Shown here: piece after piece, positions 1-64,000 of the stretch
Numbering within the stretch: position 1 is the first letter of the stretch
How the letters are laid out: each line of letters starts with the position of its first letter
Assembly (NCBI GenBank): GCA_002221725.1
Contig: NJFT01000157.1
Coordinates: 35,071 to 99,070, forward strand
DNA length: 64,000 nucleotides
DNA from: Scedosporium boydii
Lineage: Eukaryota; Ascomycota; Sordariomycetes; Microascales; Microascaceae
Direction of reading: 5' to 3'
Translations under genes and position numbers: made by a program
Notes under the pieces: generated by a model
What the model was told of the DNA's origin: nothing
The model's input: the letters and a program-made list of their open reading frames with translations, nothing else
Databases searched by the model: none

Positions 1-1
1 G

Positions 2-2833
2 TATGCCCAATCGTTGTACAAGAAGACCTCTAAGTCCACTTGGACGGAGTGGGTTCAAGAGATCATTGAGACCATGGAAACTGACGCGCAGGCCCTGCTG
101 GTCTACGGCATCGACAAAACCATAGTCGAAGCCTGGCAGTTGGCCATAAAGAAAAGTGTGGACTGGGCGACTGCTTTGAAAAAGGTTCACACTTCGTTAA
201 CCTATTTGATCGACGAAAACTCGATGGATCCCGATCACGTCTCCCCTGGTGCTCTGACCGTCCAGAGTGCAGAGACCTTGATCAAGTCTGTGAAAAAACT
301 TCTTGAAGGCAGTAGAGTCCCGTTTTCGCAAGACGGCCTGGACGTAGAAGCCTTTCTATCCCTCGCTGACCACTGCGACTCGTTTACCGGCAGCGTGCAG
401 AAGGAAAAGCAAATTCAGGAGTTGATTGGACGTGCGACAAGCCTGACTGAAAAGCTCGTGAGGAATGAGGACGGCGGAGGCGAAGACCCCTGGGAGGATG
501 AACCATTCTCGTCACCGAATTTCCTCTTGAAGAAGATCCTCCTGGACTTGCGAGTGGCAACTATTCGGTTCGAGAATGCTCTAGCCCACAAGGTCTGCCA
601 GTTGGGAGGAGGTACGAAAATATCCACCATGAAGAATTCAAAGAAGAGAAAGAAATCCGTCACTAACTTATGTCATGCCGTAGGTAAAGGAGGGTCTGGA
701 GGAACTGGAGCGACGTCAGATATTCCCCCCGGAAAGCGAGGCGAAGACCAGCCCGACAAACCGGCGGTAGCCCGCGTTATTTCTCTAGAGGGAAACGCGA
801 AGGATTGCGATATCGATGAGGCTTGCGTCATCCCGGAGCAGTGCCAAATGCTCCTTGACAAAGCAGACGGTATGTACTTCACGAATAATGAGCTGCAGTA
901 TCCTTCAGCAATGCATCTCTACTATCGCCTAACCCGGAGACTTGCCTTTTTGGACGCATTGGCCCGGGACAAGGAGCCGTCGACTCGACCCATTGCCAAA
1001 GCCTACGGCACAATCGAGACTACGTGTGCTTTGACTACCGATGCACTCGGACAGCTGGACCGCATTTATGAAGCGGCAAAGTCACGACTCAAAAAAATGA
1101 AACTCGGTCAAGACATGTTCTGTCAGAGCCCGACCTGGGTCCCGCGGCTCTCTTTGACATTCTATGAGCAGCGCGTCAAGAATATGCTGGAAAATTTCAG
1201 CTTGATCGAGAAGGTGTACGGGCAGTACGCCGAAGCGGAGCAGAGAGAGCAGGTCCTCAAGGACCAGATCAGCAACGCACGGCAGACGAACGACATAAAC
1301 ATAAGCGCCGCCCGGAATCAAATAGACCTCCTCACAAAGCCCGGCGGGGAGCTCGACACGGCAGGTATCACCATCGCGCAGTACTCCCCCAAGCTTGCGG
1401 CGGAGAGGAAGAAGCTTGGCGCTAGCCTCGAGAAGCTGCAAAAATGCATCGAAGGATATTTCCATGTCTCTACAGAGAATCTCCTCGAAGCTTTCTGTAT
1501 GATATCTTTCGCGCCTCATGCTCCCATGATCGCGGTGCAAGGTGCCGAAGTCTTGTACAAATCCTGGACAAAAGTCGAGAATTTGGAGGGAATGCCCGTA
1601 CAGAAGGAGTACATCGTCGATAAGCTGGAAACTTGCAGAGGCACCATCAGCAGCCTCACGGAGTCTTACAAGTTCGCCAAGAACGGCGAGCTGACCGTCG
1701 ACGACCCGGGCTACGGAAAAGTCCTGGCGACGGCTGACACGCTGCAGCAGCTTCTGAACGACTTCAAAAAGGCTATACCCAAGGAGCTCCAACAAACCGT
1801 GCAGGCAGACGTGAAGAAGTTCATCGAGCTCGTGGCGAAGCGTAATGATGCTGTCATCGTGTACAATGCACAAGTGCAATACCTTCTCGAACTGAAACGC
1901 ATGGTCAAGGCACTTGAGCAGGAGTCGAAGAGCCTGGGTGAGCAGGCGCTCACGCTCAGCCCATCATTGCCAGCGATATACTTTTGGCTCAAACGCCTCC
2001 GCAACGCCACGCAGCTCGATATTTTGCAGCGTCTCAATTATGAAGGTCGTGCGCTCGCTTTCTGGGGACCGCTGGACATTAAAACTGTCAAATTTGATCC
2101 TCCAGGTCCACTCGATGGTTCTGTCCAGCTGCAGAATCACCAGGAGAAGCTCGAGAAGATGTTCGAAGATTGCTACGGTGCTCTGCAGGGCGGTGCGTGG
2201 AATCACTGGCCAGGGTCACGCAATCTCGTGGAGGCAGGGACGGCGGTTGACGTTAGCAACGACGTCCTGGATCAGCTGAGGAATCCAGTGCCGTCTACCG
2301 GGGGCGATGGAGGAGAGGAAAGCGAGGTTTATGAAGCCGTGTTTAGTATAACGCCGCGCTCCAACCGCTCCTTTCTCGACATGGCCAACGTTCGCCTCAC
2401 GCAAGTGCGTGTGTGGCTCCTCGGAGCGACTGTCTCAGGCGGTGATGATGAGCACAGCCCACAATGGCTCAAGTTGGAAGTCGAGCACATAGGCGGCGAG
2501 ACTGTCTGGGACCAAGATGGGACACCATTCAAATTTGCTCATGCACCGGTGCACTTGCAGTTCACGTACAACACCACAATCTTCAACGCCGAGCGCAAGT
2601 TCTCGGGGGATTCAAAGCTCGTATATGGGCGGCAGGCAATCGAGAATGATTTTTCTGGCAGAGGAGGTGGGAAACCGAAGGCAGAGGATAGGCCTCCTTT
2701 GGGACCGTTCACGGACTGGCGGATCCAGATCAGGCGAGACGTGAATCCTGGGTTGGATTTGACGGGTGTGACGAAGGTGTGGATTGAGTTTTGTGGGAGG
2801 AATCTGCCGGCGGCGAAACTAAAGGACGCATGA
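2..2833 (+). CDS. Large helix-rich protein of unknown function, 5' end cut by window
   Basis: The reading frame is open to the left edge (the codons before position 14 continue without a stop), so this is the 3' part of a longer gene; the TTG at 14 is not a start. About 943 residues are visible, without an intron. The N-terminal two thirds are mostly amphipathic helix and likely coiled coil, with a Lys/Arg- and Gly-rich low-complexity segment around residues 205-245 and a hydrophobic helical patch near 500. The last ~180 residues look beta-rich, with the phrases QVRVWLLGA, GPFTDWRI and NPGLDLTGVTKVWIEF. I recognise no catalytic motif. The order of long helices followed by a C-terminal beta domain recalls fungal proteins with Tc-toxin-like C-terminal parts, but that is an impression and not a match. 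It ends 12 bases before the next long non-coding stretch. Confidence is high that it is coding and low on function. Confidence 0.8.
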   Translation, partial: YAQSLYKKTSKSTWTEWVQEIIETMETDAQALLVYGIDKTIVEAWQLAIKKSVDWATALKKVHTSLTYLIDENSMDPDHVSPGALTVQSAETLIKSVKKLLEGSRVPFSQDGLDVEAFLSLADHCDSFTGSVQKEKQIQELIGRATSLTEKLVRNEDGGGEDPWEDEPFSSPNFLLKKILLDLRVATIRFENALAHKVCQLGGGTKISTMKNSKKRKKSVTNLCHAVGKGGSGGTGATSDIPPGKRGEDQPDKPAVARVISLEGNAKDCDIDEACVIPEQCQMLLDKADGMYFTNNELQYPSAMHLYYRLTRRLAFLDALARDKEPSTRPIAKAYGTIETTCALTTDALGQLDRIYEAAKSRLKKMKLGQDMFCQSPTWVPRLSLTFYEQRVKNMLENFSLIEKVYGQYAEAEQREQVLKDQISNARQTNDINISAARNQIDLLTKPGGELDTAGITIAQYSPKLAAERKKLGASLEKLQKCIEGYFHVSTENLLEAFCMISFAPHAPMIAVQGAEVLYKSWTKVENLEGMPVQKEYIVDKLETCRGTISSLTESYKFAKNGELTVDDPGYGKVLATADTLQQLLNDFKKAIPKELQQTVQADVKKFIELVAKRNDAVIVYNAQVQYLLELKRMVKALEQESKSLGEQALTLSPSLPAIYFWLKRLRNATQLDILQRLNYEGRALAFWGPLDIKTVKFDPPGPLDGSVQLQNHQEKLEKMFEDCYGALQGGAWNHWPGSRNLVEAGTAVDVSNDVLDQLRNPVPSTGGDGGEESEVYEAVFSITPRSNRSFLDMANVRLTQVRVWLLGATVSGGDDEHSPQWLKLEVEHIGGETVWDQDGTPFKFAHAPVHLQFTYNTTIFNAERKFSGDSKLVYGRQAIENDFSGRGGGKPKAEDRPPLGPFTDWRIQIRRDVNPGLDLTGVTKVWIEFCGRNLPAAKLKDA

Positions 2834-4736
2834 GTGGGATAGCCTTGAAGATGTTTTTATTATCCTCCTTGGGTGGGCGTATGTTTCCGTTTTCAAGATT
2901 TTATTTCCGCATCCCCCTGAAGCCGCCACGTTTCTCCTGCTCCAGTGATGTCAATACACCTCCATATTCCACTCTCTCCGCGGCATTTCTCTTGAGGCTG
3001 TAAGGGGTTAGCTCCTCTAGGCGATGCTGCATATTAGCCCTGTCCACGATGTCCTGCTAGATTCCGACCCGGAGCCTATGCAGATCCAGTCAGAAGGGGA
3101 GACGAAACTCGTGACGACGGTGGTGAGATTCAGCACCTTCCCGACTGCGGACAGATGGAAAAGGGGAAGGAGTAGTGGACTCTAGCCTTGATGTCAAGTT
3201 CTCAACGTGTCCCTGTCACACCTGATTCGGTAGGTTCTTTCTGGATTGGAAACAATTGTGATATGAATCACGGCCACTCAATTGAGATTTCCCAAGATAT
3301 CTTACCCATTTCCGCTTTTGTCGATGATTTATTACTTTCTCCCTCGTTCACTTGGCTCCTTCCCAGAGTTCTAACATCTGGGTGGCACCTGCCCCAGTGA
3401 AAAGTGGCAGGTAGTTGTCGCCTTCCCCGTTAATTTCCGCCCACTTCAATGTTCTTTCCATATTTCTCCGTAAACGAGGGAAGAAGCCTGCATCAGCCAG
3501 AATCAAACTCAACTCGATCAAAGAAGTTGACTCGTTTTTCCCCCGTACTCTTTCAACTTCTGTGCAGAGGGTGACAAGATTGATGGTAGAAGTGCAATCT
3601 ACATTAACCCTACACCACACCAAGCAGGCGATCAGAGAGCTGAACTGCAGCTGCTCCCCCGCCGCCTATACTTTTGACACAGGCCCTTAGGAAGCCAAGG
3701 CTGTCCGGGCCGGAGCCAAGACCGGAATCAGAGAGCCAAAGGCACCCACCAATGTTCAAGCACGCCCATCATACAACCGAGCGTTTCTCGGTAGGCATGA
3801 GATCATCCCAACGCCAAGCCAGCGGAACCTACATCAATTGATGTCTCCTCTATGTAATTGTGGAGAGCATCATAGCGCAATGCCCCACGATCAGCTCGCC
3901 GACAGCTAGCGAGCTTTTACAGGAGGTCGCTTAGGAGACGAGTCCCGGTTGCTAGGTAATAGCAGTCCACCGCCTTGTTCGGCTCCGAGTGTGTCGAAGC
4001 CAGGGCAATTCCATGGCTGCTGCGGCCATTGCGAGTTGGTAATAGCCGCTTGCCCTCAGGGAGTGGAGAGCCAGGCAGTCGACGCGGTTTCAGTGGGTAG
4101 GGGAGCTGTTTCCATTCATGAGGCAGGCTAGGTCTACCTCGAAAGGCGGTTGGTGGTTCTCCTTACCAACATGTTCCGGACTGCGTTGGACGAAACCCTC
4201 CATCAAGCCCAGGCTGCCCCCGAACCTGCAAACGCGTCGAGGTCGGTTAGTATTGGTTGGTTGAATGGGAAAGGTCTGTATGATCGGGGTCTTTCTTCAA
4301 GACTAGTAGAGACACAGTTCTACAATTTAAATAAAAGCGGCAGCCTCGTGTCATGTAACCCCCAATTCTCTCCTCTTCCAACGTCCCAATCGTAGTTCAC
4401 TTGGGCCCACTCTATACACAGTCCGGATATGCTTCACATGTTGAAAACTGCGAGGATCCAGCACCTAGCTGGCACCCAATTTGATTTGACCCCACAACTG
4501 CGGGCCTTGGTGGAAATTCATGGTTGATTGGTATTGCAGTGAGACGTTCTCGATCTAGTCAGCCTCGTATTGCATGCAGTAATCAGGATCCTGAATCTAT
4601 CCATGCAAAACCCTTAACAGCAGATGTTCTCTCGGTGAACATCAATGAAGTAGCTTCAACGACCAATACTATCGTGCCCAACTACCATTGGAACACCTAA
4701 AGAGACAAGACATTGCTTCTCAGTAATTGGTCCGTA
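2834..4736. other. Intergenic, no gene recognised
   Basis: About 1.9 kb between the convergent ends of the helix-rich gene and the RBR ligase gene. Only short open frames in several registers are present. None has recognisable protein character or consistent splice sites, and no tRNA-like B box was seen. Confidence 0.6.
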
Positions 4737-6132
4737 TTACAGGCGGTTGAGTCTGCATCGTCGACAGGCCAGAATACGACACTGTCTGCACTCATAAATG
4801 TACGACGGCAACAAATCACGACATTCCTCGCATCGGAACTGTCCGTATCTCTGGTTCCATGAGTCATGGTCGCACAGGTGGTTTTCCAAGAGGTTGCGCC
4901 TCTCTCGTGCGACGGCCCGCCGATGTTCAGCCTCATTCCTGCGAGGGCCGTCTCGATCGACGACGACGTTTGCTCTGGAAATTAGTCGATTTTCGTCCCA
5001 CTGGGCGCAGCGGCATCTCTTCCAGGTTACGCCGCAGACGTAGCAGAATTGTGCCTTGCACACGCACGCTTTTTGTGATGTCAGCATCTATGAACTTTCA
5101 TTGTAGACAGGGAAGATTGTATCTCTTACTTATATGGTTGCAGCCGGTGTCTAGCTCGACCATGCGGTGGCAGCTACGGCAACGCTGCCAGCCGTTTTCA
5201 GAAGCGAGGCGCAGAACCTCCTTCGTCGCGGGATCCTCTGGGCATTCATCTTCGTGGGACCCACCCTTGCAGATTGTGCAGGTTTTGCTCTTACACTCCA
5301 AACATGTGCCGATATCTCCGGCGATAGAGGGAGGAGGTATAAATGCAGAGCAGGAGGGTGCATGGCAATATGTCCGGTTTGGAGTTGCAAACTCGATGGC
5401 CTTGACATGGAACTCCTCCACCAGAGCGGGGGGGAGGAACTCTTGGCTCAATCCAATAGGAATCGCTAGTTTGCAACAACGAGGTGGGAACAAGGATTCA
5501 TCAGTGGTAGCCACGCTAAACAATTCGATGATACAACCATGGCAGTAATCATGCGAACATGGGCAATGGACGGAGTGCGAGGATTGGACAAGGTCGCCGC
5601 AAGATGCACACTGTCGTTCGGGATTCTCTGGCGCCGTAAATGCTCGGATCGCGGCGGAGGACGATGACTCCGCTACGGCGGCTGTGTCAATTTGGTCAGG
5701 GTTCACAATTTGGGTGTTGAGCCTGCTAAGTAGTGTCTCGGCGGTTGCAGCAGTGGGTTTGACCACTTGTCTCGGGGCTGCTCGGGGAGGTGCTCTAGCG
5801 ACTCCCTTGGGGATGGCAGCTGTGTTCGAAGCTCTCGGGCCAAGGCTCAAAGCATACTGTCGATCTCGAGCGGCCTGGTCTTCATTCTGCACGTGGGCCG
5901 TGACGGCGTCATTGTCCTGGTCAATTGCGCGAGAAATGCTCTGGCACAGTCTGTGGTCCGAAAGGGATTGGCTCAATGCCTCCAGTTGTAGGCCGTACAA
6001 TTGGATAGCGAGGTCGCCATCAGGGGCATCAGCGCCTTCTTTCTGCTTTCCCTTCGTAAGGGACTGGATCTCGCTAAGCTGGAGCTCGATGATGAGCGCG
6101 AGGCTCTCGGGATCAATACCATCGAAGGCCAT
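4737..6132 (-). CDS. RBR (RING-IBR-RING2) E3 ubiquitin ligase
   Basis: Two exons: 6132-5130 and 5068-4737, with a 61-bp intron (GTAAGA donor, CTGAC branch, AAG acceptor), giving 444 residues. The N-terminus (1-170) is the helical, low-complexity region usual in fungal members. RING1 follows (CASCGD to PPRCC, ~175-220), then an IBR with Cys pairs (YCHAPSC, CLEC, CTIC), then RING2 (CRSC to CYVC). Splicing restores the RING2 signature GCNHITC; its first Cys, about residue 331, is the acyl-accepting catalytic residue of RBR ligases. The family takes ubiquitin from E2 onto this Cys and then transfers it to a substrate. After RING2 comes a Cys-rich tail with four further CxxC-type pairs. The substrate cannot be read from sequence. 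The start is the first ATG, followed by MAFDGIDPES, typical of this family. Confidence 0.9.
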
Positions 6133-7260
6133 GGCACCTGGAAAAGGGGTTAGAAGAGGAAAGGAGAGGGGGCTTAAAAGGGAGAGGATGGCGGGGGAGA
6201 TGGCATGTATGCAAACGAAGAAGGCTGGCCAGACCCTGTACCTTTGTTGTGGTCAGACTATGCGAATGAACCTAGTTGTGCAAATTCAAGTTTCAACCAC
6301 ATCGTACTCAAACTCGAAGCCGTAAGTGACACAAATATTCTCCGAGCAGGACTAGGGGAGGACATTGAAAATCTCGGCGCTTATGTTTGATACTGGACAT
6401 CCAAAGAGGCAGGTAGGAATGGCTATATTGGGGCCGTGACTGCAGAAACGGATGTGAATCATGGGGCACCCTATTTATGAATAAATGCTTTCCAGCGGCT
6501 CCTCCTTCCGGGCATAACAGCCTGTCTGAAAAGGAATAAGGGAGGAAGGAAGGAAAGAAATACATACTGTTGGCCTCGACATCAAATTGGAGGTGATCCT
6601 TCTTCCAGCCCACATATTGAACTGGATTCAAGACTTTTGAACAAGTAGCTGAATTTGGAGACCACGGTTAGAGGGCTACATTACAGATTCATGTACAGAA
6701 ACGATAAATATTTGACGAGCCGGTCTTCTCTTCCCAAAGGAGAGAAGAGGTTCATAGATGTTAGTGGCGATATTATGCGTAATCTCTAATGATGTGCGTG
6801 TGGCGGCCCAGTGGTAAAGGCAGCGTGTCTTTGATCTCGTTGGGGCCTCGCTGATACTCCTACCACTGGCCTTTATAGTCCGAATCATCTCTCTCAGGGA
6901 CTTTTAGGGCGAGAATGGTCATGGTTTCATCTCTCGACATGAGGCAGATGGAGGGGTTCAACATCGGTGTCTCGGCGTAAAGACACACCTGCCTCTAGAT
7001 TATGATTGCCTTGAGTCCCTTGCCCACATCGTGATATAGCATTTCGCTTTGAACATGGGCAGCCACAAAGAAGCGGCGATGGGCAACGTGTGGTTGTGTA
7101 TCGGTACTACTTCGGGCATACGAGGCACCAATGCACGATTGGAATATCGCGAATATCGCGAACCCTCGTCACGTTTCCTTTCCCTTGCTCTCTCCCCTGT
7201 GGCCACACAAATACCACACTCTGACAATCGTGTGTCAAGCGTCCTCTCCGACAAGATTCA
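6133..7260. other. Intergenic, no gene recognised
   Basis: Upstream region of the RBR ligase and of the decayed helicase. A weak tRNA-like A box occurs near 6795, but no complete cloverleaf can be drawn. Nothing else is supported. Confidence 0.5.
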
Positions 7261-7447
7261 AGGAGCTCCCAACTGTGACCCCTCACAATTGTCCGCAGCC
7301 GCCTCTTCAGAGTCCTCACTCCTCTTCGCTCTTCGGTACGAGGGGTTCGCCACAGCGACCCCTCGCGATTTGTTCGCTGCTACCTCTCTCTCCTCTCTTC
7401 GGTGAGGGGGGCTCGCAACGGCGACCCCTCGTAATTCAATTCGTCCC
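7261..7447 (+). repeat. Degenerate tandem repeat, three copies
   Basis: Three diverged copies start near 7261, 7341 and 7404. Each carries the core GCGACCCCTCG or a variant, followed by a TTGTTCGCTGC-like stretch and a CTCTTCGGTG-like stretch. The period drops from ~80 to ~63 bp, as expected of an old repeat. It lies just upstream of the decayed helicase. Confidence 0.55.
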
Positions 7448-7526
7448 TATTTCGAGTTAGTATACCAGCAATCTGCCTCGTCTCCATTTGCCATTCTAAC
7501 AATTCCGTTAGCTCTCTCCTGCCAAA

Positions 7527-10281
7527 ATGACGGTCAAAGGCAAGTATAGCTTGAACGAGTGTGCCTTGTTATACAGGGATGCTGTCCTCTGCGTAATCGG
7601 CGGCCAGAAGATTGGATACACGAACAATCATCGCACCCAATTCTTTACTTCACACACACCCAACACCCGACCCTGCATCGGCATCCGTATCTTGTTCCCA
7701 AGATGCAGTGATAAGGATATTCATTTCTGCGGTCACGATGGGAACGATTCCTCTGCTCTTGCAATTGAGATCAGGCTCCACATTGGCACATGGACGTCGA
7801 GCTGCGAGGAAGTATCAGACGAAATGAGGGCAGCGCTCCCCAAACGTAAACAATCCTCTGCCAAGCCTCTACCAATATTAATACTTCAGCTCAAACTGAA
7901 TGACAGCGAAGAGGCACACTTTCGCAGAATCAGCATGCCATATATTGCAAGCTCTGAGCAAGACTATCACATCGTCAATGAAGGGCACCTGATCGACAGC
8001 GCGAAGTCCATTCGCAACATCTATCTTCAAAGGGAGTTCGAACTCCTTTTCATTGGGTGCGGTCTGATGCCAAAGGCGAGGGACAATTTCGCTACCTACT
8101 TCGGTAATACATGTCGGGATGTATTCCTATACACTGCTCTGTATACTTTCTTCCTATCTAATACTCTACTTCATTCGCCTCCTCTATTCAATTATTACCT
8201 ACCCAATGCTACTAGATTATGGCTAACTGGTTTTAGGTCGTGGTCTATGCCCAGGTACCGCCAGGAAGTGCCCAAGTTCGCGCGGCAAAACCTGTACACT
8301 CCAATGTACCAGTTCGATACCCATCCTGACTACTTTGTCAGTGTCTCTCAGGGCATTGTCCAGGACGTCTTTCACTTAGCTGAGGACATAAGAGGAATCC
8401 GCCAAAAGGAAGTCAAGTGCGTGTTCCTCAGAACCTGCGACAGGGATGACAACGTGGCCTCCGAGTTTTTTGTCCACATATGGCACGAGATTACAGTAGG
8501 TCACTACCTAACTACCTTTCACGGTTTTTCACATCCTAATTCGGGTCTGATAGAACAAGCACGAGTTCGCCCAATCCTTTCCACGCCTCCTTTCCAAGCC
8601 TTCTTCTACCCTGTCCCTCGCTTTCGCGCCTCCCCCCCTTAATGCTTAATGTCGTAGACGATTATGCCGATGAAGAAGCCCGTCTCGGCACAATGTATTG
8701 GGATGCCCAGCAATTGGACCAGGATTCCTGGGCGGAGGATTGGAAGCCATCCAAATGTGATCTGGTACTCAAGATCCGCCGGCCCCAACGGAGGGATGTC
8801 AACTCGGTCGCACGAGATATGCCCATTCCAGCATTCGATATATTTTCAGGCACTGAAGGCATCAGGAGTCCCTATTACCTCAAATTCGACGCGGGTTTGA
8901 GCGTCGCGCATCGCAGGGTAGAGGCTGCCTATAGAGCCCTCCAGGAGAATGAGGCACCGGAAAACCAACTTGCCCATCTCCTAAAACGTGACGTCCAGTG
9001 TGGATCAGGATTCTCGACCCTATTGCGCGACCATGCCTAGCAGACTGTGGCCAGCGGAGATAAGGCTGCAGACGTTGTGGACGCCATCAACTCCTCCTTG
9101 ACAACACTAAGGGACATCAACCGCGTTGCGCCGACCTTGCCTCACGTTGATCTGTTCTGCGACCTTGAGAGCCGCTTCAGGAATGCCATCAACTCATAGA
9201 TTGGCGATGACGTCCTCGCGCGCTTCAAGAAGTATCTGCAGGTCACCAGACTGGGCATAATCGCCATCCTTGGTGTTACGGGTTCAGGCAAAACTCATCT
9301 CCTTGTCGTTGTTGCGCGACTTTACATGGCGCATCCTCATATTCGCAAGACCGTATGCAGCACCCCAACCAACATCGCAACAAGCAATTTTGCTGAGCAC
9401 TTGTATCGCCTTGGCGTAGTGCTTGCCAAGGAAACCCACTCGCCTGCTCCACTTGTCGTGCAAGGCTGTGCTATTGAGATAGAGGCTAAGGTATTTATCA
9501 AGAGGGTTGACATAGGCCCTTCCTTCAATGCCAAGAATATAGTCAACCTATATCTTATAGGGATGTGGTTGTTGAGCCTATCTCCCTGTAAATGGCTCTT
9601 GAAGGTAGTGGGAGCTTACGATTTCCGCCTTGCCAGTGTTGATGCCCCTGGTCTATATAACCTAGTGGAAACTATCTAAAGCAGTTGCAAATTCGAGGGA
9701 TTTAGCAAGTGGATCGCCTGGGAGATCCCCTTCCACGAGATCAAATTGTAGACTTCAGACTCTGCCCTCGATGTCACCCTGTTGGAGCTCGTAAAGAGCC
9801 TCATCTATGATGTCATCATGATGGCGGATGCGGTTTGCACTGCACCAGATACCTTAAGCCAGTATCCCTATGCTGAGTTCAATGCTAAGATTGCGAAGGC
9901 TGTTGTTCTTTACGACATGGGTGCTATGTTGTAACCCGATGCCATCCTCGTTTGGGGCAGCGGGTGCTGTCCGTGTGCCATGGCCGGTGACGCCTGTCAA
10001 CGGCCACCGATTGTTATGACGCATCTGGAAATGCGCAACGGCCGATGTACAAACCCCTTCTCGGACTTAGCGAGGATCTCACAATTGGAACATGTGCGGC
10101 GTAGCGGCTGGCCTGTTTCGTGGTCGGTGGCGCTAGGGCCCACGGCAGAGGTGGTGACAGGGCGTCCAGGCTTGGAAGTGGTAGCGGTGCTGGTCTGTCG
10201 GGAGGTGGGAGGACTGGTAGGGCAGGCGCCCCGGACCACGGCCGGCATGGCGCCAGCGGTAGACGTGGAAGGAGTTGCTAA
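7527..10281 (+). pseudogene. Decayed SF1-type helicase (AAA_11/AAA_12 family)
   Basis: The ATG at 7527 opens a frame resembling the N-terminal part of large fungal P-loop helicases. Intron-like segments lie at 8104-8236 and 8496-8656. Walker A (GVTGSGKTHLL) lies near 9273. A Walker B region near 9915 reads VVLYDMGAML-stop-PDAILVWG where the family has DEAGAM-QPD, followed by CAMAGD and ARISQLEHVRRSGWPV. In-frame stops at 9038 (TAG), 9197 (TAG), about 9749 (TAG) and 9932 (TAA) and several frame changes break it; the 9932 stop sits where CAA would be expected. The frame then jumps to a Gly/Arg-rich tail ending with TAA at 10279-10281, as if the second RecA domain had been deleted. The Walker B Glu is also lost (DM for DE). 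The family would unwind or translocate on nucleic acid; this copy cannot be functional. Confidence 0.8.
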
Positions 10282-10680
10282 GATCATTGCGATGGAATGA
10301 AATGGTCTGACAGGCCGTAACCTAGGCCTTATTCTCCTACCAATTTCTTCAATGTATCCCGATATGTACTGCATCTACATCGCGCGTTCCCGATAACAAC
10401 GCAATCACTTTCACCATGGGCTTTCTGTGGAAGTAGCTGACCGCAGAAGCTGTGCTGCCTGCATCAACACGAACCACTCTTATCTCACCTCCTTTTCAGG
10501 TACATCACATCATGGACAGGAAATACGCCTGGATCACGGGAGAATGCTGGGGCCACATCAGCATACTTGATCCACGCGTTATGTTAAGAAAAATCCGAAC
10601 AATCAAGATTCAATCAACGGTATCTGCAGCTCTCTGTACTATCCTCAACAACATAGGCTCTATCCCATGGTTGTTGCGAT
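10282..10680. other. Intergenic, nothing recognised
   Basis: About 400 bp between the helicase relic and the DUF3632 gene. No coding frame, RNA gene or repeat was seen. Confidence 0.5.
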
Positions 10681-11617
10681 CTAAAGCTCGCGCATGATCT
10701 GAGCCGCAATCTTCGCCTCCGCGACTGAGTCCTCCACCTCCTCAAACCCTGCTTTCCAAACTTCCCATTTCTCCTGCACCAAGCCCTTCCATAGTTTATC
10801 CCTAAGCTTCTCGGGATGTCAGACCTGGCCTCTATTTTGTCTTGCTCTCTCAATGCCAATTCCTTCAAAGAATCCCCAGAGTACTGAATCCACATGGATG
10901 CGTTCCTGATAGCGGCGTAGTTATCGTCACTACGGGTTTCCGTTTCCTCGAATGTCTCTAGCAAGGCGCACAGGGCGAAGGAGGAGTAGTTGAGTGGGTC
11001 TCTGGGATCTTCAGGGTCGACAGCGAAGCTGGTCAGGCGGGCCAAGAATGCAGACACGTTGTGAAAAGCCGTCTTCTCATCTATAATAATCTTTGAATCA
11101 CGAATGTCTGTGGATTTGGACGCTTCCCTGTTAGTAGTCTAGCCACTGCATCGTAAACGGCCAACCTAGATGGTTGCGTACACATATGCAACATATCAAT
11201 CCATCTAGTGAGCAACTGTGAACTCAATGGTCCATAATTTATGAAAGGGGGCACATTACTGAAGTTCCAATAATCACGGGCAGCCGTCGTCAATCCGGGG
11301 AGGTCATACCATAAGTGCCCATCAATTTCATGGAAAATGGCCTGCCCCGAGGCGTTCTTGGCTGTCGTCTTTCGTAGCTGAAGGACAAAGTCCACCAGCC
11401 TTTTTTGATCCTCCGGAGGTGTCTCTCCTACGATGTCGAAGAAGGCCAGCCAGACTGTCTGGAGGCGGCCGGGGACATCGAAATAAGCTGCTGTGACATA
11501 TCTCGAGAAAGCTGCCGCAATTTCCGCCAATGGCTTCTCGTCCGATGTATTAAGACCGCAGAGACACTCTACCACCTCCTCACCTGCACTCATCACGGCT
11601 GCTACTTCGTCGTCCAT
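10681..11617 (-). pseudogene. DUF3632-family protein gene with a frameshift
   Basis: Exon 1 is 11617-11182. A 74-bp intron (GTACGC donor, CTAAC branch, CAG acceptor) joins WIDMLHM to YIRDSK and then DEKTAFHNVSAFLARLTS, the conserved middle of fungal DUF3632 proteins. The frame continues through SSFALCALLETFEE and MWIQYSGDSLKEL. Between about 10826 and 10815 the frame must change to keep homology: the correct C-terminus, LWKGLVQEKWEVWKAGFEE ending IMREL at 10681, lies in another frame and no good intron bridges it. So this is either a one-base-class frameshift in a dying gene or a sequence error. Length (~310 residues) and domain order otherwise fit the family. DUF3632 proteins have no known function; they occur in multi-copy, variable families in Eurotiomycetes. 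Confidence 0.65.
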
Positions 11618-11742
11618 TATATGAAGTATAACACTAGATGCTTCGGCAGATAGTAAGGTTTTCTGCTAATCTATCGAATGCGCAAGGTCCGATGTGGGGT
11701 GATGGTCGATCCGTCTGGGCAGTAGTAGGAACGGGAAGGGAA

Positions 11743-12059
11743 CTAACCCGGAATTATATAGGTATTATAATCAAGGAGCAAGCGATAAATGTCGTCCGTT
11801 GTGACATGTGGGACGTAGAAAGCACTCCAGACTTGTTCATCTCTCTTCGCCTTCTCATTCATCTTCTCCTCCTCCACGTACTCGAGAATTTATCGTAAAT
11901 GTGTTTATCAATTCTTTCAGCATCTCCCTACAAATCTACCCACCACAGGGGTCTGGGCACATCTTTTGGAGTTTCTGCCGCGATTGCTTCAAAGAGAGCT
12001 TTGTCATGGGCAGTCTTATGAAAGGCCGCCGTGCTTAGCCACTCTGCATTCGAAGGGGT
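11743..12059 (-). pseudogene. Broken coding remnant, family not recognised
   Basis: On the minus strand from 12059 a frame reads TPSNAEWLSTAAFHKTAHD, then ALFEAIAAETPKDVPRP and LWWVDL, then a TAG stop, then GDAERIDKHIYDKFSS. After a frame change it goes on as EYVEEEKMNEKAKRDEQVW, SAFYVPHVTTDDIYRLLLD and ends at TAG 11745-11743. The amino-acid composition is clearly that of a real protein, while the stop and frame change make it non-functional. Further coding-like pieces upstream (to ~12400, for example VDPGMAWQTKPW) may belong to the same gene. I cannot name the family. Confidence 0.45.
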
Positions 12060-14270
12060 AATTTCTCGGTGCTATTTGGCTCTGCGGCGCCCCAGCAGTA
12101 GAAAGAACGATGATGCCCCGAGAACGAGGGGCTCATTCCCGTCTCCTTTGTTCCTGTCTTTTTTTAAGCTCGTAATTTACGAGTCCTTGTACCTTTCGAT
12201 TGAGGGTCGGAATTTTATAGGCCACCTCCATGGCTTTGTTTGCCACGCCATACCAGGATCAACATATCCATGGAAAGTATGTGGCGTGGCGAATATGATT
12301 CGTCTCCAAATGCGAATAGCTCTGGTGTTGGCTCTACAGCTCCCTGGGTTTGTGCATGATTTAGCGATAGCCCAACGGGTTATATAAACAGTAATTATAA
12401 CATTTTGAGGGGGGTTGTGAACGACTCTCTGTTATTACGAATTTACAGCTAAGATGCACTATACCCCCAACCTACCTCGTCCCTTGGCCACGAATGAAAC
12501 GGCAAACTCCTTTGGATCATCTTTCCCCTTCACTTCGCAGAGTAGCAAAATGTCAGAGACAATTGGGGTAGGAAGTGAGCCAGCCTATTGCAACCTGACT
12601 TCGTCCTTTTACTAAAACTAGGGAAGGCAGCAGCAGCATCAACCCAGGCTCAACTAGATGGCAGTGTAATTGTAGTAACTCCATGGGACAGTAGGGCTAT
12701 GCTCCTCGTCATCATCTTGACGACATGGCTTTTACCCAGGCTGGCCATTCCGATGCCGCTTCCGATACTCGTCTTCCTCAACGAACACTTAGCGAAGACC
12801 ATAACCACCGCCTTTGTTACCGCAGTTTCCTCTTCGATCTTCTTCTTTACCCAACAAATAGTAACTTTTATTGCTTATCATGCAGCTCTGGGCTATTCTA
12901 CATCCCCCGCTTCACCTTTTCTAGGTATGATCTGGGTTTTGCTGTTTTTGCCTTGCATCGTAGACAAGGTGGCAGCGAATATGCATCCGGGCTCGCGGAG
13001 GACTTGCTTGGTCTGGGGTTCCTTTGCATTGTGGTGGGCTATAGGTCTTGCAATTACACCGAAGGAGGCCCTGATTAATGGCTTGATCCGGTTGCGGAAC
13101 ATCATCCAGCTTCAGTTGGGTGAATCGTTTTTGGTCATCAGCGGTCGCTTTGCGATCAAGAGAGTCAATCCAGGCTAACCTCTACGAGTGCGGACACTTA
13201 AGTAGCATATCGGGCAAACCCTTAATGGAGGAAGGGTACGGATAGATCTGAATTGATTTCGTGTGTAACCGCATTTGCTATGTTCTCAGAGCCCAGCTCA
13301 GAGTCGCAGTGGTTACTATATATCCAGCGACGTGTCAACCAATACTTCAGCCTTCATCGAGAAGGTCGAATTGCCTGTTGAAGTATCGTAAAAACGACAG
13401 TCGATAATAGCGATTCATCCAGAGAAAATTCGATTAGACGGATCCGTAGCTAAGTTCCAGTTGTGATTCACAATGTCAATGCTATAAAAGCCATATGGCG
13501 AGGGGGAAACAAAGGTGAGTCTTCCTCTTGTCGCCGGGGCGATTAACTTCCCGATCAGCTCTACTTTTATTTCCTTCGACTTAACGGTGAGATCTAGCAA
13601 TAACTCTGAGAGTACCTTTATACTATTTAAATTGTGTTTCAGCTCTGGAGGGTTGGCAGGAATTCTGCCATAGAGATTGACGTGTTGTTTGGTGTCACCA
13701 TGTAATTCCCGGTTGATGGCTTCAACCTAACCCATGCGATATATTCAGCGGTCTGTCTCAAGCACCGACTTGGAGCTAGGCGGCATGAGCAGAACTGGCA
13801 TGATAATGGGGTTAGGGAACTAACAACTCCAGTCAACGAGGAGGAACTTGAAATGTAGTAATTTGAAGCACAGGCTGTCCTCGCGGACCCTAATCAGCTG
13901 CGCAGGCCCTATAACGCGGTGACTTCGTTCATATGGCATGTTTTGAAGGATAATTCTGATTTCTTTCGGGTCTTCTGTTCCAATCCGAGGGAGCAATCAT
14001 CAGCGAAGCGCAAGACGAGTCCCGTCGTTTTCTGATCCTGTCCTGGTGAAAATATCTTTGCTCCCCGGCTCATCCTCGGTTCTACTTCCACTCCTGGTCG
14101 GTTACCTCAAATGATGAGTAATCGGGACAGGTACTTCATAAAGCCTTCAGCTCGCCCAGCTCAAGTCACATTCAGGCTTCAGCTCATTTCCGAGTGTGCA
14201 AATGTACACGCGTCATCGCTCGCTCCGCTAAACTATCTTCAGCCGTCAAGCCTACCCGAAGTGCACGAGA
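12060..14270. other. Intergenic with possible gene debris
   Basis: An ORF at 12588-13178 encodes a hydrophobic 196-residue product, but neighbouring frames look equally plausible and no domain is recognisable; I treat it as debris. The rest, 13.2-14.2 kb, is AT-rich and without signal until the promoter of the ribonuclease gene. Confidence 0.4.
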
Positions 14271-14969
14271 ATGAACATCCTCAAAATCTCGGTCGTTCTT
14301 TCCCTTCTGGGCCTCTCTGCCACCCAAGGTACCTCCAGCATCGAGTCTGTTACGTGTGGTACCAACAAATATACTCAGAAGCAGGTCAACGAGGCCGTTG
14401 ATGAAGCCTGCAGGCTGATTTCCACGAGCCAGCAGCTCGGCACCAACAAGTACCCCCATCGATTCAACAACCGAGAGGGTCTCGTATTTGCTACTTCTGG
14501 ACCCTATGAGGAGTTTCCCATTCTAAAATCCGGCAACTATACTGGACGTAAGTCATCGTTTCATGTCGTCTCAGACCAAGTTCTCAATGACCTCATGATT
14601 TTATTTTCCCTCCTTCAACTGGTCTTCAATGCTTGGGGTTGGTCAGGGTAGGCTAACTCCATGTTCTCAGAATCTCCCGGCGCTGATCGCGTTGTCCTGA
14701 ACGCCAACTACCAGCAATCATGCGTTTATGTCGGCGCCATGACCCATACTAACGCTCCTACTCGGAACGGCTTCGTGCTCTGTAACGAGACTGCCAATGC
14801 AAGCAGTGGTGGCAGTGGCGGTGATAGTACGGGTGGCACGGGTAGTACTAGCGGCTCAAGCACAAATGGAACCTCAGGCTCCGGCGATTCTGGCGCGGCA
14901 ACTTCGGGCATCAGCAGTATGCTTGTTGGGGGATTGGTTTCCTTCTTTGTCTTGCTAAATGCCCTATAG
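14271..14969 (+). CDS. Secreted, GPI-anchored T1/F1-type guanyl-specific ribonuclease
   Basis: Exons 14271-14547 and 14671-14969; the 123-bp intron (GTAAGT, GGCTAAC branch, CAG) restores YTGQSPGADRVV. The product has 191 residues. A signal peptide covers ~1-19. The RNase domain (~29-131) keeps all five catalytic positions of RNase T1: Tyr61 and His63 (YPH), Glu81 (PYEEFP), Arg99 (GADRV) and His118 (MTHT). The family cuts single-stranded RNA after guanosine through a 2',3'-cyclic phosphate. Unusually, the catalytic domain is followed by a ~40-residue Ser/Gly/Thr-rich linker and a hydrophobic C-terminus (MLVGGLVSFFVLLNAL) with small residues before it, a GPI-anchor signal. The enzyme is therefore probably held at the plasma membrane or cell wall and not released. 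Most T1-type enzymes end right after the domain. Confidence 0.88.
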
Positions 14970-15234
14970 GCTCGCCCACTGTGAACCCCCTGCATTTTGA
15001 TTTTTGCATCTTCGCTCTGCGGTCTATTCTTCACAAACAAGCATTGCACTCATAAAACGTCATGTTCACATAGATGTCCACAACACCGAAATGGACGGTC
15101 GCTGAGCCCGCCGGTCCATTTTTATATTAGAGTAACGAGCCATTGATATATCTCCATGCCAGGTAGATGTCCTAGCTGATCATCTCCAAACAAATCTCTT
15201 CCGTTGTCCTTCTTTGCGTGGTGAACATCATCCC

Positions 15235-16851
15235 TCATTTGATGTCGTATCTATCGCTTTCGTGCTGTACTGGTCGATAGACGAAGTAATCAAACTTTGC
15301 CTCTATAGCGGTCCCATTCAAATCCGAACACGCAACTCCAACGAACGCACCCGTAAAGCTGCCATGCGCTTGGTGTCCTCCACACTCGTCAGAAATAATC
15401 GAAGCATCATAAACCGGCCCAATCTTCATAAGCTGCCCCCCCTCAAGCGCGTAGTAAAACTGAAGTTCATTGCTGCGGATCGTTAAAGCCAACTTCACCT
15501 TGCCTTCATTGGGGATTTGGACAGCCTCTGGGAACGGCTTGGTGAGGTTGCCGTTGGGCCACGAGCACTCGGAACTCTGGAGGAGAAGTTCCCTCTGACC
15601 ATCAGAGTGGGCTGTCACCGTGAGGTAAAAGAAGTTATAGCGGCTATAGTAGGCCGTGAGACCGGCGAATTGCCTTTCGTCGGTGGGACTGAAGTCAATG
15701 ATCGTCTCGGCATCGTAGGAGAAGTGTGTTTGGCGGCGTGCAACAAGCGCCTGCTCAAACCACGAGCCGGGGGCTTCCCTCCCAATCAGGGTGAGCTTTC
15801 CATCCTCAAGCCGGAAAATACGTTCCGTTTCGGGAGTCCTGAGCCACTGGAAGTCCCTGTGCAGCCCATTTTCAAAGGTGTATTTTATCTCCGCCCAGTA
15901 TTTGGCCTCATCTCGCTCTCCAGGTAGGTCGACATATAAGGCTGGTACCGGCCCGTTCTTGATATAGAGCCAGTCATCATCCCCCCAGTACGCCTCCTGA
16001 ATAGCTGTCTCGCGTCCCAGAACACACCTTCGCTTCTGAGTGATGGGTCGGCCGGACAAGTGGACAAGATATGTCTTGCCATCCGGTGTGTCGACGAAAT
16101 CTCCGTGCCCTGCTCTCTGCAACGCCGCCCAGGGAGAGTCCTTTGATGTGACGATGTACTTTTGCGGGTGGGTTTCGTAAGGTCCCCAGATATCGCGGGA
16201 ACGGGCAAGTGTACACGCATGTTCATATGCAGTACCTCCCTCGGCTGTCAGGAGGTAGTACCAACCGTTTCGCTTGTAAAGATGCGGGCCCTCGACAAGG
16301 TCCAACTCCGTTCCCTTGAAGATGTTCCTCCTGGGTCCGACAAGCTTTCCTGCGGCGGGATCGAATTCCTGGAGGACAATTCCAGCGAAGACTCTCGGGC
16401 GAGCCCGGTGGTCCCACAACATATTCACGAACCATTTCCGGCCGTCATCATCGTGGAAGAGGGAAGGATCAAATCCGGATGAGTTCACATAAATGGGATC
16501 CGACCACGGTCCCTCAATTGAACTCGCAGTCGTGATGTAATTTGGAGTATCCTTGAATGAGCCATCCTTTCTCTTGACATCCGTGTAAACCAGCCAAAAG
16601 TTCTTTCCATCGTGCGAGAGACAGGGTGCCCATATACCACAGCTATCAGGGTTTCCCCGCATATCTAGCTGGCTCTTTCGATTCAAGGGTCTTATTACGA
16701 GTTCCCAGTTTGCGAGGTCCTTTGAATGATGGATCTGTACCCCGGGGTACCACTCAAAGGTTGAGGTGGCGATGTAGTAGTCATCGCCAACCCTGAGGAT
16801 GGATGGATCGGGGTTGAACCCGGGGAGGACGGGATTTCGCACCAAAGGCAT
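15235..16851 (-). CDS. Glycoside hydrolase family 43 (beta-xylosidase / alpha-arabinofuranosidase type)
   Basis: 538 residues, no intron. The frame stays open ~300 bp upstream, but the chosen ATG gives MPLVRNPVLPGFNPDPS, the normal beginning of this family. The five-bladed propeller carries the catalytic triad: Asp15 (FNPDPS, base), Asp128 (GFDPS, pKa modulator) and Glu187 (LVEGPH, acid). A C-terminal jelly-roll domain (~330-538, from LVARRQTHFSYDAETIIDF) closes the active site in XynB-type members. No signal peptide is seen, so it is probably intracellular and acts on xylo- or arabino-oligosaccharides taken up by the cell. Its 3' end faces the ribonuclease gene, 265 bp away. Substrate (xylose or arabinose ends) cannot be decided. 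Confidence 0.9.
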   Translation of the reverse strand: MPLVRNPVLPGFNPDPSILRVGDDYYIATSTFEWYPGVQIHHSKDLANWELVIRPLNRKSQLDMRGNPDSCGIWAPCLSHDGKNFWLVYTDVKRKDGSFKDTPNYITTASSIEGPWSDPIYVNSSGFDPSLFHDDDGRKWFVNMLWDHRARPRVFAGIVLQEFDPAAGKLVGPRRNIFKGTELDLVEGPHLYKRNGWYYLLTAEGGTAYEHACTLARSRDIWGPYETHPQKYIVTSKDSPWAALQRAGHGDFVDTPDGKTYLVHLSGRPITQKRRCVLGRETAIQEAYWGDDDWLYIKNGPVPALYVDLPGERDEAKYWAEIKYTFENGLHRDFQWLRTPETERIFRLEDGKLTLIGREAPGSWFEQALVARRQTHFSYDAETIIDFSPTDERQFAGLTAYYSRYNFFYLTVTAHSDGQRELLLQSSECSWPNGNLTKPFPEAVQIPNEGKVKLALTIRSNELQFYYALEGGQLMKIGPVYDASIISDECGGHQAHGSFTGAFVGVACSDLNGTAIEAKFDYFVYRPVQHESDRYDIK

Positions 16852-19010
16852 TTTGAGTTGCAAGTGTAGTAGGGTTGTGTTCGAACAACGACGAGTAGAG
16901 GCAGAATGGGAGAGTCCTGAATCCTTCGAGATGGACACTTGGGCAGCCGGCTTGTTTTGTACTGGCGGATAGCCAACAGTTAACGAATTGAGGGGATGCG
17001 CCGAACCCCGCACCGTCTTTGCAATACAGTGTCCACGATCTCCGGGAACCGGGAGACGGACCCGGGCAGGAGCGGGGTGGGAATCCACTTCATCAATGTA
17101 ACCTCTCTCCCTTGGCTGTGCCACTAACCCAACGGGCCGGCACAGTCCATCCAATAAGAGGAACCATACTGAATTTATCCGGTTAGCTCCATCATCTTAC
17201 GGATGTTGTCAACCATTGAAAGAGAAGGTTAACCTTCATGCGCATTACTTCGCAAGGCGTCCCGTACTTCAAGAAAATATCTAAAGCCCGTAGATATCGA
17301 GATTATTGCATCCAACTATGCGCTCGCGTGGTTAGACTTGTCTGCTCCTCTTCCAAGCTGTCATCGCAAGCATAAAAATAGCTTCCCAGAAACGACGGCG
17401 TTTCGATTACCAGGCAAGGAGGAACGTGCGAGAGGAAGGAAACGTGAAAAGCGGCTACTTTTCAATTAGAGATGTACACAGCACACAGTATGGGGTGCGC
17501 TTATATCCTCGGGAGAGAAGAGCTGGGTATGCGTGGGGCGCATTAATCCATCAACGTACACAATCTTTGTAACTTGGAAGTTTTGTGAGTCTGGTGAGAA
17601 ATACCAAGCGGCGGGTCTGGAAGGGTTGAGTCTCTCCTTGCCTGGAACATCTCTGCGAGATATATTCGGAAGCCGAAGCAGTTTGTTATGGCAGCTTGGG
17701 GCCTCATCGCTGCAGATGATCTTACGCATCCGCTACCCGGCAGCCTAATTTGGAATGAAAACGAGAAGCCGTAAACGGAATTGAACAGAGCTATGATCAA
17801 GGAACCAAGTAAAGGAGGATTCGAATCCATCGTCTAGAAGGGGATCATTTGTCAAGTCCGCGTTCCCAGTGATTCCTTGAGAAATACCTCAATACCTCCG
17901 GGACGCCCCTGGGAATTATTGCTTCATTTCCTCCTCTATGAAGTGCCCAGCCGGCCCATGCCACTGACAGGTGCTAACTACATGGTAGGCACCTGCCAGC
18001 GAATGGCGTCTATCTGTCCTGTCCATGCTTCAAGCAAGTATTCATGCGACTTCGCCACGTGGGAGAAGAGAGGCTTGTGACCCAGGCCAGACCAAGATTG
18101 TCCTCTAGGCCCGTGCCCAGACCAGATTCCATTTCCAGTTGAGGACTTCGTACGAATCGTACGAATGAATAGGGAGAAGAAAGAGAACAAGGTACAGTCG
18201 TCGACTTTGGAGGACAATGAGGCCATTTATCGGGCTGGGCTGTATGTGAAAGCCCCGAATAGCACATCTCAATCCGACATTCGAAGACCTGGTAGGAATG
18301 TTCCCCGTGTACGAAGCAGCCCATGTCATCTTCGCCTCGTCAATGATTTTGGGAAAAACAGAGCTGAGCAGAACAGGTAAACAAACACCCATACATTTAT
18401 CTCGTTAGCGCAAATCCTTGGTCTACACAGCCACAGATACGCGAGGAAGCACCCAATATCTCTTGGCCCAATTGACCCAGGCTGTACGAAGTAAAGGGTG
18501 CGGGGAAGAAGATCACCGAAAACCTCCCTCTGGCCGTAATTGGTCGTGCCCGCCTCAAATTACCATCGATCCATGCCCCAGCATGAAAAAGGAGGTGTCA
18601 GGCTGGTGAACATGCCATGCCCAGTGCGGCCTATCAACGTCGACAATGTGAGACGAACAGGGCGGGAATGGGCCAATCCCGCTCCTTCCCGTTTCGTGAC
18701 TAAGCACTTATCGTGAAAAACTTCTTGGCGTTGATGCCCTCGGAAATTCGTGCCCTACGAAAAGATGAGGTGCAGAAACATTCGACCACCTGGTCTCTAA
18801 ATGGCCGCTCTCTTGTCCTTGCAGCTTCTCTAGCGACGCAAGCGAAAACTTTCCTTCGCCAGCTCAGCAATCCAACCTAGCTGCTTTCTTTTTATACGAC
18901 GGGAGGCACTCTTTCCTGTTCCCCGTCCTCGATAGCGCGCCCTTCACCGTCGAGTCGAGGGAATAATTCACCCCCACCATCGCGGCTGAAACACAAACAC
19001 AGCGACTTGA
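16852..19010. other. Intergenic between divergent GH43 and HET genes
   Basis: About 2.2 kb. The first 300 bp are the open but probably untranslated leader of the GH43 gene. Overlapping TTCGTACGAA/TCGTACGA palindromes lie at ~18148-18163. A B-box-like GGATTCGAATCC occurs near 17817, but no tRNA fold accompanies it. No gene recognised. Confidence 0.5.
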
Positions 19011-21314
19011 ATGGCGTCCTACGCGTGGCCTCCCAACGACCCACCCGAGCAGCAGGACAATCCCTTCCGGCCACATCATCAGAATGGCTACCATTCTGAC
19101 GATGAGTCGGTCTACCACCGAAATGTCCCCGCTCGCTCCATCAATCCGTCGCTCCCTCCCAATAGCCAGCCGCTGACCCACGGTCCTGGCTTCGGGCGCC
19201 CTCCCTTTCCCTACTCCGAACCGATTCCTCCCACGCCGGTCCCTGGCTGGTTCGAGCCCCCCAGAGTGCATATCCGCTCCGCGTCGGTAGCCCCCAGCAG
19301 CTCGATGTACTCGGCACCCCTTGATTGGGCCGCCGATCCGTATGCGCGTGATCGTATGCCCTTCGGGGCCCCGTTCGGTCCGAAAGACATGCATAGAATG
19401 TCGTATTCGACGCCAATATACCCGGAAATCTTGCGTCCACCCAACCCGAGCCGCATCGCCGAGTCCGAGACTGCAGAAAGCTCCACGGCCGGAGTGGAAT
19501 CTGTGGCGCCGCCACGCACCACACCAACTGATAAGCCGCTCGTTTACAAAGCGTTGGAATATCGGCAGATTCGACTGGTTCGAATCCTGCCCGAGAGGAT
19601 GTCGGCTCTGAGGTGTGAGCTTATCCAAGTCCCGCTTGACAACGCACCCAAGTACATCGCCATATCGTATGCGTGGGGCGACTCGGGCCACACCCAGAAC
19701 ATACAGGTTGATGGCGTCGCCAAGCCCATCACGACCAGTCTTTATGGGGCGCTGAAAGCCTTACGCCGCAGGAACGGTGTCGTGACGGCGTGGGCCGACG
19801 CTCTTTGCATCGATCAGAGCAACGGCGAGGAGCGGACCGTCCAGGTCCAATTGATGAAGGATATCTTCTCCAAGGCACAGTCGGTATCTGTCTGGCTGGG
19901 GCCCGAGGCGGAGGAGAGCGGTCTCGCTATGCGGCTCCTGAGTCACATTGCCCACCGCCGCGATGAATCGCCCGCCCACATAAAAGAGCTCATCAACTCC
20001 AAGGCTCGAAGACGCGAATTCGACGCCGTGGTCCGCGTCTTTGAGCGGGAATATTGGTCCCGGCTCTGGGTGGTGCAAGAAATCTTCAACGCTACCAACG
20101 TTGAGGTCTACTGTGGCCCCACTCGCCTCCCATGGAATGTTTATAGGACGGCGAGCAAGGTCTTCTTGAGGCACAAGGATGACCTGGCCCAGACTTTCCA
20201 CTCGACGCCGTTCGACAACTCGCCACAGTCCATGACTCGAAGTCGAGTACCCTACGTCGATGTGCTTGTCCGCCACGGCCCAGGCAGCCTCCCGGACGTC
20301 TCGGCGCTGCTTTCCTTCGGCGACAGTTCCATCTTGGAGATCCTCCGCGCCTGCAGGAGCAAGCAGGCTTCCGTTCCCCATGACAAGGTATTTGGTATCC
20401 TGGGTCTCTTGCCCGAAGAGGTGCGGGAGAACTTCAAACCCGACTACAACTTGACCGTTAGGGATGTATACATCAATGTGGTAGACTACCTGGTAACGAC
20501 GACTGAGCGTCTGGACGTGATTTGCGAGTCCATCCACTTCCCTTCCCATTCTAGCCCGCATAACCTCCCCAGCTGGACGCCGGATTGGTCGCACATTCCG
20601 CAAACTACATCTCTTGGGCTAAACTATGACTTCAAGGCATCAGGTTCGACAAAGGCAAAGTGGTCGTTCAAGGAGCGGAGATCCAAGCTCTGCATATCGG
20701 CCGTGTTTCTCGACGTCGTCAAGACCCGTGGCGTTGCCGTCGGAACACTGTGCTCTGTAGATGACCATCTCATGGCCTTCTTGCACTGGCGAGCCCTCCT
20801 CATGGGCGATCGCGAGCCGCAGAGCAAGGAGGAACACGCCGATCTCCGTGAGGTCTTCTGTCGAACTTTGTGCGTTGCCCAGTTGCCGCCGCAGCTCAAG
20901 GATGCCCGGAAATGGTCTCGTATCTGCTTCCAGGCGTTTGCGTCGATGATCCGAGAAAGGTTACCTTTTCTGACTCTGGATCGGGAGCTCACGACGTACG
21001 CAACCTCGGCCCAGGAAATATCTCTCGTCTCGCAGAAGCGCATTGTGAAGGATACGTGTGGCGGTCGCATGATGGGTAGGTGCCTATGCGTCACTCAAAA
21101 TGACAGCCTTGTAGGCATGGGAACCGGCTTCATGGCTCCCGGAGATATCATCGTCGTTCCTCAGGGGTGCTACTCGCCCGTGATCCTGCGACCCGAAGGC
21201 CATGGAGAGTATCGGTTCGTCGGAGATGTCTATGTCGACGGGTACATGAATGGCGAGGCCATTGAGGAGTGGAAGAAGGGGAAGAAGGAGATGGAAGAGT
21301 ACGTGATCTGCTGA
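19011..21314 (+). CDS. HET-domain (heterokaryon incompatibility) protein
   Basis: 767 residues, single exon. Residues 1-190 are Pro/Ser-rich and disordered. The HET domain spans ~185-360 with its three signature blocks: KYIAISYAWGD (~213-223), AWADALCIDQ (~260-269) and SRLWVVQEIF (~348-357). Family members act in vegetative incompatibility or other cell-death responses; the domain is related to TIR folds. The remaining ~400 residues are the variable C-terminal part seen in many HET proteins, with no NACHT, ankyrin or WD repeats. The start is the first in-frame ATG after a pyrimidine-rich leader. The partner or recognised non-self signal cannot be inferred. Confidence 0.92.
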   Translation: MASYAWPPNDPPEQQDNPFRPHHQNGYHSDDESVYHRNVPARSINPSLPPNSQPLTHGPGFGRPPFPYSEPIPPTPVPGWFEPPRVHIRSASVAPSSSMYSAPLDWAADPYARDRMPFGAPFGPKDMHRMSYSTPIYPEILRPPNPSRIAESETAESSTAGVESVAPPRTTPTDKPLVYKALEYRQIRLVRILPERMSALRCELIQVPLDNAPKYIAISYAWGDSGHTQNIQVDGVAKPITTSLYGALKALRRRNGVVTAWADALCIDQSNGEERTVQVQLMKDIFSKAQSVSVWLGPEAEESGLAMRLLSHIAHRRDESPAHIKELINSKARRREFDAVVRVFEREYWSRLWVVQEIFNATNVEVYCGPTRLPWNVYRTASKVFLRHKDDLAQTFHSTPFDNSPQSMTRSRVPYVDVLVRHGPGSLPDVSALLSFGDSSILEILRACRSKQASVPHDKVFGILGLLPEEVRENFKPDYNLTVRDVYINVVDYLVTTTERLDVICESIHFPSHSSPHNLPSWTPDWSHIPQTTSLGLNYDFKASGSTKAKWSFKERRSKLCISAVFLDVVKTRGVAVGTLCSVDDHLMAFLHWRALLMGDREPQSKEEHADLREVFCRTLCVAQLPPQLKDARKWSRICFQAFASMIRERLPFLTLDRELTTYATSAQEISLVSQKRIVKDTCGGRMMGRCLCVTQNDSLVGMGTGFMAPGDIIVVPQGCYSPVILRPEGHGEYRFVGDVYVDGYMNGEAIEEWKKGKKEMEEYVIC

Positions 21315-24063
21315 GAGACCGGCGCGGTTCTTTCCATGCCCCGTTCTTTGTATCATGTAATGACTCGTCCCCTTTTTATGATTTCGGCGTGCGCTTGTGA
21401 TACCCTCCCCCCGTTGTGCTTTTTCCTTGTGTATTTTGGCAGATTGAAAGACTTGGTCGCTCTTGGAAAGTGTTACGAAATTATGATGATAAACTAACTA
21501 TCGAGGTGGGTTAGACTGAGTAGTGGGAGGCTTTTTGAGAACACTTTCCTTTGTAATGAAGCGACTCATGAGACTATGACTTACCCTTTCCTTTTTTCGA
21601 TGGTAGAATCGTTGATACTTAGTATAAAAATGAAGAAGCGAAGAATATCGACCTCAACGACGAAGAGCTTTCCTCTTTAATCCTTCTGTTTGCCGGGCTG
21701 CATATAGCTGACGCACGCCATCAAGATGGCATGATGGCATGACCCTCCTTGGAGATGAGCGCGGTACCATATACATCGGGTTGGGCCTGATGATGAGGGG
21801 AAAGGGTACCTGCATCTTCGATGAACCCAAGGTGGCGGCGCAGAACTTGGCTTCAAAGCTGTGTCGTCTGGTTGGTTGGATGTGGAATCCAGCCTTGACA
21901 TTGCTGATGGTGGGTGCATGTTACCTAGTCACTATGTCTTGTATCGCAGTCGACCCATCCCACCCAGAGTACTCCTTCCATCCAGTTCCTCACGCTTTCT
22001 CTCCAATCTCCGCTCTGCATCGATCTCCTTCCCCTCCCTCTCCTCGGCACTTCCTTCGGACCCTTGCATTTAAGTGACGCTACCCCCAGCCCCATCCCCT
22101 AGGCTCAACGGCCCGACGCGATGACTCCAAGTAAATCATCATTGATGATCATGCGTTTCCACCGGACCGTGTAGCCACGAGTAAATAAACCTGCAGATTC
22201 TACGCTGTCTGTGAGGGGGTTCGAGGGGGTTCAGATCAATTGAGTTTTTACTGATATTATATGTAGGACGCATCGAATGATATCATAGAAAATGCTGTAC
22301 AACCAACCGTGAATCTTTCGTCTATTATCAGGGTTCAGGGTTCGAACGGACTCCCCCTCCCCTTTTCCATCGAATTGTACCAAAGGGCGGAGCCAAGGCA
22401 ATCCAACGAGCTTACGAACAAAAATACCACCGGTCGATCTAGAAGTCACTCTTCAATTTTCTCCAAGATGGGAGAGCAATGCGACATCCTCCAACTCTTG
22501 TAAAAATGGTATTGCAGGCAGGAAATTGGGAAAAAGAGGACAAAGAGCATGCTGTGCTTCTTTGCGGGCAATCGTGCGCTTTCCCACCTCCACCAAGAGA
22601 CAGAATGCCGAACAGGGCTCACCCACCCATACGCTCTTGAGGGGAGTCATGGAGGCAGTGTGTTCTTCGCTTTCCCCACGTTATATCAGACTCAATAAGG
22701 AGGCCATCTCATCAAAATGCATGCAGCTATACCACCGATAGCCTAACCACGCAGAATAGAAACACTACTCATGGAACAGTGCTACCCAGAACAATCAAAC
22801 AAAACGAAAGGGTGTTAAATTACGGCCCTATTCACAAAGTAGATTTGACTCCTGATGCTTACCCCTGAGGGGAACATGCGTCTCTCCAATTTCCTTCCAT
22901 ACGCGCACCGGTAAGCGTTCGACGCTTCCAAAGAAGACCACCCGTCGTGGTTCTACCCTCGTCGTCAACTGTGGGGCAATCTTCGGAGCCGGCAGCTCCG
23001 CCCAGAAGGGAAATGCATTGCCATGCTGGTACCTCCCAGTCTCGCCGAGCTTGTCCCCAGTCCGCAGGGATCTCGGCTGTGGAGCCCGCTGGCACGACTT
23101 TGTCGGGGCGAATCCCCTCGAGCGAATCTTCGGCTAATGCGGCCAGACTTGCGGGGGTGTCGTCGACGAGAATGCGGGGATGGGAGGCATCCTTTTCCCA
23201 TTCAAAGCATTTTGTGGTTTTATGGATTTTTGATTGAGGAGATGCTGTCCACGCAACACTCCGTACCACCCTCCATAATATTCACGGCAATACCCGGCAA
23301 CCAATCGTGTCCCGTCTCCGGGATTTGGAGTGCTGGACACCGATCATCCCAGATATTGATGCTGCCCACCCTCAGCTTAGGAGTATCGATTCTGTTCAGT
23401 GACCGAGATATATACATCGGTGATCGGAAGTTGTGGGTAGTGAAACATCCCATGACCTTGCTCCATTGTCTCTCACCCCTGAATATTTTTCAATCTGCAA
23501 GTTTTGATATATAGGGTGCCATTCAATATCATGCTAAGTTTGTTAACATTCAATGGTACGTTATGGAATATCAAGGACAGACAGGAGTCTTCGTAGCAAT
23601 ACATTGGACCACCTCTTTTCGAAGCACACACATATACACACACAGCCCAGCTCCCCCTCGTAGATGGATGGAACCACGCGCACCATACATGAGGATCTAC
23701 TCGACATTTAGTGTAACTCCATGATCTAAGGAAATGCCGATTCATTTTCGACCCCGCTTCTTAATTTCTTTCGGATTACTATCGCGTTTCAAGCTTTCAT
23801 TTTTCCTTTCTATCTATGCTTCCAAGGACTCCTCTCTTGGATCGAGAGGGAAGGGACGTTGGTGAGTCGATGGAGGAGGTAGGCGACCGAACTACTCCGT
23901 CATTGCCTGTATATAAAGCTCTGGTGTGTGCCACCAACATACACGTCTCGCCCACCCCAAACTAGTACACGAGCCTAGCTTGGAGCAAGTCCCCATCACA
24001 TCCTTCATCTTAGTCACACCCTTGTTCCCAAGTAACACATTTGTGACCGACGGTCCAATCACC
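21315..24063. other. Intergenic, 2.7 kb
   Basis: Between the HET gene and the GH7 promoter. A 136-codon minus-strand ORF at 23269-22859 has coding-like passages in two registers, but no domain is recognised. The rest shows nothing I can support. Confidence 0.45.
23910..23917 (+). promoter_or_regulatory. TATA box of the GH7 gene
   Basis: TATATAAA, 147 bp upstream of the GH7 start codon, within a typical leader length for strongly expressed fungal secreted enzymes. A CreA-type SYGGRG site on the minus strand (CCCCGC) occurs ~160 bp further upstream. Confidence 0.6.
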
Positions 24064-25925
24064 ATGTACGGCCAACTTGTATTTGCGTCCCTTCTCGCCG
24101 CTGCCGCTGCCCAAGGCGTGGGCACGGAGCAGAGCGAAACCCATCCCAAGATGACGTGGAAACGATGCAGTGGCGCCGGGAGCTGCGAGACTGTCAACGG
24201 TGAGGTCGTCATTGACTCCAACTGGCGTTGGGTCCATGTCGAAGGTGGCTACGATAACTGCTATGACGGTAATGAGTGGACCTCCAACTGCAGCGGCGAG
24301 TCGGACTGCACATCCAAATGTGTCCTTGAGGGTGCCGACTACAGCAAGACCTATGGTGTCAAGGCCAGTGGTGACTCCCTCAGTCTTCAGTTCGTCACTA
24401 AGCATGATTACGGTACCAACATCGGTATGTCTCCGTTCATTCATTCTCTTGTCTGGTCCTCACCACTCTGTATTCTAACAGTTACCCCTCCTAGGTTCTC
24501 GCATGTACCTCATGAATGGCGCCGAGAAGTACCAGATGTTCAAGCTCATGGACAACGAGTTCACCTTCGACGTTGACCTTTCCACCCTCGAGTGTGGTCT
24601 CAATGGTGCTCTCTACTTTGTCATGATGGACGAGGACGGTGGTAAGGCCAGATACTCTACCAACAAGGCCGGCGCCAAGTACGGTACTGGTTACTGCGAT
24701 GCCCAATGTGCTCGTGATCTCAAGTTCGTCGGTGGCAAGGTAAGTGGTGGAAATTTATCGCATCGCCCTCTCATCCAATTGTGGTCGTGCTAACACCGCT
24801 GGACACATAGGCCAACGTTGAGGGATGGGAAGCCTCATCTAATGACGCCAACGCTGGTGTTGGTGCCATGGGAGGCTGCTGCGCTGAGATGGATGTCTGG
24901 GGTGAGTCTCGAACTTTCATTTAAACTATTTGATGTTTCACAGCATTGCGGCTTTCCAGCCCTGTGAGGCCTTGGCAATATTCTCCTCCGTGATGCCAAT
25001 GTCTTGGCTTCATGGCGAATGCTCTTGGCAACTCTTGGCTGACGATGATCCCTTACATTCTAGAATCCAATGCCCATTCTTCGGCCGTGACACCCCACCC
25101 TTGTGAGACCAATGAGTACCACGTCTGTACGGATAACGGTTGTGGTGGTACTTACTCCGAGGAGCGGTTCAACGGTGATTGCGACCCCAACGGTTGCGAT
25201 TTTAACCCCTACCGTATGGGTGTCCAGGACTTCTATGGGAAGGGCAAGACTGTCGACACCTCCAAAGTCTTCACGTAAGATTTGTCGCAATCCCAAGCCC
25301 CTTTACTAGGATCCAAGGAAGAAAAGTTTAAATACTGAATTGGCCTTCACAGCGTCGTCACCCAATTCAAAGAGAGCGAAATCTACCAATTTTTCGTCCA
25401 AGACGGCAAGAAGATCGATATGCCCGAGACCACTGTCGAGGGCGTCTCCGGAAATAGGCTCAATGAAGACTTCTGTAAGAACCAATTCAAGGCATTTGAC
25501 GACCGCGACCGATTCAATGAGGTCGGCGGCTGGTCGAAGATGAACGAAGCCCTTAGCAGCGAGTGGGTCTTGGTCATGTCTCTCTGGGATGATGTGAGTA
25601 TTTCTATTATCCTAAGCACAAATGAAACAGCATATTTCTGTGGGTAGTTATTCTAACCTTGCTCTAGCACTACGCCAACATGCTTTGGCTCGACTCAAGC
25701 TACCCGCCCGAGAAGGCCGGTACGCCTGGTGGCGACCGAGGCGACTGCCCTCAAGACTCTGGCGTTCCTAGTGACGTCGAGGGCGAGCACGGCTCTGTAA
25801 GTTGCATTGTCCCCTAAAAAAAGAAACGCTGCATTGTGGCAACATACGCTAAGACTTTATTCAAGGCAACTGTTATCTACAGCAACATCCGCTTCGGACC
25901 TATCGGCTCTACCGTCAGCGTCTAA
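24064..25925 (+). CDS. Glycoside hydrolase family 7 cellobiohydrolase, no cellulose-binding module
   Basis: Seven exons: 24064-24424, 24495-24739, 24811-24901, 25064-25274, 25353-25593, 25668-25796 and 25866-25925; 445 residues. All junctions keep frame and use GT-AG. A signal peptide covers ~1-17. The catalytic motif [11 protein letters not shown] gives nucleophile Glu228, Asp230 and acid/base Glu233. Tunnel-wall segments ([18 protein letters not shown] loop, [29 protein letters not shown]) are those of reducing-end cellobiohydrolases and not endoglucanases. The protein ends just after the catalytic domain (IGSTVSV), so linker and CBM1 are absent. It should be secreted and release cellobiose from cellulose chain ends. 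The first in-frame ATG of the longer frame (23926) was rejected because the ATG at 24064 begins the signal peptide. Confidence 0.95.
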
Positions 25926-28900
25926 GCCTGTTGCGCTTTTCTACGATGCGGTTATTTAGTATGAGATATGAAATAGCTTCGTGTGCTCTGGCAAGTGGGA
26001 GGATATTGACAAGACTGTGGCAGTAGCGGGGTGTTTCATTTTTGTAACCTGGCAGAGCTGTATATGTTTCCGTTCTTGACAATCGCTATTTACCCTTTCT
26101 TCACGATTCAGAAAACATCCCAGTGACTTGTCCCTAGGTTAATGATAGGACGCAATGCGCGTCATCATCCATCGCACTGAGTAGATTGGTTTTTGATCTT
26201 CCGTGCATCCACAGACAGGAAACTCGGCCCGGAAAACCTGAAAGGTGAGATCTCTGCTTCTCTTTCAACATACAAAGCCCCTGCTGTGTCATGAACTCTG
26301 CCTGCTGTTCCACCTCGTCTCCTTCCAATGCCTTACGCGAGCTACGGGATGCAATAAGCTAAAACATAGCCTCGGAAGCGATATGCGAACTACCCCACAC
26401 GCAGCTACTCTGCTGCTATACTTGGAAGAAAACGAATGGAACAACGTAAGACCCCAGATAGAAGACAATGTAGAAACTTGTCACATCAGAAGCCAGATGC
26501 AGGGGTATCATCGGACCACATGGCTGCCACACGCGGGGAAGCCCATGCCGATCTAGATTACTTTTTCGGAAGTCTGCATCCGTGGAGGAATCAGCCATCT
26601 CCTGTCAAATCAACGGTGGTACTTTCGTGTTGCATACGACGTAGGAGTCGGATGGGTGTGATGTTGTGCTTCAATGCAACCGCCGGTTGTGATTTACGTA
26701 GAGATGGTACTAGATTTTTAGCGCCAAAACACGGGGATTGATGGACCTGGAAAGAGGGTCATGCCCGCACGGTAGAAGAACCCTACGTGTATGCTGACCC
26801 GGGATGTATGGGGACCGTGGCCCGGGGCATACGCTGTCACCGGGCTACAGTCTGCTGGGGAAAGACGGCATGTAATAGCCAGGAACCAGGATGCCGTGGA
26901 CCTTCATGGTTGGAATAGGTTAGCTCGAATACAAGACTTCTGCGAGAAAATATGGCACTGACGCGCTCGCTGGCGGGCCATCCCTCAACAGATGAAGAGA
27001 AGAAATGAAGAGAAGAAGGGAGCCGTCATTTACTGATTCTGTCCCGCTTCCCAAGTGCCACGGACTCACGCGCTCCCCGAACTATCCGGGAGCCACTACC
27101 GATCCGCACGAATCCACTCATTTGAGGCCGCAGAAACCGGTCCAAGCTATTAGTTCACGAGGTTCGGGTCAGTTGAGTGTCGAGGATTGACAGACCGAAT
27201 TCATTTCTCCATTTATTCCAAATGAAGTAGATAATCTGCGCAGCCTAAAATGGAGAACCCGAGCATTTTGGTAGGTAAAAGATGCATTGAAATTATATAA
27301 AGAATAATCAAACATAAATTGCATGGCACACTTGAATATATTAAGACGCAAACGAGGTGACGAAGATCGGCACCACGAACGGCTGCGGGGTCACTCTATT
27401 TCCAACCAATAAGATGGCCTCTTCAGACGACACAAGCTCTGCCGGATTCGGCGAGATCGGAACGGAAGATTTTTCGTCCAAGCACACAAGGCGACGCATC
27501 AATGAAAATCCGATGAACGCAAGGCTGCCGCCTCCGAAGATGATATCAGGGCATTCTTGGGGACTGCCTGGCTCCAGCCAAGAGTTCGAGTGCCAAGGAC
27601 AGAATAATGGCTGTGATTGGGCGTCCCGAATATCTATGACCAGCCTCTGCCCGGCGCTCTTCACGATGAGAGGGGGGTATTGCCAGCACCCCATGTTACC
27701 GAGCAAGAACAATCGAGGATTGGAAAATTGCCAAGCCTAGCTAAGGCAACTGGCTGCAGTTTTGGCGAGGAAATACCTTCGTTACCCTCGGTTGTTCACG
27801 CGTGATGGACGGTCCTTGAGGCCGGCGCTCGGGAACAGTCCTCAGGAATCATGAGTGCGGCGAAATCCGGATATGCTCACGTTCTACGAACTCTGTGGAT
27901 GGATTCCTTGGCCTTGCACTTTGCTCCTTGTCGCGTGCTCCACCTCCGGGATCCTAGCTCCGGCGAAGTCCTGGTCTAGCTCGGCGTGCCCCTTCTCACG
28001 ACAGGAGAGCTCGCTTCAAGAGACAGAGTTATTCGCCAGAGCACACTAGGCCTGCGATCGATTCTCAACACGAGGCCTGATCGAACATGGATCCTGCCAG
28101 ACGTTTAGTCAGTAGTCCCAATAGTGCACATGCATGGTCCAGAGTCTGGACTCTGGTTCTCATCCTACCGGAAAAGATCATGAAGTGGTTGGGGGCTGAG
28201 ATGGAGCATTGTTCGCCAGAACAAACGACGTGAATGGATGGGACGAAGCCGAATAATTTCAACCCATGTTACAGCATGGCGTGCGGCGGAGGAAGCGCGC
28301 GGGGGAGGGGTCCACGCCCTAAGGGCGCGTGGAGCGTTAGTCTCGCGATTGCCTTGCAGATGGTCAATCGCCTCCGCATTAGCTCGTGATTGGGCTTCCG
28401 AAACTACATCAATATTCGGGTTGACCGAGAGGATCTTGCGCCATTTACAATATTTCGTTCGCCGTACGGAAATACTTGGTTATCGAAACGCCACGGTAAT
28501 CGCGTGGGTGTGGTAGGCGACTGCCAGAACAGAAATAGGTAGGTTTGGGAGGATGCAAAGCAAATGGCGATGAGCGCTCACTGAGCACGTAATTGCCCGG
28601 GTTCAGCTGTCCGAGTTGTTACGGGGCTGGCACGAAATGATGACTGGTCAACGATCATTGACGTTTTAAGCTTAATCGGAGAAGAAGGATCGGCAGCGTC
28701 GAGAATCTTTGAGGAAGACACCTAACACACCATTGAGAAACGCAGTAGCATTGCCTTACCGTCAGTTGTTTAGATCCGGCTTACAGCATGATCTTACAGG
28801 ACCTTGATCGGCGATTATGAGGACCAACCGGGAATCCTTCCCATGTCGGGAAGAATGATTTCACTTGTGCCGTTGAGAGCGGGCATGAGGAAGTGGGGTG

Positions 28901-31181
28901 GGGGGGAAGAAGGTTGTGGTCTAGTGCGGTCTGAACCTCGTTGGTCGCGCACTTGCACATACACAACAGGGGTCAGACTTATTGACAGTCAGTACGAAGC
29001 ACACTAGCTCCAATGCAAGGGAAAGAGTTCGGTTTGGGAAGCCAGGTCTTAGGTACACTGCTGCTCGATATCCACAATCTAGAGATCAACGCCCAAAGGA
29101 GTCAGGATGTGCGGCTCAAGTTACATTTGCACACGCATGTGTGTGCACTTGTCTGTCCTCGGGCAAGCTCGCAGAAAGGAAAGATGAGACTGACTGGGAC
29201 CACAACACCTAGCCAACATTGATATTCCTACCCCCCTTCGCCCCTCGACTGTCGTGTTCGGAGATGGGGGGACTGTGGGGTCAGAAGCTTCGAAATATGC
29301 CCACCTAGGCAAACTTCTCGAAGGACTTTCCCACGCTCGATTGCTACCCTCCACTTGGGGAACGTCCAATGCATATGCATTGGCATCGAGGGCACGTCCG
29401 GATCAGGAAACCAAGCCGGGCCACCGGCAGAGGCTGAGGGTAGGATTTTCTCGGACGTGGGAAGGAAAAGCATCGAGACTCGAGCTCCACGGGAAATGAG
29501 AAACCGCGGCGTGACCGATTCTGAATAGTGGGATCTCGCCATGCGGGCTGAAGACTGCAAGGCGGTCCTGGGGATTACTACAAGTAGGGTGGCCAATGCA
29601 TGGGTGCTAAGCAGGTCAAGATGATCAATGAACGTACGCTCTGGTCTCAATCATGTGGATAGGGTGACCGGGTAGAGCTCTCGCTTGCTGATTCGGTTTC
29701 GGGAAGCAATAAAAACAAATGACAAAAAGGGCTAGTTGGGGGCCAAGAGGTTGAAGAGAGTGCAGCCGGCAATGAATACGCGGAACAAGCTCAACAGCCA
29801 GACGGGACAAAAAAACAAGCTGAAATGGGAAGACGCGGTTCATATCCGGTACCAGAATATGAGGACACTCGGAATACGGGAGTACCAGGGCTATACTCGC
29901 CAAGTACGACTCGTGTACCTAGTAGCTTGTTTGCCCGGGGGGTGTTCTTCTCCAGGCCAAGCTCTTGGCAACTTCACAAGCAGGGGATTCAACGAGACTG
30001 TGCAGCAGGTTCTTGTCCTACCCTACATTGCGGCTTGCATTAGCTCGTCCGCGAGCAGGAATCCTGGTCCCCTGGGGGGAAGGCCATATTGCCACTGCCC
30101 AGAGCGCCCGCTTGGGCTGCAGAAACGAACGGATCTGGACCAGACGAGAGGGCTTCAAGATCCAGGCGAAGACGGTATCTTGCCATGCCGACAAAGCATC
30201 AGGAGACACGCGTTTGGCTTCAAGACTATTGAAAGCTTCTGGTAGGTTGCGGCGAGCCCCAGAGTCTTCAACCCCCACATGGTATTAATCAGTGTTTGAG
30301 AGAAGGAAAATAGAATCAGGAAGGTCGGTGATCCCGAGGTCCTGGATCGATGCGAGGGCACTCAAAAGATGTGGAGACTGCATGCTCGTGAGACGAAAAG
30401 AGAGAACGGGAGTAGGATCTTCGGGGACCATTTAAGCTCCTCGCCGATTACCTTCTCCGCTTATTGGACTAGTTTGGGGGCAAGGGCAAGCACGCAACCC
30501 CGGGCTGGATCCTGATGATGATGATCTTGGATATACAAGTACACCACTCCCATCGGAAACGCCTGTGACAACCCTCATGTGGCTAGCGCCGCCCGTTCAC
30601 TTGCAAGGGGCGCTTTCCTCGTGAGTACTTCCTCGTTCAGGATGGATGGACCCCCACCCGTGGAAGGAGGCTTTAGTGTCGGGGGAAAGGTGCTACGGCT
30701 CATGGCAAGAGTTTGTAAACGTAAAGGAATAAGGTTGGCGATACAGAGTGGAGCTGAACGCCCCCCTAGCCTGGTAGTTGGAAATAGGATCTCCTGTTCG
30801 AGTCTCGGTGAAATGCGAACGGTTTCCGCTAAGACCAGGTGGGCTCCGGCATTTGCCCAAGGATGGGTCCCGAAAAGGACGGCTCCAAGGGAAGTACGGA
30901 GTATGACGGCGGATCGCGACCAGTTCACCAGCCTCATCGACAGCGGCGGAAAAGGCAGAACACTTGATCTCTTGGCTCTTGCCAAGCTGGATAGTTCCCG
31001 GGTGGGCAAGCCTCTTTTTGGGTGTTGGGGGAAGCAAAACATCAGGAAAGTCTGCAGGCTGGGAGGGAGGGGAGGTGATATTACATGGGATGGGAAGAAG
31101 GGAGACATGGGGAGGGCAGCAATGCTGGGTCTGAGCAGGGACAGTTCTGGGCTCCCAGCTTCGTGGCTGTCTTCCCCAAGT

Positions 31182-31244
31182 CTTGGAAGCCTTGGAAGTC
31201 TTGGAAGCCTTGGAAGTCTTGGAAGCCTTGGAAGTCTTGGGAGT
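31182..31244 (+). repeat. 9-bp minisatellite, seven copies
   Basis: Seven head-to-tail copies of CTTGGAAGY; the last Y alternates C/T in the first six copies, so the true period is 18 bp, and the seventh copy has one change. Translated it would read Leu-Gly-Ser repeats on the plus strand and Pro-Arg-Leu repeats on the minus strand. Confidence 0.9.
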
Positions 31245-34056
31245 TCACTCTTGGCTTGCGGCTTGAAAACGAAGGACTGGGTTGTCAACTTCATCTGCTG
31301 CATTGCTTGATCTGGGAATGAAACAACGGAACGATGGATGACGAAGGCAAAGACAGTGTCACAGTCGGCTTTGATATCTCGATGTCGTGCATTGAGATAT
31401 CGGAGGGGGAGTACGAAGTATTTCGGACAATGGATTTGCTACTCTTTGTCACGTCCGCGTGAAACACAGAACATCAAGTCTCATTTTGATCTATCCACCG
31501 TCGATTCCACCTCTTTAATGCTGGGTAATCGAGAGACGTGGTGCCTGGGGAGGTGGGCCGCTCTCGAAAGGGGATAACGCGATCGCGTCATCCGGCTCGA
31601 TACTTCTGCCATGATGGATATAATCGCCTCAGCCCCATTAAGGCTTTGTTACGCCACTCCGAGTGAGCACTGAGCACTGGGCAGCCAGCTCCTCTGCCCT
31701 TGGAGAACGATTGAAATGCGCTCTACCCTCTTTTCTCGTCACGTAATACTTCGTAGGGTTCTATGGCGGAAAGTGGTTATTCGGAGGGGCATAGCAATCG
31801 GTTTTCTGTCCCATGCAATGCCACCAGCAGCATCGCTCATGTGTTCGCTTTCGCCCAACTGGGGTTCTGAAAAGGGGGTTAGGTTGGATGGCGAAATTTC
31901 GATGTTCAAGCCATCCAGCAAGCCAGTCCATTCACAAGGATTCATATGTACATTCCGTCGACGACAGATCAAATAATACTTCGAATAGGGTGTGCATCCC
32001 GCGAAGCAACGACGCATCAATGGATGATCCTGACCATTCAATTCCGCTCATTCGTGCTTGTTGTCTCATTGTCATTATTATTTGTACCATTACCTCTATT
32101 TTCCTCGTATGTCAGAAATCACCGGGTCCAGGGGAGGGTCCTGTCGTAGGTGTCCTTGGCCAAATGAGACGGCGAGTTGACGACCGAAAGAGCAGTTGTG
32201 GCTGACGAGACAACGTTGGACAGGGCAGCCCGATTTGGCAGAAATTGCGTGATGGACCAAGCGGATGTCGACATTGTGTTGGCCCCAGTCGCGTCAGCGG
32301 GACTAGCGAATAAGGCGCGAGGGGATTAACGCCCCCCGCCCCAGAGCCCCAGAAGGAAACGGGTCCCGTCCGTGTCTGCGTGTCCTCAGTGTGAGTGCCA
32401 CTGGAGCCTCCCCCCCATTTTTACCTTTTACCATTTACCGGGACCAGGCCCCAATTGGCTTGCCGACACCCTGTCCTGTCCTGTCCAAGGTGTTGCTTGC
32501 CCTCTGCTCTATCCTCTGCCGCTTTTGCTGCGGGCCAAGCCAAGCAACTTGATCTCTCCATCTACCCACTGATCTCTTGGCTGTCTTGCAGCTTTACAAG
32601 CACACTACTTTTAGTGTCGGCGGGCTAAAAACCTAGACACCCCGTAGCGGTTATCGCCACACCCTATTGTTTCATTTCTCTCTTTCTTCCATCGTGGGAA
32701 TATCCCCCCTGCTCCCACCCCAAAGAACATGGCTCCCGTCATCGAGGCACTTTCCCATTTCCTCGACATTGTCATCTCAGGTATCCATGCAGTACCAGCC
32801 ATGTCGTGATCGTTGTTCCCTTCCCTCCATCACGGCTCTCGAGTTAGTACTCCTTTTTTGCTTCTTTTGGAAATACCTCCAGCGGAGCTCGCGGCCGCGG
32901 ACCTCTTCCGGGAATGGGGGTTCTCGGCTACTCCATGGGTACGATTCCCTGGTAAGTCTGCGGTGACTCTAATAATCCTCAGAATATTCCATCGAGCTTC
33001 GCAGGAGACCAGGCAATAAAACCTAAATGCACCCTGTTTTTGCGGGATGTACCGGTTACTTTTCGCTGCCTAGTACGACCTTATTACCTACTTGTATTAG
33101 CACCGGAGAATCATCGTACCAAGAAGACGAAACACTGCGAAGAAGCTATGTCCGCTCGCTCCTGGGTGTCTCGCTTGTGGAGCTAAGAGCCCCGCCAAAG
33201 CATGCTGTTTTTTCCCTTCATCTTGTGCAGTTTTGCCTCATTCCTTCATGTTGTCCACCTTATCAATCGCACCAGTTTGCAAGATGGTCACGTCGTATTT
33301 GCTTCCACCAGCTCCCACCATCAGCCGGCACGTCGTCAGAGCGTCACAGCAAGAAGGGTCAACGTTAGTAATAACGCCCGTCCAAGTAAAGCTATTCCGG
33401 GGTCCTTCTGGTCCTTCTGTTCCCCTCCACCATAAGCGAGAGAGGATCTACCTATCCCATTTGAATTTGATTTGCAGATGTGTGTTCGGATACCGCGTGG
33501 GGAGGTCCCTGTCATCTCCTGCTCTCTTTGTACCACCCCGCCTTGCACGAGACAAGGGTGGAAAGAAAGGGACAAACGACGTGGGACAGAGCAAGCTCTC
33601 TGCCTCTGGTCGAGTCCGTCCCCCTCCCCCCATCTTGACCCGCCAAAAACTCTCTATCGAATATCAAATCGATTTTCTCCGTGGAGCTGAATGCTTCGAA
33701 ACCAACTGTTTCTTTTTGCCCCAATGCGCCATAGCTTTCCCCCAGGGTATCGCGCCAGGGTGATTTTCTGTTACTGAATAGAAAACAAGGAAACATCAAG
33801 CGGCACTTGCTGCGTCCACCCCATCTAGCTTCCGTTTACCCCCCTTCGTAGTCGGACTATCCCAGAGTCCACCAAAGTCCAGCGTGGGATCGGCCCACGC
33901 TAGTCCCTTTTTCCTCCATTTTTCTTTTTTTCTCTCGCTTTTCGCTTTATCCCGAGCAAGTGGGCTACTAGCTCATGCTTCACCATGCAAACTCATTGAG
34001 ACTCCAAGGTACATCCCATCCCCATAATCAACCATCCCCGAAAATTCCGTCAAATG

Positions 34057-34062
34057 TATAAA
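34057..34062 (+). promoter_or_regulatory. TATA box of the sulfate permease gene
   Basis: TATAAA, 101 bp upstream of the start codon at 34158, in an otherwise C/T-rich promoter. Confidence 0.5.
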
Positions 34063-34157
34063 GCGGTGTCTCGCCCCTCCACTCGTCCTACCATTCAATT
34101 CATCGTCACGGATCATCACAGCACTCTTTTGTCAATCATTTAGCCAGTGCCGTAGCC

Positions 34158-36611
34158 ATGTCTATCACGAGGAAGCTCGCAAAAGCCGTGGGCATCGACG
34201 TCGATGCTCACAAGGACAGAATCCCTGGTGATCTGCCCGCCGGTGCTTACATTGAACGGCCTGCCGGAACGAAGGAGTTCGTGGCCGACCACACCCCAAC
34301 CCCCGGAGGCATTGGCCGATATTTCCTGTCACTCTTTCCATTCTTGACATGGATTCATCACTACAACCTCGTCTGGCTGATGGGTGACTTGATTGCCGGT
34401 ATCACGGTCGGTTTCGTCGTCGTCCCGCAGGGAATGGCCTACGCCCTGCTTGCCAATCTCACCCCGGAATACGGCCTCTACACCTCCTTCGTCGGCTTCC
34501 TTCTCTACTGGGCATTTGCTACCTCGAAGGATATCACCATTGGTGTAAGTTTGAGAAGACTTTATCATTTTTTTCCCCGTCCCTGTCAGTCGTCTTAAGA
34601 AAGCTTAAGCTAATTGGAGTCATCCTCTAGACCGTTGCTGTCATGTCCACCATCGTCGGTAACATCGTGAACAAGGTTCATGACGTCGATGACTCCATCC
34701 CCGCCGAAGAAATCGCCCGTTCATTGGCCCTCATCTCCGGTGCCATCTTGCTCTTCATTGGCCTGACTCGCCTTGGTTTCATCGTCGAGCTCATCCCTCT
34801 CGTCGCCATCACTTCGTTCATGACTGGTGCCGCCATCAGCATTGCCTCTGGCCAGGTCCCCGCCATGATGGGTATCAAGAATGTTAACACCCGTGATTCG
34901 ACCTACCTGGTCATCATCAACACCCTGAAACATCTCCCCGACACCAAGCTCGATGCTGCCATGGGTCTTACTGCTCTCGTCATGCTCTACGCAATTCGAA
35001 TTTTCTGCAACATCATGTCCAAGAGGTATCCCAACCAGCAAAAGACCTGGTTCTTCATTTCCACCCTTCGCATGGTGTTCGTCATTCTCTTGTACACCCT
35101 TATCAGCTGGCTTGCCAACCGTGGAATCAAGTCGTCCAAGGAGGCCAAATTCGCCATTCTCGGTACCGTTCCCAGCGGCTTCAAGCATGCCGGTGCGCCC
35201 AAGATGCGAACCCACACTCTTTCCCTCATCGCCAGCGAGATTCCCACCACCGTCATCGTTCTCATCATCGAGCACATCGCTATCTCAAAGTCTTTCGGTC
35301 GTGTCAATAACTACATCATCAACCCCTCCCAGGAACTCGTGGCAGTCGGTTTCACCAACCTTCTCGGACCTTTCCTCGGCGGATACCCTGCTACCGGTTC
35401 GTTCTCGCGAACTGCTATCAAGGCCAAGGCCGGTGTGCGCACTCCATTGGCTGGTGTCTTCACCGCCGTCATCGTGCTCCTCGCTCTCTATGCTCTTACC
35501 TCCGTCTTCTTCTACATCCCCAAGTCCAGTCTTTCCGGTCTTATTATCCATGCCGTGTTGGATCTGATTACACCTCCCGAAACCGTCTACCAATACTGGA
35601 AGACATCCCCTCTCGAGTTCATCGTCTTCTTCGCTGGTGTTCTTGTCTCCATCTTCACCACCATTGAGAATGGTATCTATGTCACTGTCGGTCTTGCCGC
35701 CGCTGTGCTTCTCTGGCAGATTGCTCGTGCTCGCGGAACTTTCCTCGGACAAGTGAGGACTATCGAGGCGCCGCTCAAGAAGAGCGATCTGGATATCAAG
35801 GGCTCTTCGGATGACATTGTCCGAGATGCCTTCGCTCCTCTCGACCACTCCGACGGTATCAACAGCGAGGCTCCCATCCACTCTCCTTACCCCGGCGTGT
35901 TTGTCTACCGGTTTGATGGTGGCTTCAACTACCTCAACTCGGCTCTTCACTTTGATACCCTCTCCCTCAAGGTCCATGAGCAGGCCCGCCAGACCGAAAC
36001 AAACAAGTACGAAAAGAAGGGCGTAAGTTATTCCACATCTCTTTCAGGACATTTATCTATACCTAGCAGCGTCACTAACTATCTTCAAGGACCGCCCATG
36101 GAATGACCCCGGCCCGCGCCGCGGCAAGGACTCCGACGCGCCCGACACCCGACCTATCCTCCGCTCCATTGTCCTCGACTTCTCTCCCGTAAGCTTCGTC
36201 GACTCTACTTCTCTGCAAGCCCTCATCGACGCACGAAACCAACTCGCCCGGTACGCGTCCCCCGAAGAAGTGGAGTGGCATTTCGCCAACATTACCGATC
36301 GCTGGATCAAGCGCGCGCTCGTTGCCAACGGATTCGGATTCCCACATGAAGACGGCGACCAGTCATACAACGTGACACTGAACATCGCAGCCGTGTCTGA
36401 GGTGAACAGGGGCTCCAGGAATGAGAAAACTGACTTGGAGACTGGCAATGAGATCACACCTCTCGAGCCATCTCGGTCCTCTGGATCCGAGGTGACCGCA
36501 GCCGGCACCCTCTACGGTGCCAACTGGCCCTACTTCCACGCCGACCTCCGCACCGCCGTCAAGAACGCGGTCGAGAACGCGGTTAGGAAGAACAAGGCCG
36601 GGTCGTTGTGA
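34158..36611 (+). CDS. SulP-family sulfate permease with STAS domain
   Basis: Exons 34158-34544, 34631-36022 and 36090-36611; both introns are phase 0; 766 residues. The N-terminal Sulfate_transp part has about 10-12 membrane segments; PQGMAYALLANLTPEYGLY near residue 95 and LGPFLGGYPATGSFSRTAI are the SulP signatures. A cytosolic STAS domain follows (~550-740), with ILRSIVLDFSPVSFVDSTS as its core strand-helix motif, interrupted by a charged loop. The closest functional relatives are the fungal high-affinity sulfate transporters (Neurospora CYS-14, Aspergillus SutB/SB type), which import sulfate by proton symport at the plasma membrane and are induced by sulfur starvation. No cysteine-regulator binding site was searched for systematically. 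Confidence 0.93.
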
Positions 36612-37820
36612 TTGCTTTAGTGGGGAGGCGCATTGCATTTTGTGCTCTTGTATTCTTTTTTTTTTTTCGGGCTGCACAGGGGAATTTACAAGGATATCCA
36701 GTGGAGGGGACTCCATCACCCTCCCTCGTTTTAGCATGTTTTGATACTTCCATCTTGTTTGCTTTGCTACTGCTGTTACAATTAGTAGATTGCACTCATT
36801 TCTGTTTCTTTGTCCGTATTCAGCGAGAAATCATACACTTGAGCGGATTCCATTTAATCGACACTTTTCCATTTCCCTTCTCAGTGCATGTTTCCTTCCT
36901 GTCAAACTGTCGTGTCCTTGCTAAATTTTCGGTCCCTGGATCTTATCGGGCCGTGGCGTATGACTCGAGAAGCAGTCAGGATTTAACCTTCAACGATGTC
37001 GCCCGAAAGGGAAAAGAGTTGGTTATCAGGGAAACTCTCCTTTGGGGGGAGTAACTAGTACTTTAAGCCATTGGGTTAAGCCTGCTGATAACTATGTGAG
37101 ACAGCAGGGTGTCGTAATGTATGAACTAAGTAACTGTGACTTTCACATGCCTGGAGAGCTCAAATTACGTCATTTTTCGAGGAACGAGGTGCTACCGGCA
37201 CTTCGTCCCAGCTGGGACCACGTGTGAGCCCCCTCATTACGTTATCTCGGTGGGATGGGCGCCGCAAGATTTAGGGCTGGGAGTACGGAGTACAGGGCCA
37301 ACCCTCATTTGTAAAGGCGAAATGTGGGAAGACCAGACTGTGATGAGGAATGATTCGATTTCGTATGATCCTGTAGGCTTTGCATACTGGAGGCTTGCCA
37401 GCCGCGGACCAGACTTAGATGTGAGATAAGTTATAACCCCCTGATGTATCTTTAATTTTTATATATCAATACTGTTAATATGATGGAAGCGAATCTTCCG
37501 TTGCAGATAAATACAAGTTTCTAATCTGATCTTCAACTATTTATGAAGAGCACGTCTTTTTCTCACTTAGCGTGCGTTAGTTGGAATTTCCAAATAGGTT
37601 TTGACTTGCAAGCCAATCAATCAACTAGATTCTGGATATGAGTGATTGGGACTTCAGGCCTTGAATCTTGGCGCCCTACACGACAGACTAGTTATGTCAA
37701 GCAATAATGTACGCTGTTATATTGTAACAAACCTCATGGATAGATAGTTTTAAATAAATAATCACGAATCCGAACGTTCAAACATTGTTGGCGTTGGACC
37801 AGATCTATCACGAAACCCGA
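36612..37820. other. Intergenic between convergent genes
   Basis: 1.2 kb between the 3' ends of the sulfate permease and UNC93-like transporter genes; AT-rich toward 37.4-37.8 kb. Nothing recognised. Confidence 0.55.
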
Positions 37821-39495
37821 CTATGTTGTTTCCGTTCTTTTTTCCTCAGTTGAGTCTTCATCTTTCGTGAACCCCACGTAATCAATTCCTACTCGAGATA
37901 CAACCAAATAAGCCGGGACGACAGCCAGACCCCAAAGGCCAAAATTTATGCCAAGGGCGGTAATGAGCTAAGTGATAAAGAGTACATGATTAGTCTCCAG
38001 AGTCTGAGGGTCATGTTTTTTTAACGTACCGGCGTGGATGTTGAGCTGATCCCCGAGGATATACATTGGCCCGCACTCTCCAAGGCTCGAACGTAACTTG
38101 TTAGGCGGGGGAAGTCTGCCGCTTCCCTTGCCAGGCTTCCAACCAGCCAATAACCGTAGTTATACGTTAAAGCCCAGTTTACCTGCCACAAGATGTAGAG
38201 AGCCCATCCGCGCCCAAATCCTTCATCAACCCAGTCCAGAGACGGCTTATGCTCGGAGTAGCCTTTCTGGACAATGGTTCCCCAGATCCAACAACCTCCG
38301 ATGAGGGCCATCATAACGATATAGCCCACTTTCGCACGATTGTTAAGCGATGGGCGCTTCCAATCCAAGAAGGTGCCCATGATCAAGGTGGCGAGAATCT
38401 GCGCAAGGCCAGTTATAAGCGAAGCAAGAGCACGCGCCCGGACGGAGAAGTAAAGAGAAACATAGGATCCGATGTAAGGAAGGCTCCAGTTGATATAAAT
38501 GAATAATGGGGTCCTAGTAGTTATCGGTTAGATGAAACAATAAGGTGACATTATTGGTAAATAGCTTACAGGAGAGCCACTTCCTTCCGGATCATCAGTC
38601 TGCCTAGGGCTTTCAGCTCCTCCGAGTCCGATATGCGCGGTGCCAACTGTACCCTCGTTCCGTTCCGTCGCCGCACTTTTTCGGGCGGTGACAAGAAAAG
38701 TGTCACGGCCGGACCAAGGCATTCTGTTTTTTCCATATCAATCAGGTTCCAAAAATCTCTCATAATGATATGCATTTTTTTGGCAACTTACGCAGAACCA
38801 CAAACACAATATAGGTCCGCCAATCTAGCTTTCCGGCGGCCTTTCCATGGACATTGAAAGCCAAGTTAACGATGCCTCCCAAGATTCCTCCTCCATTTCG
38901 ATAGCATAGCCAGTAGGCCAAATATTTGCCTCTTTTATGTGCTTCAGGATAGCTAAGCATGATGGCGCCTTCAGCGGCCCAGAAGAGGCCAGCTGTGATG
39001 CCGCACGCGGCCGAACCAAGGTATATGAACCATTTAGTACCGTAGCGATTGTTCGTATACAAGGCTGCCGAATACATGACAAATCCTGTTGTGCCGAATA
39101 TCAGAGTGTTTTTGATGCCAAAACGATTCGCGACGATGCTTCCCGTCAGGCAGGTAATTGTCATGAGGGAGAAAAGCAGCGCGTTGCCAGCCCTAAAGAC
39201 AAGTAATCGGGGTCAGCAATCCACCACTAACATAATATTGAATGACTCGACATTGTGAGCTCGCAAGCGCGAGTACATACATTACTAGGTACGGTGTCTG
39301 CTGCCCGCCAGCGCCGACAGAGTTCATGGCATTCCACAAACCAGGGGCTGTGAATGCGGCGACCCCAACGACGGTTGCCTGGAAGAAGACTCCCCTAAAC
39401 CAAGAGTACTTTTCATCGGGCTGCAAATCGCCGTCTTGGCTAGATGCTATCTCTTGGGCTTGAGTGCCCCTCTGGATTGGCTTTGACTCGGCCAT
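37821..39495 (-). CDS. UNC93-like MFS transporter
   Basis: Five exons: 39495-39281, 39192-38792, 38723-38570, 38513-38030 and 37967-37821; introns of 88, 68, 56 and 62 bp, all in frame; 466 residues. After a 30-residue cytosolic N-terminus come about 11-12 membrane segments. The passages ATVVGVAAFTAPGLWNAMN and FWAAEGAIMLSYPE followed by KRGKYLAYWL are the marks of the fungal UNC93-like branch of the major facilitator superfamily. These are plasma-membrane or vacuolar carriers of mostly unknown substrate. The gene is divergent from the TauD-type dioxygenase, with 519 bp between the start codons, which suggests a shared promoter and possibly a shared substrate. The tail is short and acidic. 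Confidence 0.88.
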
Positions 39496-40014
39496 TGTGT
39501 TTGCGATTCGCGATCGACAGAGCTATACTCGTTCAATCAGAGGCTGGAGTGAACTGGGACCTAGTATCCGGATGTGTATAATTCATCCTCTTAACTGTAA
39601 GTACATTCATGGTATTTAACTACGTGTGTTTACAGGGGTGAAGTGAAACTCCTCGGTTCTGGTCCCGATCCTGGTCCCGAGACCGGCCCACGAGATACGA
39701 GGGAATCTGCTCGGTCGGACGACTGGATCTAGCTTGTTGTACACTAACCAGAAGATCGGACGTACTCTAGAGATTATGAATTCGCTTGAGACTCTGACAA
39801 ATGGAATGTTGGAAGATTCTCGGGAAGGGCGCCAGGTCGCACGCCATCTACACTTTACTTCACGCGATTGTCGAGTGGGGAAACAATCGGCGGGCGCCCG
39901 CTCGCAAATTATACTAACTTACATATCATATCAATAGCACACTCATCCATGACGGGACTTGTTGAATGGATATGCGCGTCATGATGAAGACTGCTTGTCC
40001 TCCAATTATGCAAT
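39496..40014. promoter_or_regulatory. Divergent promoter of the transporter/dioxygenase pair
   Basis: 519 bp between two divergent start codons. It holds no CGG-N5-CCG site of the kind found in the cluster to the right. A TCCCGATCCTGG-like direct repeat (GGTCCCGA twice) lies near 39660-39685. Confidence 0.45.
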
Positions 40015-41454
40015 ATGGCTCCTAAAATATCTTTCGAAGAATTCAACTTTGACGGCCAACTCAGCACCAGGCCCCTTGGTTTTGGCTGGGATAGCCGATT
40101 CCCATTAGCCCTACGGGCAGTGGCTTCGGAACCAGCAAACCTTCCCGATTATATCAAGGCACTGAGCGAGTTTGCCAAGTCTGGGAAAGTTTTTGATCTT
40201 GTCAGGGAGCATGGTGGCGCCCTTCTTCTCCGGGGTTTGCCTATCAACAATCCGCACGACTACAGCGACCTAGCCCATACGTTTGGTTTTCGTGCACACG
40301 AGGAAGTTGGAAGACCGCCGTTGAGAACAGTTCTCGCGCCGAACGTCAAGACTGCCAACGAAGGGTGAGTTTTTAACCAGGGTCTGGGTGTTTGTGCAAA
40401 CGCGTGGGGCGGCGAGCCTGTCCTAAACTGCGTTTTAGTCCACCTGAGCTACCTATTTGGCCGCACAATGAATACGGCTGGTCAACCATCAATCCTGCCT
40501 GGTTGACATTTTCAGCTATTGTTCCCGCAGAAGCAGGTACGGCGTTCACATATGCTCTTATTTCTCCCCCCCCGAAACTTGGCTTGCCAGAGACCGCTTA
40601 CTGAAAATCATTTACAATAGGCGGGGAAACCCCCATCAATTCGAGCATTCAACTTGCAGCTGATATCAAGCGACAAGCGCCCGAGTTTTACGAAAAGTTG
40701 TTAAGGAAGGGAGTTCGTTACGTGTACCGCTACGGCAAGCAAGATGTTGTCTCGACGACAGGAACCAGCGTATATGGTGCTTACGGACAGCATGTGCTGC
40801 CAACAGATGATGAGGAGTCTGCTCGCAAGAAGGTCGAAGAAGAAGTGAGACGCCATAGCAAGGACTTTGAGTGGCACGACGACGGAAGTTTGACCGTCAC
40901 CCACGTAACACCCAGTATGTTAAACCCGTATCATATACTATTACCTGGCTCTTACGGGTGAGTTTTCTTCGGAAACTAATAATTACGAAAATAAGTCATT
41001 CGAGTCCATAAGGAAACCGGTCTTCCAGCTTGGTTCGGCAACTTGACGAGCGCATGGGGACGCAGCACACATCATGGCGCCACCGAGCCTCCGTTCCGGG
41101 GCGACGACGGTTCATACCACCCTCCCCCTCAATATGGGGATGGGGAAGAGATTGAAAAGAAGTATCTAGATCTCGCGCTGTCCATCGCGGAGAACTCGCA
41201 AGTCCTTGTGAAATGGGAAAAGGGCGACCTAGTCCTACTCGATGTGAGTCGAATGTTCTAATTTAGCGCGGCTGATTGTTTTTTTTCCTAATTATATCTA
41301 GAATTATGCGGTTATGCACTCCCGCTCTCCCTGGAAAGGCCAACGACAAGTTCTTGCAGCGTTGTGGGATGAGGATGGAAGAGTCGACGACTTCCTTGAG
41401 GGCAAGAAAATCCTCGAGGGCCGGCCACGACGCCCGGTTACTGCAAATAGCTAA
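40015..41454 (+). CDS. TauD/TfdA-family Fe(II)/2-oxoglutarate dioxygenase
   Basis: Five exons: 40015-40364, 40439-40536, 40621-40914, 40996-41243 and 41302-41454; all phases match; 380 residues. The jelly-roll (clavaminate-synthase-like) fold is shown by GALLLRGLP and by the iron site: His126 and Glu128 in PHNEYGW (HxE instead of the usual HxD) and His336 in NYAVMHSR. Arg344 (GQRQV), eight residues later, is placed to hold the 2-oxoglutarate carboxylate. Such enzymes hydroxylate or cleave small acids (taurine, aryl-sulfonates, phenoxyacetates and others) with O2 and 2-oxoglutarate; the fungal branch seen here has no assigned substrate. Linkage to the UNC93-like carrier suggests an uptake-and-oxidation pair. 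Confidence 0.88.
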
Positions 41455-42107
41455 TTTCGCATTTAAATAATCCAGTAGATAGATAAAAGAGCTTCTAAGA
41501 AGTACAGATGCTGTCGATATTAACTATTAACTTCGCTTTCTTCGCTTCTTATTCTTCTTTTCTTTGTTTGCTGTTAAAAAAAGTCCTCTGTACCTCTGTA
41601 CATGCATCCAACTTTGACAATGGTATCAAGACGAAACATGCATCTCATCATGCACGTGTGTGGTCATATTGGACCCTAAAAACCAACCACTGAGTTGGGT
41701 TTGATTCAACTCGAACTTTTCAACGCGAGTTGTGGAGTAATAGTCTGTCCTGTCGAGCAGATGGCTGGTCAACATTATTGCCGAGATGGCGCAATTGCTT
41801 CCTGGAAGCACGAGTTCAGGATCCTTTACTCTTGAGTCTTATCGGACCGTCTGCCGTTGCAGTTAAATGGGACTAGCTAGGTTTTCTTGGACTATAGAAC
41901 CGGGCTAGCTGAACTTGATTACCTATCTACACGATAACCACCAGCCCCGTCAATAATATCGGATTACAACCCCTGGATGATAATAAAACAACCCAGCCGA
42001 ACTTAAAGACCTTTCAGCATCGCTCGATTTCGGCTTGTCCGTTGTTCGAATCCTTCACTAGGGATTATTCCTGATCTGATCTCCGGCATAAGGCTTGCCA
42101 GATTTTC
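41455..42107. other. Intergenic, promoter side of SUA5
   Basis: 650 bp, AT-rich; no gene, RNA or repeat recognised and no CGG-N5-CCG site. Confidence 0.55.
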
Positions 42108-43433
42108 ATGTCCATAATGGCCACTACCAAAAAAACTCGTATCGTCGATGTCAAGGGTTATGATGCCATCCATCCCCCGACGTCCGGCAGTTCGATCGAC
42201 ACGTGGCAACTGCCTTCGGCAGCGAGCGAGGCACTGTCGAACCTCCAAGCAGCTGCCCAGGTCCTGCGCAGCGGCAACGTGCCTGTAGCATTCCCCACAG
42301 AGACAGTCTATGGGTTAGCCGCAAATGCAACAAGGAGTGACGCGGTGAAAGGCATTTACCTTGCCAAGGGCCGGCCGTCGGACAACCCTCTTATCATTCA
42401 CGTTTCCGACCTAGAGATGCTTCGGAACCTTCTGTCCACGGGCTCAGGGACGAAACCGAAGTCGGAGCTTATCCCGGACATCTACAAACCCTTGCTTACG
42501 CGGTTTTGGCCTGGTCCCCTCACTATACTATTGCGCAATACCGAAAATTTGCCATTAGCGCCGGAAGTCACGGCCGGCCTTGGGACATTCGCCGTTAGGA
42601 TGCCAGCCTCCGGCCTCGCTCGTTCACTGATTAAACTTGCCGGAGTTCCCCTTGCTGGCCCCTCGGCAAATGCATCTACAAAACCGTCTCCCACCACGGC
42701 GCAACACGTGCTCGACGACCTCGATGGAAGAATTGATTGGATTCTAGATGGCGGACCATGCCCAATTGGGGTCGAAAGTACTGTGGTGGACGGTCTTTGT
42801 GACCCTCCTGTCATCCTCAGACCTGGTGGGCTAACCATAGAAGAGATTCGGACCTGTGCTGGATGGGAAAGGGTCAAAAAAGAGTATCAAGATCAGGCTG
42901 AACTAGATGCTGCTGCCATAGTGAGGTCTCCCGGAACCAAGTACAAGCACTATAGCCCGGAAGCCAGTGTAATTCTTTACGAGGCAGGCTTTCCCGCGGG
43001 ATGTGGGCCAAACATTGGAGACGACGCTGAAAAGTTTTGGAACATTTTCCACCATACTCCGGTCGGGTCGATTGGGATTATCAGGACCAAGCATTGGGAA
43101 CCTGGGGCCAGTATCCCGGGACTAAAACTGGTTGCAACAGGTACAGGACAGGACGTACATAAAGTTCCGGTTCCTAAAGATAAATTTCTGGAGTGGCAGT
43201 GGAACATCGACGAACCGGGTGCTAAAACTGTGAAGGTATGGGATATTGGTCTTGGTGAAGACGGCAAGAAGATCGCACATGGCCTGTTTGGGGCCCTTCG
43301 TGAACTGGATGCTCGTGGGGCAGACATTATATTTGTCGAGGGTATTGCCGATGGCTCGGATATGGCAAGCGCGGTAATGAACAGATTGCGCAAGGCAGCT
43401 TTGGAAATCATCCATGTATCAAGGGATTCTTAA
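42108..43433 (+). CDS. SUA5: Threonylcarbamoyl-AMP synthase Sua5
   Basis: 441 residues, one exon. The N-terminal YrdC domain (~45-255) carries FPTETVYGLA, KGRPSDNPLIIHV (~87) and GPSANASTKPSPT (~184), which bind ATP, bicarbonate and threonine. The C-terminal Sua5 domain (~285-435) opens with SPGTKYKHYSPEA. The enzyme makes threonylcarbamoyl-AMP from L-threonine, bicarbonate and ATP, the donor for t6A37 of ANN-decoding tRNAs; it is universal and essential for translation fidelity. A second ATG lies four codons after the first (MSIMATTKK), which could give mitochondrial and cytosolic forms, but no strong presequence is visible. It is a housekeeping gene that marks the left border of the cluster region. 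Confidence 0.95.
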   Translation: MSIMATTKKTRIVDVKGYDAIHPPTSGSSIDTWQLPSAASEALSNLQAAAQVLRSGNVPVAFPTETVYGLAANATRSDAVKGIYLAKGRPSDNPLIIHVSDLEMLRNLLSTGSGTKPKSELIPDIYKPLLTRFWPGPLTILLRNTENLPLAPEVTAGLGTFAVRMPASGLARSLIKLAGVPLAGPSANASTKPSPTTAQHVLDDLDGRIDWILDGGPCPIGVESTVVDGLCDPPVILRPGGLTIEEIRTCAGWERVKKEYQDQAELDAAAIVRSPGTKYKHYSPEASVILYEAGFPAGCGPNIGDDAEKFWNIFHHTPVGSIGIIRTKHWEPGASIPGLKLVATGTGQDVHKVPVPKDKFLEWQWNIDEPGAKTVKVWDIGLGEDGKKIAHGLFGALRELDARGADIIFVEGIADGSDMASAVMNRLRKAALEIIHVSRDS

Positions 43434-44164
43434 CAGAGTGTAGCCGAATAGAAAAAGACGTTGACGCCGTCCGACTTCTTAACTATATATCAGGTAACTG
43501 GGATGGCGTAACATTTCAGGGACCCTACATTACAATTCTGTCGACTAATAGCTGCGCATTGCAGATAATAATATTACCTATTTTTCAATGTTAAGCTTGG
43601 GCTTCGGTGTAGGGGATATCGCGTCCAGAACCCGGGAAACCGGGGACACGCAATAGTGAGGTGTAGAGGAGGCTTAGGTGCATTCGATGCTCATCGTTTA
43701 TGGTGCCTGGTCTAATCGCCGGTATTAATGCCTGATCTTTTACCCACGGTATAATGGTTCACGGATGCACCGTCATGTACGAAGTAAACTAGCCTTTGCT
43801 TCAAAGTTTTAGCAACCTTTGCCGCCTGTTACCCCCTGTTGGCTTCGCCATGCTATATTTTAGTGATCCTGCACTGCGAGAGGCCGCAAACTTCGTGAAT
43901 AACTAAAATCATTCGACTGCCGAAACCACACATATGGCCCAGCCCATTACAGGACGTGATGTTTATTTCCAACTAGTTAATGCGGTGTAATAGATCTCAT
44001 TTCCATCTAACGCTGAGTGGGCTCATACCTGCCGTATTAGACTAGGGTGGTTCAATGTTATTTCTCTTTCTTTCCCTTGCACTAGGAGCACTTCAATGCT
44101 TGTCCAGTAAATGCGAATCTTATCTACCATATCCGGATGGTCGGCGTACATAGCACGGCGGCAT

Positions 44165-44175
44165 CGGAAAATCCG
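44165..44175. promoter_or_regulatory. CGG-N5-CCG site, permease promoter (1)
   Basis: CGGAAAATCCG inside the full palindrome TCGG-N5-CCGA, 270 bp upstream of the amino-acid permease start. An everted/inverted CGG pair is the recognition form of Zn2Cys6 dimers. Confidence 0.7.
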
Positions 44176-44192
44176 ACATCGATTTTATTGAT

Positions 44193-44203
44193 CGGACGAG
44201 CCG
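44193..44203. promoter_or_regulatory. CGG-N5-CCG site, permease promoter (2)
   Basis: CGGACGAGCCG, flanked by T and A, 28 bp after the first site and 242 bp upstream of the permease start. The spacing between site starts is near three helical turns. Confidence 0.7.
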
Positions 44204-44444
44204 ACTATCGTGCAATTCGGGTCTTCGTATTCCACTAGAGCCGATAAGAAGGTTCGCTCGACGTGTAGTCTACATCAGCTCGAACATATAGATAGTTCAA
44301 TGCCCGCTTATCGATCAAAACTAGGAATCAATATGGGTATAAGAATACCGAATTTTCCCGTATAATGGGCTCTCAGAAAAGCGGCACAAACTGAGCTCTT
44401 AAGACCTTGAAGCTACGCGATTCATATACTCTCCAACTAAAGCC

Positions 44445-46034
44445 ATGGACATCTCGCACTCATCGGGGAAAAACAGCTCCGCCGGCGACGACAAAGATAC
44501 TGCTAAGATAGAGCAGAGAGCGGAGTCAATTGGCATAGAAGAAGAGCTTCATCACCCATCTACCAAACGAGGTCTTACGGCACGCCATGCCATATTTATC
44601 GCTTGGGGTGGGACCGTCGGGACGGGCCTCTTCATCACCACCGGAAAAACTCTAGCTATCGGCGGCCCAGCGTTCCTCGTCGGTAGCTACGTGTTCGTAT
44701 CGATCCTGGTATATTTTATCCTCACTGGAATCATCGAGATGGCGACATTTCTTCCTGTTCGCGGAGGTTCCATGAGCCGCTACGGCAGACGCTTCGTCTC
44801 TAACAGCGTCGGGTTTACGATGGGCTGGCTTTACTTCTACTCTTTCGCCATCCTGGTTCCGTTCGAACTTACCGCGTGTGCTATTATCATCGACTTCTGG
44901 CAACCTGACATCAACAGCGCAGTCTGGATCACCATTCTACTGGTGTTGCTGGTTATTCTCAATGTTCTTCCGGTACGATTCTATGGAGAAGCAGAATTCT
45001 TCTTCACCGGAGTCAAACTGGCAACCATCGTCGGACTGCTAATTCTTTCGTTCGTCCTGTTCTGGGGAGGAGGGCCCGATCACAAGAGGCTTGGGTTCCA
45101 TTATTGGAAGAACCCTGGCGCGACAAAAACCTTGATATTAGAAGGCGACGCCGGAAGGCTGGTTGCAGCCATTGCCACTGTGATCAGCAGTATCCTGCCC
45201 TTTACTTTTACGCCCGAGATGGTGGTTGGAACGGCGGCCGAGATCAAATCGCCGAGAACAAACGTCCCCAAAGTCGCAAAACATTTCCTCTGGAGACTGA
45301 TCGTTTGTTTCGTTGGAAGCGTTGTTGGTATTTCGGTCATCTGTCCCTCCGACGCTGCGGCCCTCATGAATGGATCAGACGCTGCGTCTTCTCCTTGGGT
45401 CGTGGGTATTCGCCAAGCCGGGATCCACGGTCTGGATAGTGTGATCAACGCCGTGGCTCTCATAGCGGCTTGGTCAACCGGCAATGCATTCCTTTACCTC
45501 GCCAGCCGGTGTCTCCACTCGATGGCGATGGAAGGCAGCGCGCCTCCGATTTTCAAAAGGTGCACTGCTAAGGGAGTGCCTATCAACGCAGTCGGGGCCA
45601 CGGCGTGTGTTTCCCTCTTAGCTTACTTGACTCTCAATGCTTCCTCGTCCAGTGTTTTCAGCTGGTTACTGAATTTGATTAACACCGGAGGCTTTTTGTC
45701 ATGGATCTGTTGTTCGGTTACATATCTTCGCTTCCGGAGAGCCTGTGCGGTGCAGGGCGTTCCCAAGTCGGAGCTCACTCAGAGGTCCCCGCTACAACCC
45801 GTTATATCATGGATTGCCCTCGTCTTGTTTTCTCTCTTGTGTTTATTGAATGGGTTTACAGTTTTCTTTCCGTCCGAGTGGTCGATTGCTTCGTTCTTTT
45901 CCGCTTATATTGGTTTACCGGTGTTCGTAGTCATGTACCTGGTTCATCGACTCATTTATCGCGAAGAACCCTGGGCCATTCCATCACACCTTGTGGATTT
46001 ACAGCCGGATCCGGCAGAGTTGGATGATGAGTGA
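44445..46034 (+). CDS. Amino-acid permease (APC superfamily, YAT type)
   Basis: 529 residues, one exon. After a ~45-residue charged cytosolic tail come 12 predicted membrane segments. Segment 1 carries IAWGGTVGTGLFITTG, the unwound substrate-binding helix of the APC fold, and FTFTPEMVVGTAAEIKSPR is the conserved segment-6/loop motif of fungal amino-acid permeases. It should import amino acids or related amines with protons at the plasma membrane; the exact substrate is not readable. Two CGG-N5-CCG sites in its promoter tie it to the cluster at right, so an aromatic amino acid or derivative is a reasonable guess. It is convergent with the P450 reductase gene. Confidence 0.93.
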   Translation: MDISHSSGKNSSAGDDKDTAKIEQRAESIGIEEELHHPSTKRGLTARHAIFIAWGGTVGTGLFITTGKTLAIGGPAFLVGSYVFVSILVYFILTGIIEMATFLPVRGGSMSRYGRRFVSNSVGFTMGWLYFYSFAILVPFELTACAIIIDFWQPDINSAVWITILLVLLVILNVLPVRFYGEAEFFFTGVKLATIVGLLILSFVLFWGGGPDHKRLGFHYWKNPGATKTLILEGDAGRLVAAIATVISSILPFTFTPEMVVGTAAEIKSPRTNVPKVAKHFLWRLIVCFVGSVVGISVICPSDAAALMNGSDAASSPWVVGIRQAGIHGLDSVINAVALIAAWSTGNAFLYLASRCLHSMAMEGSAPPIFKRCTAKGVPINAVGATACVSLLAYLTLNASSSSVFSWLLNLINTGGFLSWICCSVTYLRFRRACAVQGVPKSELTQRSPLQPVISWIALVLFSLLCLLNGFTVFFPSEWSIASFFSAYIGLPVFVVMYLVHRLIYREEPWAIPSHLVDLQPDPAELDDE

Positions 46035-46670
46035 TTTGCCGTGGCTATGACAGGACGAACGCTATACGGCAGGGTTTGCGGCTCTCCGTGGAAATCCTAA
46101 AGCTACCGGGTACTTCTTATAGCTTAGAGAATCTTTTATGAAACTTCGCAGAAAATAAAGATGAGCACCACAATTTGTGCGTCCTAATGGCTCTCTGGAC
46201 CAAGGCATCTACTGCACAGCAAGCTCTACCCCCTCCGCGAGCACCCTTGGCCCCTCAGCTTCGGTCGTCAAACCCACTTGAGAATTACAAGATAACTGTC
46301 GAGGGCGGGACTGGCGTAACGGAAGCATTTCTGGTAAACGTACTACTCATTACAGGAAATGGGCTTTTAACATATTACAGGCTGACGGCGATGCATATTG
46401 TCGTTCGGCTGAGTTCGACTAACTTACTTGTGCAAGTTGAAGTTCATCACAGTCCTCTGTGTAGGGATGCATATGTTGGCGCGCACTCGCGTTTAACTAT
46501 AATATTATTGATAAATGCGAGTGCCGCGGAGTAAATAGAATTAACTTTTCTTTTCCCGATAAAAAAAAACTTGAATTTATTGAGCAGTTATTGATGCCCA
46601 CTCGTGATCATGCGGGATAAGAAAAAGAATAGCATGGTAATTTAACGTCATTTCAATGTTATGTCTTTCG
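46035..46670. other. Intergenic between convergent genes
   Basis: 640 bp, AT-rich, with an A9 run near 46561. No gene seen. Confidence 0.55.
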
Positions 46671-48866
46671 TTACCAAACATCTTCCTATTATGGTATCAT
46701 GGCATTAGCAAGGGATTCAGGCTTGGCAGTTCTTTCAGTATTTGATTAGCCTACTGACCTGGTATTGTTGTCTTGATTTCATATCGCTTAAAAACTTCTC
46801 CGCATCTGATCTAGAAAGATTATTCTGCTCAACTAGAATTTGGACCAAGGCAGCGTTCACTTGTCGAGCCATGCTGTTGGCATCTCCGCAGATGTAAATA
46901 TGTGCTCCTTGCGAAACAAGCCTAGAAACAGCTCGTGCGTGTTCTCGAAGCCGATGTTGAACGTAAACCTTTTCCGGGCCCTCTCTAGAGAAAGCCGTGA
47001 TGAATTCGAACGCATCACTAAGTACGTTCTTATACCTCTGCCACGTCGTCAGTTTGAAAGTGGTCTCGGCCAACGTGCAGTCGACCTGCGAGAACTTACC
47101 TCCCATTCGGTGGCATAGATCAAGTCTTCAGATGACTTCCGGCATCCAAAGAAAAGGAGCATTTGGCCCACTTTCTGGCCCTGCTCCGCATTCCTGACAC
47201 GTTCTTGAATGAAGGCACGAAATGGAGCAACCCCAGTACCAGGTCCGATCATAATAACGGGACATTTGGTGTCGGCTGGTAATCTGAAATGAGAGTGACG
47301 GATATGGATTGGCAGCCTCACGTCCCTGCGCGTATTCCGGGGACCATGTAACTGATAGGAAAGTCTGAAACTATCAGGAGGAACCTCGCAGTTCTGGTGG
47401 TATTTCAAGGCCAGTAAATAGTTTGTTGCTAACCCCTTGAAAGGCTTCTCCTGGTCCTTTACTACCTTGGACTCGACCACGGCCGTGATCGACACCATGC
47501 GAGGTTGCGCTAGCGACGAGGACGATATGGAGTAATACCGAGGTTGTAATTTGCCGAGCCCTTCGATAATGGCGGAATGGGGGACGTCCCTCCATGTGTC
47601 GCCTCTGCTGACTCTTGCTAGTAAACTGGCAAGGTTGAAATACGCTGATCTTGTTTCTTGAAGGAAATGATCCCTATCCCGGCCCAGAAGGGCCATCCTC
47701 TCCTGTGCCTCCTCACTTGGGGCGAAGCTTGCAAGAGTAGCACACAGTTGACGGGACACCGGTGCGCAGATTTCCAAGTAATACCGGAAGAGCGCGTCAA
47801 AGGTCGTAGGAGTCGGGAACGGGACCTTAACCGAGCTATCCACTGCCTTGATGTCAACAACTCGGTTCCTCGTCTCCCAGAGGTTGAGAATTTGGAGAAG
47901 GCTCTCCACCTCCTCGCTCGGGCTGTTAGGCCAGACGGCGATATGATCGCCAGTAGTGTACGAGAAATTTGAATCACCGAGGTCGATTTCCAGGTGCAAG
48001 CAGTTTCTATCTTTGCTAGAAAAGAGCTCGGATGACTCCGAGACAACGGCAAGGTAGGGGTTGTGAGCATCGTATGGTCCTTGCGGAGCGCTTCGTAGAG
48101 CGTCCGTGGTGGGCTCACCCAGAAACACCCCATTCGAAGTGGGCGTAAGTTCATCGCGGGGCGATATCGCGAAAGTGGGTTCGTAGACAATGGATCGCTC
48201 TTTCAAGTTAAACATCTTTGCGAGCGGTGTCCACATAGACCCTTTCCACGCCAAGAAGTCTTCTTCCAAGCCCCCCTTGCCATCGTCTCCCTCTCCAACA
48301 TCCCCCAGCCGGTTTGCCCCGAGGTCCGTAAGCGCTTGATTCACAGAGCGAACCATCCAGTTGTACTTTTCATAGGTGCTATTGCCCAGACCGAAAGCGG
48401 CAAACGAGAGGTCACGCAAAGGGGAAGGGTTGTCGGCGGAGAGAAGTTCGCCTGATGTAATGAATGTGTGAAAGTCGACGGCGTTGTCGGTCGGCTCGCC
48501 CTCGCCATAAGTTGCGAGAACGAAGATGAGAATTGTACTTCTAGGAAGCTGACCGAGGCGATCGTAATCGTACTCCTCGAGGTCTGCAACCATCGTGTTC
48601 AGCCCGAAACGACTTTTGCCTTCCTTGGCAAGACGTGCGGCATAATCTTCCGCAGTCCCCGTTTGAGAGCCATAGAAGACGACACAGTTCTTGTTGGTTC
48701 TTTTGATGATCTCGACGATATCTCTGGAGGGATCGGGTCTAGGTTCAGGGCTAGGTGTCTCATAGGTGCCGAGTTTGGCCTTGGGCCTTGGCCGTTGCCC
48801 AAAGTAGAAAATTAGTAGGAGTATTCCTCCCAAGACGAAAGGGTCGATCAACGCGTTGAGTCCCAT
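46671..48866 (-). CDS. NADPH-cytochrome P450 reductase
   Basis: Exons 48866-47100, 47037-46759 and a 15-base terminal exon 46685-46671; introns of 62 and 73 bp; 686 residues. Reading through the second intron would end the protein SRLIKY; splicing gives QYQEDVW, the conserved Trp end that stacks on FAD. The N-terminal membrane anchor is at ~8-22. The FMN domain has [12 protein letters not shown] (~65-76) and [11 protein letters not shown]. The FAD domain has RYYSISSS. The NADPH part has [12 protein letters not shown] and [10 protein letters not shown]. The enzyme passes electrons from NADPH to microsomal P450s. It is divergent from a CYP504-like P450 gene and shares a promoter with two CGG-N5-CCG sites, so this may be a cluster-dedicated reductase and not the general one. 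Confidence 0.95.
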
Positions 48867-49010
48867 CTTCTGGCTGTCGCAACTGCAACCAAATTAGTCA
48901 ACAGAAATGCAAATGCAGAAGGTATCGCTCACTCTACATTAGCTTCTCGATCGTCGCTGGCATGCCTCATGTAGTTTCGCCAAGCAGTGCACTGGGCCGT
49001 AACCGGAAGT

Positions 49011-49021
49011 CGGACATCCCG
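49011..49021. promoter_or_regulatory. CGG-N5-CCG site near the P450 reductase
   Basis: CGGACATCCCG with flanking T and A, 145 bp upstream of the reductase start codon. Confidence 0.7.
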
Positions 49022-49660
49022 ATCGTCTTGTCAAAGGTTTGTCGGATGATGCGACCAAATGCCACTGGGCACATTGAGTGGGTTTATTTGGCGTAAGTTC
49101 ATGTGGAGGAATTTTGTGCTTGGGCTTCTGCTCCTGGCATATACTGCGGGTGACGTTCAGACTCAGTGAGGTCGAGTGCCAGCAAAACCACTTCGTCTCA
49201 CTAGTCTCATCGACATGATAAGGTAACCGTGTTGTATTAGAGCATCAGATCTAAATGGAACTAATGGATTTTTGAACATGTACATGTCAAAATATGCATC
49301 AATCACAATCTTTGCGCCAGTAATGCCCTTGCGTTTCATGAAGTGAAGAACCTGTTTTGCAACATCCGATGTAGTCCGATCCCAGTCATGGTCAAATCAA
49401 TCCATAATACATTATCGTTGAATTTAATAAACCATCCACCATTAGAGAAGGTGACGTCGATACACGCCGTGGCTTTTTACGCCTCACCTATTGGAATTCG
49501 AGGTGTGCCCTGCTCTAATCTATCCTCCGAAGTCCGATACTCATGGGGTACCCATCTTAACGCCCTTGTTTAAGGCAAGGATTCTTTCTCATGTCGTCGG
49601 CGCCGCCGCCTGGACACCCACCCTGGGTATGATCGGAAGTATCTCCAATTCTCCTACAGT

Positions 49661-49671
49661 CGGAGCATCCG
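49661..49671. promoter_or_regulatory. CGG-N5-CCG site near the P450
   Basis: CGGAGCATCCG, flanked by T on the left and C on the right, 228 bp upstream of the P450 start codon. Confidence 0.6.
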
Positions 49672-49898
49672 CCAACCTGGCAAAGATCATCATTCCCGCA
49701 GAGGGAGAGATGCGGAGTCGAGGGCGAAACGGGAAAAAAAAAAAAAACATAAGTTACCCATTTGAATGCGAGCCATTTTTGAAATTGACGATAAATCATC
49801 TTAACAATCATTCGATTCTTGATCATCCTCCATAGCACGGTCTGTTTTGCTGTTTCAATCTTTTCTAACTCGACTCATCTTTCGAATCTTCATCAATT

Positions 49899-51706
49899 AT
49901 GGACCCCAAGGCTCGTATCTCCTCCGATTGGCTGGCATACCAGTGGCATCAGCTCAAGGGTCAAGAGCATGCCGGACCAGTCTTGACGGCGGTTGTGGTG
50001 GTGTTGCTCACCTACGTGCTTTACAGTGTAAGCGTCCTCGTACCCAAACCCAAGCTGGCGTCATTGCTTGCTTCTTCCTGATGTGGCGCGCAGCAAGTTG
50101 ACAAATCTTTGATAGGTAATGTTTGCCACGGACATTCCTCATATCAAGGGCATGCCGGAGATTCCTGGCGCAGTTCCGGTGTTTGGACACCTTTTGAAGC
50201 TCGGCGAGGATCACGCCAGTGTTTGCGAGAAATGGTGGCGCCAGTACAACCATTCAGTCTTCCAGATTAAGCTGGGGAACACCAGGGCCGTGGTCGTCAA
50301 TTCCTTCGAAGACTGCAAGAAGATGCTTCTTGGCAACCAGAATGCAGTCATTGACCGCCCCAAGCTCTACACCTTCCATGGCGTAATCAGCAGCACTCAA
50401 GGCTTCACCATCGGGTCTTCGCCCTGGGATGACTCTTGCAAGAAGAAGCGAAAGGCTGCTGGTACGGCTTTAGGCAGACCTGCATTGAGAAACTACTATC
50501 CCATGTTCGACTTGGAGAGCTACTGCATTCTGCGAGACATGAAGAGGGATAGCCAGGGCCAGATCGAGATTGACGTTCGCCCTTACATCCAGCGGTACGC
50601 GCTCAACACCACATTGACTCTCTGCTATGGCATTCGCATGGACAACGTGTACGACGATCTACTTCGTGAGATTCTCCACGTGGGATCGGCCATCTCTCTG
50701 TTGCGCAGCGCCTCCGAGAACCTGCAAGATTATGTGCCAGCGTTGAGGTATATCCCCAACAACGAGAAGATTGCTCGGTCAAAGGAGCTTCGGGGGCGAC
50801 GAGACGCCTACCTGGATCTCCTCTTGACCAAGGTCCGAGAGATGATTCAGAACGGCACGGATAAGCCGTGTATCTCGGCCGCCATTCTCAAGGACGAGGA
50901 GACCAAGCTCACGGGCGTCGAAGTCTCGTCAATTTGTTTGTCTCTGGTTTCTGGCGGCTTTGAGACGATTCCCGGAACTTTGACCTCCTGCATCGGATCT
51001 CTTTCGACCAAGGAAGGGCAAGCATGGCAAGATCGGGCCTACGAGGACATCAAACGTCATTATCCCGACATTCGCGATGCTTGGACTGCCTGCTTTAAGG
51101 AAGAAAAAATTCCCTACATTAATGCGATCGTCAAAGAGGCCGGCCGATACTATACCGTCAGCTCCATGAGTCTGCCGAGGAAGACTGTCACAGAGGTCAA
51201 CTGGAACGGTGCTATTATTCCTCCCAAGACCATGATCTTGATCAATGCCCAAGCTGGCAATCATGGTGAGTTTATCCGCAACTACAGGGCCCCTACGGCT
51301 TGTCGTCGAAAAAGTCTTTCTAACGTTGGTAGATGTTGATCATTTCGGTCCGGACGCGGGGAGCTTTAATCCCGAGAGGTGGCTTAAGAGCCTGAACCCT
51401 CCCACAGAGGATACCAGTGGTCTGGGCCACCTAAGTTTCGGCACTGGTTCTCGTGCTTGTTCGGGCCAGTACATCGCTGCTCGCCTTTTGTACGCCGCGT
51501 TGGTGAGGCTTCTATCTTCCTATAAGATCGTGGCCAGCAAAGAACACCCTCCCAACACCGACTACGTGGAGTACAACCAGTTCAAAACCGCGCTGGTTGC
51601 GATCCCGAGGGAATTTAAGGTTAAGCTCATCCCCAGGGACGCGGCCATGCTGGATGAGTGCTTGGACCTTGCGGAGCAGAGGACCCGTGATCATTACAAG
51701 GAGTAG
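49899..51706 (+). CDS. Cytochrome P450, CYP504-like (phenylacetate hydroxylase type)
   Basis: Exons 49899-50027, 50116-51265 and 51333-51706; introns of 88 and 67 bp; 550 residues. A membrane anchor lies at ~29-43. The Pro-rich hinge PEIPGAVPVFGHL follows. The I-helix is GGFETIPG, the K-helix ExxR is EAGR, and the haem motif is FGTGSRACSG with Cys469. The passages WRQYNHSVFQIKLGNTRAVV, STQGFTIGSSPWD and RKAAGTALGRPALRNYYPMF are characteristic of CYP504, whose known members (Aspergillus PhacA/PhacB) hydroxylate phenylacetate at C2 or 3-hydroxyphenylacetate at C6 on the way to homogentisate. The neighbouring reductase would supply electrons. Which arylacetate this copy uses cannot be told. Confidence 0.9.
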
Positions 51707-52284
51707 GCTCCCCCGGGCCTTTTTTGCCGGCGCTGGCTTGAAGCTTTGTTCCATGAGTGAAGACCCATGTACGCGGGATGTGGTCCGAGACCTGCCAATG
51801 AAGAACATGATACGATCTATATCAGGAACATTACAGGAATAGTTGCGTGGCAACAGCGCAGGCTCAATATTAGGCGAATTGCGCTCGTTCTCGTGTTATT
51901 AGCAATTACCAGGGAGAGTTTAATGAGACGGTAATTCGAATTAACAACATCTGTTCGTGTGCAAATGCTGAGAAGTTTTGAACTATTAAAGGTCGATCAC
52001 CGGCTGATAAACGGCGATAATGGCTAGATTTTATTGACATCGCTGTACAAACGTTGGCGGTGTGTAAATGGTGGCAAAGGCGGGCCGGAAAGCCTAGACT
52101 CACTTGAACTTATCGTTTCCGGCGGAGTCACCATTGCGCAAGAATATTTATGAACATTCAATAGACGGAATATATATATCTCTCTGACATGTCTCTTGAC
52201 TATTCTATACTCCGAAGGCAGGGAGACATCAAAAATGAGTAGGACACCAGTCTATTAACGGGGAGCTCACGTTGTGTTTCTACT
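51707..52284. other. Intergenic between convergent genes
   Basis: 580 bp between the 3' ends of the P450 and RidA genes; AT-rich, nothing recognised and no CGG-N5-CCG site. Confidence 0.6.
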
Positions 52285-52740
52285 CTAAGCCTCGACGACT
52301 GCAACTGCCTTAACTTCCACAATCATTCGGGGATCCGGTAATTCCTTAACGCCAATGGTAGCTCTAGCCGGAGCAACAGCACGAGTCGTGAACACTTTGT
52401 TCCATTCCTCATTCATACCAGCATAGTAGCGCTCCATGTCCAGAATATAGACCACAGCGTCAATCACGTTGTGGATTCCGCCCTTCCCGTCTGTCGCACC
52501 CTTGATGATGTTGTCGACGTTCTCGAGGACCGCAGCAGTTTGCTTGCGGATGTCTAGAGTGCGTGTTCCGTCCGAGTTTTCGGTAACGCCCGGCCAGGTG
52601 CCATCCGGCCGACAGCACGCCGTCCCGGAAATGTAGATAGTGCGGTGGTTCGCGAGGGGGGCGAGGCGCGCTTGTGCAAATCGTGTGGCACCTTCAGGCG
52701 CATCAGGCTTGGTTAGGTATGCTTGTCCGTTGGGAGACAT
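52285..52740 (-). CDS. RidA/YjgF-family deaminase (2-aminomuconate deaminase type)
   Basis: 151 residues, one exon. The frame is open ~270 bp upstream, but the ATG at 52740 begins MSPNGQAYLTKPDAPEGATR, the normal start of this family. The trimeric chorismate-mutase-like barrel is shown by NHRTIYISGTACCRPDGTW, the RKQTAAVLENVDNII helix and the C-terminal block RATIGVKELPDPRMIVEVKA, whose Arg binds the substrate carboxylate. Family members hydrolyse reactive enamines/imines; one branch is 2-aminomuconate deaminase in aminophenol breakdown. Beside an amine oxidase it could clear imines or act on a nitrogen-bearing ring-cleavage product. It is divergent from the MFS gene, with 423 bp between starts and two regulatory sites. 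Confidence 0.87.
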   Translation of the reverse strand: MSPNGQAYLTKPDAPEGATRFAQARLAPLANHRTIYISGTACCRPDGTWPGVTENSDGTRTLDIRKQTAAVLENVDNIIKGATDGKGGIHNVIDAVVYILDMERYYAGMNEEWNKVFTTRAVAPARATIGVKELPDPRMIVEVKAVAVVEA

Positions 52741-52939
52741 GGCGATCGCGAGGAGCTGACTTGTAGATTGTAGATGTGTATTGGAAATGGGGTTGATGTT
52801 TCGATGACGGATGTGATTTTCAAGGTCAAAATCAAGGTCAAACACAGGGGCCCTATAATATTTTGAAGGCAACAACTTTGGTCTCGTTCTCTCGTCATTG
52901 CGGTCCCGTATATGAGATCTTTTCGTTGGGCAATGTTGT

Positions 52940-52950
52940 CGGAGGATCCG
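52940..52950. promoter_or_regulatory. CGG-N5-CCG site, RidA/MFS promoter (1)
   Basis: CGGAGGATCCG in the full form TCGG-N5-CCGA. Confidence 0.7.
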
Positions 52951-52973
52951 ACTCACACTTGATCGGTATCCAT

Positions 52974-52984
52974 CGGCCCATCCG
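52974..52984. promoter_or_regulatory. CGG-N5-CCG site, RidA/MFS promoter (2)
   Basis: CGGCCCATCCG in the full form TCGG-N5-CCGA, 34 bp after the first site. Confidence 0.7.
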
Positions 52985-53163
52985 AAATCACCATCCAGTT
53001 CAAACCATCGCAAAGCAGGATTCTAACGGCCGATTAGGAGGATCGTTTCAAATTCTCCTGATATTCGTTATTTCCAATTGATATCTGATGAGATCCAGAA
53101 GCTCGATCCCCAGTAATACCACCAAAACCAAACGAATTGTCAATCCTAAACCTGTCACTGGTC

Positions 53164-54607
53164 ATGTCTCAGTCAACTCCAAGAGCAACGGAGAAACTCT
53201 CAATCCATTTGGGCGCAAACGGTGCAGAACAGATCGTTCCCAGAAGAGAAGAGAATGAAAAAGGAGAGCACAAAGATGTGTCAGACGTTTCGACGGACAG
53301 CTCCCATGATCCCGACGTCACAGAATATCCCGAAGGAGGTTGGAGAGCCTGGGGAGTAGTGCTAGGGAGCTGGATGGCCTTGTTCAGCTCAATGTCTTTC
53401 ATGAATAGCATAGGAACATTCCAAGCATACCTGCTACGGAATCAACTGAGCAGTCATAGTCCTGAAGCTGTGGGTTGGATCTTTGGTGTCTACAATGGCT
53501 TGACGTTCCTCCTTGGTGTCCAAGCCGGGCCCATCTTCGATGCGAGAGGTCCCCGTGCGCTCATTTGTTGCGGAGGCGTCTTGACAATCCTTTATCTGAT
53601 GCTGCTGGGCATCTGTAGAGAATACTGGCATTTCATGCTCGTATACGGCGTCTTGGGTGGCATCAGCCTCTCGCTCATATTTGGGCCCGCTATTTCAATA
53701 GTTGCCCACTACTTCTATACCAGACGTGGACTTGCCACCGGCATTGCATCATCTGGGGGCGCTATTGGCGGCATCGTCTTTCCGCTAATGCTCCAGAAGC
53801 TTTTTTCAACGGTTGGATTTGCCTGGGCAACCCGAATTTCGGCATTTGTATGTGTTGTCACATTCCTTCTCGCCGCCGTCCTCATCCGTCCTCGCTTCCC
53901 CCCAAAACCGTTGACGCTGTTCACAGCGCGCCCTGACTTGACAATTTTTCGACATGGCGGCTTGACCCTGACGAGTCTCGGCGTCTTTTTCCTCGAATGG
54001 GGGCTCTTCATCCCCTTCTCCTACATCGCATCCTATGCTCTCGATCATGGGAGCTCGTCAACTTTTTCATATATGCTCCTCTCACTCATTAATGCCGCCG
54101 GAGTGTTTGGTCGGTGGATTCCGGGATACTATGCCGACCGGCTAGGAAGATTCAATATGCTGATACTCACCGTTCTCGGCTGTTTTATCAGCGTCCTTGG
54201 CTTCTGGTTACCAGCCAAGTCGAGTGAACCGCTCGTCGTCGTCTTCGCCTTGGTTTTCGGCTTTTTCAGCGGCAGCAACGTTAGCCTTGCTCCGGTATGC
54301 GTTGGCCAGTTGTGCAAGCTGCAGTCGTACGGACGATATTACTCTACGGCATATATACTGGTTAGCGTCAGGTTAGTTAGTTCGAAGCTACTCGGCCCCC
54401 TGCATCCCTACAGAACCGACAAGCTCATGCTGCATCTTTAGTATGTTCACCGGTACCGCGTTAGGAGGGAAATTTCTTGAGATGTCCAACAATCAGTACC
54501 GAGGTGTGATTATATTCGCAGCTGCAAGTTATCTCGCAAGTTTTCTCTGTCTCACCATGGCAAAGGTTATTTGCTGTGGAAGAGATAAGATCTGGTCAAA
54601 ATTTTAG
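53164..54607 (+). CDS. MFS transporter, monocarboxylate (MCT) type
   Basis: Exons 53164-54371 and 54442-54607; 70-bp intron (GTTAGT donor); 457 residues. A ~65-residue acidic cytosolic tail ends in the MCT family motif YPEGGWRAWGVVLGSWM (D/E-G-x-W-G/A-W). Twelve membrane segments follow, with FFLEWGLFIPFSYI and GRWIPGYYADRLGRFN as conserved loops. The last exon supplies segments 11-12 (FTGTALGGKFLE to LASFLCLTMAK). The family carries monocarboxylates, aromatic acids or cofactors with protons; here a phenylacetate-like acid is a sensible guess from context. The start is the first ATG of the frame; the frame itself opens 27 bases earlier at TTG. Confidence 0.9.
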
Positions 54608-55445
54608 CTAGGCGGTGGCTTTGCTCCCCTCCATCTGTTGGGTATGCTCTCTTCTTGGAACATGGTTTATTACTGTAGTACAGAATTGGTGAGTTGGTTT
54701 TGGTTAGCGTACTGAGCGCAATGCCACTGAACTTGAAAAGGGGGATGTAAAGGTTAGGGTCGTGCCACAGAGTGAAGAGGCACAGTAGAGCTGATGAAGG
54801 TCAAGTGTAGGTATGGTAGTAAATATCCACTAATCGCTGATTCCTCCCATTTCCCAAGGATATAACACCCCTTAAATACGCGAGTGTAGTCCTGCCCTTG
54901 ATCGTATAGAGGTCTTAGGGTGGTGCGATCCCTCTTACGATTCATCCCCTTATCGAACGGTCGTCCCCTCGAGGCCTCCACGAGAACGCCTATAGAGCCC
55001 CTCCTAAGATGGGCTTATTCTCCTTCTAGCGCGGTTCCTTTAGATCCTCCAGCCTATCCTACGGCGACCTCTATTTGCCCTAATGTCAGTGCCCCCCGTA
55101 GGCGGTAGTTGCAATAGCTGACGCCCGAGGTATCTCCTCTCCGGAGCGCGGCCTTCTGGAGGTCTCGCGTGGCTCTGTGCCAGACAAGGGAGACATCGAC
55201 GGCGTATCTAACGTCACACAACCTCGTGGTGGCCATAGATTAGACTATTAGAGTGATGTATTTGATCAAAACAGGATAGTAGAGTCTTCACGCCGTGGCT
55301 CGAAATTTTAAGTCTACAGAAGCTTGAGCACGTAGGAATATACGATAATCGTTGCCTATTTATAAAGTCGACACTGTTCGACATTCTGATTCATTTACCA
55401 AAGTGGAGTACGTGCTGCCTCCCTCCCAAATCTGACACCACTCCA
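54608..55445. other. Intergenic with a GC-richer, possibly foreign segment
   Basis: 840 bp between convergent genes. The segment ~54890-55245 is GC-richer than its AT-rich flanks and, on the minus strand, reads like broken coding sequence (TTRLCDVRYAVDVSLVWHRA, then several TAG/TAA stops). It may be a short relic of a mobile element or gene; the family is not recognised. Confidence 0.35.
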
Positions 55446-57627
55446 TCAGAGTTTTGGCTTGCCCTCGGGCTCACTGAACGAGTTTGCAACTTCGGGTGAA
55501 GCCAATTTCGAAGATGGATCCTTCACCACTTCGGAGGGAGGAACCCATAACGCAGGGTTTTTTTCGAAGAAGTTACTTGCGCGAACCGTGACGCTCACAG
55601 GTTCAGCTGGCATGATGGGGAAGTCTTCGGTGCGCGGGAAGTGTGTTAGTCCAAATTGTATATAACAGACGATGTCGGTGTTGTCGATGGAGCCATCACG
55701 AGCGACCCAGTCCGTGATGGTCTCATTATCTGGGTGATTTTGGCCGGTGGATTGACAGACATATGATCCCGCCGGGAATCGCTGATCCTCCGCATATGGC
55801 AAAACCCAAAGTGCTTTGGTTGCAAAAGCTCCTCTTCTAGCCACAATACTGTCACTCTGGGCTAGGAGAGCAGGGCATGATAAGTTGATGATCTTATAGG
55901 CCACAGGCTTCTTCGAGACCCTGTTAATGCGGTTCGGGTTGATAATGTCCCACGTCCGACTGGTCTGGTGATTGTACTCGGCTCCGGCCTCTTTGGCGGT
56001 GCGGAAAACGGTTTTCTTGGCCAAGAAGCCATTGCCATAAGGGTTGTGCTTGGACCTTACCGGGCCGCTAGACTGCACAGCATCGGTTTGAACCACGGTA
56101 TTGAAGGGCCCGTCAACCTCGGGGTCGATCCGCAAAGAAAATATATGCTGGTGGTTTTGCGCATCGATCCCTTTGGCCACTTCCGTTCCGTAAGGTGCCG
56201 ATTCCTCGGATGCGTGAAGGCAATAGGTATTAAGCATACCCGTGAGCTTGACCTCGCACTTGTAGGTCCCATCTAGGGTAAAAGTATGGTAGAAAGCATA
56301 CTCGTAGTTAGCTGCAGTTAAAATCTGCGAGATGATGAGCTTCCGGTCCCGAGCCGAAACAACCGTGTTATCTCGAAAATCGGTATGCTTGTACAGGAGC
56401 CCGTTATCTTCTTCGTGAATACACACCGCGTTCTTAATGGTCCATGGCTGGCCGTCGCCGGACACCAAGTGCGCATCCAAGTAGTGAATAGTGCCTTTAC
56501 AGTCGCAACCTAACTTGAGCGAGTTGGCCATGTACCCGGCACCATACTCCCCAATATCGAACGCAAATTTCCGATGGTGAGGGTTCTTTGGGGAACCGTA
56601 TGGGACAAACATCTCTACAACGCTGAGCCTGTTGAAGATCTTGCGTGGGCGGTTTTCGTAAGGGTCGAGAATACGCACGTCGGAAAGCACGAGGCCTTCG
56701 CGATAATTGAAGCCAATGTGCATCTTCAGTCCGGCCCATTCAAGCTCGTTCCCGTTCATCTGAAAGGATACTCCCCGAGGCTGCGAGATCTCGATTGGTT
56801 TCAAGACATCAAGTCGATAACCATGTCCGATGAGCTCGGGAAGGTAGTTGTGTTTCTCCCGAGGGAACCGCGTACGTTCTCCATTTACTAGCTGAATGTC
56901 CACGGCGAGGATCTCCTCCGTTTCGGTATCGGCAATGACGGTAAAATCAAGGGGGTGAGCGTACTGGTTGTCTGACGGAAATTCACGATAATAGGCTAGG
57001 GCTTGCTGCAATCTATGCTCAAATCCCCAACGTTCCTCCACACCGATTGCCCAGCCGTCGAAATAGACCTTGGACATATCGGTGATTCCGATACCCCGGC
57101 AAGCATCGATGACGGCAGGATGAACCCTGGCAATTCTTTCAATGAGGTCCAGATCCTCCAGGGTGAGAATCGGCATGACATCTCTCATATTGCGCCATGA
57201 TTCGACTTGAGACGTGACCAGGTTGACGGTCACTTCAGAGACCTGCTGGTTCTTCCTGGATATGACTACAGCCAAGGATCGCCTAACAGGGCGCTTGCCA
57301 TTGAGATCCCTGAATACGGCGTACTCGGCCTTGGTCGGCTCAATGAGGGTGACGCTGTTGAACTTGATGCCCGCAGGAGCTGCAGACCGCACAAGGGCAG
57401 TGGTGGTGCTAATCTCCTGGGGAGATAAGGGATCTAATTAATAGATAGTATATCAGCCAGCGTTCTACATAGTACGAACCATTTCACTGCATTGGCTCAA
57501 GTAACCACACGGGAGGCATATTAATGTGCACCGGAAACCTACCAAGAGGATGCGGCGTCGATCTCGCTACATGCGGTTTGGTGGGGTCCGACGAGGAGCG
57601 AGCGCCGGCACAGCAGGAAGCAGACAT
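55446..57627 (-). CDS. Copper amine oxidase (topaquinone), probably peroxisomal
   Basis: Exons 57627-57543 and 57433-55446; the 109-bp intron restores HPLDPLSPQEISTTTALVR, the family N-terminus; 690 residues. Tyr405 in TAANYEYAF (N-Y-D/E) is the precursor of the topaquinone cofactor. Asp321 (AFDIGEYGAG) is the catalytic base. Copper ligands are His456 and His458 (NHQHIF) and the His of LTHFPRTEDFP. The enzyme oxidises primary amines to aldehydes with release of NH3 and H2O2. The C-terminus is Pro-Lys-Leu, matching the type-1 peroxisomal targeting signal, so H2O2 would be produced where catalase is. In this cluster a phenethylamine- or tyramine-like substrate would give an arylacetaldehyde, one step before the arylacetate used by CYP504. 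Two regulatory sites lie 160-200 bp upstream. Confidence 0.95.
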
Positions 57628-57789
57628 GTTTGTTTGTTATTTTTGCTTTTTGGGGGGAGCAAGACTTGGGCAAAACGAATAGAGTGGAGTCTTTGGAAAT
57701 GGCCTATAGATGAGTGAGGTTGAGATGAGACGACTGAGTTGTGCTTTATTAAGAGTTCGGGGTTTGGGGTTAGTTTCCCTGCCTATCGG

Positions 57790-57800
57790 CGGAGCAGCCG
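57790..57800. promoter_or_regulatory. CGG-N5-CCG site, amine oxidase promoter (1)
   Basis: CGGAGCAGCCG, flanked by G and A, 163 bp upstream of the amine oxidase start. Confidence 0.6.
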
Positions 57801-57821
57801 AAAGGCCTGAATTGGGAAAAT

Positions 57822-57832
57822 CGGAAATGCCG
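57822..57832. promoter_or_regulatory. CGG-N5-CCG site, amine oxidase promoter (2)
   Basis: CGGAAATGCCG in the full form TCGG-N5-CCGA, 195 bp upstream of the amine oxidase start and 391 bp before the hydrolase start. Confidence 0.7.
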
Positions 57833-58222
57833 AAGCCCTTAATTCTTGTGGACCTGACCCAGAACCCTGACCGCCGCAACATCGGTATCGCATAGGCCAT
57901 CAAATACATTCGATCTACATAGACACAGATAACTAAGTATAACCAACGGCGGGCCAAGTCTGGCCTTCTTCTCTTTTCTTTCCCTCTTTCTTCTTTTTTT
58001 TTTTTTGGTCCCCATGCGTGGAGAAGCTATACCTTCGCTCCCCACAGCAAAAGCCATTGATCTTGGTAGGCTTAGATAGCTGGCTTTCGGGCCATAAATA
58101 AAACGTGCCCTCGGAGGCTCCGAAGGGCCATATCTTCAGGACCCAAGGTATATTAACAGAACCGCTCTAAATTACCCACGTCGAAGGGAAACACTTCTCC
58201 TATCGTAGCCACCCATATCACC

Positions 58223-59227
58223 ATGTTAGAAAGTACAGTCCAGCACTATCAAATCAGCGATTTCGCCTTCAAGGACTGGCCCGGCCCGGCTTCGGTCCAG
58301 CTGGCGTATCGGGACATCAATCCAACTGCAGAGAAAACAGCACTGGTATTGACCTGTTTTCGCGGCCGGCTCCAGTCAACTTTGACCTTCACCCATGGCG
58401 CACTCAAAGATTACAGAGTCATTGTGGTGGCGTTATTCGGCAACGGTGAATCCTCAAGCCCTTCTAATTTGACGGATTTTCCCCGGTCATTAATAGACTA
58501 TCAAGATTGCGTCCATGCTCAACACCAGTTACTCACTTGCCATCTCAATCTCCAAACCATTGATGTTCTCGTTGGTTTCTCCATGGGAGGCCAGTGCTCG
58601 TACTACTGGACCTTGATGTACCCCGAACTGGTCCGCAACGCGGTTATTATTTGTTCCTCGGCTCGGACCAGCCGTCACAATTACCAGTTCCTGGAAGGCC
58701 CGAAAGCCGCACTGGAGTATTCCGCCGACTACTGGAAGGTGGATGACTATGGATCCTCATCGTTAAGGGCACTCGGCGGACTGCGCGCTTTCGGCAAAGC
58801 CTATTCAGCTTGGTTGACGAGCCCCGAGTGGTTCGAACAGGAGATGTTCAAGTCGTTAGGATACGAGACATTGAGCGACTGGGATCACGATGCGGCTGGG
58901 ACAAACTACTACAATTGGAACGCTGACGACTTGCTCTCCATGATAGGCATGTGGCAGAAAGGCGACGTCACCTCACTCTTGGGGCGAGGAGAAGATGTAT
59001 CGTTACGGGAAGCGCTCTCGCGGATCAAGGCGCGCGTCCTGCTCATGCCATGTCAGACGGACCAGTACTTCCGCTGGGAAGCATCCGAAAAGGAGTCCCA
59101 TTGTATTCCTCGTGTAACGTTCAAGGTCATACCCTCTGCATGGGGCCATCTGGCGGGACTGGGCATCAACGCGGTGGACAGAGACTGGATGGATGAGGCG
59201 ATTGTTGAGTTTTTGAAGGAGCAGTGA
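58223..59227 (+). CDS. Alpha/beta hydrolase, homoserine-acetyltransferase-like branch
   Basis: 334 residues, one exon. The nucleophile elbow VGFSMGGQCSYYW places Ser120. An acid after strand 7 is offered by QTDQYF and the His by SAWGHLAG near the C-terminus, completing a triad. Sequence style (YRDINP near the start, long middle lid with DYWKVDDYGSS) fits the fungal MET2-like hydrolase branch, where many members are esterases or amide hydrolases and not true acetyltransferases; the length is short for homoserine acetyltransferase. Its role in the cluster could be opening an ester, lactone or amide. It is convergent with the amidase gene, only 103 bp between stops. Confidence 0.8.
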   Translation: MLESTVQHYQISDFAFKDWPGPASVQLAYRDINPTAEKTALVLTCFRGRLQSTLTFTHGALKDYRVIVVALFGNGESSSPSNLTDFPRSLIDYQDCVHAQHQLLTCHLNLQTIDVLVGFSMGGQCSYYWTLMYPELVRNAVIICSSARTSRHNYQFLEGPKAALEYSADYWKVDDYGSSSLRALGGLRAFGKAYSAWLTSPEWFEQEMFKSLGYETLSDWDHDAAGTNYYNWNADDLLSMIGMWQKGDVTSLLGRGEDVSLREALSRIKARVLLMPCQTDQYFRWEASEKESHCIPRVTFKVIPSAWGHLAGLGINAVDRDWMDEAIVEFLKEQ

Positions 59228-59330
59228 TTTAAGGACTTATCTCTCTTGTGTGTGGCAAGAATGATTTCCACTATTAAATTATTATATATATTATTCACTC
59301 AAATCAAGAGCAGACAATTGCAAGACATCA

Positions 59331-61064
59331 TTACTTGCCGGAGCCGACTCCGTTCTGAACCAGCTCCCGCCCCATTTCAAACAAAGCCGCAGCCTCAATG
59401 ACCTGCTCGTCTGCCCATCGTCTTCCAACAAGTTGCATGCCAAGAGGAAGCGGGACATGTGGCTGGCATTTAAGTGTCGATGACCCACAAGGGACGCTCA
59501 GGCCGGGATGGCCGGTGACGTTGAAAGGACAGGTGTTGCTTGTTAAACCAATGGCAACAGCAAGCCTATCCAAGATGGACGCCTTCTTGCCGCCGTCGAT
59601 TGGGTCCGGATGAGGCATCGCAACTGTCGGAGCACAAGGCGTGACTAGGACGTCAACATGCTCCAAGGCGGAATCGTAGGCAGCTCTGAGCTCAAAAACC
59701 AGACGGTGCGCCTTGGCTTCTACCCCTGCCTTGGAGAACTCTCTGGCGAACCTCTCACTAAGCATGATGTTGACCACTGCTGGGTTGTTTGACGTGAGGG
59801 TATCGTACGTCTCCTGGGACAGCGGCCACTTGATTTGCGTATGCGGTGACAGGTAAGCAAGGTGGCCAGATGGGTTTCCTTGACACAAATAAGTAGACAT
59901 AGACGGCCGAGTTGCTGCCGTCCATATTGCTGGACCTTGCTGGTGCAGCGGGATGGATACCTCCACGACAGAAGCACCGACGGCCTCGAAGTACCGCGTC
60001 GCTGCCTGCCAGACAGTATCTCTCACGTCGGAAGCAACCCCGGGCATGGAGAAGGACTCCTTTAAGAGACCAACTCTCAGTCTCTGACCCGGCTTTGGTG
60101 TGGACAGGGCCTCGTGGCGCACGCGGAGTAACATGCTCAGGTAAGGTTTTACTTGATGCGCCAAGGGGCTTTCTGGAGTCATTCGCGGGTCGTAGCCGTC
60201 ATAGCCTGCCATAACCTCCAGCATGACAGCAAGATCTTCAAGCTTTGCGGCCAGTGGACCTAGATGATCAATCATGGGAGACATCGACGCGGCTCCAGTG
60301 TAGGGAACAAGACCAAACGTGGGCTTCAGTCCGTAAATGCCATTGTAGGAAGCCGGAATGCGCACCGACCCGGCTTGGTCGCTGCCGATGGCCAGCTCAA
60401 CAGTGTGACCCCACGAGCCATCCTCGGTTGATGCCAAGCGGTGAGCCGTGACGAGGACTGCAGAGCCGCTGCTACTTCCACCAGCTGTATAGTTGTGCAG
60501 AAGGGGATTGTGAACCGGCCCTGTCGCCGAGGTGAAGGACAAGGGAGACGCACAAAAGCTTTCGCAAGTTGACGTTCCTTTAATGATACCGCCGGATCCA
60601 AGAATACGTGACACCACGACTGCGTCGATAGGTGAAACTGGGTATCCATCCCCCTGAGGGAATAATGATCGGGGCACTCCGAGTGTTGTTGGCAACCCTC
60701 CGACAGATATGTTATCCTTGATGGCAATGGTACGTCCGGCCAGCAAGTTGTTTGTTGGAGATGCGGATCTTATATCGCATTGATGACTCCAGGCGTTAAA
60801 CGGGTTGTCTTCGGATGCTGGTCTCCAAAACCTACGAGGTTCCAGCGTCTTGTGAGGAAGCAGTTCCGGTGCGACGTAGTCGGGCGCATCATCAACACTT
60901 TTCATGACCGCCTCGAGCGACCTTAACAGGGTAAGATAATCTTCGGCATCTTGGCTATCCAGAGTCTCAACGTGGAGCTGAGCTGCAAGTGTCCGTAGGA
61001 CTCGGCCGTTGATGTTGGAGCTACGTCGCTTATTAGCCAAGACATCACTGAAGCTTATTTCCAT
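59331..61064 (-). CDS. Amidase signature (AS) family amidase
   Basis: 577 residues, one exon. The Ser-cisSer-Lys triad is present: Lys116 (TIAIKDNIS), the cis-Ser in the Gly-rich run GGSSSGSA (~197-199) and nucleophile Ser233 (GSDQAGSVRIPAS). YGLKPTFGLVPYTGAASM and PMIDHLGPLA complete the AS core. The family hydrolyses amides to acid and ammonia. In this context an arylacetamide is a plausible substrate and would yield the acid used by the P450. The N-terminal ~90 residues form the helical region seen in larger fungal AS enzymes. A full-form TCGG-N5-CCGA site lies 220 bp upstream. Confidence 0.92.
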   Translation of the reverse strand: MEISFSDVLANKRRSSNINGRVLRTLAAQLHVETLDSQDAEDYLTLLRSLEAVMKSVDDAPDYVAPELLPHKTLEPRRFWRPASEDNPFNAWSHQCDIRSASPTNNLLAGRTIAIKDNISVGGLPTTLGVPRSLFPQGDGYPVSPIDAVVVSRILGSGGIIKGTSTCESFCASPLSFTSATGPVHNPLLHNYTAGGSSSGSAVLVTAHRLASTEDGSWGHTVELAIGSDQAGSVRIPASYNGIYGLKPTFGLVPYTGAASMSPMIDHLGPLAAKLEDLAVMLEVMAGYDGYDPRMTPESPLAHQVKPYLSMLLRVRHEALSTPKPGQRLRVGLLKESFSMPGVASDVRDTVWQAATRYFEAVGASVVEVSIPLHQQGPAIWTAATRPSMSTYLCQGNPSGHLAYLSPHTQIKWPLSQETYDTLTSNNPAVVNIMLSERFAREFSKAGVEAKAHRLVFELRAAYDSALEHVDVLVTPCAPTVAMPHPDPIDGGKKASILDRLAVAIGLTSNTCPFNVTGHPGLSVPCGSSTLKCQPHVPLPLGMQLVGRRWADEQVIEAAALFEMGRELVQNGVGSGK

Positions 61065-61108
61065 GGCTGTTGCTTACCCTACTCCGTCTGAGAGCGATAT
61101 GATGGACA

Positions 61109-61140
61109 TTTTTTTTTTTTAAAAAAAAAAATTTTTTTTT
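61109..61140. repeat. T12-A11-T9 homopolymer tract
   Basis: Three abutting runs: T at 61109-61120, A at 61121-61131 and T at 61132-61140. It can pair with itself, and also resembles nucleosome-excluding poly(dA:dT) promoter tracts. It lies 45 bp upstream of the amidase start codon. Confidence 0.85.
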
Positions 61141-61283
61141 CTTACTCGAGTTGGAAAGAAAGGAAGAATGGTTTTGGGTTGTATTGTTCTCGCCTAAGTC
61201 ACAGCCTCTCGAGATCCTGGGCGGAAGTAATAGACGCTTCAATTGTACTCTTTTGAGATGCTCAGGTATGGTTTCCATGTTGT

Positions 61284-61294
61284 CGGCCGAGCCG
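61284..61294. promoter_or_regulatory. CGG-N5-CCG site, amidase promoter
   Basis: CGGCCGAGCCG in the full form TCGG-N5-CCGA, 220 bp upstream of the amidase start. Confidence 0.7.
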
Positions 61295-61604
61295 AAGGCG
61301 CCAGGGCCTCCCTCTTTTTTTTTTTTTTTTTTCTCTCGAGTTATTGTCAAACAGACTCTCTGTCTGATTCTGCTTTATTTTTTACCCTCCTCGTTAACCT
61401 CTTCCGAACATTGTATTCAGCTTGGTGTCCAATTGCTAAATTTTTTCACAATAGAATCGGTATTATTAAAGACCAAGACAAACGATGATGAACTTCGATT
61501 GACCCTTTTAACTAGTTTGAATATACTAAGACGTGGTTTCAGTGGCACATCCCCGAAATGTGAAGTAATCATATTTCCCTGCTCAGCATTTTCAATTTGT
61601 GCCA

Positions 61605-62810
61605 TCACTCTTGACCATTCGCCAGAAGAACGCGACCACCGTCTACGCAAAGGGATATTCCATCGACGTAGGCCTAAACACACGACGTCAGCATCGTTCC
61701 GATTCTGAGGGTAGGTGAAGCAATCCCGAATCAAGGTCGTGCCTGCTTACCCCGGCACGGCTGACGAGATACAGGATCGTGCCAGCAATATCATCCTCGT
61801 TTCCTGCTCTCTTGGCAGGGACCTGGTCGAAAAGGGCGCTGAAGAGGTTCCCCTCCTCCCCAATAGGATTCATGCTGCTTGGAACAACTGAATTGATCAG
61901 CAATTGTGATCAAGTGTGTGGTTCCATTTTCAACTGCTAGAACCACTCACAGCCTGGGTTTATTCCCACCACTCGTACGTAAAAGCGGCTGAATTTGGCC
62001 GCCAGCAGCTTGACAAGATGGTCAGTGGCGGCTTTGCTCGTGGCGTAGCTGGTCAGGTCTATATTTGTCGCGTTGTGCATGCTCGCACACGAGCTTGACA
62101 TAACAACCACTCCCCGACCCTCGCTTCTACCGAGCCGACCATCGCCAAGATCAAGCCGCGAGGCCGCCTCTAGCAACGGCAGGAATGCCACGGAGAGGAA
62201 GTAATGAGCAGTGGTATTCACGCAAAATGAGTCGGCCCAGTCCGAGTGTCGCGAGGACCACATCGATGCCTGCAGCTCGGATAAGGATGCGGTCAATACG
62301 TTACATCTGACGGGAGGATCTCGCCTGATGCCAGCGTTGGAAATAAGAATATCGACATGTTTTTCTCGTTGGCTGATCTGGGCAGCAAGATTTTGGATGG
62401 CCGTTTTATCAGAGACATCGCAGGGGGTTCTGGATTGACAAATTAGGACCAGTTTGGTACCTATTATATTATTCGTAAATGGTTATGGTCACAACTTGCC
62501 CATGTGCAGATCCTCCGGATGCCTTGCCAAGCTCGTTGAGTTCCTCACAGCTTTTGTTGATGGCCTCAGTTCGTTTACCCACGAGGTACACTTTAGCGCC
62601 ATTTGCAACAAGCCCCTGTCAGGATGGTCAAGTCAGTATGTCAGATGTCAGGGTGCAATGGCGCAAAACGGCAAGGGTTGTGAGGTGTATGGTGAATTGG
62701 CGATGTATGCATACTCTAGCAATCATAAAACCCAGGCCACTATTACCCCCAGTCACAACTGCCACGTATCCCTTCACCCCAAACAAACTTTCAGTATGAA
62801 GAGAAGACAT
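61605..62810 (-). CDS. Short-chain dehydrogenase/reductase (SDR)
   Basis: Five exons: 62810-62715, 62615-62500, 62429-61951, 61887-61751 and 61673-61605; 298 residues. Intron 2 (62499-62430) starts with GCAAGT and so is a GC-AG intron; it is the only choice I found that joins GGSAHG to TPCDVSDKTAI in frame, and it has a CTAAT branch and CAG acceptor. The Rossmann motif is TGGNSGLG (~20-27), followed by CDVSD and NAGI; catalytic residues are in MSSSCAS and SYATSKAA (YxxxK). INPGF-VPSSMNPIG and AYVDGISLCVDGGR match classical SDRs. It should oxidise or reduce an alcohol/ketone with NAD(P). It is divergent from the Zn2Cys6 gene and has a full regulatory site 111 bp upstream. Confidence 0.87.
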
Positions 62811-63754
62811 GGCGGGCAAGTTGCTCTAAGATTTGTTACGGCGCTTTCGGTGGACTACGAGCTGTGGCACTCAGCTCTTTTAACTCAGGCTTTCCATACC
62901 CAGCGCCCACCTCTCTGTGTCGGACAGACCGACGAGTGTCGGGATTCGGGAATGTGACTGACATAGTCGGGCTAACCTTGTTCGGGCGACCCCTCCTCGA
63001 TCAAGTAAAAGGCGGCCATTACTATTATTATTATGCATGAGCCCCAAGCATCGAATGCGGAGTGCATTTGCCTACACTGGTCATTATAAATCACACCTCC
63101 TACGCAGAGGTCCTCCCCTGCCCTCCCCTTCCCGTGCCCGTACCTCGAATAGCCTCAAAGCGGTTTCCTGGTGTAAGTTGCTTGGTTTCCGAGCCTTTCG
63201 TACTGTATATTAACAGACTTCTAGCCAGTGTACGAAGTAAGTAACAGCTTATTAGGCTAGTATCCTATACGGGCAAATGAAGGTTCCACTCTCACCACCA
63301 TAAGGCCACCAGTGCCGCCCAGTCGTAGCAAGATGGAGGGTCAATGGAGGCTGTCACTGGGCCACGCACCAGCCACTTATCTGAAAACATACACATCCAA
63401 GCCAAGGTTCAATTATTGAGGTCCGTTGGTTTGTCATGCATGCTATCTCTGGGGAAGGTTTTGGGCTAGATCAACTCGGATAGCGCGAAACTGAATGCGG
63501 GGAAAGTGGAGCCCGCATGTAGTGTGTGGACGCACGCGTACACTCCAGAGTAGCAACCAGATACCAGCAGCAAGATAACAGCAAGCAAGATAAAGGCAGC
63601 AGACTTCGAGCTCCAGGGGTCCCCATCATGTGCTGGCTCTCGATGAGGGGTCGATAAGCAAACGCTAAAGAAGCTACATGGACCGCGCAACAAGGCGATT
63701 CTAGCTTTCTCTTGTCCTCTAATCTCCCTCTCGTTATTTGCCGCCCTTTCTCCA
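62811..63754. promoter_or_regulatory. Divergent promoter of SDR and Zn2Cys6 regulator
   Basis: 944 bp between divergent start codons. One CGG-N5-CCG site at 62921 sits on the SDR side. No coding frame supported. Confidence 0.55.
62921..62931. promoter_or_regulatory. CGG-N5-CCG site, SDR promoter
   Basis: CGGACAGACCG in the full form TCGG-N5-CCGA, 111 bp upstream of the SDR start. The same intergenic region leads to the regulator gene, allowing autoregulation. Confidence 0.7.
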
Positions 63755-63941
63755 ATGCCGCCCGACATCAACGCAGCTCCAGTTCCGGATTCGGCTCCAG
63801 CACGGGCACGGGCATCTTGCTCCCGCTGCCACAAGAGGAAGAAGAGATGCGATAGATCCTTGCCGTCATGCAAAAACTGCGTCTCGGCACGAGTGAGATG
63901 TAGCTTCGAAGACGATGATAACCAAACCGCTTCGTACCCTA
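63755..63941 (+). CDS. Zn2Cys6 transcription factor, 3' end missing
   Basis: The first exon starts MPPDINAAPVPDSAPAR and carries a complete zinc binuclear cluster, C-x2-C-x6-C-x6-C-x2-C-x6-C, at residues ~22-49 (CSRCHKRKKRC, then CKNC and RVRC). It then reaches a GTGAGT donor at about 63942, so the rest of the gene lies beyond the window; the sequence runs into homopolymers 20 bases later. Zn2Cys6 proteins bind CGG half-sites as dimers, and the linker just after the cluster sets the spacing. Being divergent from the SDR and next to the cluster, it is the prime candidate to bind the CGG-N5-CCG sites. The middle homology domain cannot be seen. Confidence 0.85.
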
Positions 63942-63964
63942 TAGCGTGAGTCACCGCTGGGAAG

Positions 63965-63996
<32 letters not shown>

Positions 63997-64000
63997 GGGG
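63965..64000. other. Poly(A)-poly(G) run at the sequence end
   Basis: About 24 A followed by 12 G to the last base. Such a homopolymer pair at the very end suggests an assembly end or sequencing artefact inside an intron of the regulator gene. Confidence 0.75.

Follow-up and report, generated by a model that had tools for sequence, protein, structure and literature searches.

A TCGG-N5-CCGA palindrome upstream of the genes of a Scedosporium boydii cluster marks a candidate Zn2Cys6 regulon

A short inverted repeat recurs between the genes in the right-hand part of a 64,000-nucleotide stretch of Scedosporium boydii DNA (contig NJFT01000157.1; "the window" refers to this whole stretch), raising the question of whether these genes form one regulon and which protein would read the repeat. 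A sequence-only reading had listed ten CGG-N5-CCG sites, eight of them TCGG-N5-CCGA, and assigned them to one regulator, probably the truncated one at 63755. We found all ten in place and eight in the full form, the other two being TCGG..CCGC (49660..49672) and GCGG..CCGA (57789..57801). In addition to these, the region holds two more full sites, one intergenic (58111) and one coding (57079), and bare CGG-N5-CCG cores at 43762 and 49598 (intergenic) and at 50858, 58664 and 59504 (coding). The description of the sites as intergenic thus applies to the ten listed, but not to the region as a whole. The genes of the cluster within the window are as follows.

44445..46034, + strand, amino acid permease (AA_permease PF00324, E 2.6e-113; start codon checked)
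46769..48866, - strand, NADPH-cytochrome P450 reductase-like (Flavodoxin_1, FAD_binding_1, NAD_binding_1; hand-made model with intron 47038-47099, 3' end provisional)
49899..51706, + strand, CYP504-family cytochrome P450 (phenylacetate 2-hydroxylase, putative; exons 49899-50027, 50116-51265, 51333-51706)
52285..52740, - strand, RidA/YjgF-like (Ribonuc_L-PSP PF01042; ATG checked)
53164..54608, + strand, MFS transporter (MFS_1 PF07690; splice sites provisional)
55446..57627, - strand, copper amine oxidase (PF01179, E 1.7e-156; main exon 55446-57437, short first exon, ATG 57627; splice sites provisional)
58223..59227, + strand, alpha/beta hydrolase (Abhydrolase_1)
59331..61064, - strand, amidase (PF01425, E 8e-65)
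61608..62810, - strand, short-chain dehydrogenase, SDR (several introns)
63755..63945, + strand, Zn2Cys6 regulator, first exon (C-X2-C-X6-C-X6-C-X2-C-X6-C in frame)

The P450 belongs to the CYP504 sequence family, with 84% identity to a Beauveria bassiana protein named CYP504E1 and, among the best 120 matches, 80-89% identity to proteins named phenylacetate 2-hydroxylase; these names are transferred annotation, and phenylacetate hydroxylation is a putative function. The main exon of the SDR is 62-73% identical to the SDR portion of five gene models from other fungi in which a P450 and an SDR are fused. A cluster of these genes was not found in the open-access papers searched. The sites lie as follows.

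44164..44176, strand., putative operator TCGGAAAATCCGA, first of a pair, 281 bp before the permease ATG
44192..44204, strand., putative operator TCGGACGAGCCGA, second of the pair, 28 bp from the first
49010..49022, strand., putative operator TCGGACATCCCGA, divergent reductase/P450 region, 144 bp to the reductase ATG and 889 bp to the P450 ATG
49660..49672, strand., imperfect site TCGGAGCATCCGC, 239 bp to the P450 ATG
52939..52951, strand., putative operator TCGGAGGATCCGA, first of a pair in the divergent RidA/MFS region
52973..52985, strand., putative operator TCGGCCCATCCGA, second of the RidA/MFS pair, 34 bp apart
57079..57091, strand., full site TCGGTGATTCCGA, within the amine oxidase coding sequence
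57789..57801, strand., imperfect site GCGGAGCAGCCGA, 32 bp to the neighbouring site 57821
57821..57833, strand., putative operator TCGGAAATGCCGA, divergent amine oxidase/hydrolase region
58111..58123, strand., putative operator TCGGAGGCTCCGA, 112 bp before the hydrolase ATG, absent from the earlier list
61283..61295, strand., putative operator TCGGCCGAGCCGA, amidase upstream DNA
62920..62932, strand., putative operator TCGGACAGACCGA, divergent SDR/regulator region, 110 bp to the SDR ATG and 835 bp to the regulator ATG

Because 4 of 100 shuffles reach the window's count of bare six-base cores (24 versus 15.49 expected), enrichment of the core is weak. TCGG-N5-CCGA, on the other hand, occurs 12 times versus 1.19 expected, a count reached by none of 100 shuffles. 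The signal is the 8-base form and not the bare core, and the earlier estimate of one chance occurrence per 65 kb is right for the former and wrong for the latter. Genome density and the reversed pattern served as controls for the motif, the genome being unannotated. Across 42,914,966 bases (42.9 Mb) we counted 764 copies of TCGG-N5-CCGA, or 1 per 56 kb, and 743 of the reversed pattern. The motif is thus without genome-wide excess, and since 764 hardly exceeds 743, most copies elsewhere are probably due to chance. Positions 43434-64000 carry 10 full sites versus 0.37 expected (Poisson P 8.6e-12). Left of the cluster there are two in 43.4 kb (28416 and 30325) versus 0.77 expected, which is chance level; none of the three ORFs tested near them gave a Pfam match. 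Close pairs (gap 10-40 bp) of the full motif number three in the whole genome, two of them in the cluster, and none in the reversed control. Loose CGG-N5-CCG pairs (gap 12-38 bp) proved uninformative, with 141 genome-wide versus 219 in the reversed control. Finer forms show no strong excess genome-wide (TCGGA-N3-TCCGA, 54 versus 56 in the reversed control; TCGGA-N3-GCCGA, 124 on both strands versus 89), and therefore no large regulon beyond the cluster is visible by them.

The contig of the window breaks off within the Zn2Cys6 gene at 63755, and the remainder lies on a second contig, C202, minus strand, from 74942 down to 72813. The truncated regulator is a genuine Zn2Cys6 gene, cut by the contig end. 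On C202 the cluster goes on with genes for a second permease, a second SDR and an aldehyde dehydrogenase, and the first 9.0 kb of this contig hold 3 full sites versus 0.16 expected (P 6e-4). No full site occurs in the next 10 kb of C202 or in positions 5071-35070 of the window's contig. The C202 full site at 66358 overlaps a short, unassigned open frame. Reaching past the window, the cluster comprises about 13 genes, namely at least 12 structural genes and the regulator. The proposal of one regulator over nine or ten genes finds support as to a single regulon, which is larger than supposed (13 genes including the regulator), with the 63755 protein as the putative binder of the sites.

The sites are specific in both spacing and placement. 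In the eight cluster upstream regions (6,197 bp), TCGG-Nx-CCGA occurs 12 times at x=5 and 0-2 times at any other spacing between 0 and 30, with none at N3 and none at N6. Every upstream region has a site, at least one full site being present in 8/8, and 12 of the 17 N5 cores in these regions carry full TCGG..CCGA ends. The four convergent gaps (2.25 kb) contain no TCGG-N5-CCGA. Set against the background of 1 per 56 kb, the 12 full sites in the 6.2 kb upstream of the cluster's genes leave the idea of a regulon standing after the genome-wide scan that had been suggested for it. We rejected N6 sites as alternative operators: the region has three, all within coding spans (reductase, amidase and SDR), and the genome has 724 versus 831 in the control. 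The earlier reading put most sites 110-270 bp away from a start codon; with re-checked start codons, a full site lies within about 110-320 bp for 10 of 13 genes. In the other three it is farther off, at 889 bp for the P450 (whose imperfect site lies at 239 bp), at 835 bp for the regulator and at about 396 bp for the second permease. By eye the flanks vary from site to site, and because they differ the sites are not copies of a repeat.

An orthologue of the regulator, P0123, has Zn_clus and Fungal_trans domains. Its best match among solved structures is Ppr1 (1pyi, E 3.3e-5, a modest score, residues 20-82), in an alignment that spans the zinc cluster, the linker and the start of the coiled coil. 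There we counted 15 linker residues between the sixth cysteine and a conserved Tyr-Val, versus 14 in Ppr1. At the protein level, judged by whether the contigs reported for the two matches of a species have equal length, regulator and CYP504 P450 are apparently on one contig in 8 of 21 regulator matches, and apparently on different contigs in 3 of 11 comparable matches. By the same measure the amine oxidase is apparently linked to the P450 in Fusarium torreyae only, and apparently unlinked in the 12 other species common to both lists.

With the same palindrome upstream of every gene or gene pair, one cluster-encoded regulator very probably switches the genes on together. We consider it highly probable that these sites serve as operators in a single pathway-specific regulon of the GliZ/Ppr1 kind, and that the Zn2Cys6 product of the 63755 gene binds them as a homodimer. 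Each of the two zinc clusters would contact one TCGG half-site of TCGG-N5-CCGA, and in response to an inducing nitrogen compound the homodimer would turn on the entire cluster, acting on divergent pairs (reductase/P450, RidA/MFS, amine oxidase/hydrolase, SDR/regulator, permease 2/SDR 2) through common operators. The two permeases and the MFS carrier could then take up the substrate, the copper amine oxidase and aldehyde dehydrogenase could convert an amine, and the amidase an amide, to an acid, and the CYP504 P450 with its own reductase would hydroxylate this acid. The enzyme set suggests catabolism of an aryl-alkyl amine or amide, the substrate being a guess from enzyme families. Counter to the regulon reading are the coding location of full site 57079, the overlap of the C202 site at 66358 with an open frame, the distances of the P450 and regulator ATGs from their nearest full sites, the relatives in which regulator or amine oxidase is apparently unlinked to the P450, the lack of a genome-wide excess of the motif, and the presence of other Zn2Cys6 proteins that could read these half-sites. 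Two further groups were rejected as targets. Among four HgmA (homogentisate dioxygenase) matches, one TCGG-N5-CCGA lies near two, both inside the coding frame; the loci of the P450 paralogues (38-52% identity; contigs C228, C271 and C27) contain just one full site, the coding site near an HgmA match on C271.

Could the sites be real operators of a different protein, with the 63755 regulator a target or in another role? The genome has 48 matches to P0123, some of them pieces of one gene and many in other genes, several factors described so far read TCGG/CCGA half-sites, and site 62920 lies in the regulator's own shared upstream region, all of which would suit another Zn2Cys6 protein encoded elsewhere. 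However, the regulator gene sits within the site-bearing stretch, it apparently stays with the P450 in some relatives, and P0123 is closest to Ppr1, itself a TCGG/CCGA reader; we therefore regard a binder encoded elsewhere as unlikely. Chance clustering of an 8-base palindrome, which the near-equality of motif and reversed control across the genome might suggest, is exceedingly improbable given the Poisson values on both contigs and an excess confined to spacing 5 and to upstream regions.

A role in RNA or chromatin, through leader RNA hairpins or nucleosome exclusion rather than as protein operators, would fit palindromic sites positioned mostly 110-320 bp before start codons, and a yeast study deals with short inverted repeats and nucleosome exclusion (PMC6420913). 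The central three positions, however, are almost without information in 13 full sites (chosen for their fixed arms). With 4-bp arms and a 5-base loop any hairpin would be weak, which speaks against an RNA role, and the half-site is of the Ppr1 type. We consider this explanation very improbable, and return to a regulon bound by the cluster-encoded protein. That reading provides a testable wiring diagram from sequence alone, consisting of a regulator, a putative operator and 12 target genes, and the operator can be used for finding co-regulated genes and delimiting clusters in other fungi. Somewhat short of an even chance, in our estimate, is the wider proposal that TCGG-N5-CCGA represents a spacing class not yet described for Ppr1-like Zn2Cys6 proteins, with a regulator family common to Penicillium, Aspergillus and Hypocreales that would run a likewise undescribed inducible pathway for amine/amide breakdown, centred on a CYP504E P450 and its dedicated reductase. 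N5 spacing for a TCGG/CCGA regulon of this kind was not found in open-access papers searched by motif text, a search whose scope was motifs given as text rather than as logos only.

How does this arrangement compare with known systems? Ppr1 of yeast and UaY of Aspergillus nidulans recognize inverted TCGG/CCGA half-sites with N6 spacing at pyrimidine and purine genes. The half-sites are the same here, whereas the upstream regions have 12 N5 and no N6 sites. AflR resembles the present system as a cluster-specific Zn2Cys6 factor with inverted TCG/CGA half-sites, but its site, TCG-N5-CGA, is two bases tighter, the present one being TCG-N7-CGA in the same notation. SirZ, which belongs to the sirodesmin cluster, is related to GliZ, the gliotoxin regulator. 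A SirZ paper contains the motif text TCGGNNNCCGA (PMC8191991), and an AtrR paper mentions one CGG-N5-CCG in the cdr1B promoter, where N5 is one among several candidate spacings and the AtrR binding sequence is described as still to be determined (PMC5215518). GliZ is likewise a cluster-encoded Zn2Cys6 regulator with a TCGG-Nx-CCGA palindrome before nearly every cluster gene; TCGGN3CCGA is described as a proposed but unproven GliZ site that occurs at every gliotoxin cluster gene but gliZ and gliA (PMC4006717). The differences are a spacing of 3 there versus 5 here, and a toxin cluster there versus an apparently catabolic set here. N5 would thereby join the spacing code of inverted TCGG/CCGA readers beside the N6 of Ppr1 and the proposed N3 of GliZ, and as these proteins are similar, the comparison can help reveal which linker feature sets the spacing. 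Overall, with a regulator gene within the cluster and the motif in all eight upstream regions but rare elsewhere, the system fits the cluster-specific Zn2Cys6 regulon kind, with a putative role for the regulator in binding and expression.

Ten CGG-N5-CCG sites in the right-hand part of the window had been proposed, from the sequence-only reading, to form one candidate regulon, probably under the Zn2Cys6 gene that starts at 63755. All ten were present at inspection of the window, and eight have the form TCGG-N5-CCGA (the full site). The window holds 24 CGG-N5-CCG cores compared with 15.49 expected, a number reached in 4 of 100 shuffles, and 12 full sites compared with 1.19 expected, a number reached in none of 100. 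Because the excess over shuffles is clear for the 8-base form and weak for the 6-base core, we take TCGG-N5-CCGA as the signal. Ten of the 12 full sites fall within 44164-62932; the other two, at 28416 and 30325, adjoin ORFs without a Pfam match among those tested.

To set these counts against the genome background, we scanned all 42,914,966 bases (442 contigs), including the whole of contig C157 (99,070 bases, of which the window is bases 35071-99070, so that its right edge is the contig end). There was no overall genome-wide excess of the full site, with 764 occurrences (about one per 56 kb) compared with 743 for the reversed pattern. The scan bore out the local concentration: 43434-64000 contains 10 full sites where 0.37 are expected (Poisson P 8.6e-12), compared with two in 1-43433 (0.77 expected) and none in bases 5071-35070 of C157 (0.53 expected). 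Close pairing of full sites (10-40 bp gap) occurs only three times in the genome, two of these pairs lying inside the cluster (44164/44192 and 52939/52973), and the reversed pattern gave no such pair genome-wide. A third cluster pair, 57789/57821, is imperfect. Start-to-start distances within the three pairs are 28, 34 and 32 bp, or about three DNA turns, noted here purely as an observation.

Genes were called from Pfam matches and hand-made exon models. The cluster genes in the window are:

amino acid permease
P450 reductase
P450 of the CYP504 family, 49899-51706
RidA-like protein
MFS transporter
copper amine oxidase
alpha/beta hydrolase
amidase
short-chain dehydrogenase (SDR), 61608-62810
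Zn2Cys6 regulator, from 63755

Genes for a polyketide synthase, peptide synthetase or terpene synthase were absent from the ten cluster ORFs and ten ORFs to the left that were tested. To the left of the cluster the window carries a GH43 glycosidase (15235-17196), a HET-domain gene (19011-21314) and a sulfate permease (34631-36106), and the two full sites in that whole left part are at chance level.

The gene at 63755 encodes a standard six-cysteine zinc cluster, and its reading runs into the contig end. That it is cut there, as had been supposed, was confirmed by locating its remainder on the minus strand of contig C202, where three segments show 60-80% identity to P0123, its orthologue in another fungus. 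By our reading of the sequence, C157 and C202 appear to end inside one common intron of the regulator, with the frame continuing across. C157 breaks off within intron 1 of the gene, at an A tract with a G after it, and automatic annotation would probably list the gene as truncated. Read in reverse, C202 adds three genes and three full sites in its first 9,029 bases:

amino acid permease
second SDR
aldehyde dehydrogenase
66358-66370, full site 5' of the aldehyde dehydrogenase, overlapping a 125-residue open frame and so possibly not intergenic
66722-66734, full site 5' of the aldehyde dehydrogenase
70106-70118, full site in the divergent permease/SDR region

Three sites compare with 0.16 expected (P 6e-4), and the following 10 kb of C202 has none. 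Since the motif had been defined on the window, this enrichment comes close to an out-of-sample success, with one C202 site known beforehand from the genome-wide site list and the contig itself chosen by protein search.

Full sites are placed upstream of the cluster genes. Eight intergenic stretches lie 5' of one or two cluster genes (6,197 bp in total; the eighth, 907 bp, is bounded by the aldehyde dehydrogenase ATG on one side and by the end of the C202 piece, without a mapped gene, on the other). Each of the eight has one or more full sites, 12 in total compared with 0.11 expected; every other spacing of TCGG-Nx-CCGA from 0 to 30 occurs there 0-2 times. The four convergent gaps (2.25 kb) have no full sites, and the thirteenth site, 57079, lies within the amine oxidase coding sequence. 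For 10 of 13 genes, with start codons as modelled here, a full site is found about 110-320 bp from the start. The nearest is at 889 bp for the P450 (with an imperfect site at 239 bp), at 835 bp for the regulator and at about 396 bp for the second permease. When the 13 full sites were aligned in both orientations, an A just inside TCGG was preferred (16 of 26 half-sites) and the central three positions carried almost no information. Together, the sites and the Zn2Cys6 gene within the cluster support one regulon under this candidate regulator, whose dimer would bind TCGG-N5-CCGA and activate all cluster genes.

A second N5 locus was seen on another contig, C187, where 34001-54000 has six CGGA-N3-TCCG in 20 kb compared with 0.31 expected (P 9e-7, uncorrected for the genome-wide look; the genome total is 655, against 811 with the reversed control). 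At least four of the genome's 54 TCGGA-N3-TCCGA fall in this interval. Nearby ORFs match a cytochrome b5/FMN dehydrogenase and a phytanoyl-CoA-type dioxygenase and, below the Pfam cut-off, a flavin monooxygenase and MFS transporters; C187:24451 weakly matches the regulator's orthologue. This locus may be a separate cluster regulon.

The regulator's first 63 residues, used as a search query, matched 21 relatives, P0123 among them, spread over genera such as Penicillium, Aspergillus, Fusarium and Ilyonectria. As a proxy for linkage we compared by eye whether regulator and CYP504 matches of one species lie on contigs of equal reported size, a criterion that carries weight at 0.15-0.5 Mb, carries little for the one contig of 8 Mb, and implies no distance. 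Among the 120 P450 matches listed, the two genes are apparently on one contig for eight of the 21 (P. nalgiovense, P. egyptiacum, A. pseudoustus, A. cavernicola, A. granulosus, Dactylonectria estremocensis, Geosmithia morbida and Neonectria ditissima), sizes are unequal for three (P. expansum, F. decemcellulare and Ilyonectria robusta), and ten have no same-species partner. Five gene models (P0017, P0043, P0056, P0072 and P0079) fuse CYP504 to an SDR 62-73% identical to the main exon of the window SDR, indicating that P450 and SDR are neighbours in five more fungi; these public models are probably annotation merges, useful as adjacency evidence. The amine oxidase is apparently less tied to the cluster. 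It shares a contig with the P450 in F. torreyae (near locus tags, 011029 and 011037) and in P. cinerascens (a 5 Mb contig, tags about 900 apart), and contig sizes, by eye, are unequal in 12 other species present in both lists.

The P450's 120 best matches include a Fusarium decemcellulare protein at 91% identity, the four nearest Penicillium proteins at 88-89% and, at 84%, a Beauveria bassiana protein named CYP504E1; many of the matches carry the source name phenylacetate 2-hydroxylase. The encoded chemistry could comprise uptake, stepwise oxidation of an amine through the aldehyde to an acid, hydrolysis of an amide to an acid, and then hydroxylation by CYP504. We tentatively suggest an aryl-alkyl amine or amide as the substrate class, a proposal we hold with less than even confidence. 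Elsewhere in the genome are four homogentisate dioxygenase (HgmA_C) matches (C228:25547, C271:7895, C292:40355 and C96:58624). Two of these adjoin P450s with 38% (C228) and 52% (C271) identity to the CYP504 query, which suggests several parallel aromatic-acid routes besides the window cluster.

The closest solved relative of P0123 is Ppr1 (1pyi, E 3.3e-5), the alignment passing from zinc cluster through linker to the start of the coiled coil with one residue inserted. Ppr1 and UaY dimers read inverted TCGG/CCGA pairs with N6 spacing; the cluster sites have the same inverted pairs at N5. Neither N5 spacing as an operator nor this cluster was found in the open-access literature searched. In one paper, a single CGG-N5-CCG is among the possible AtrR sites (PMC5215518). 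GliZ is proposed to read N3 spacing, unlike the N5 of the present cluster, and its site is present at all but two of the gliotoxin genes (PMC4006717). In kind, the present system is a known one, a cluster-specific Zn2Cys6 regulon.
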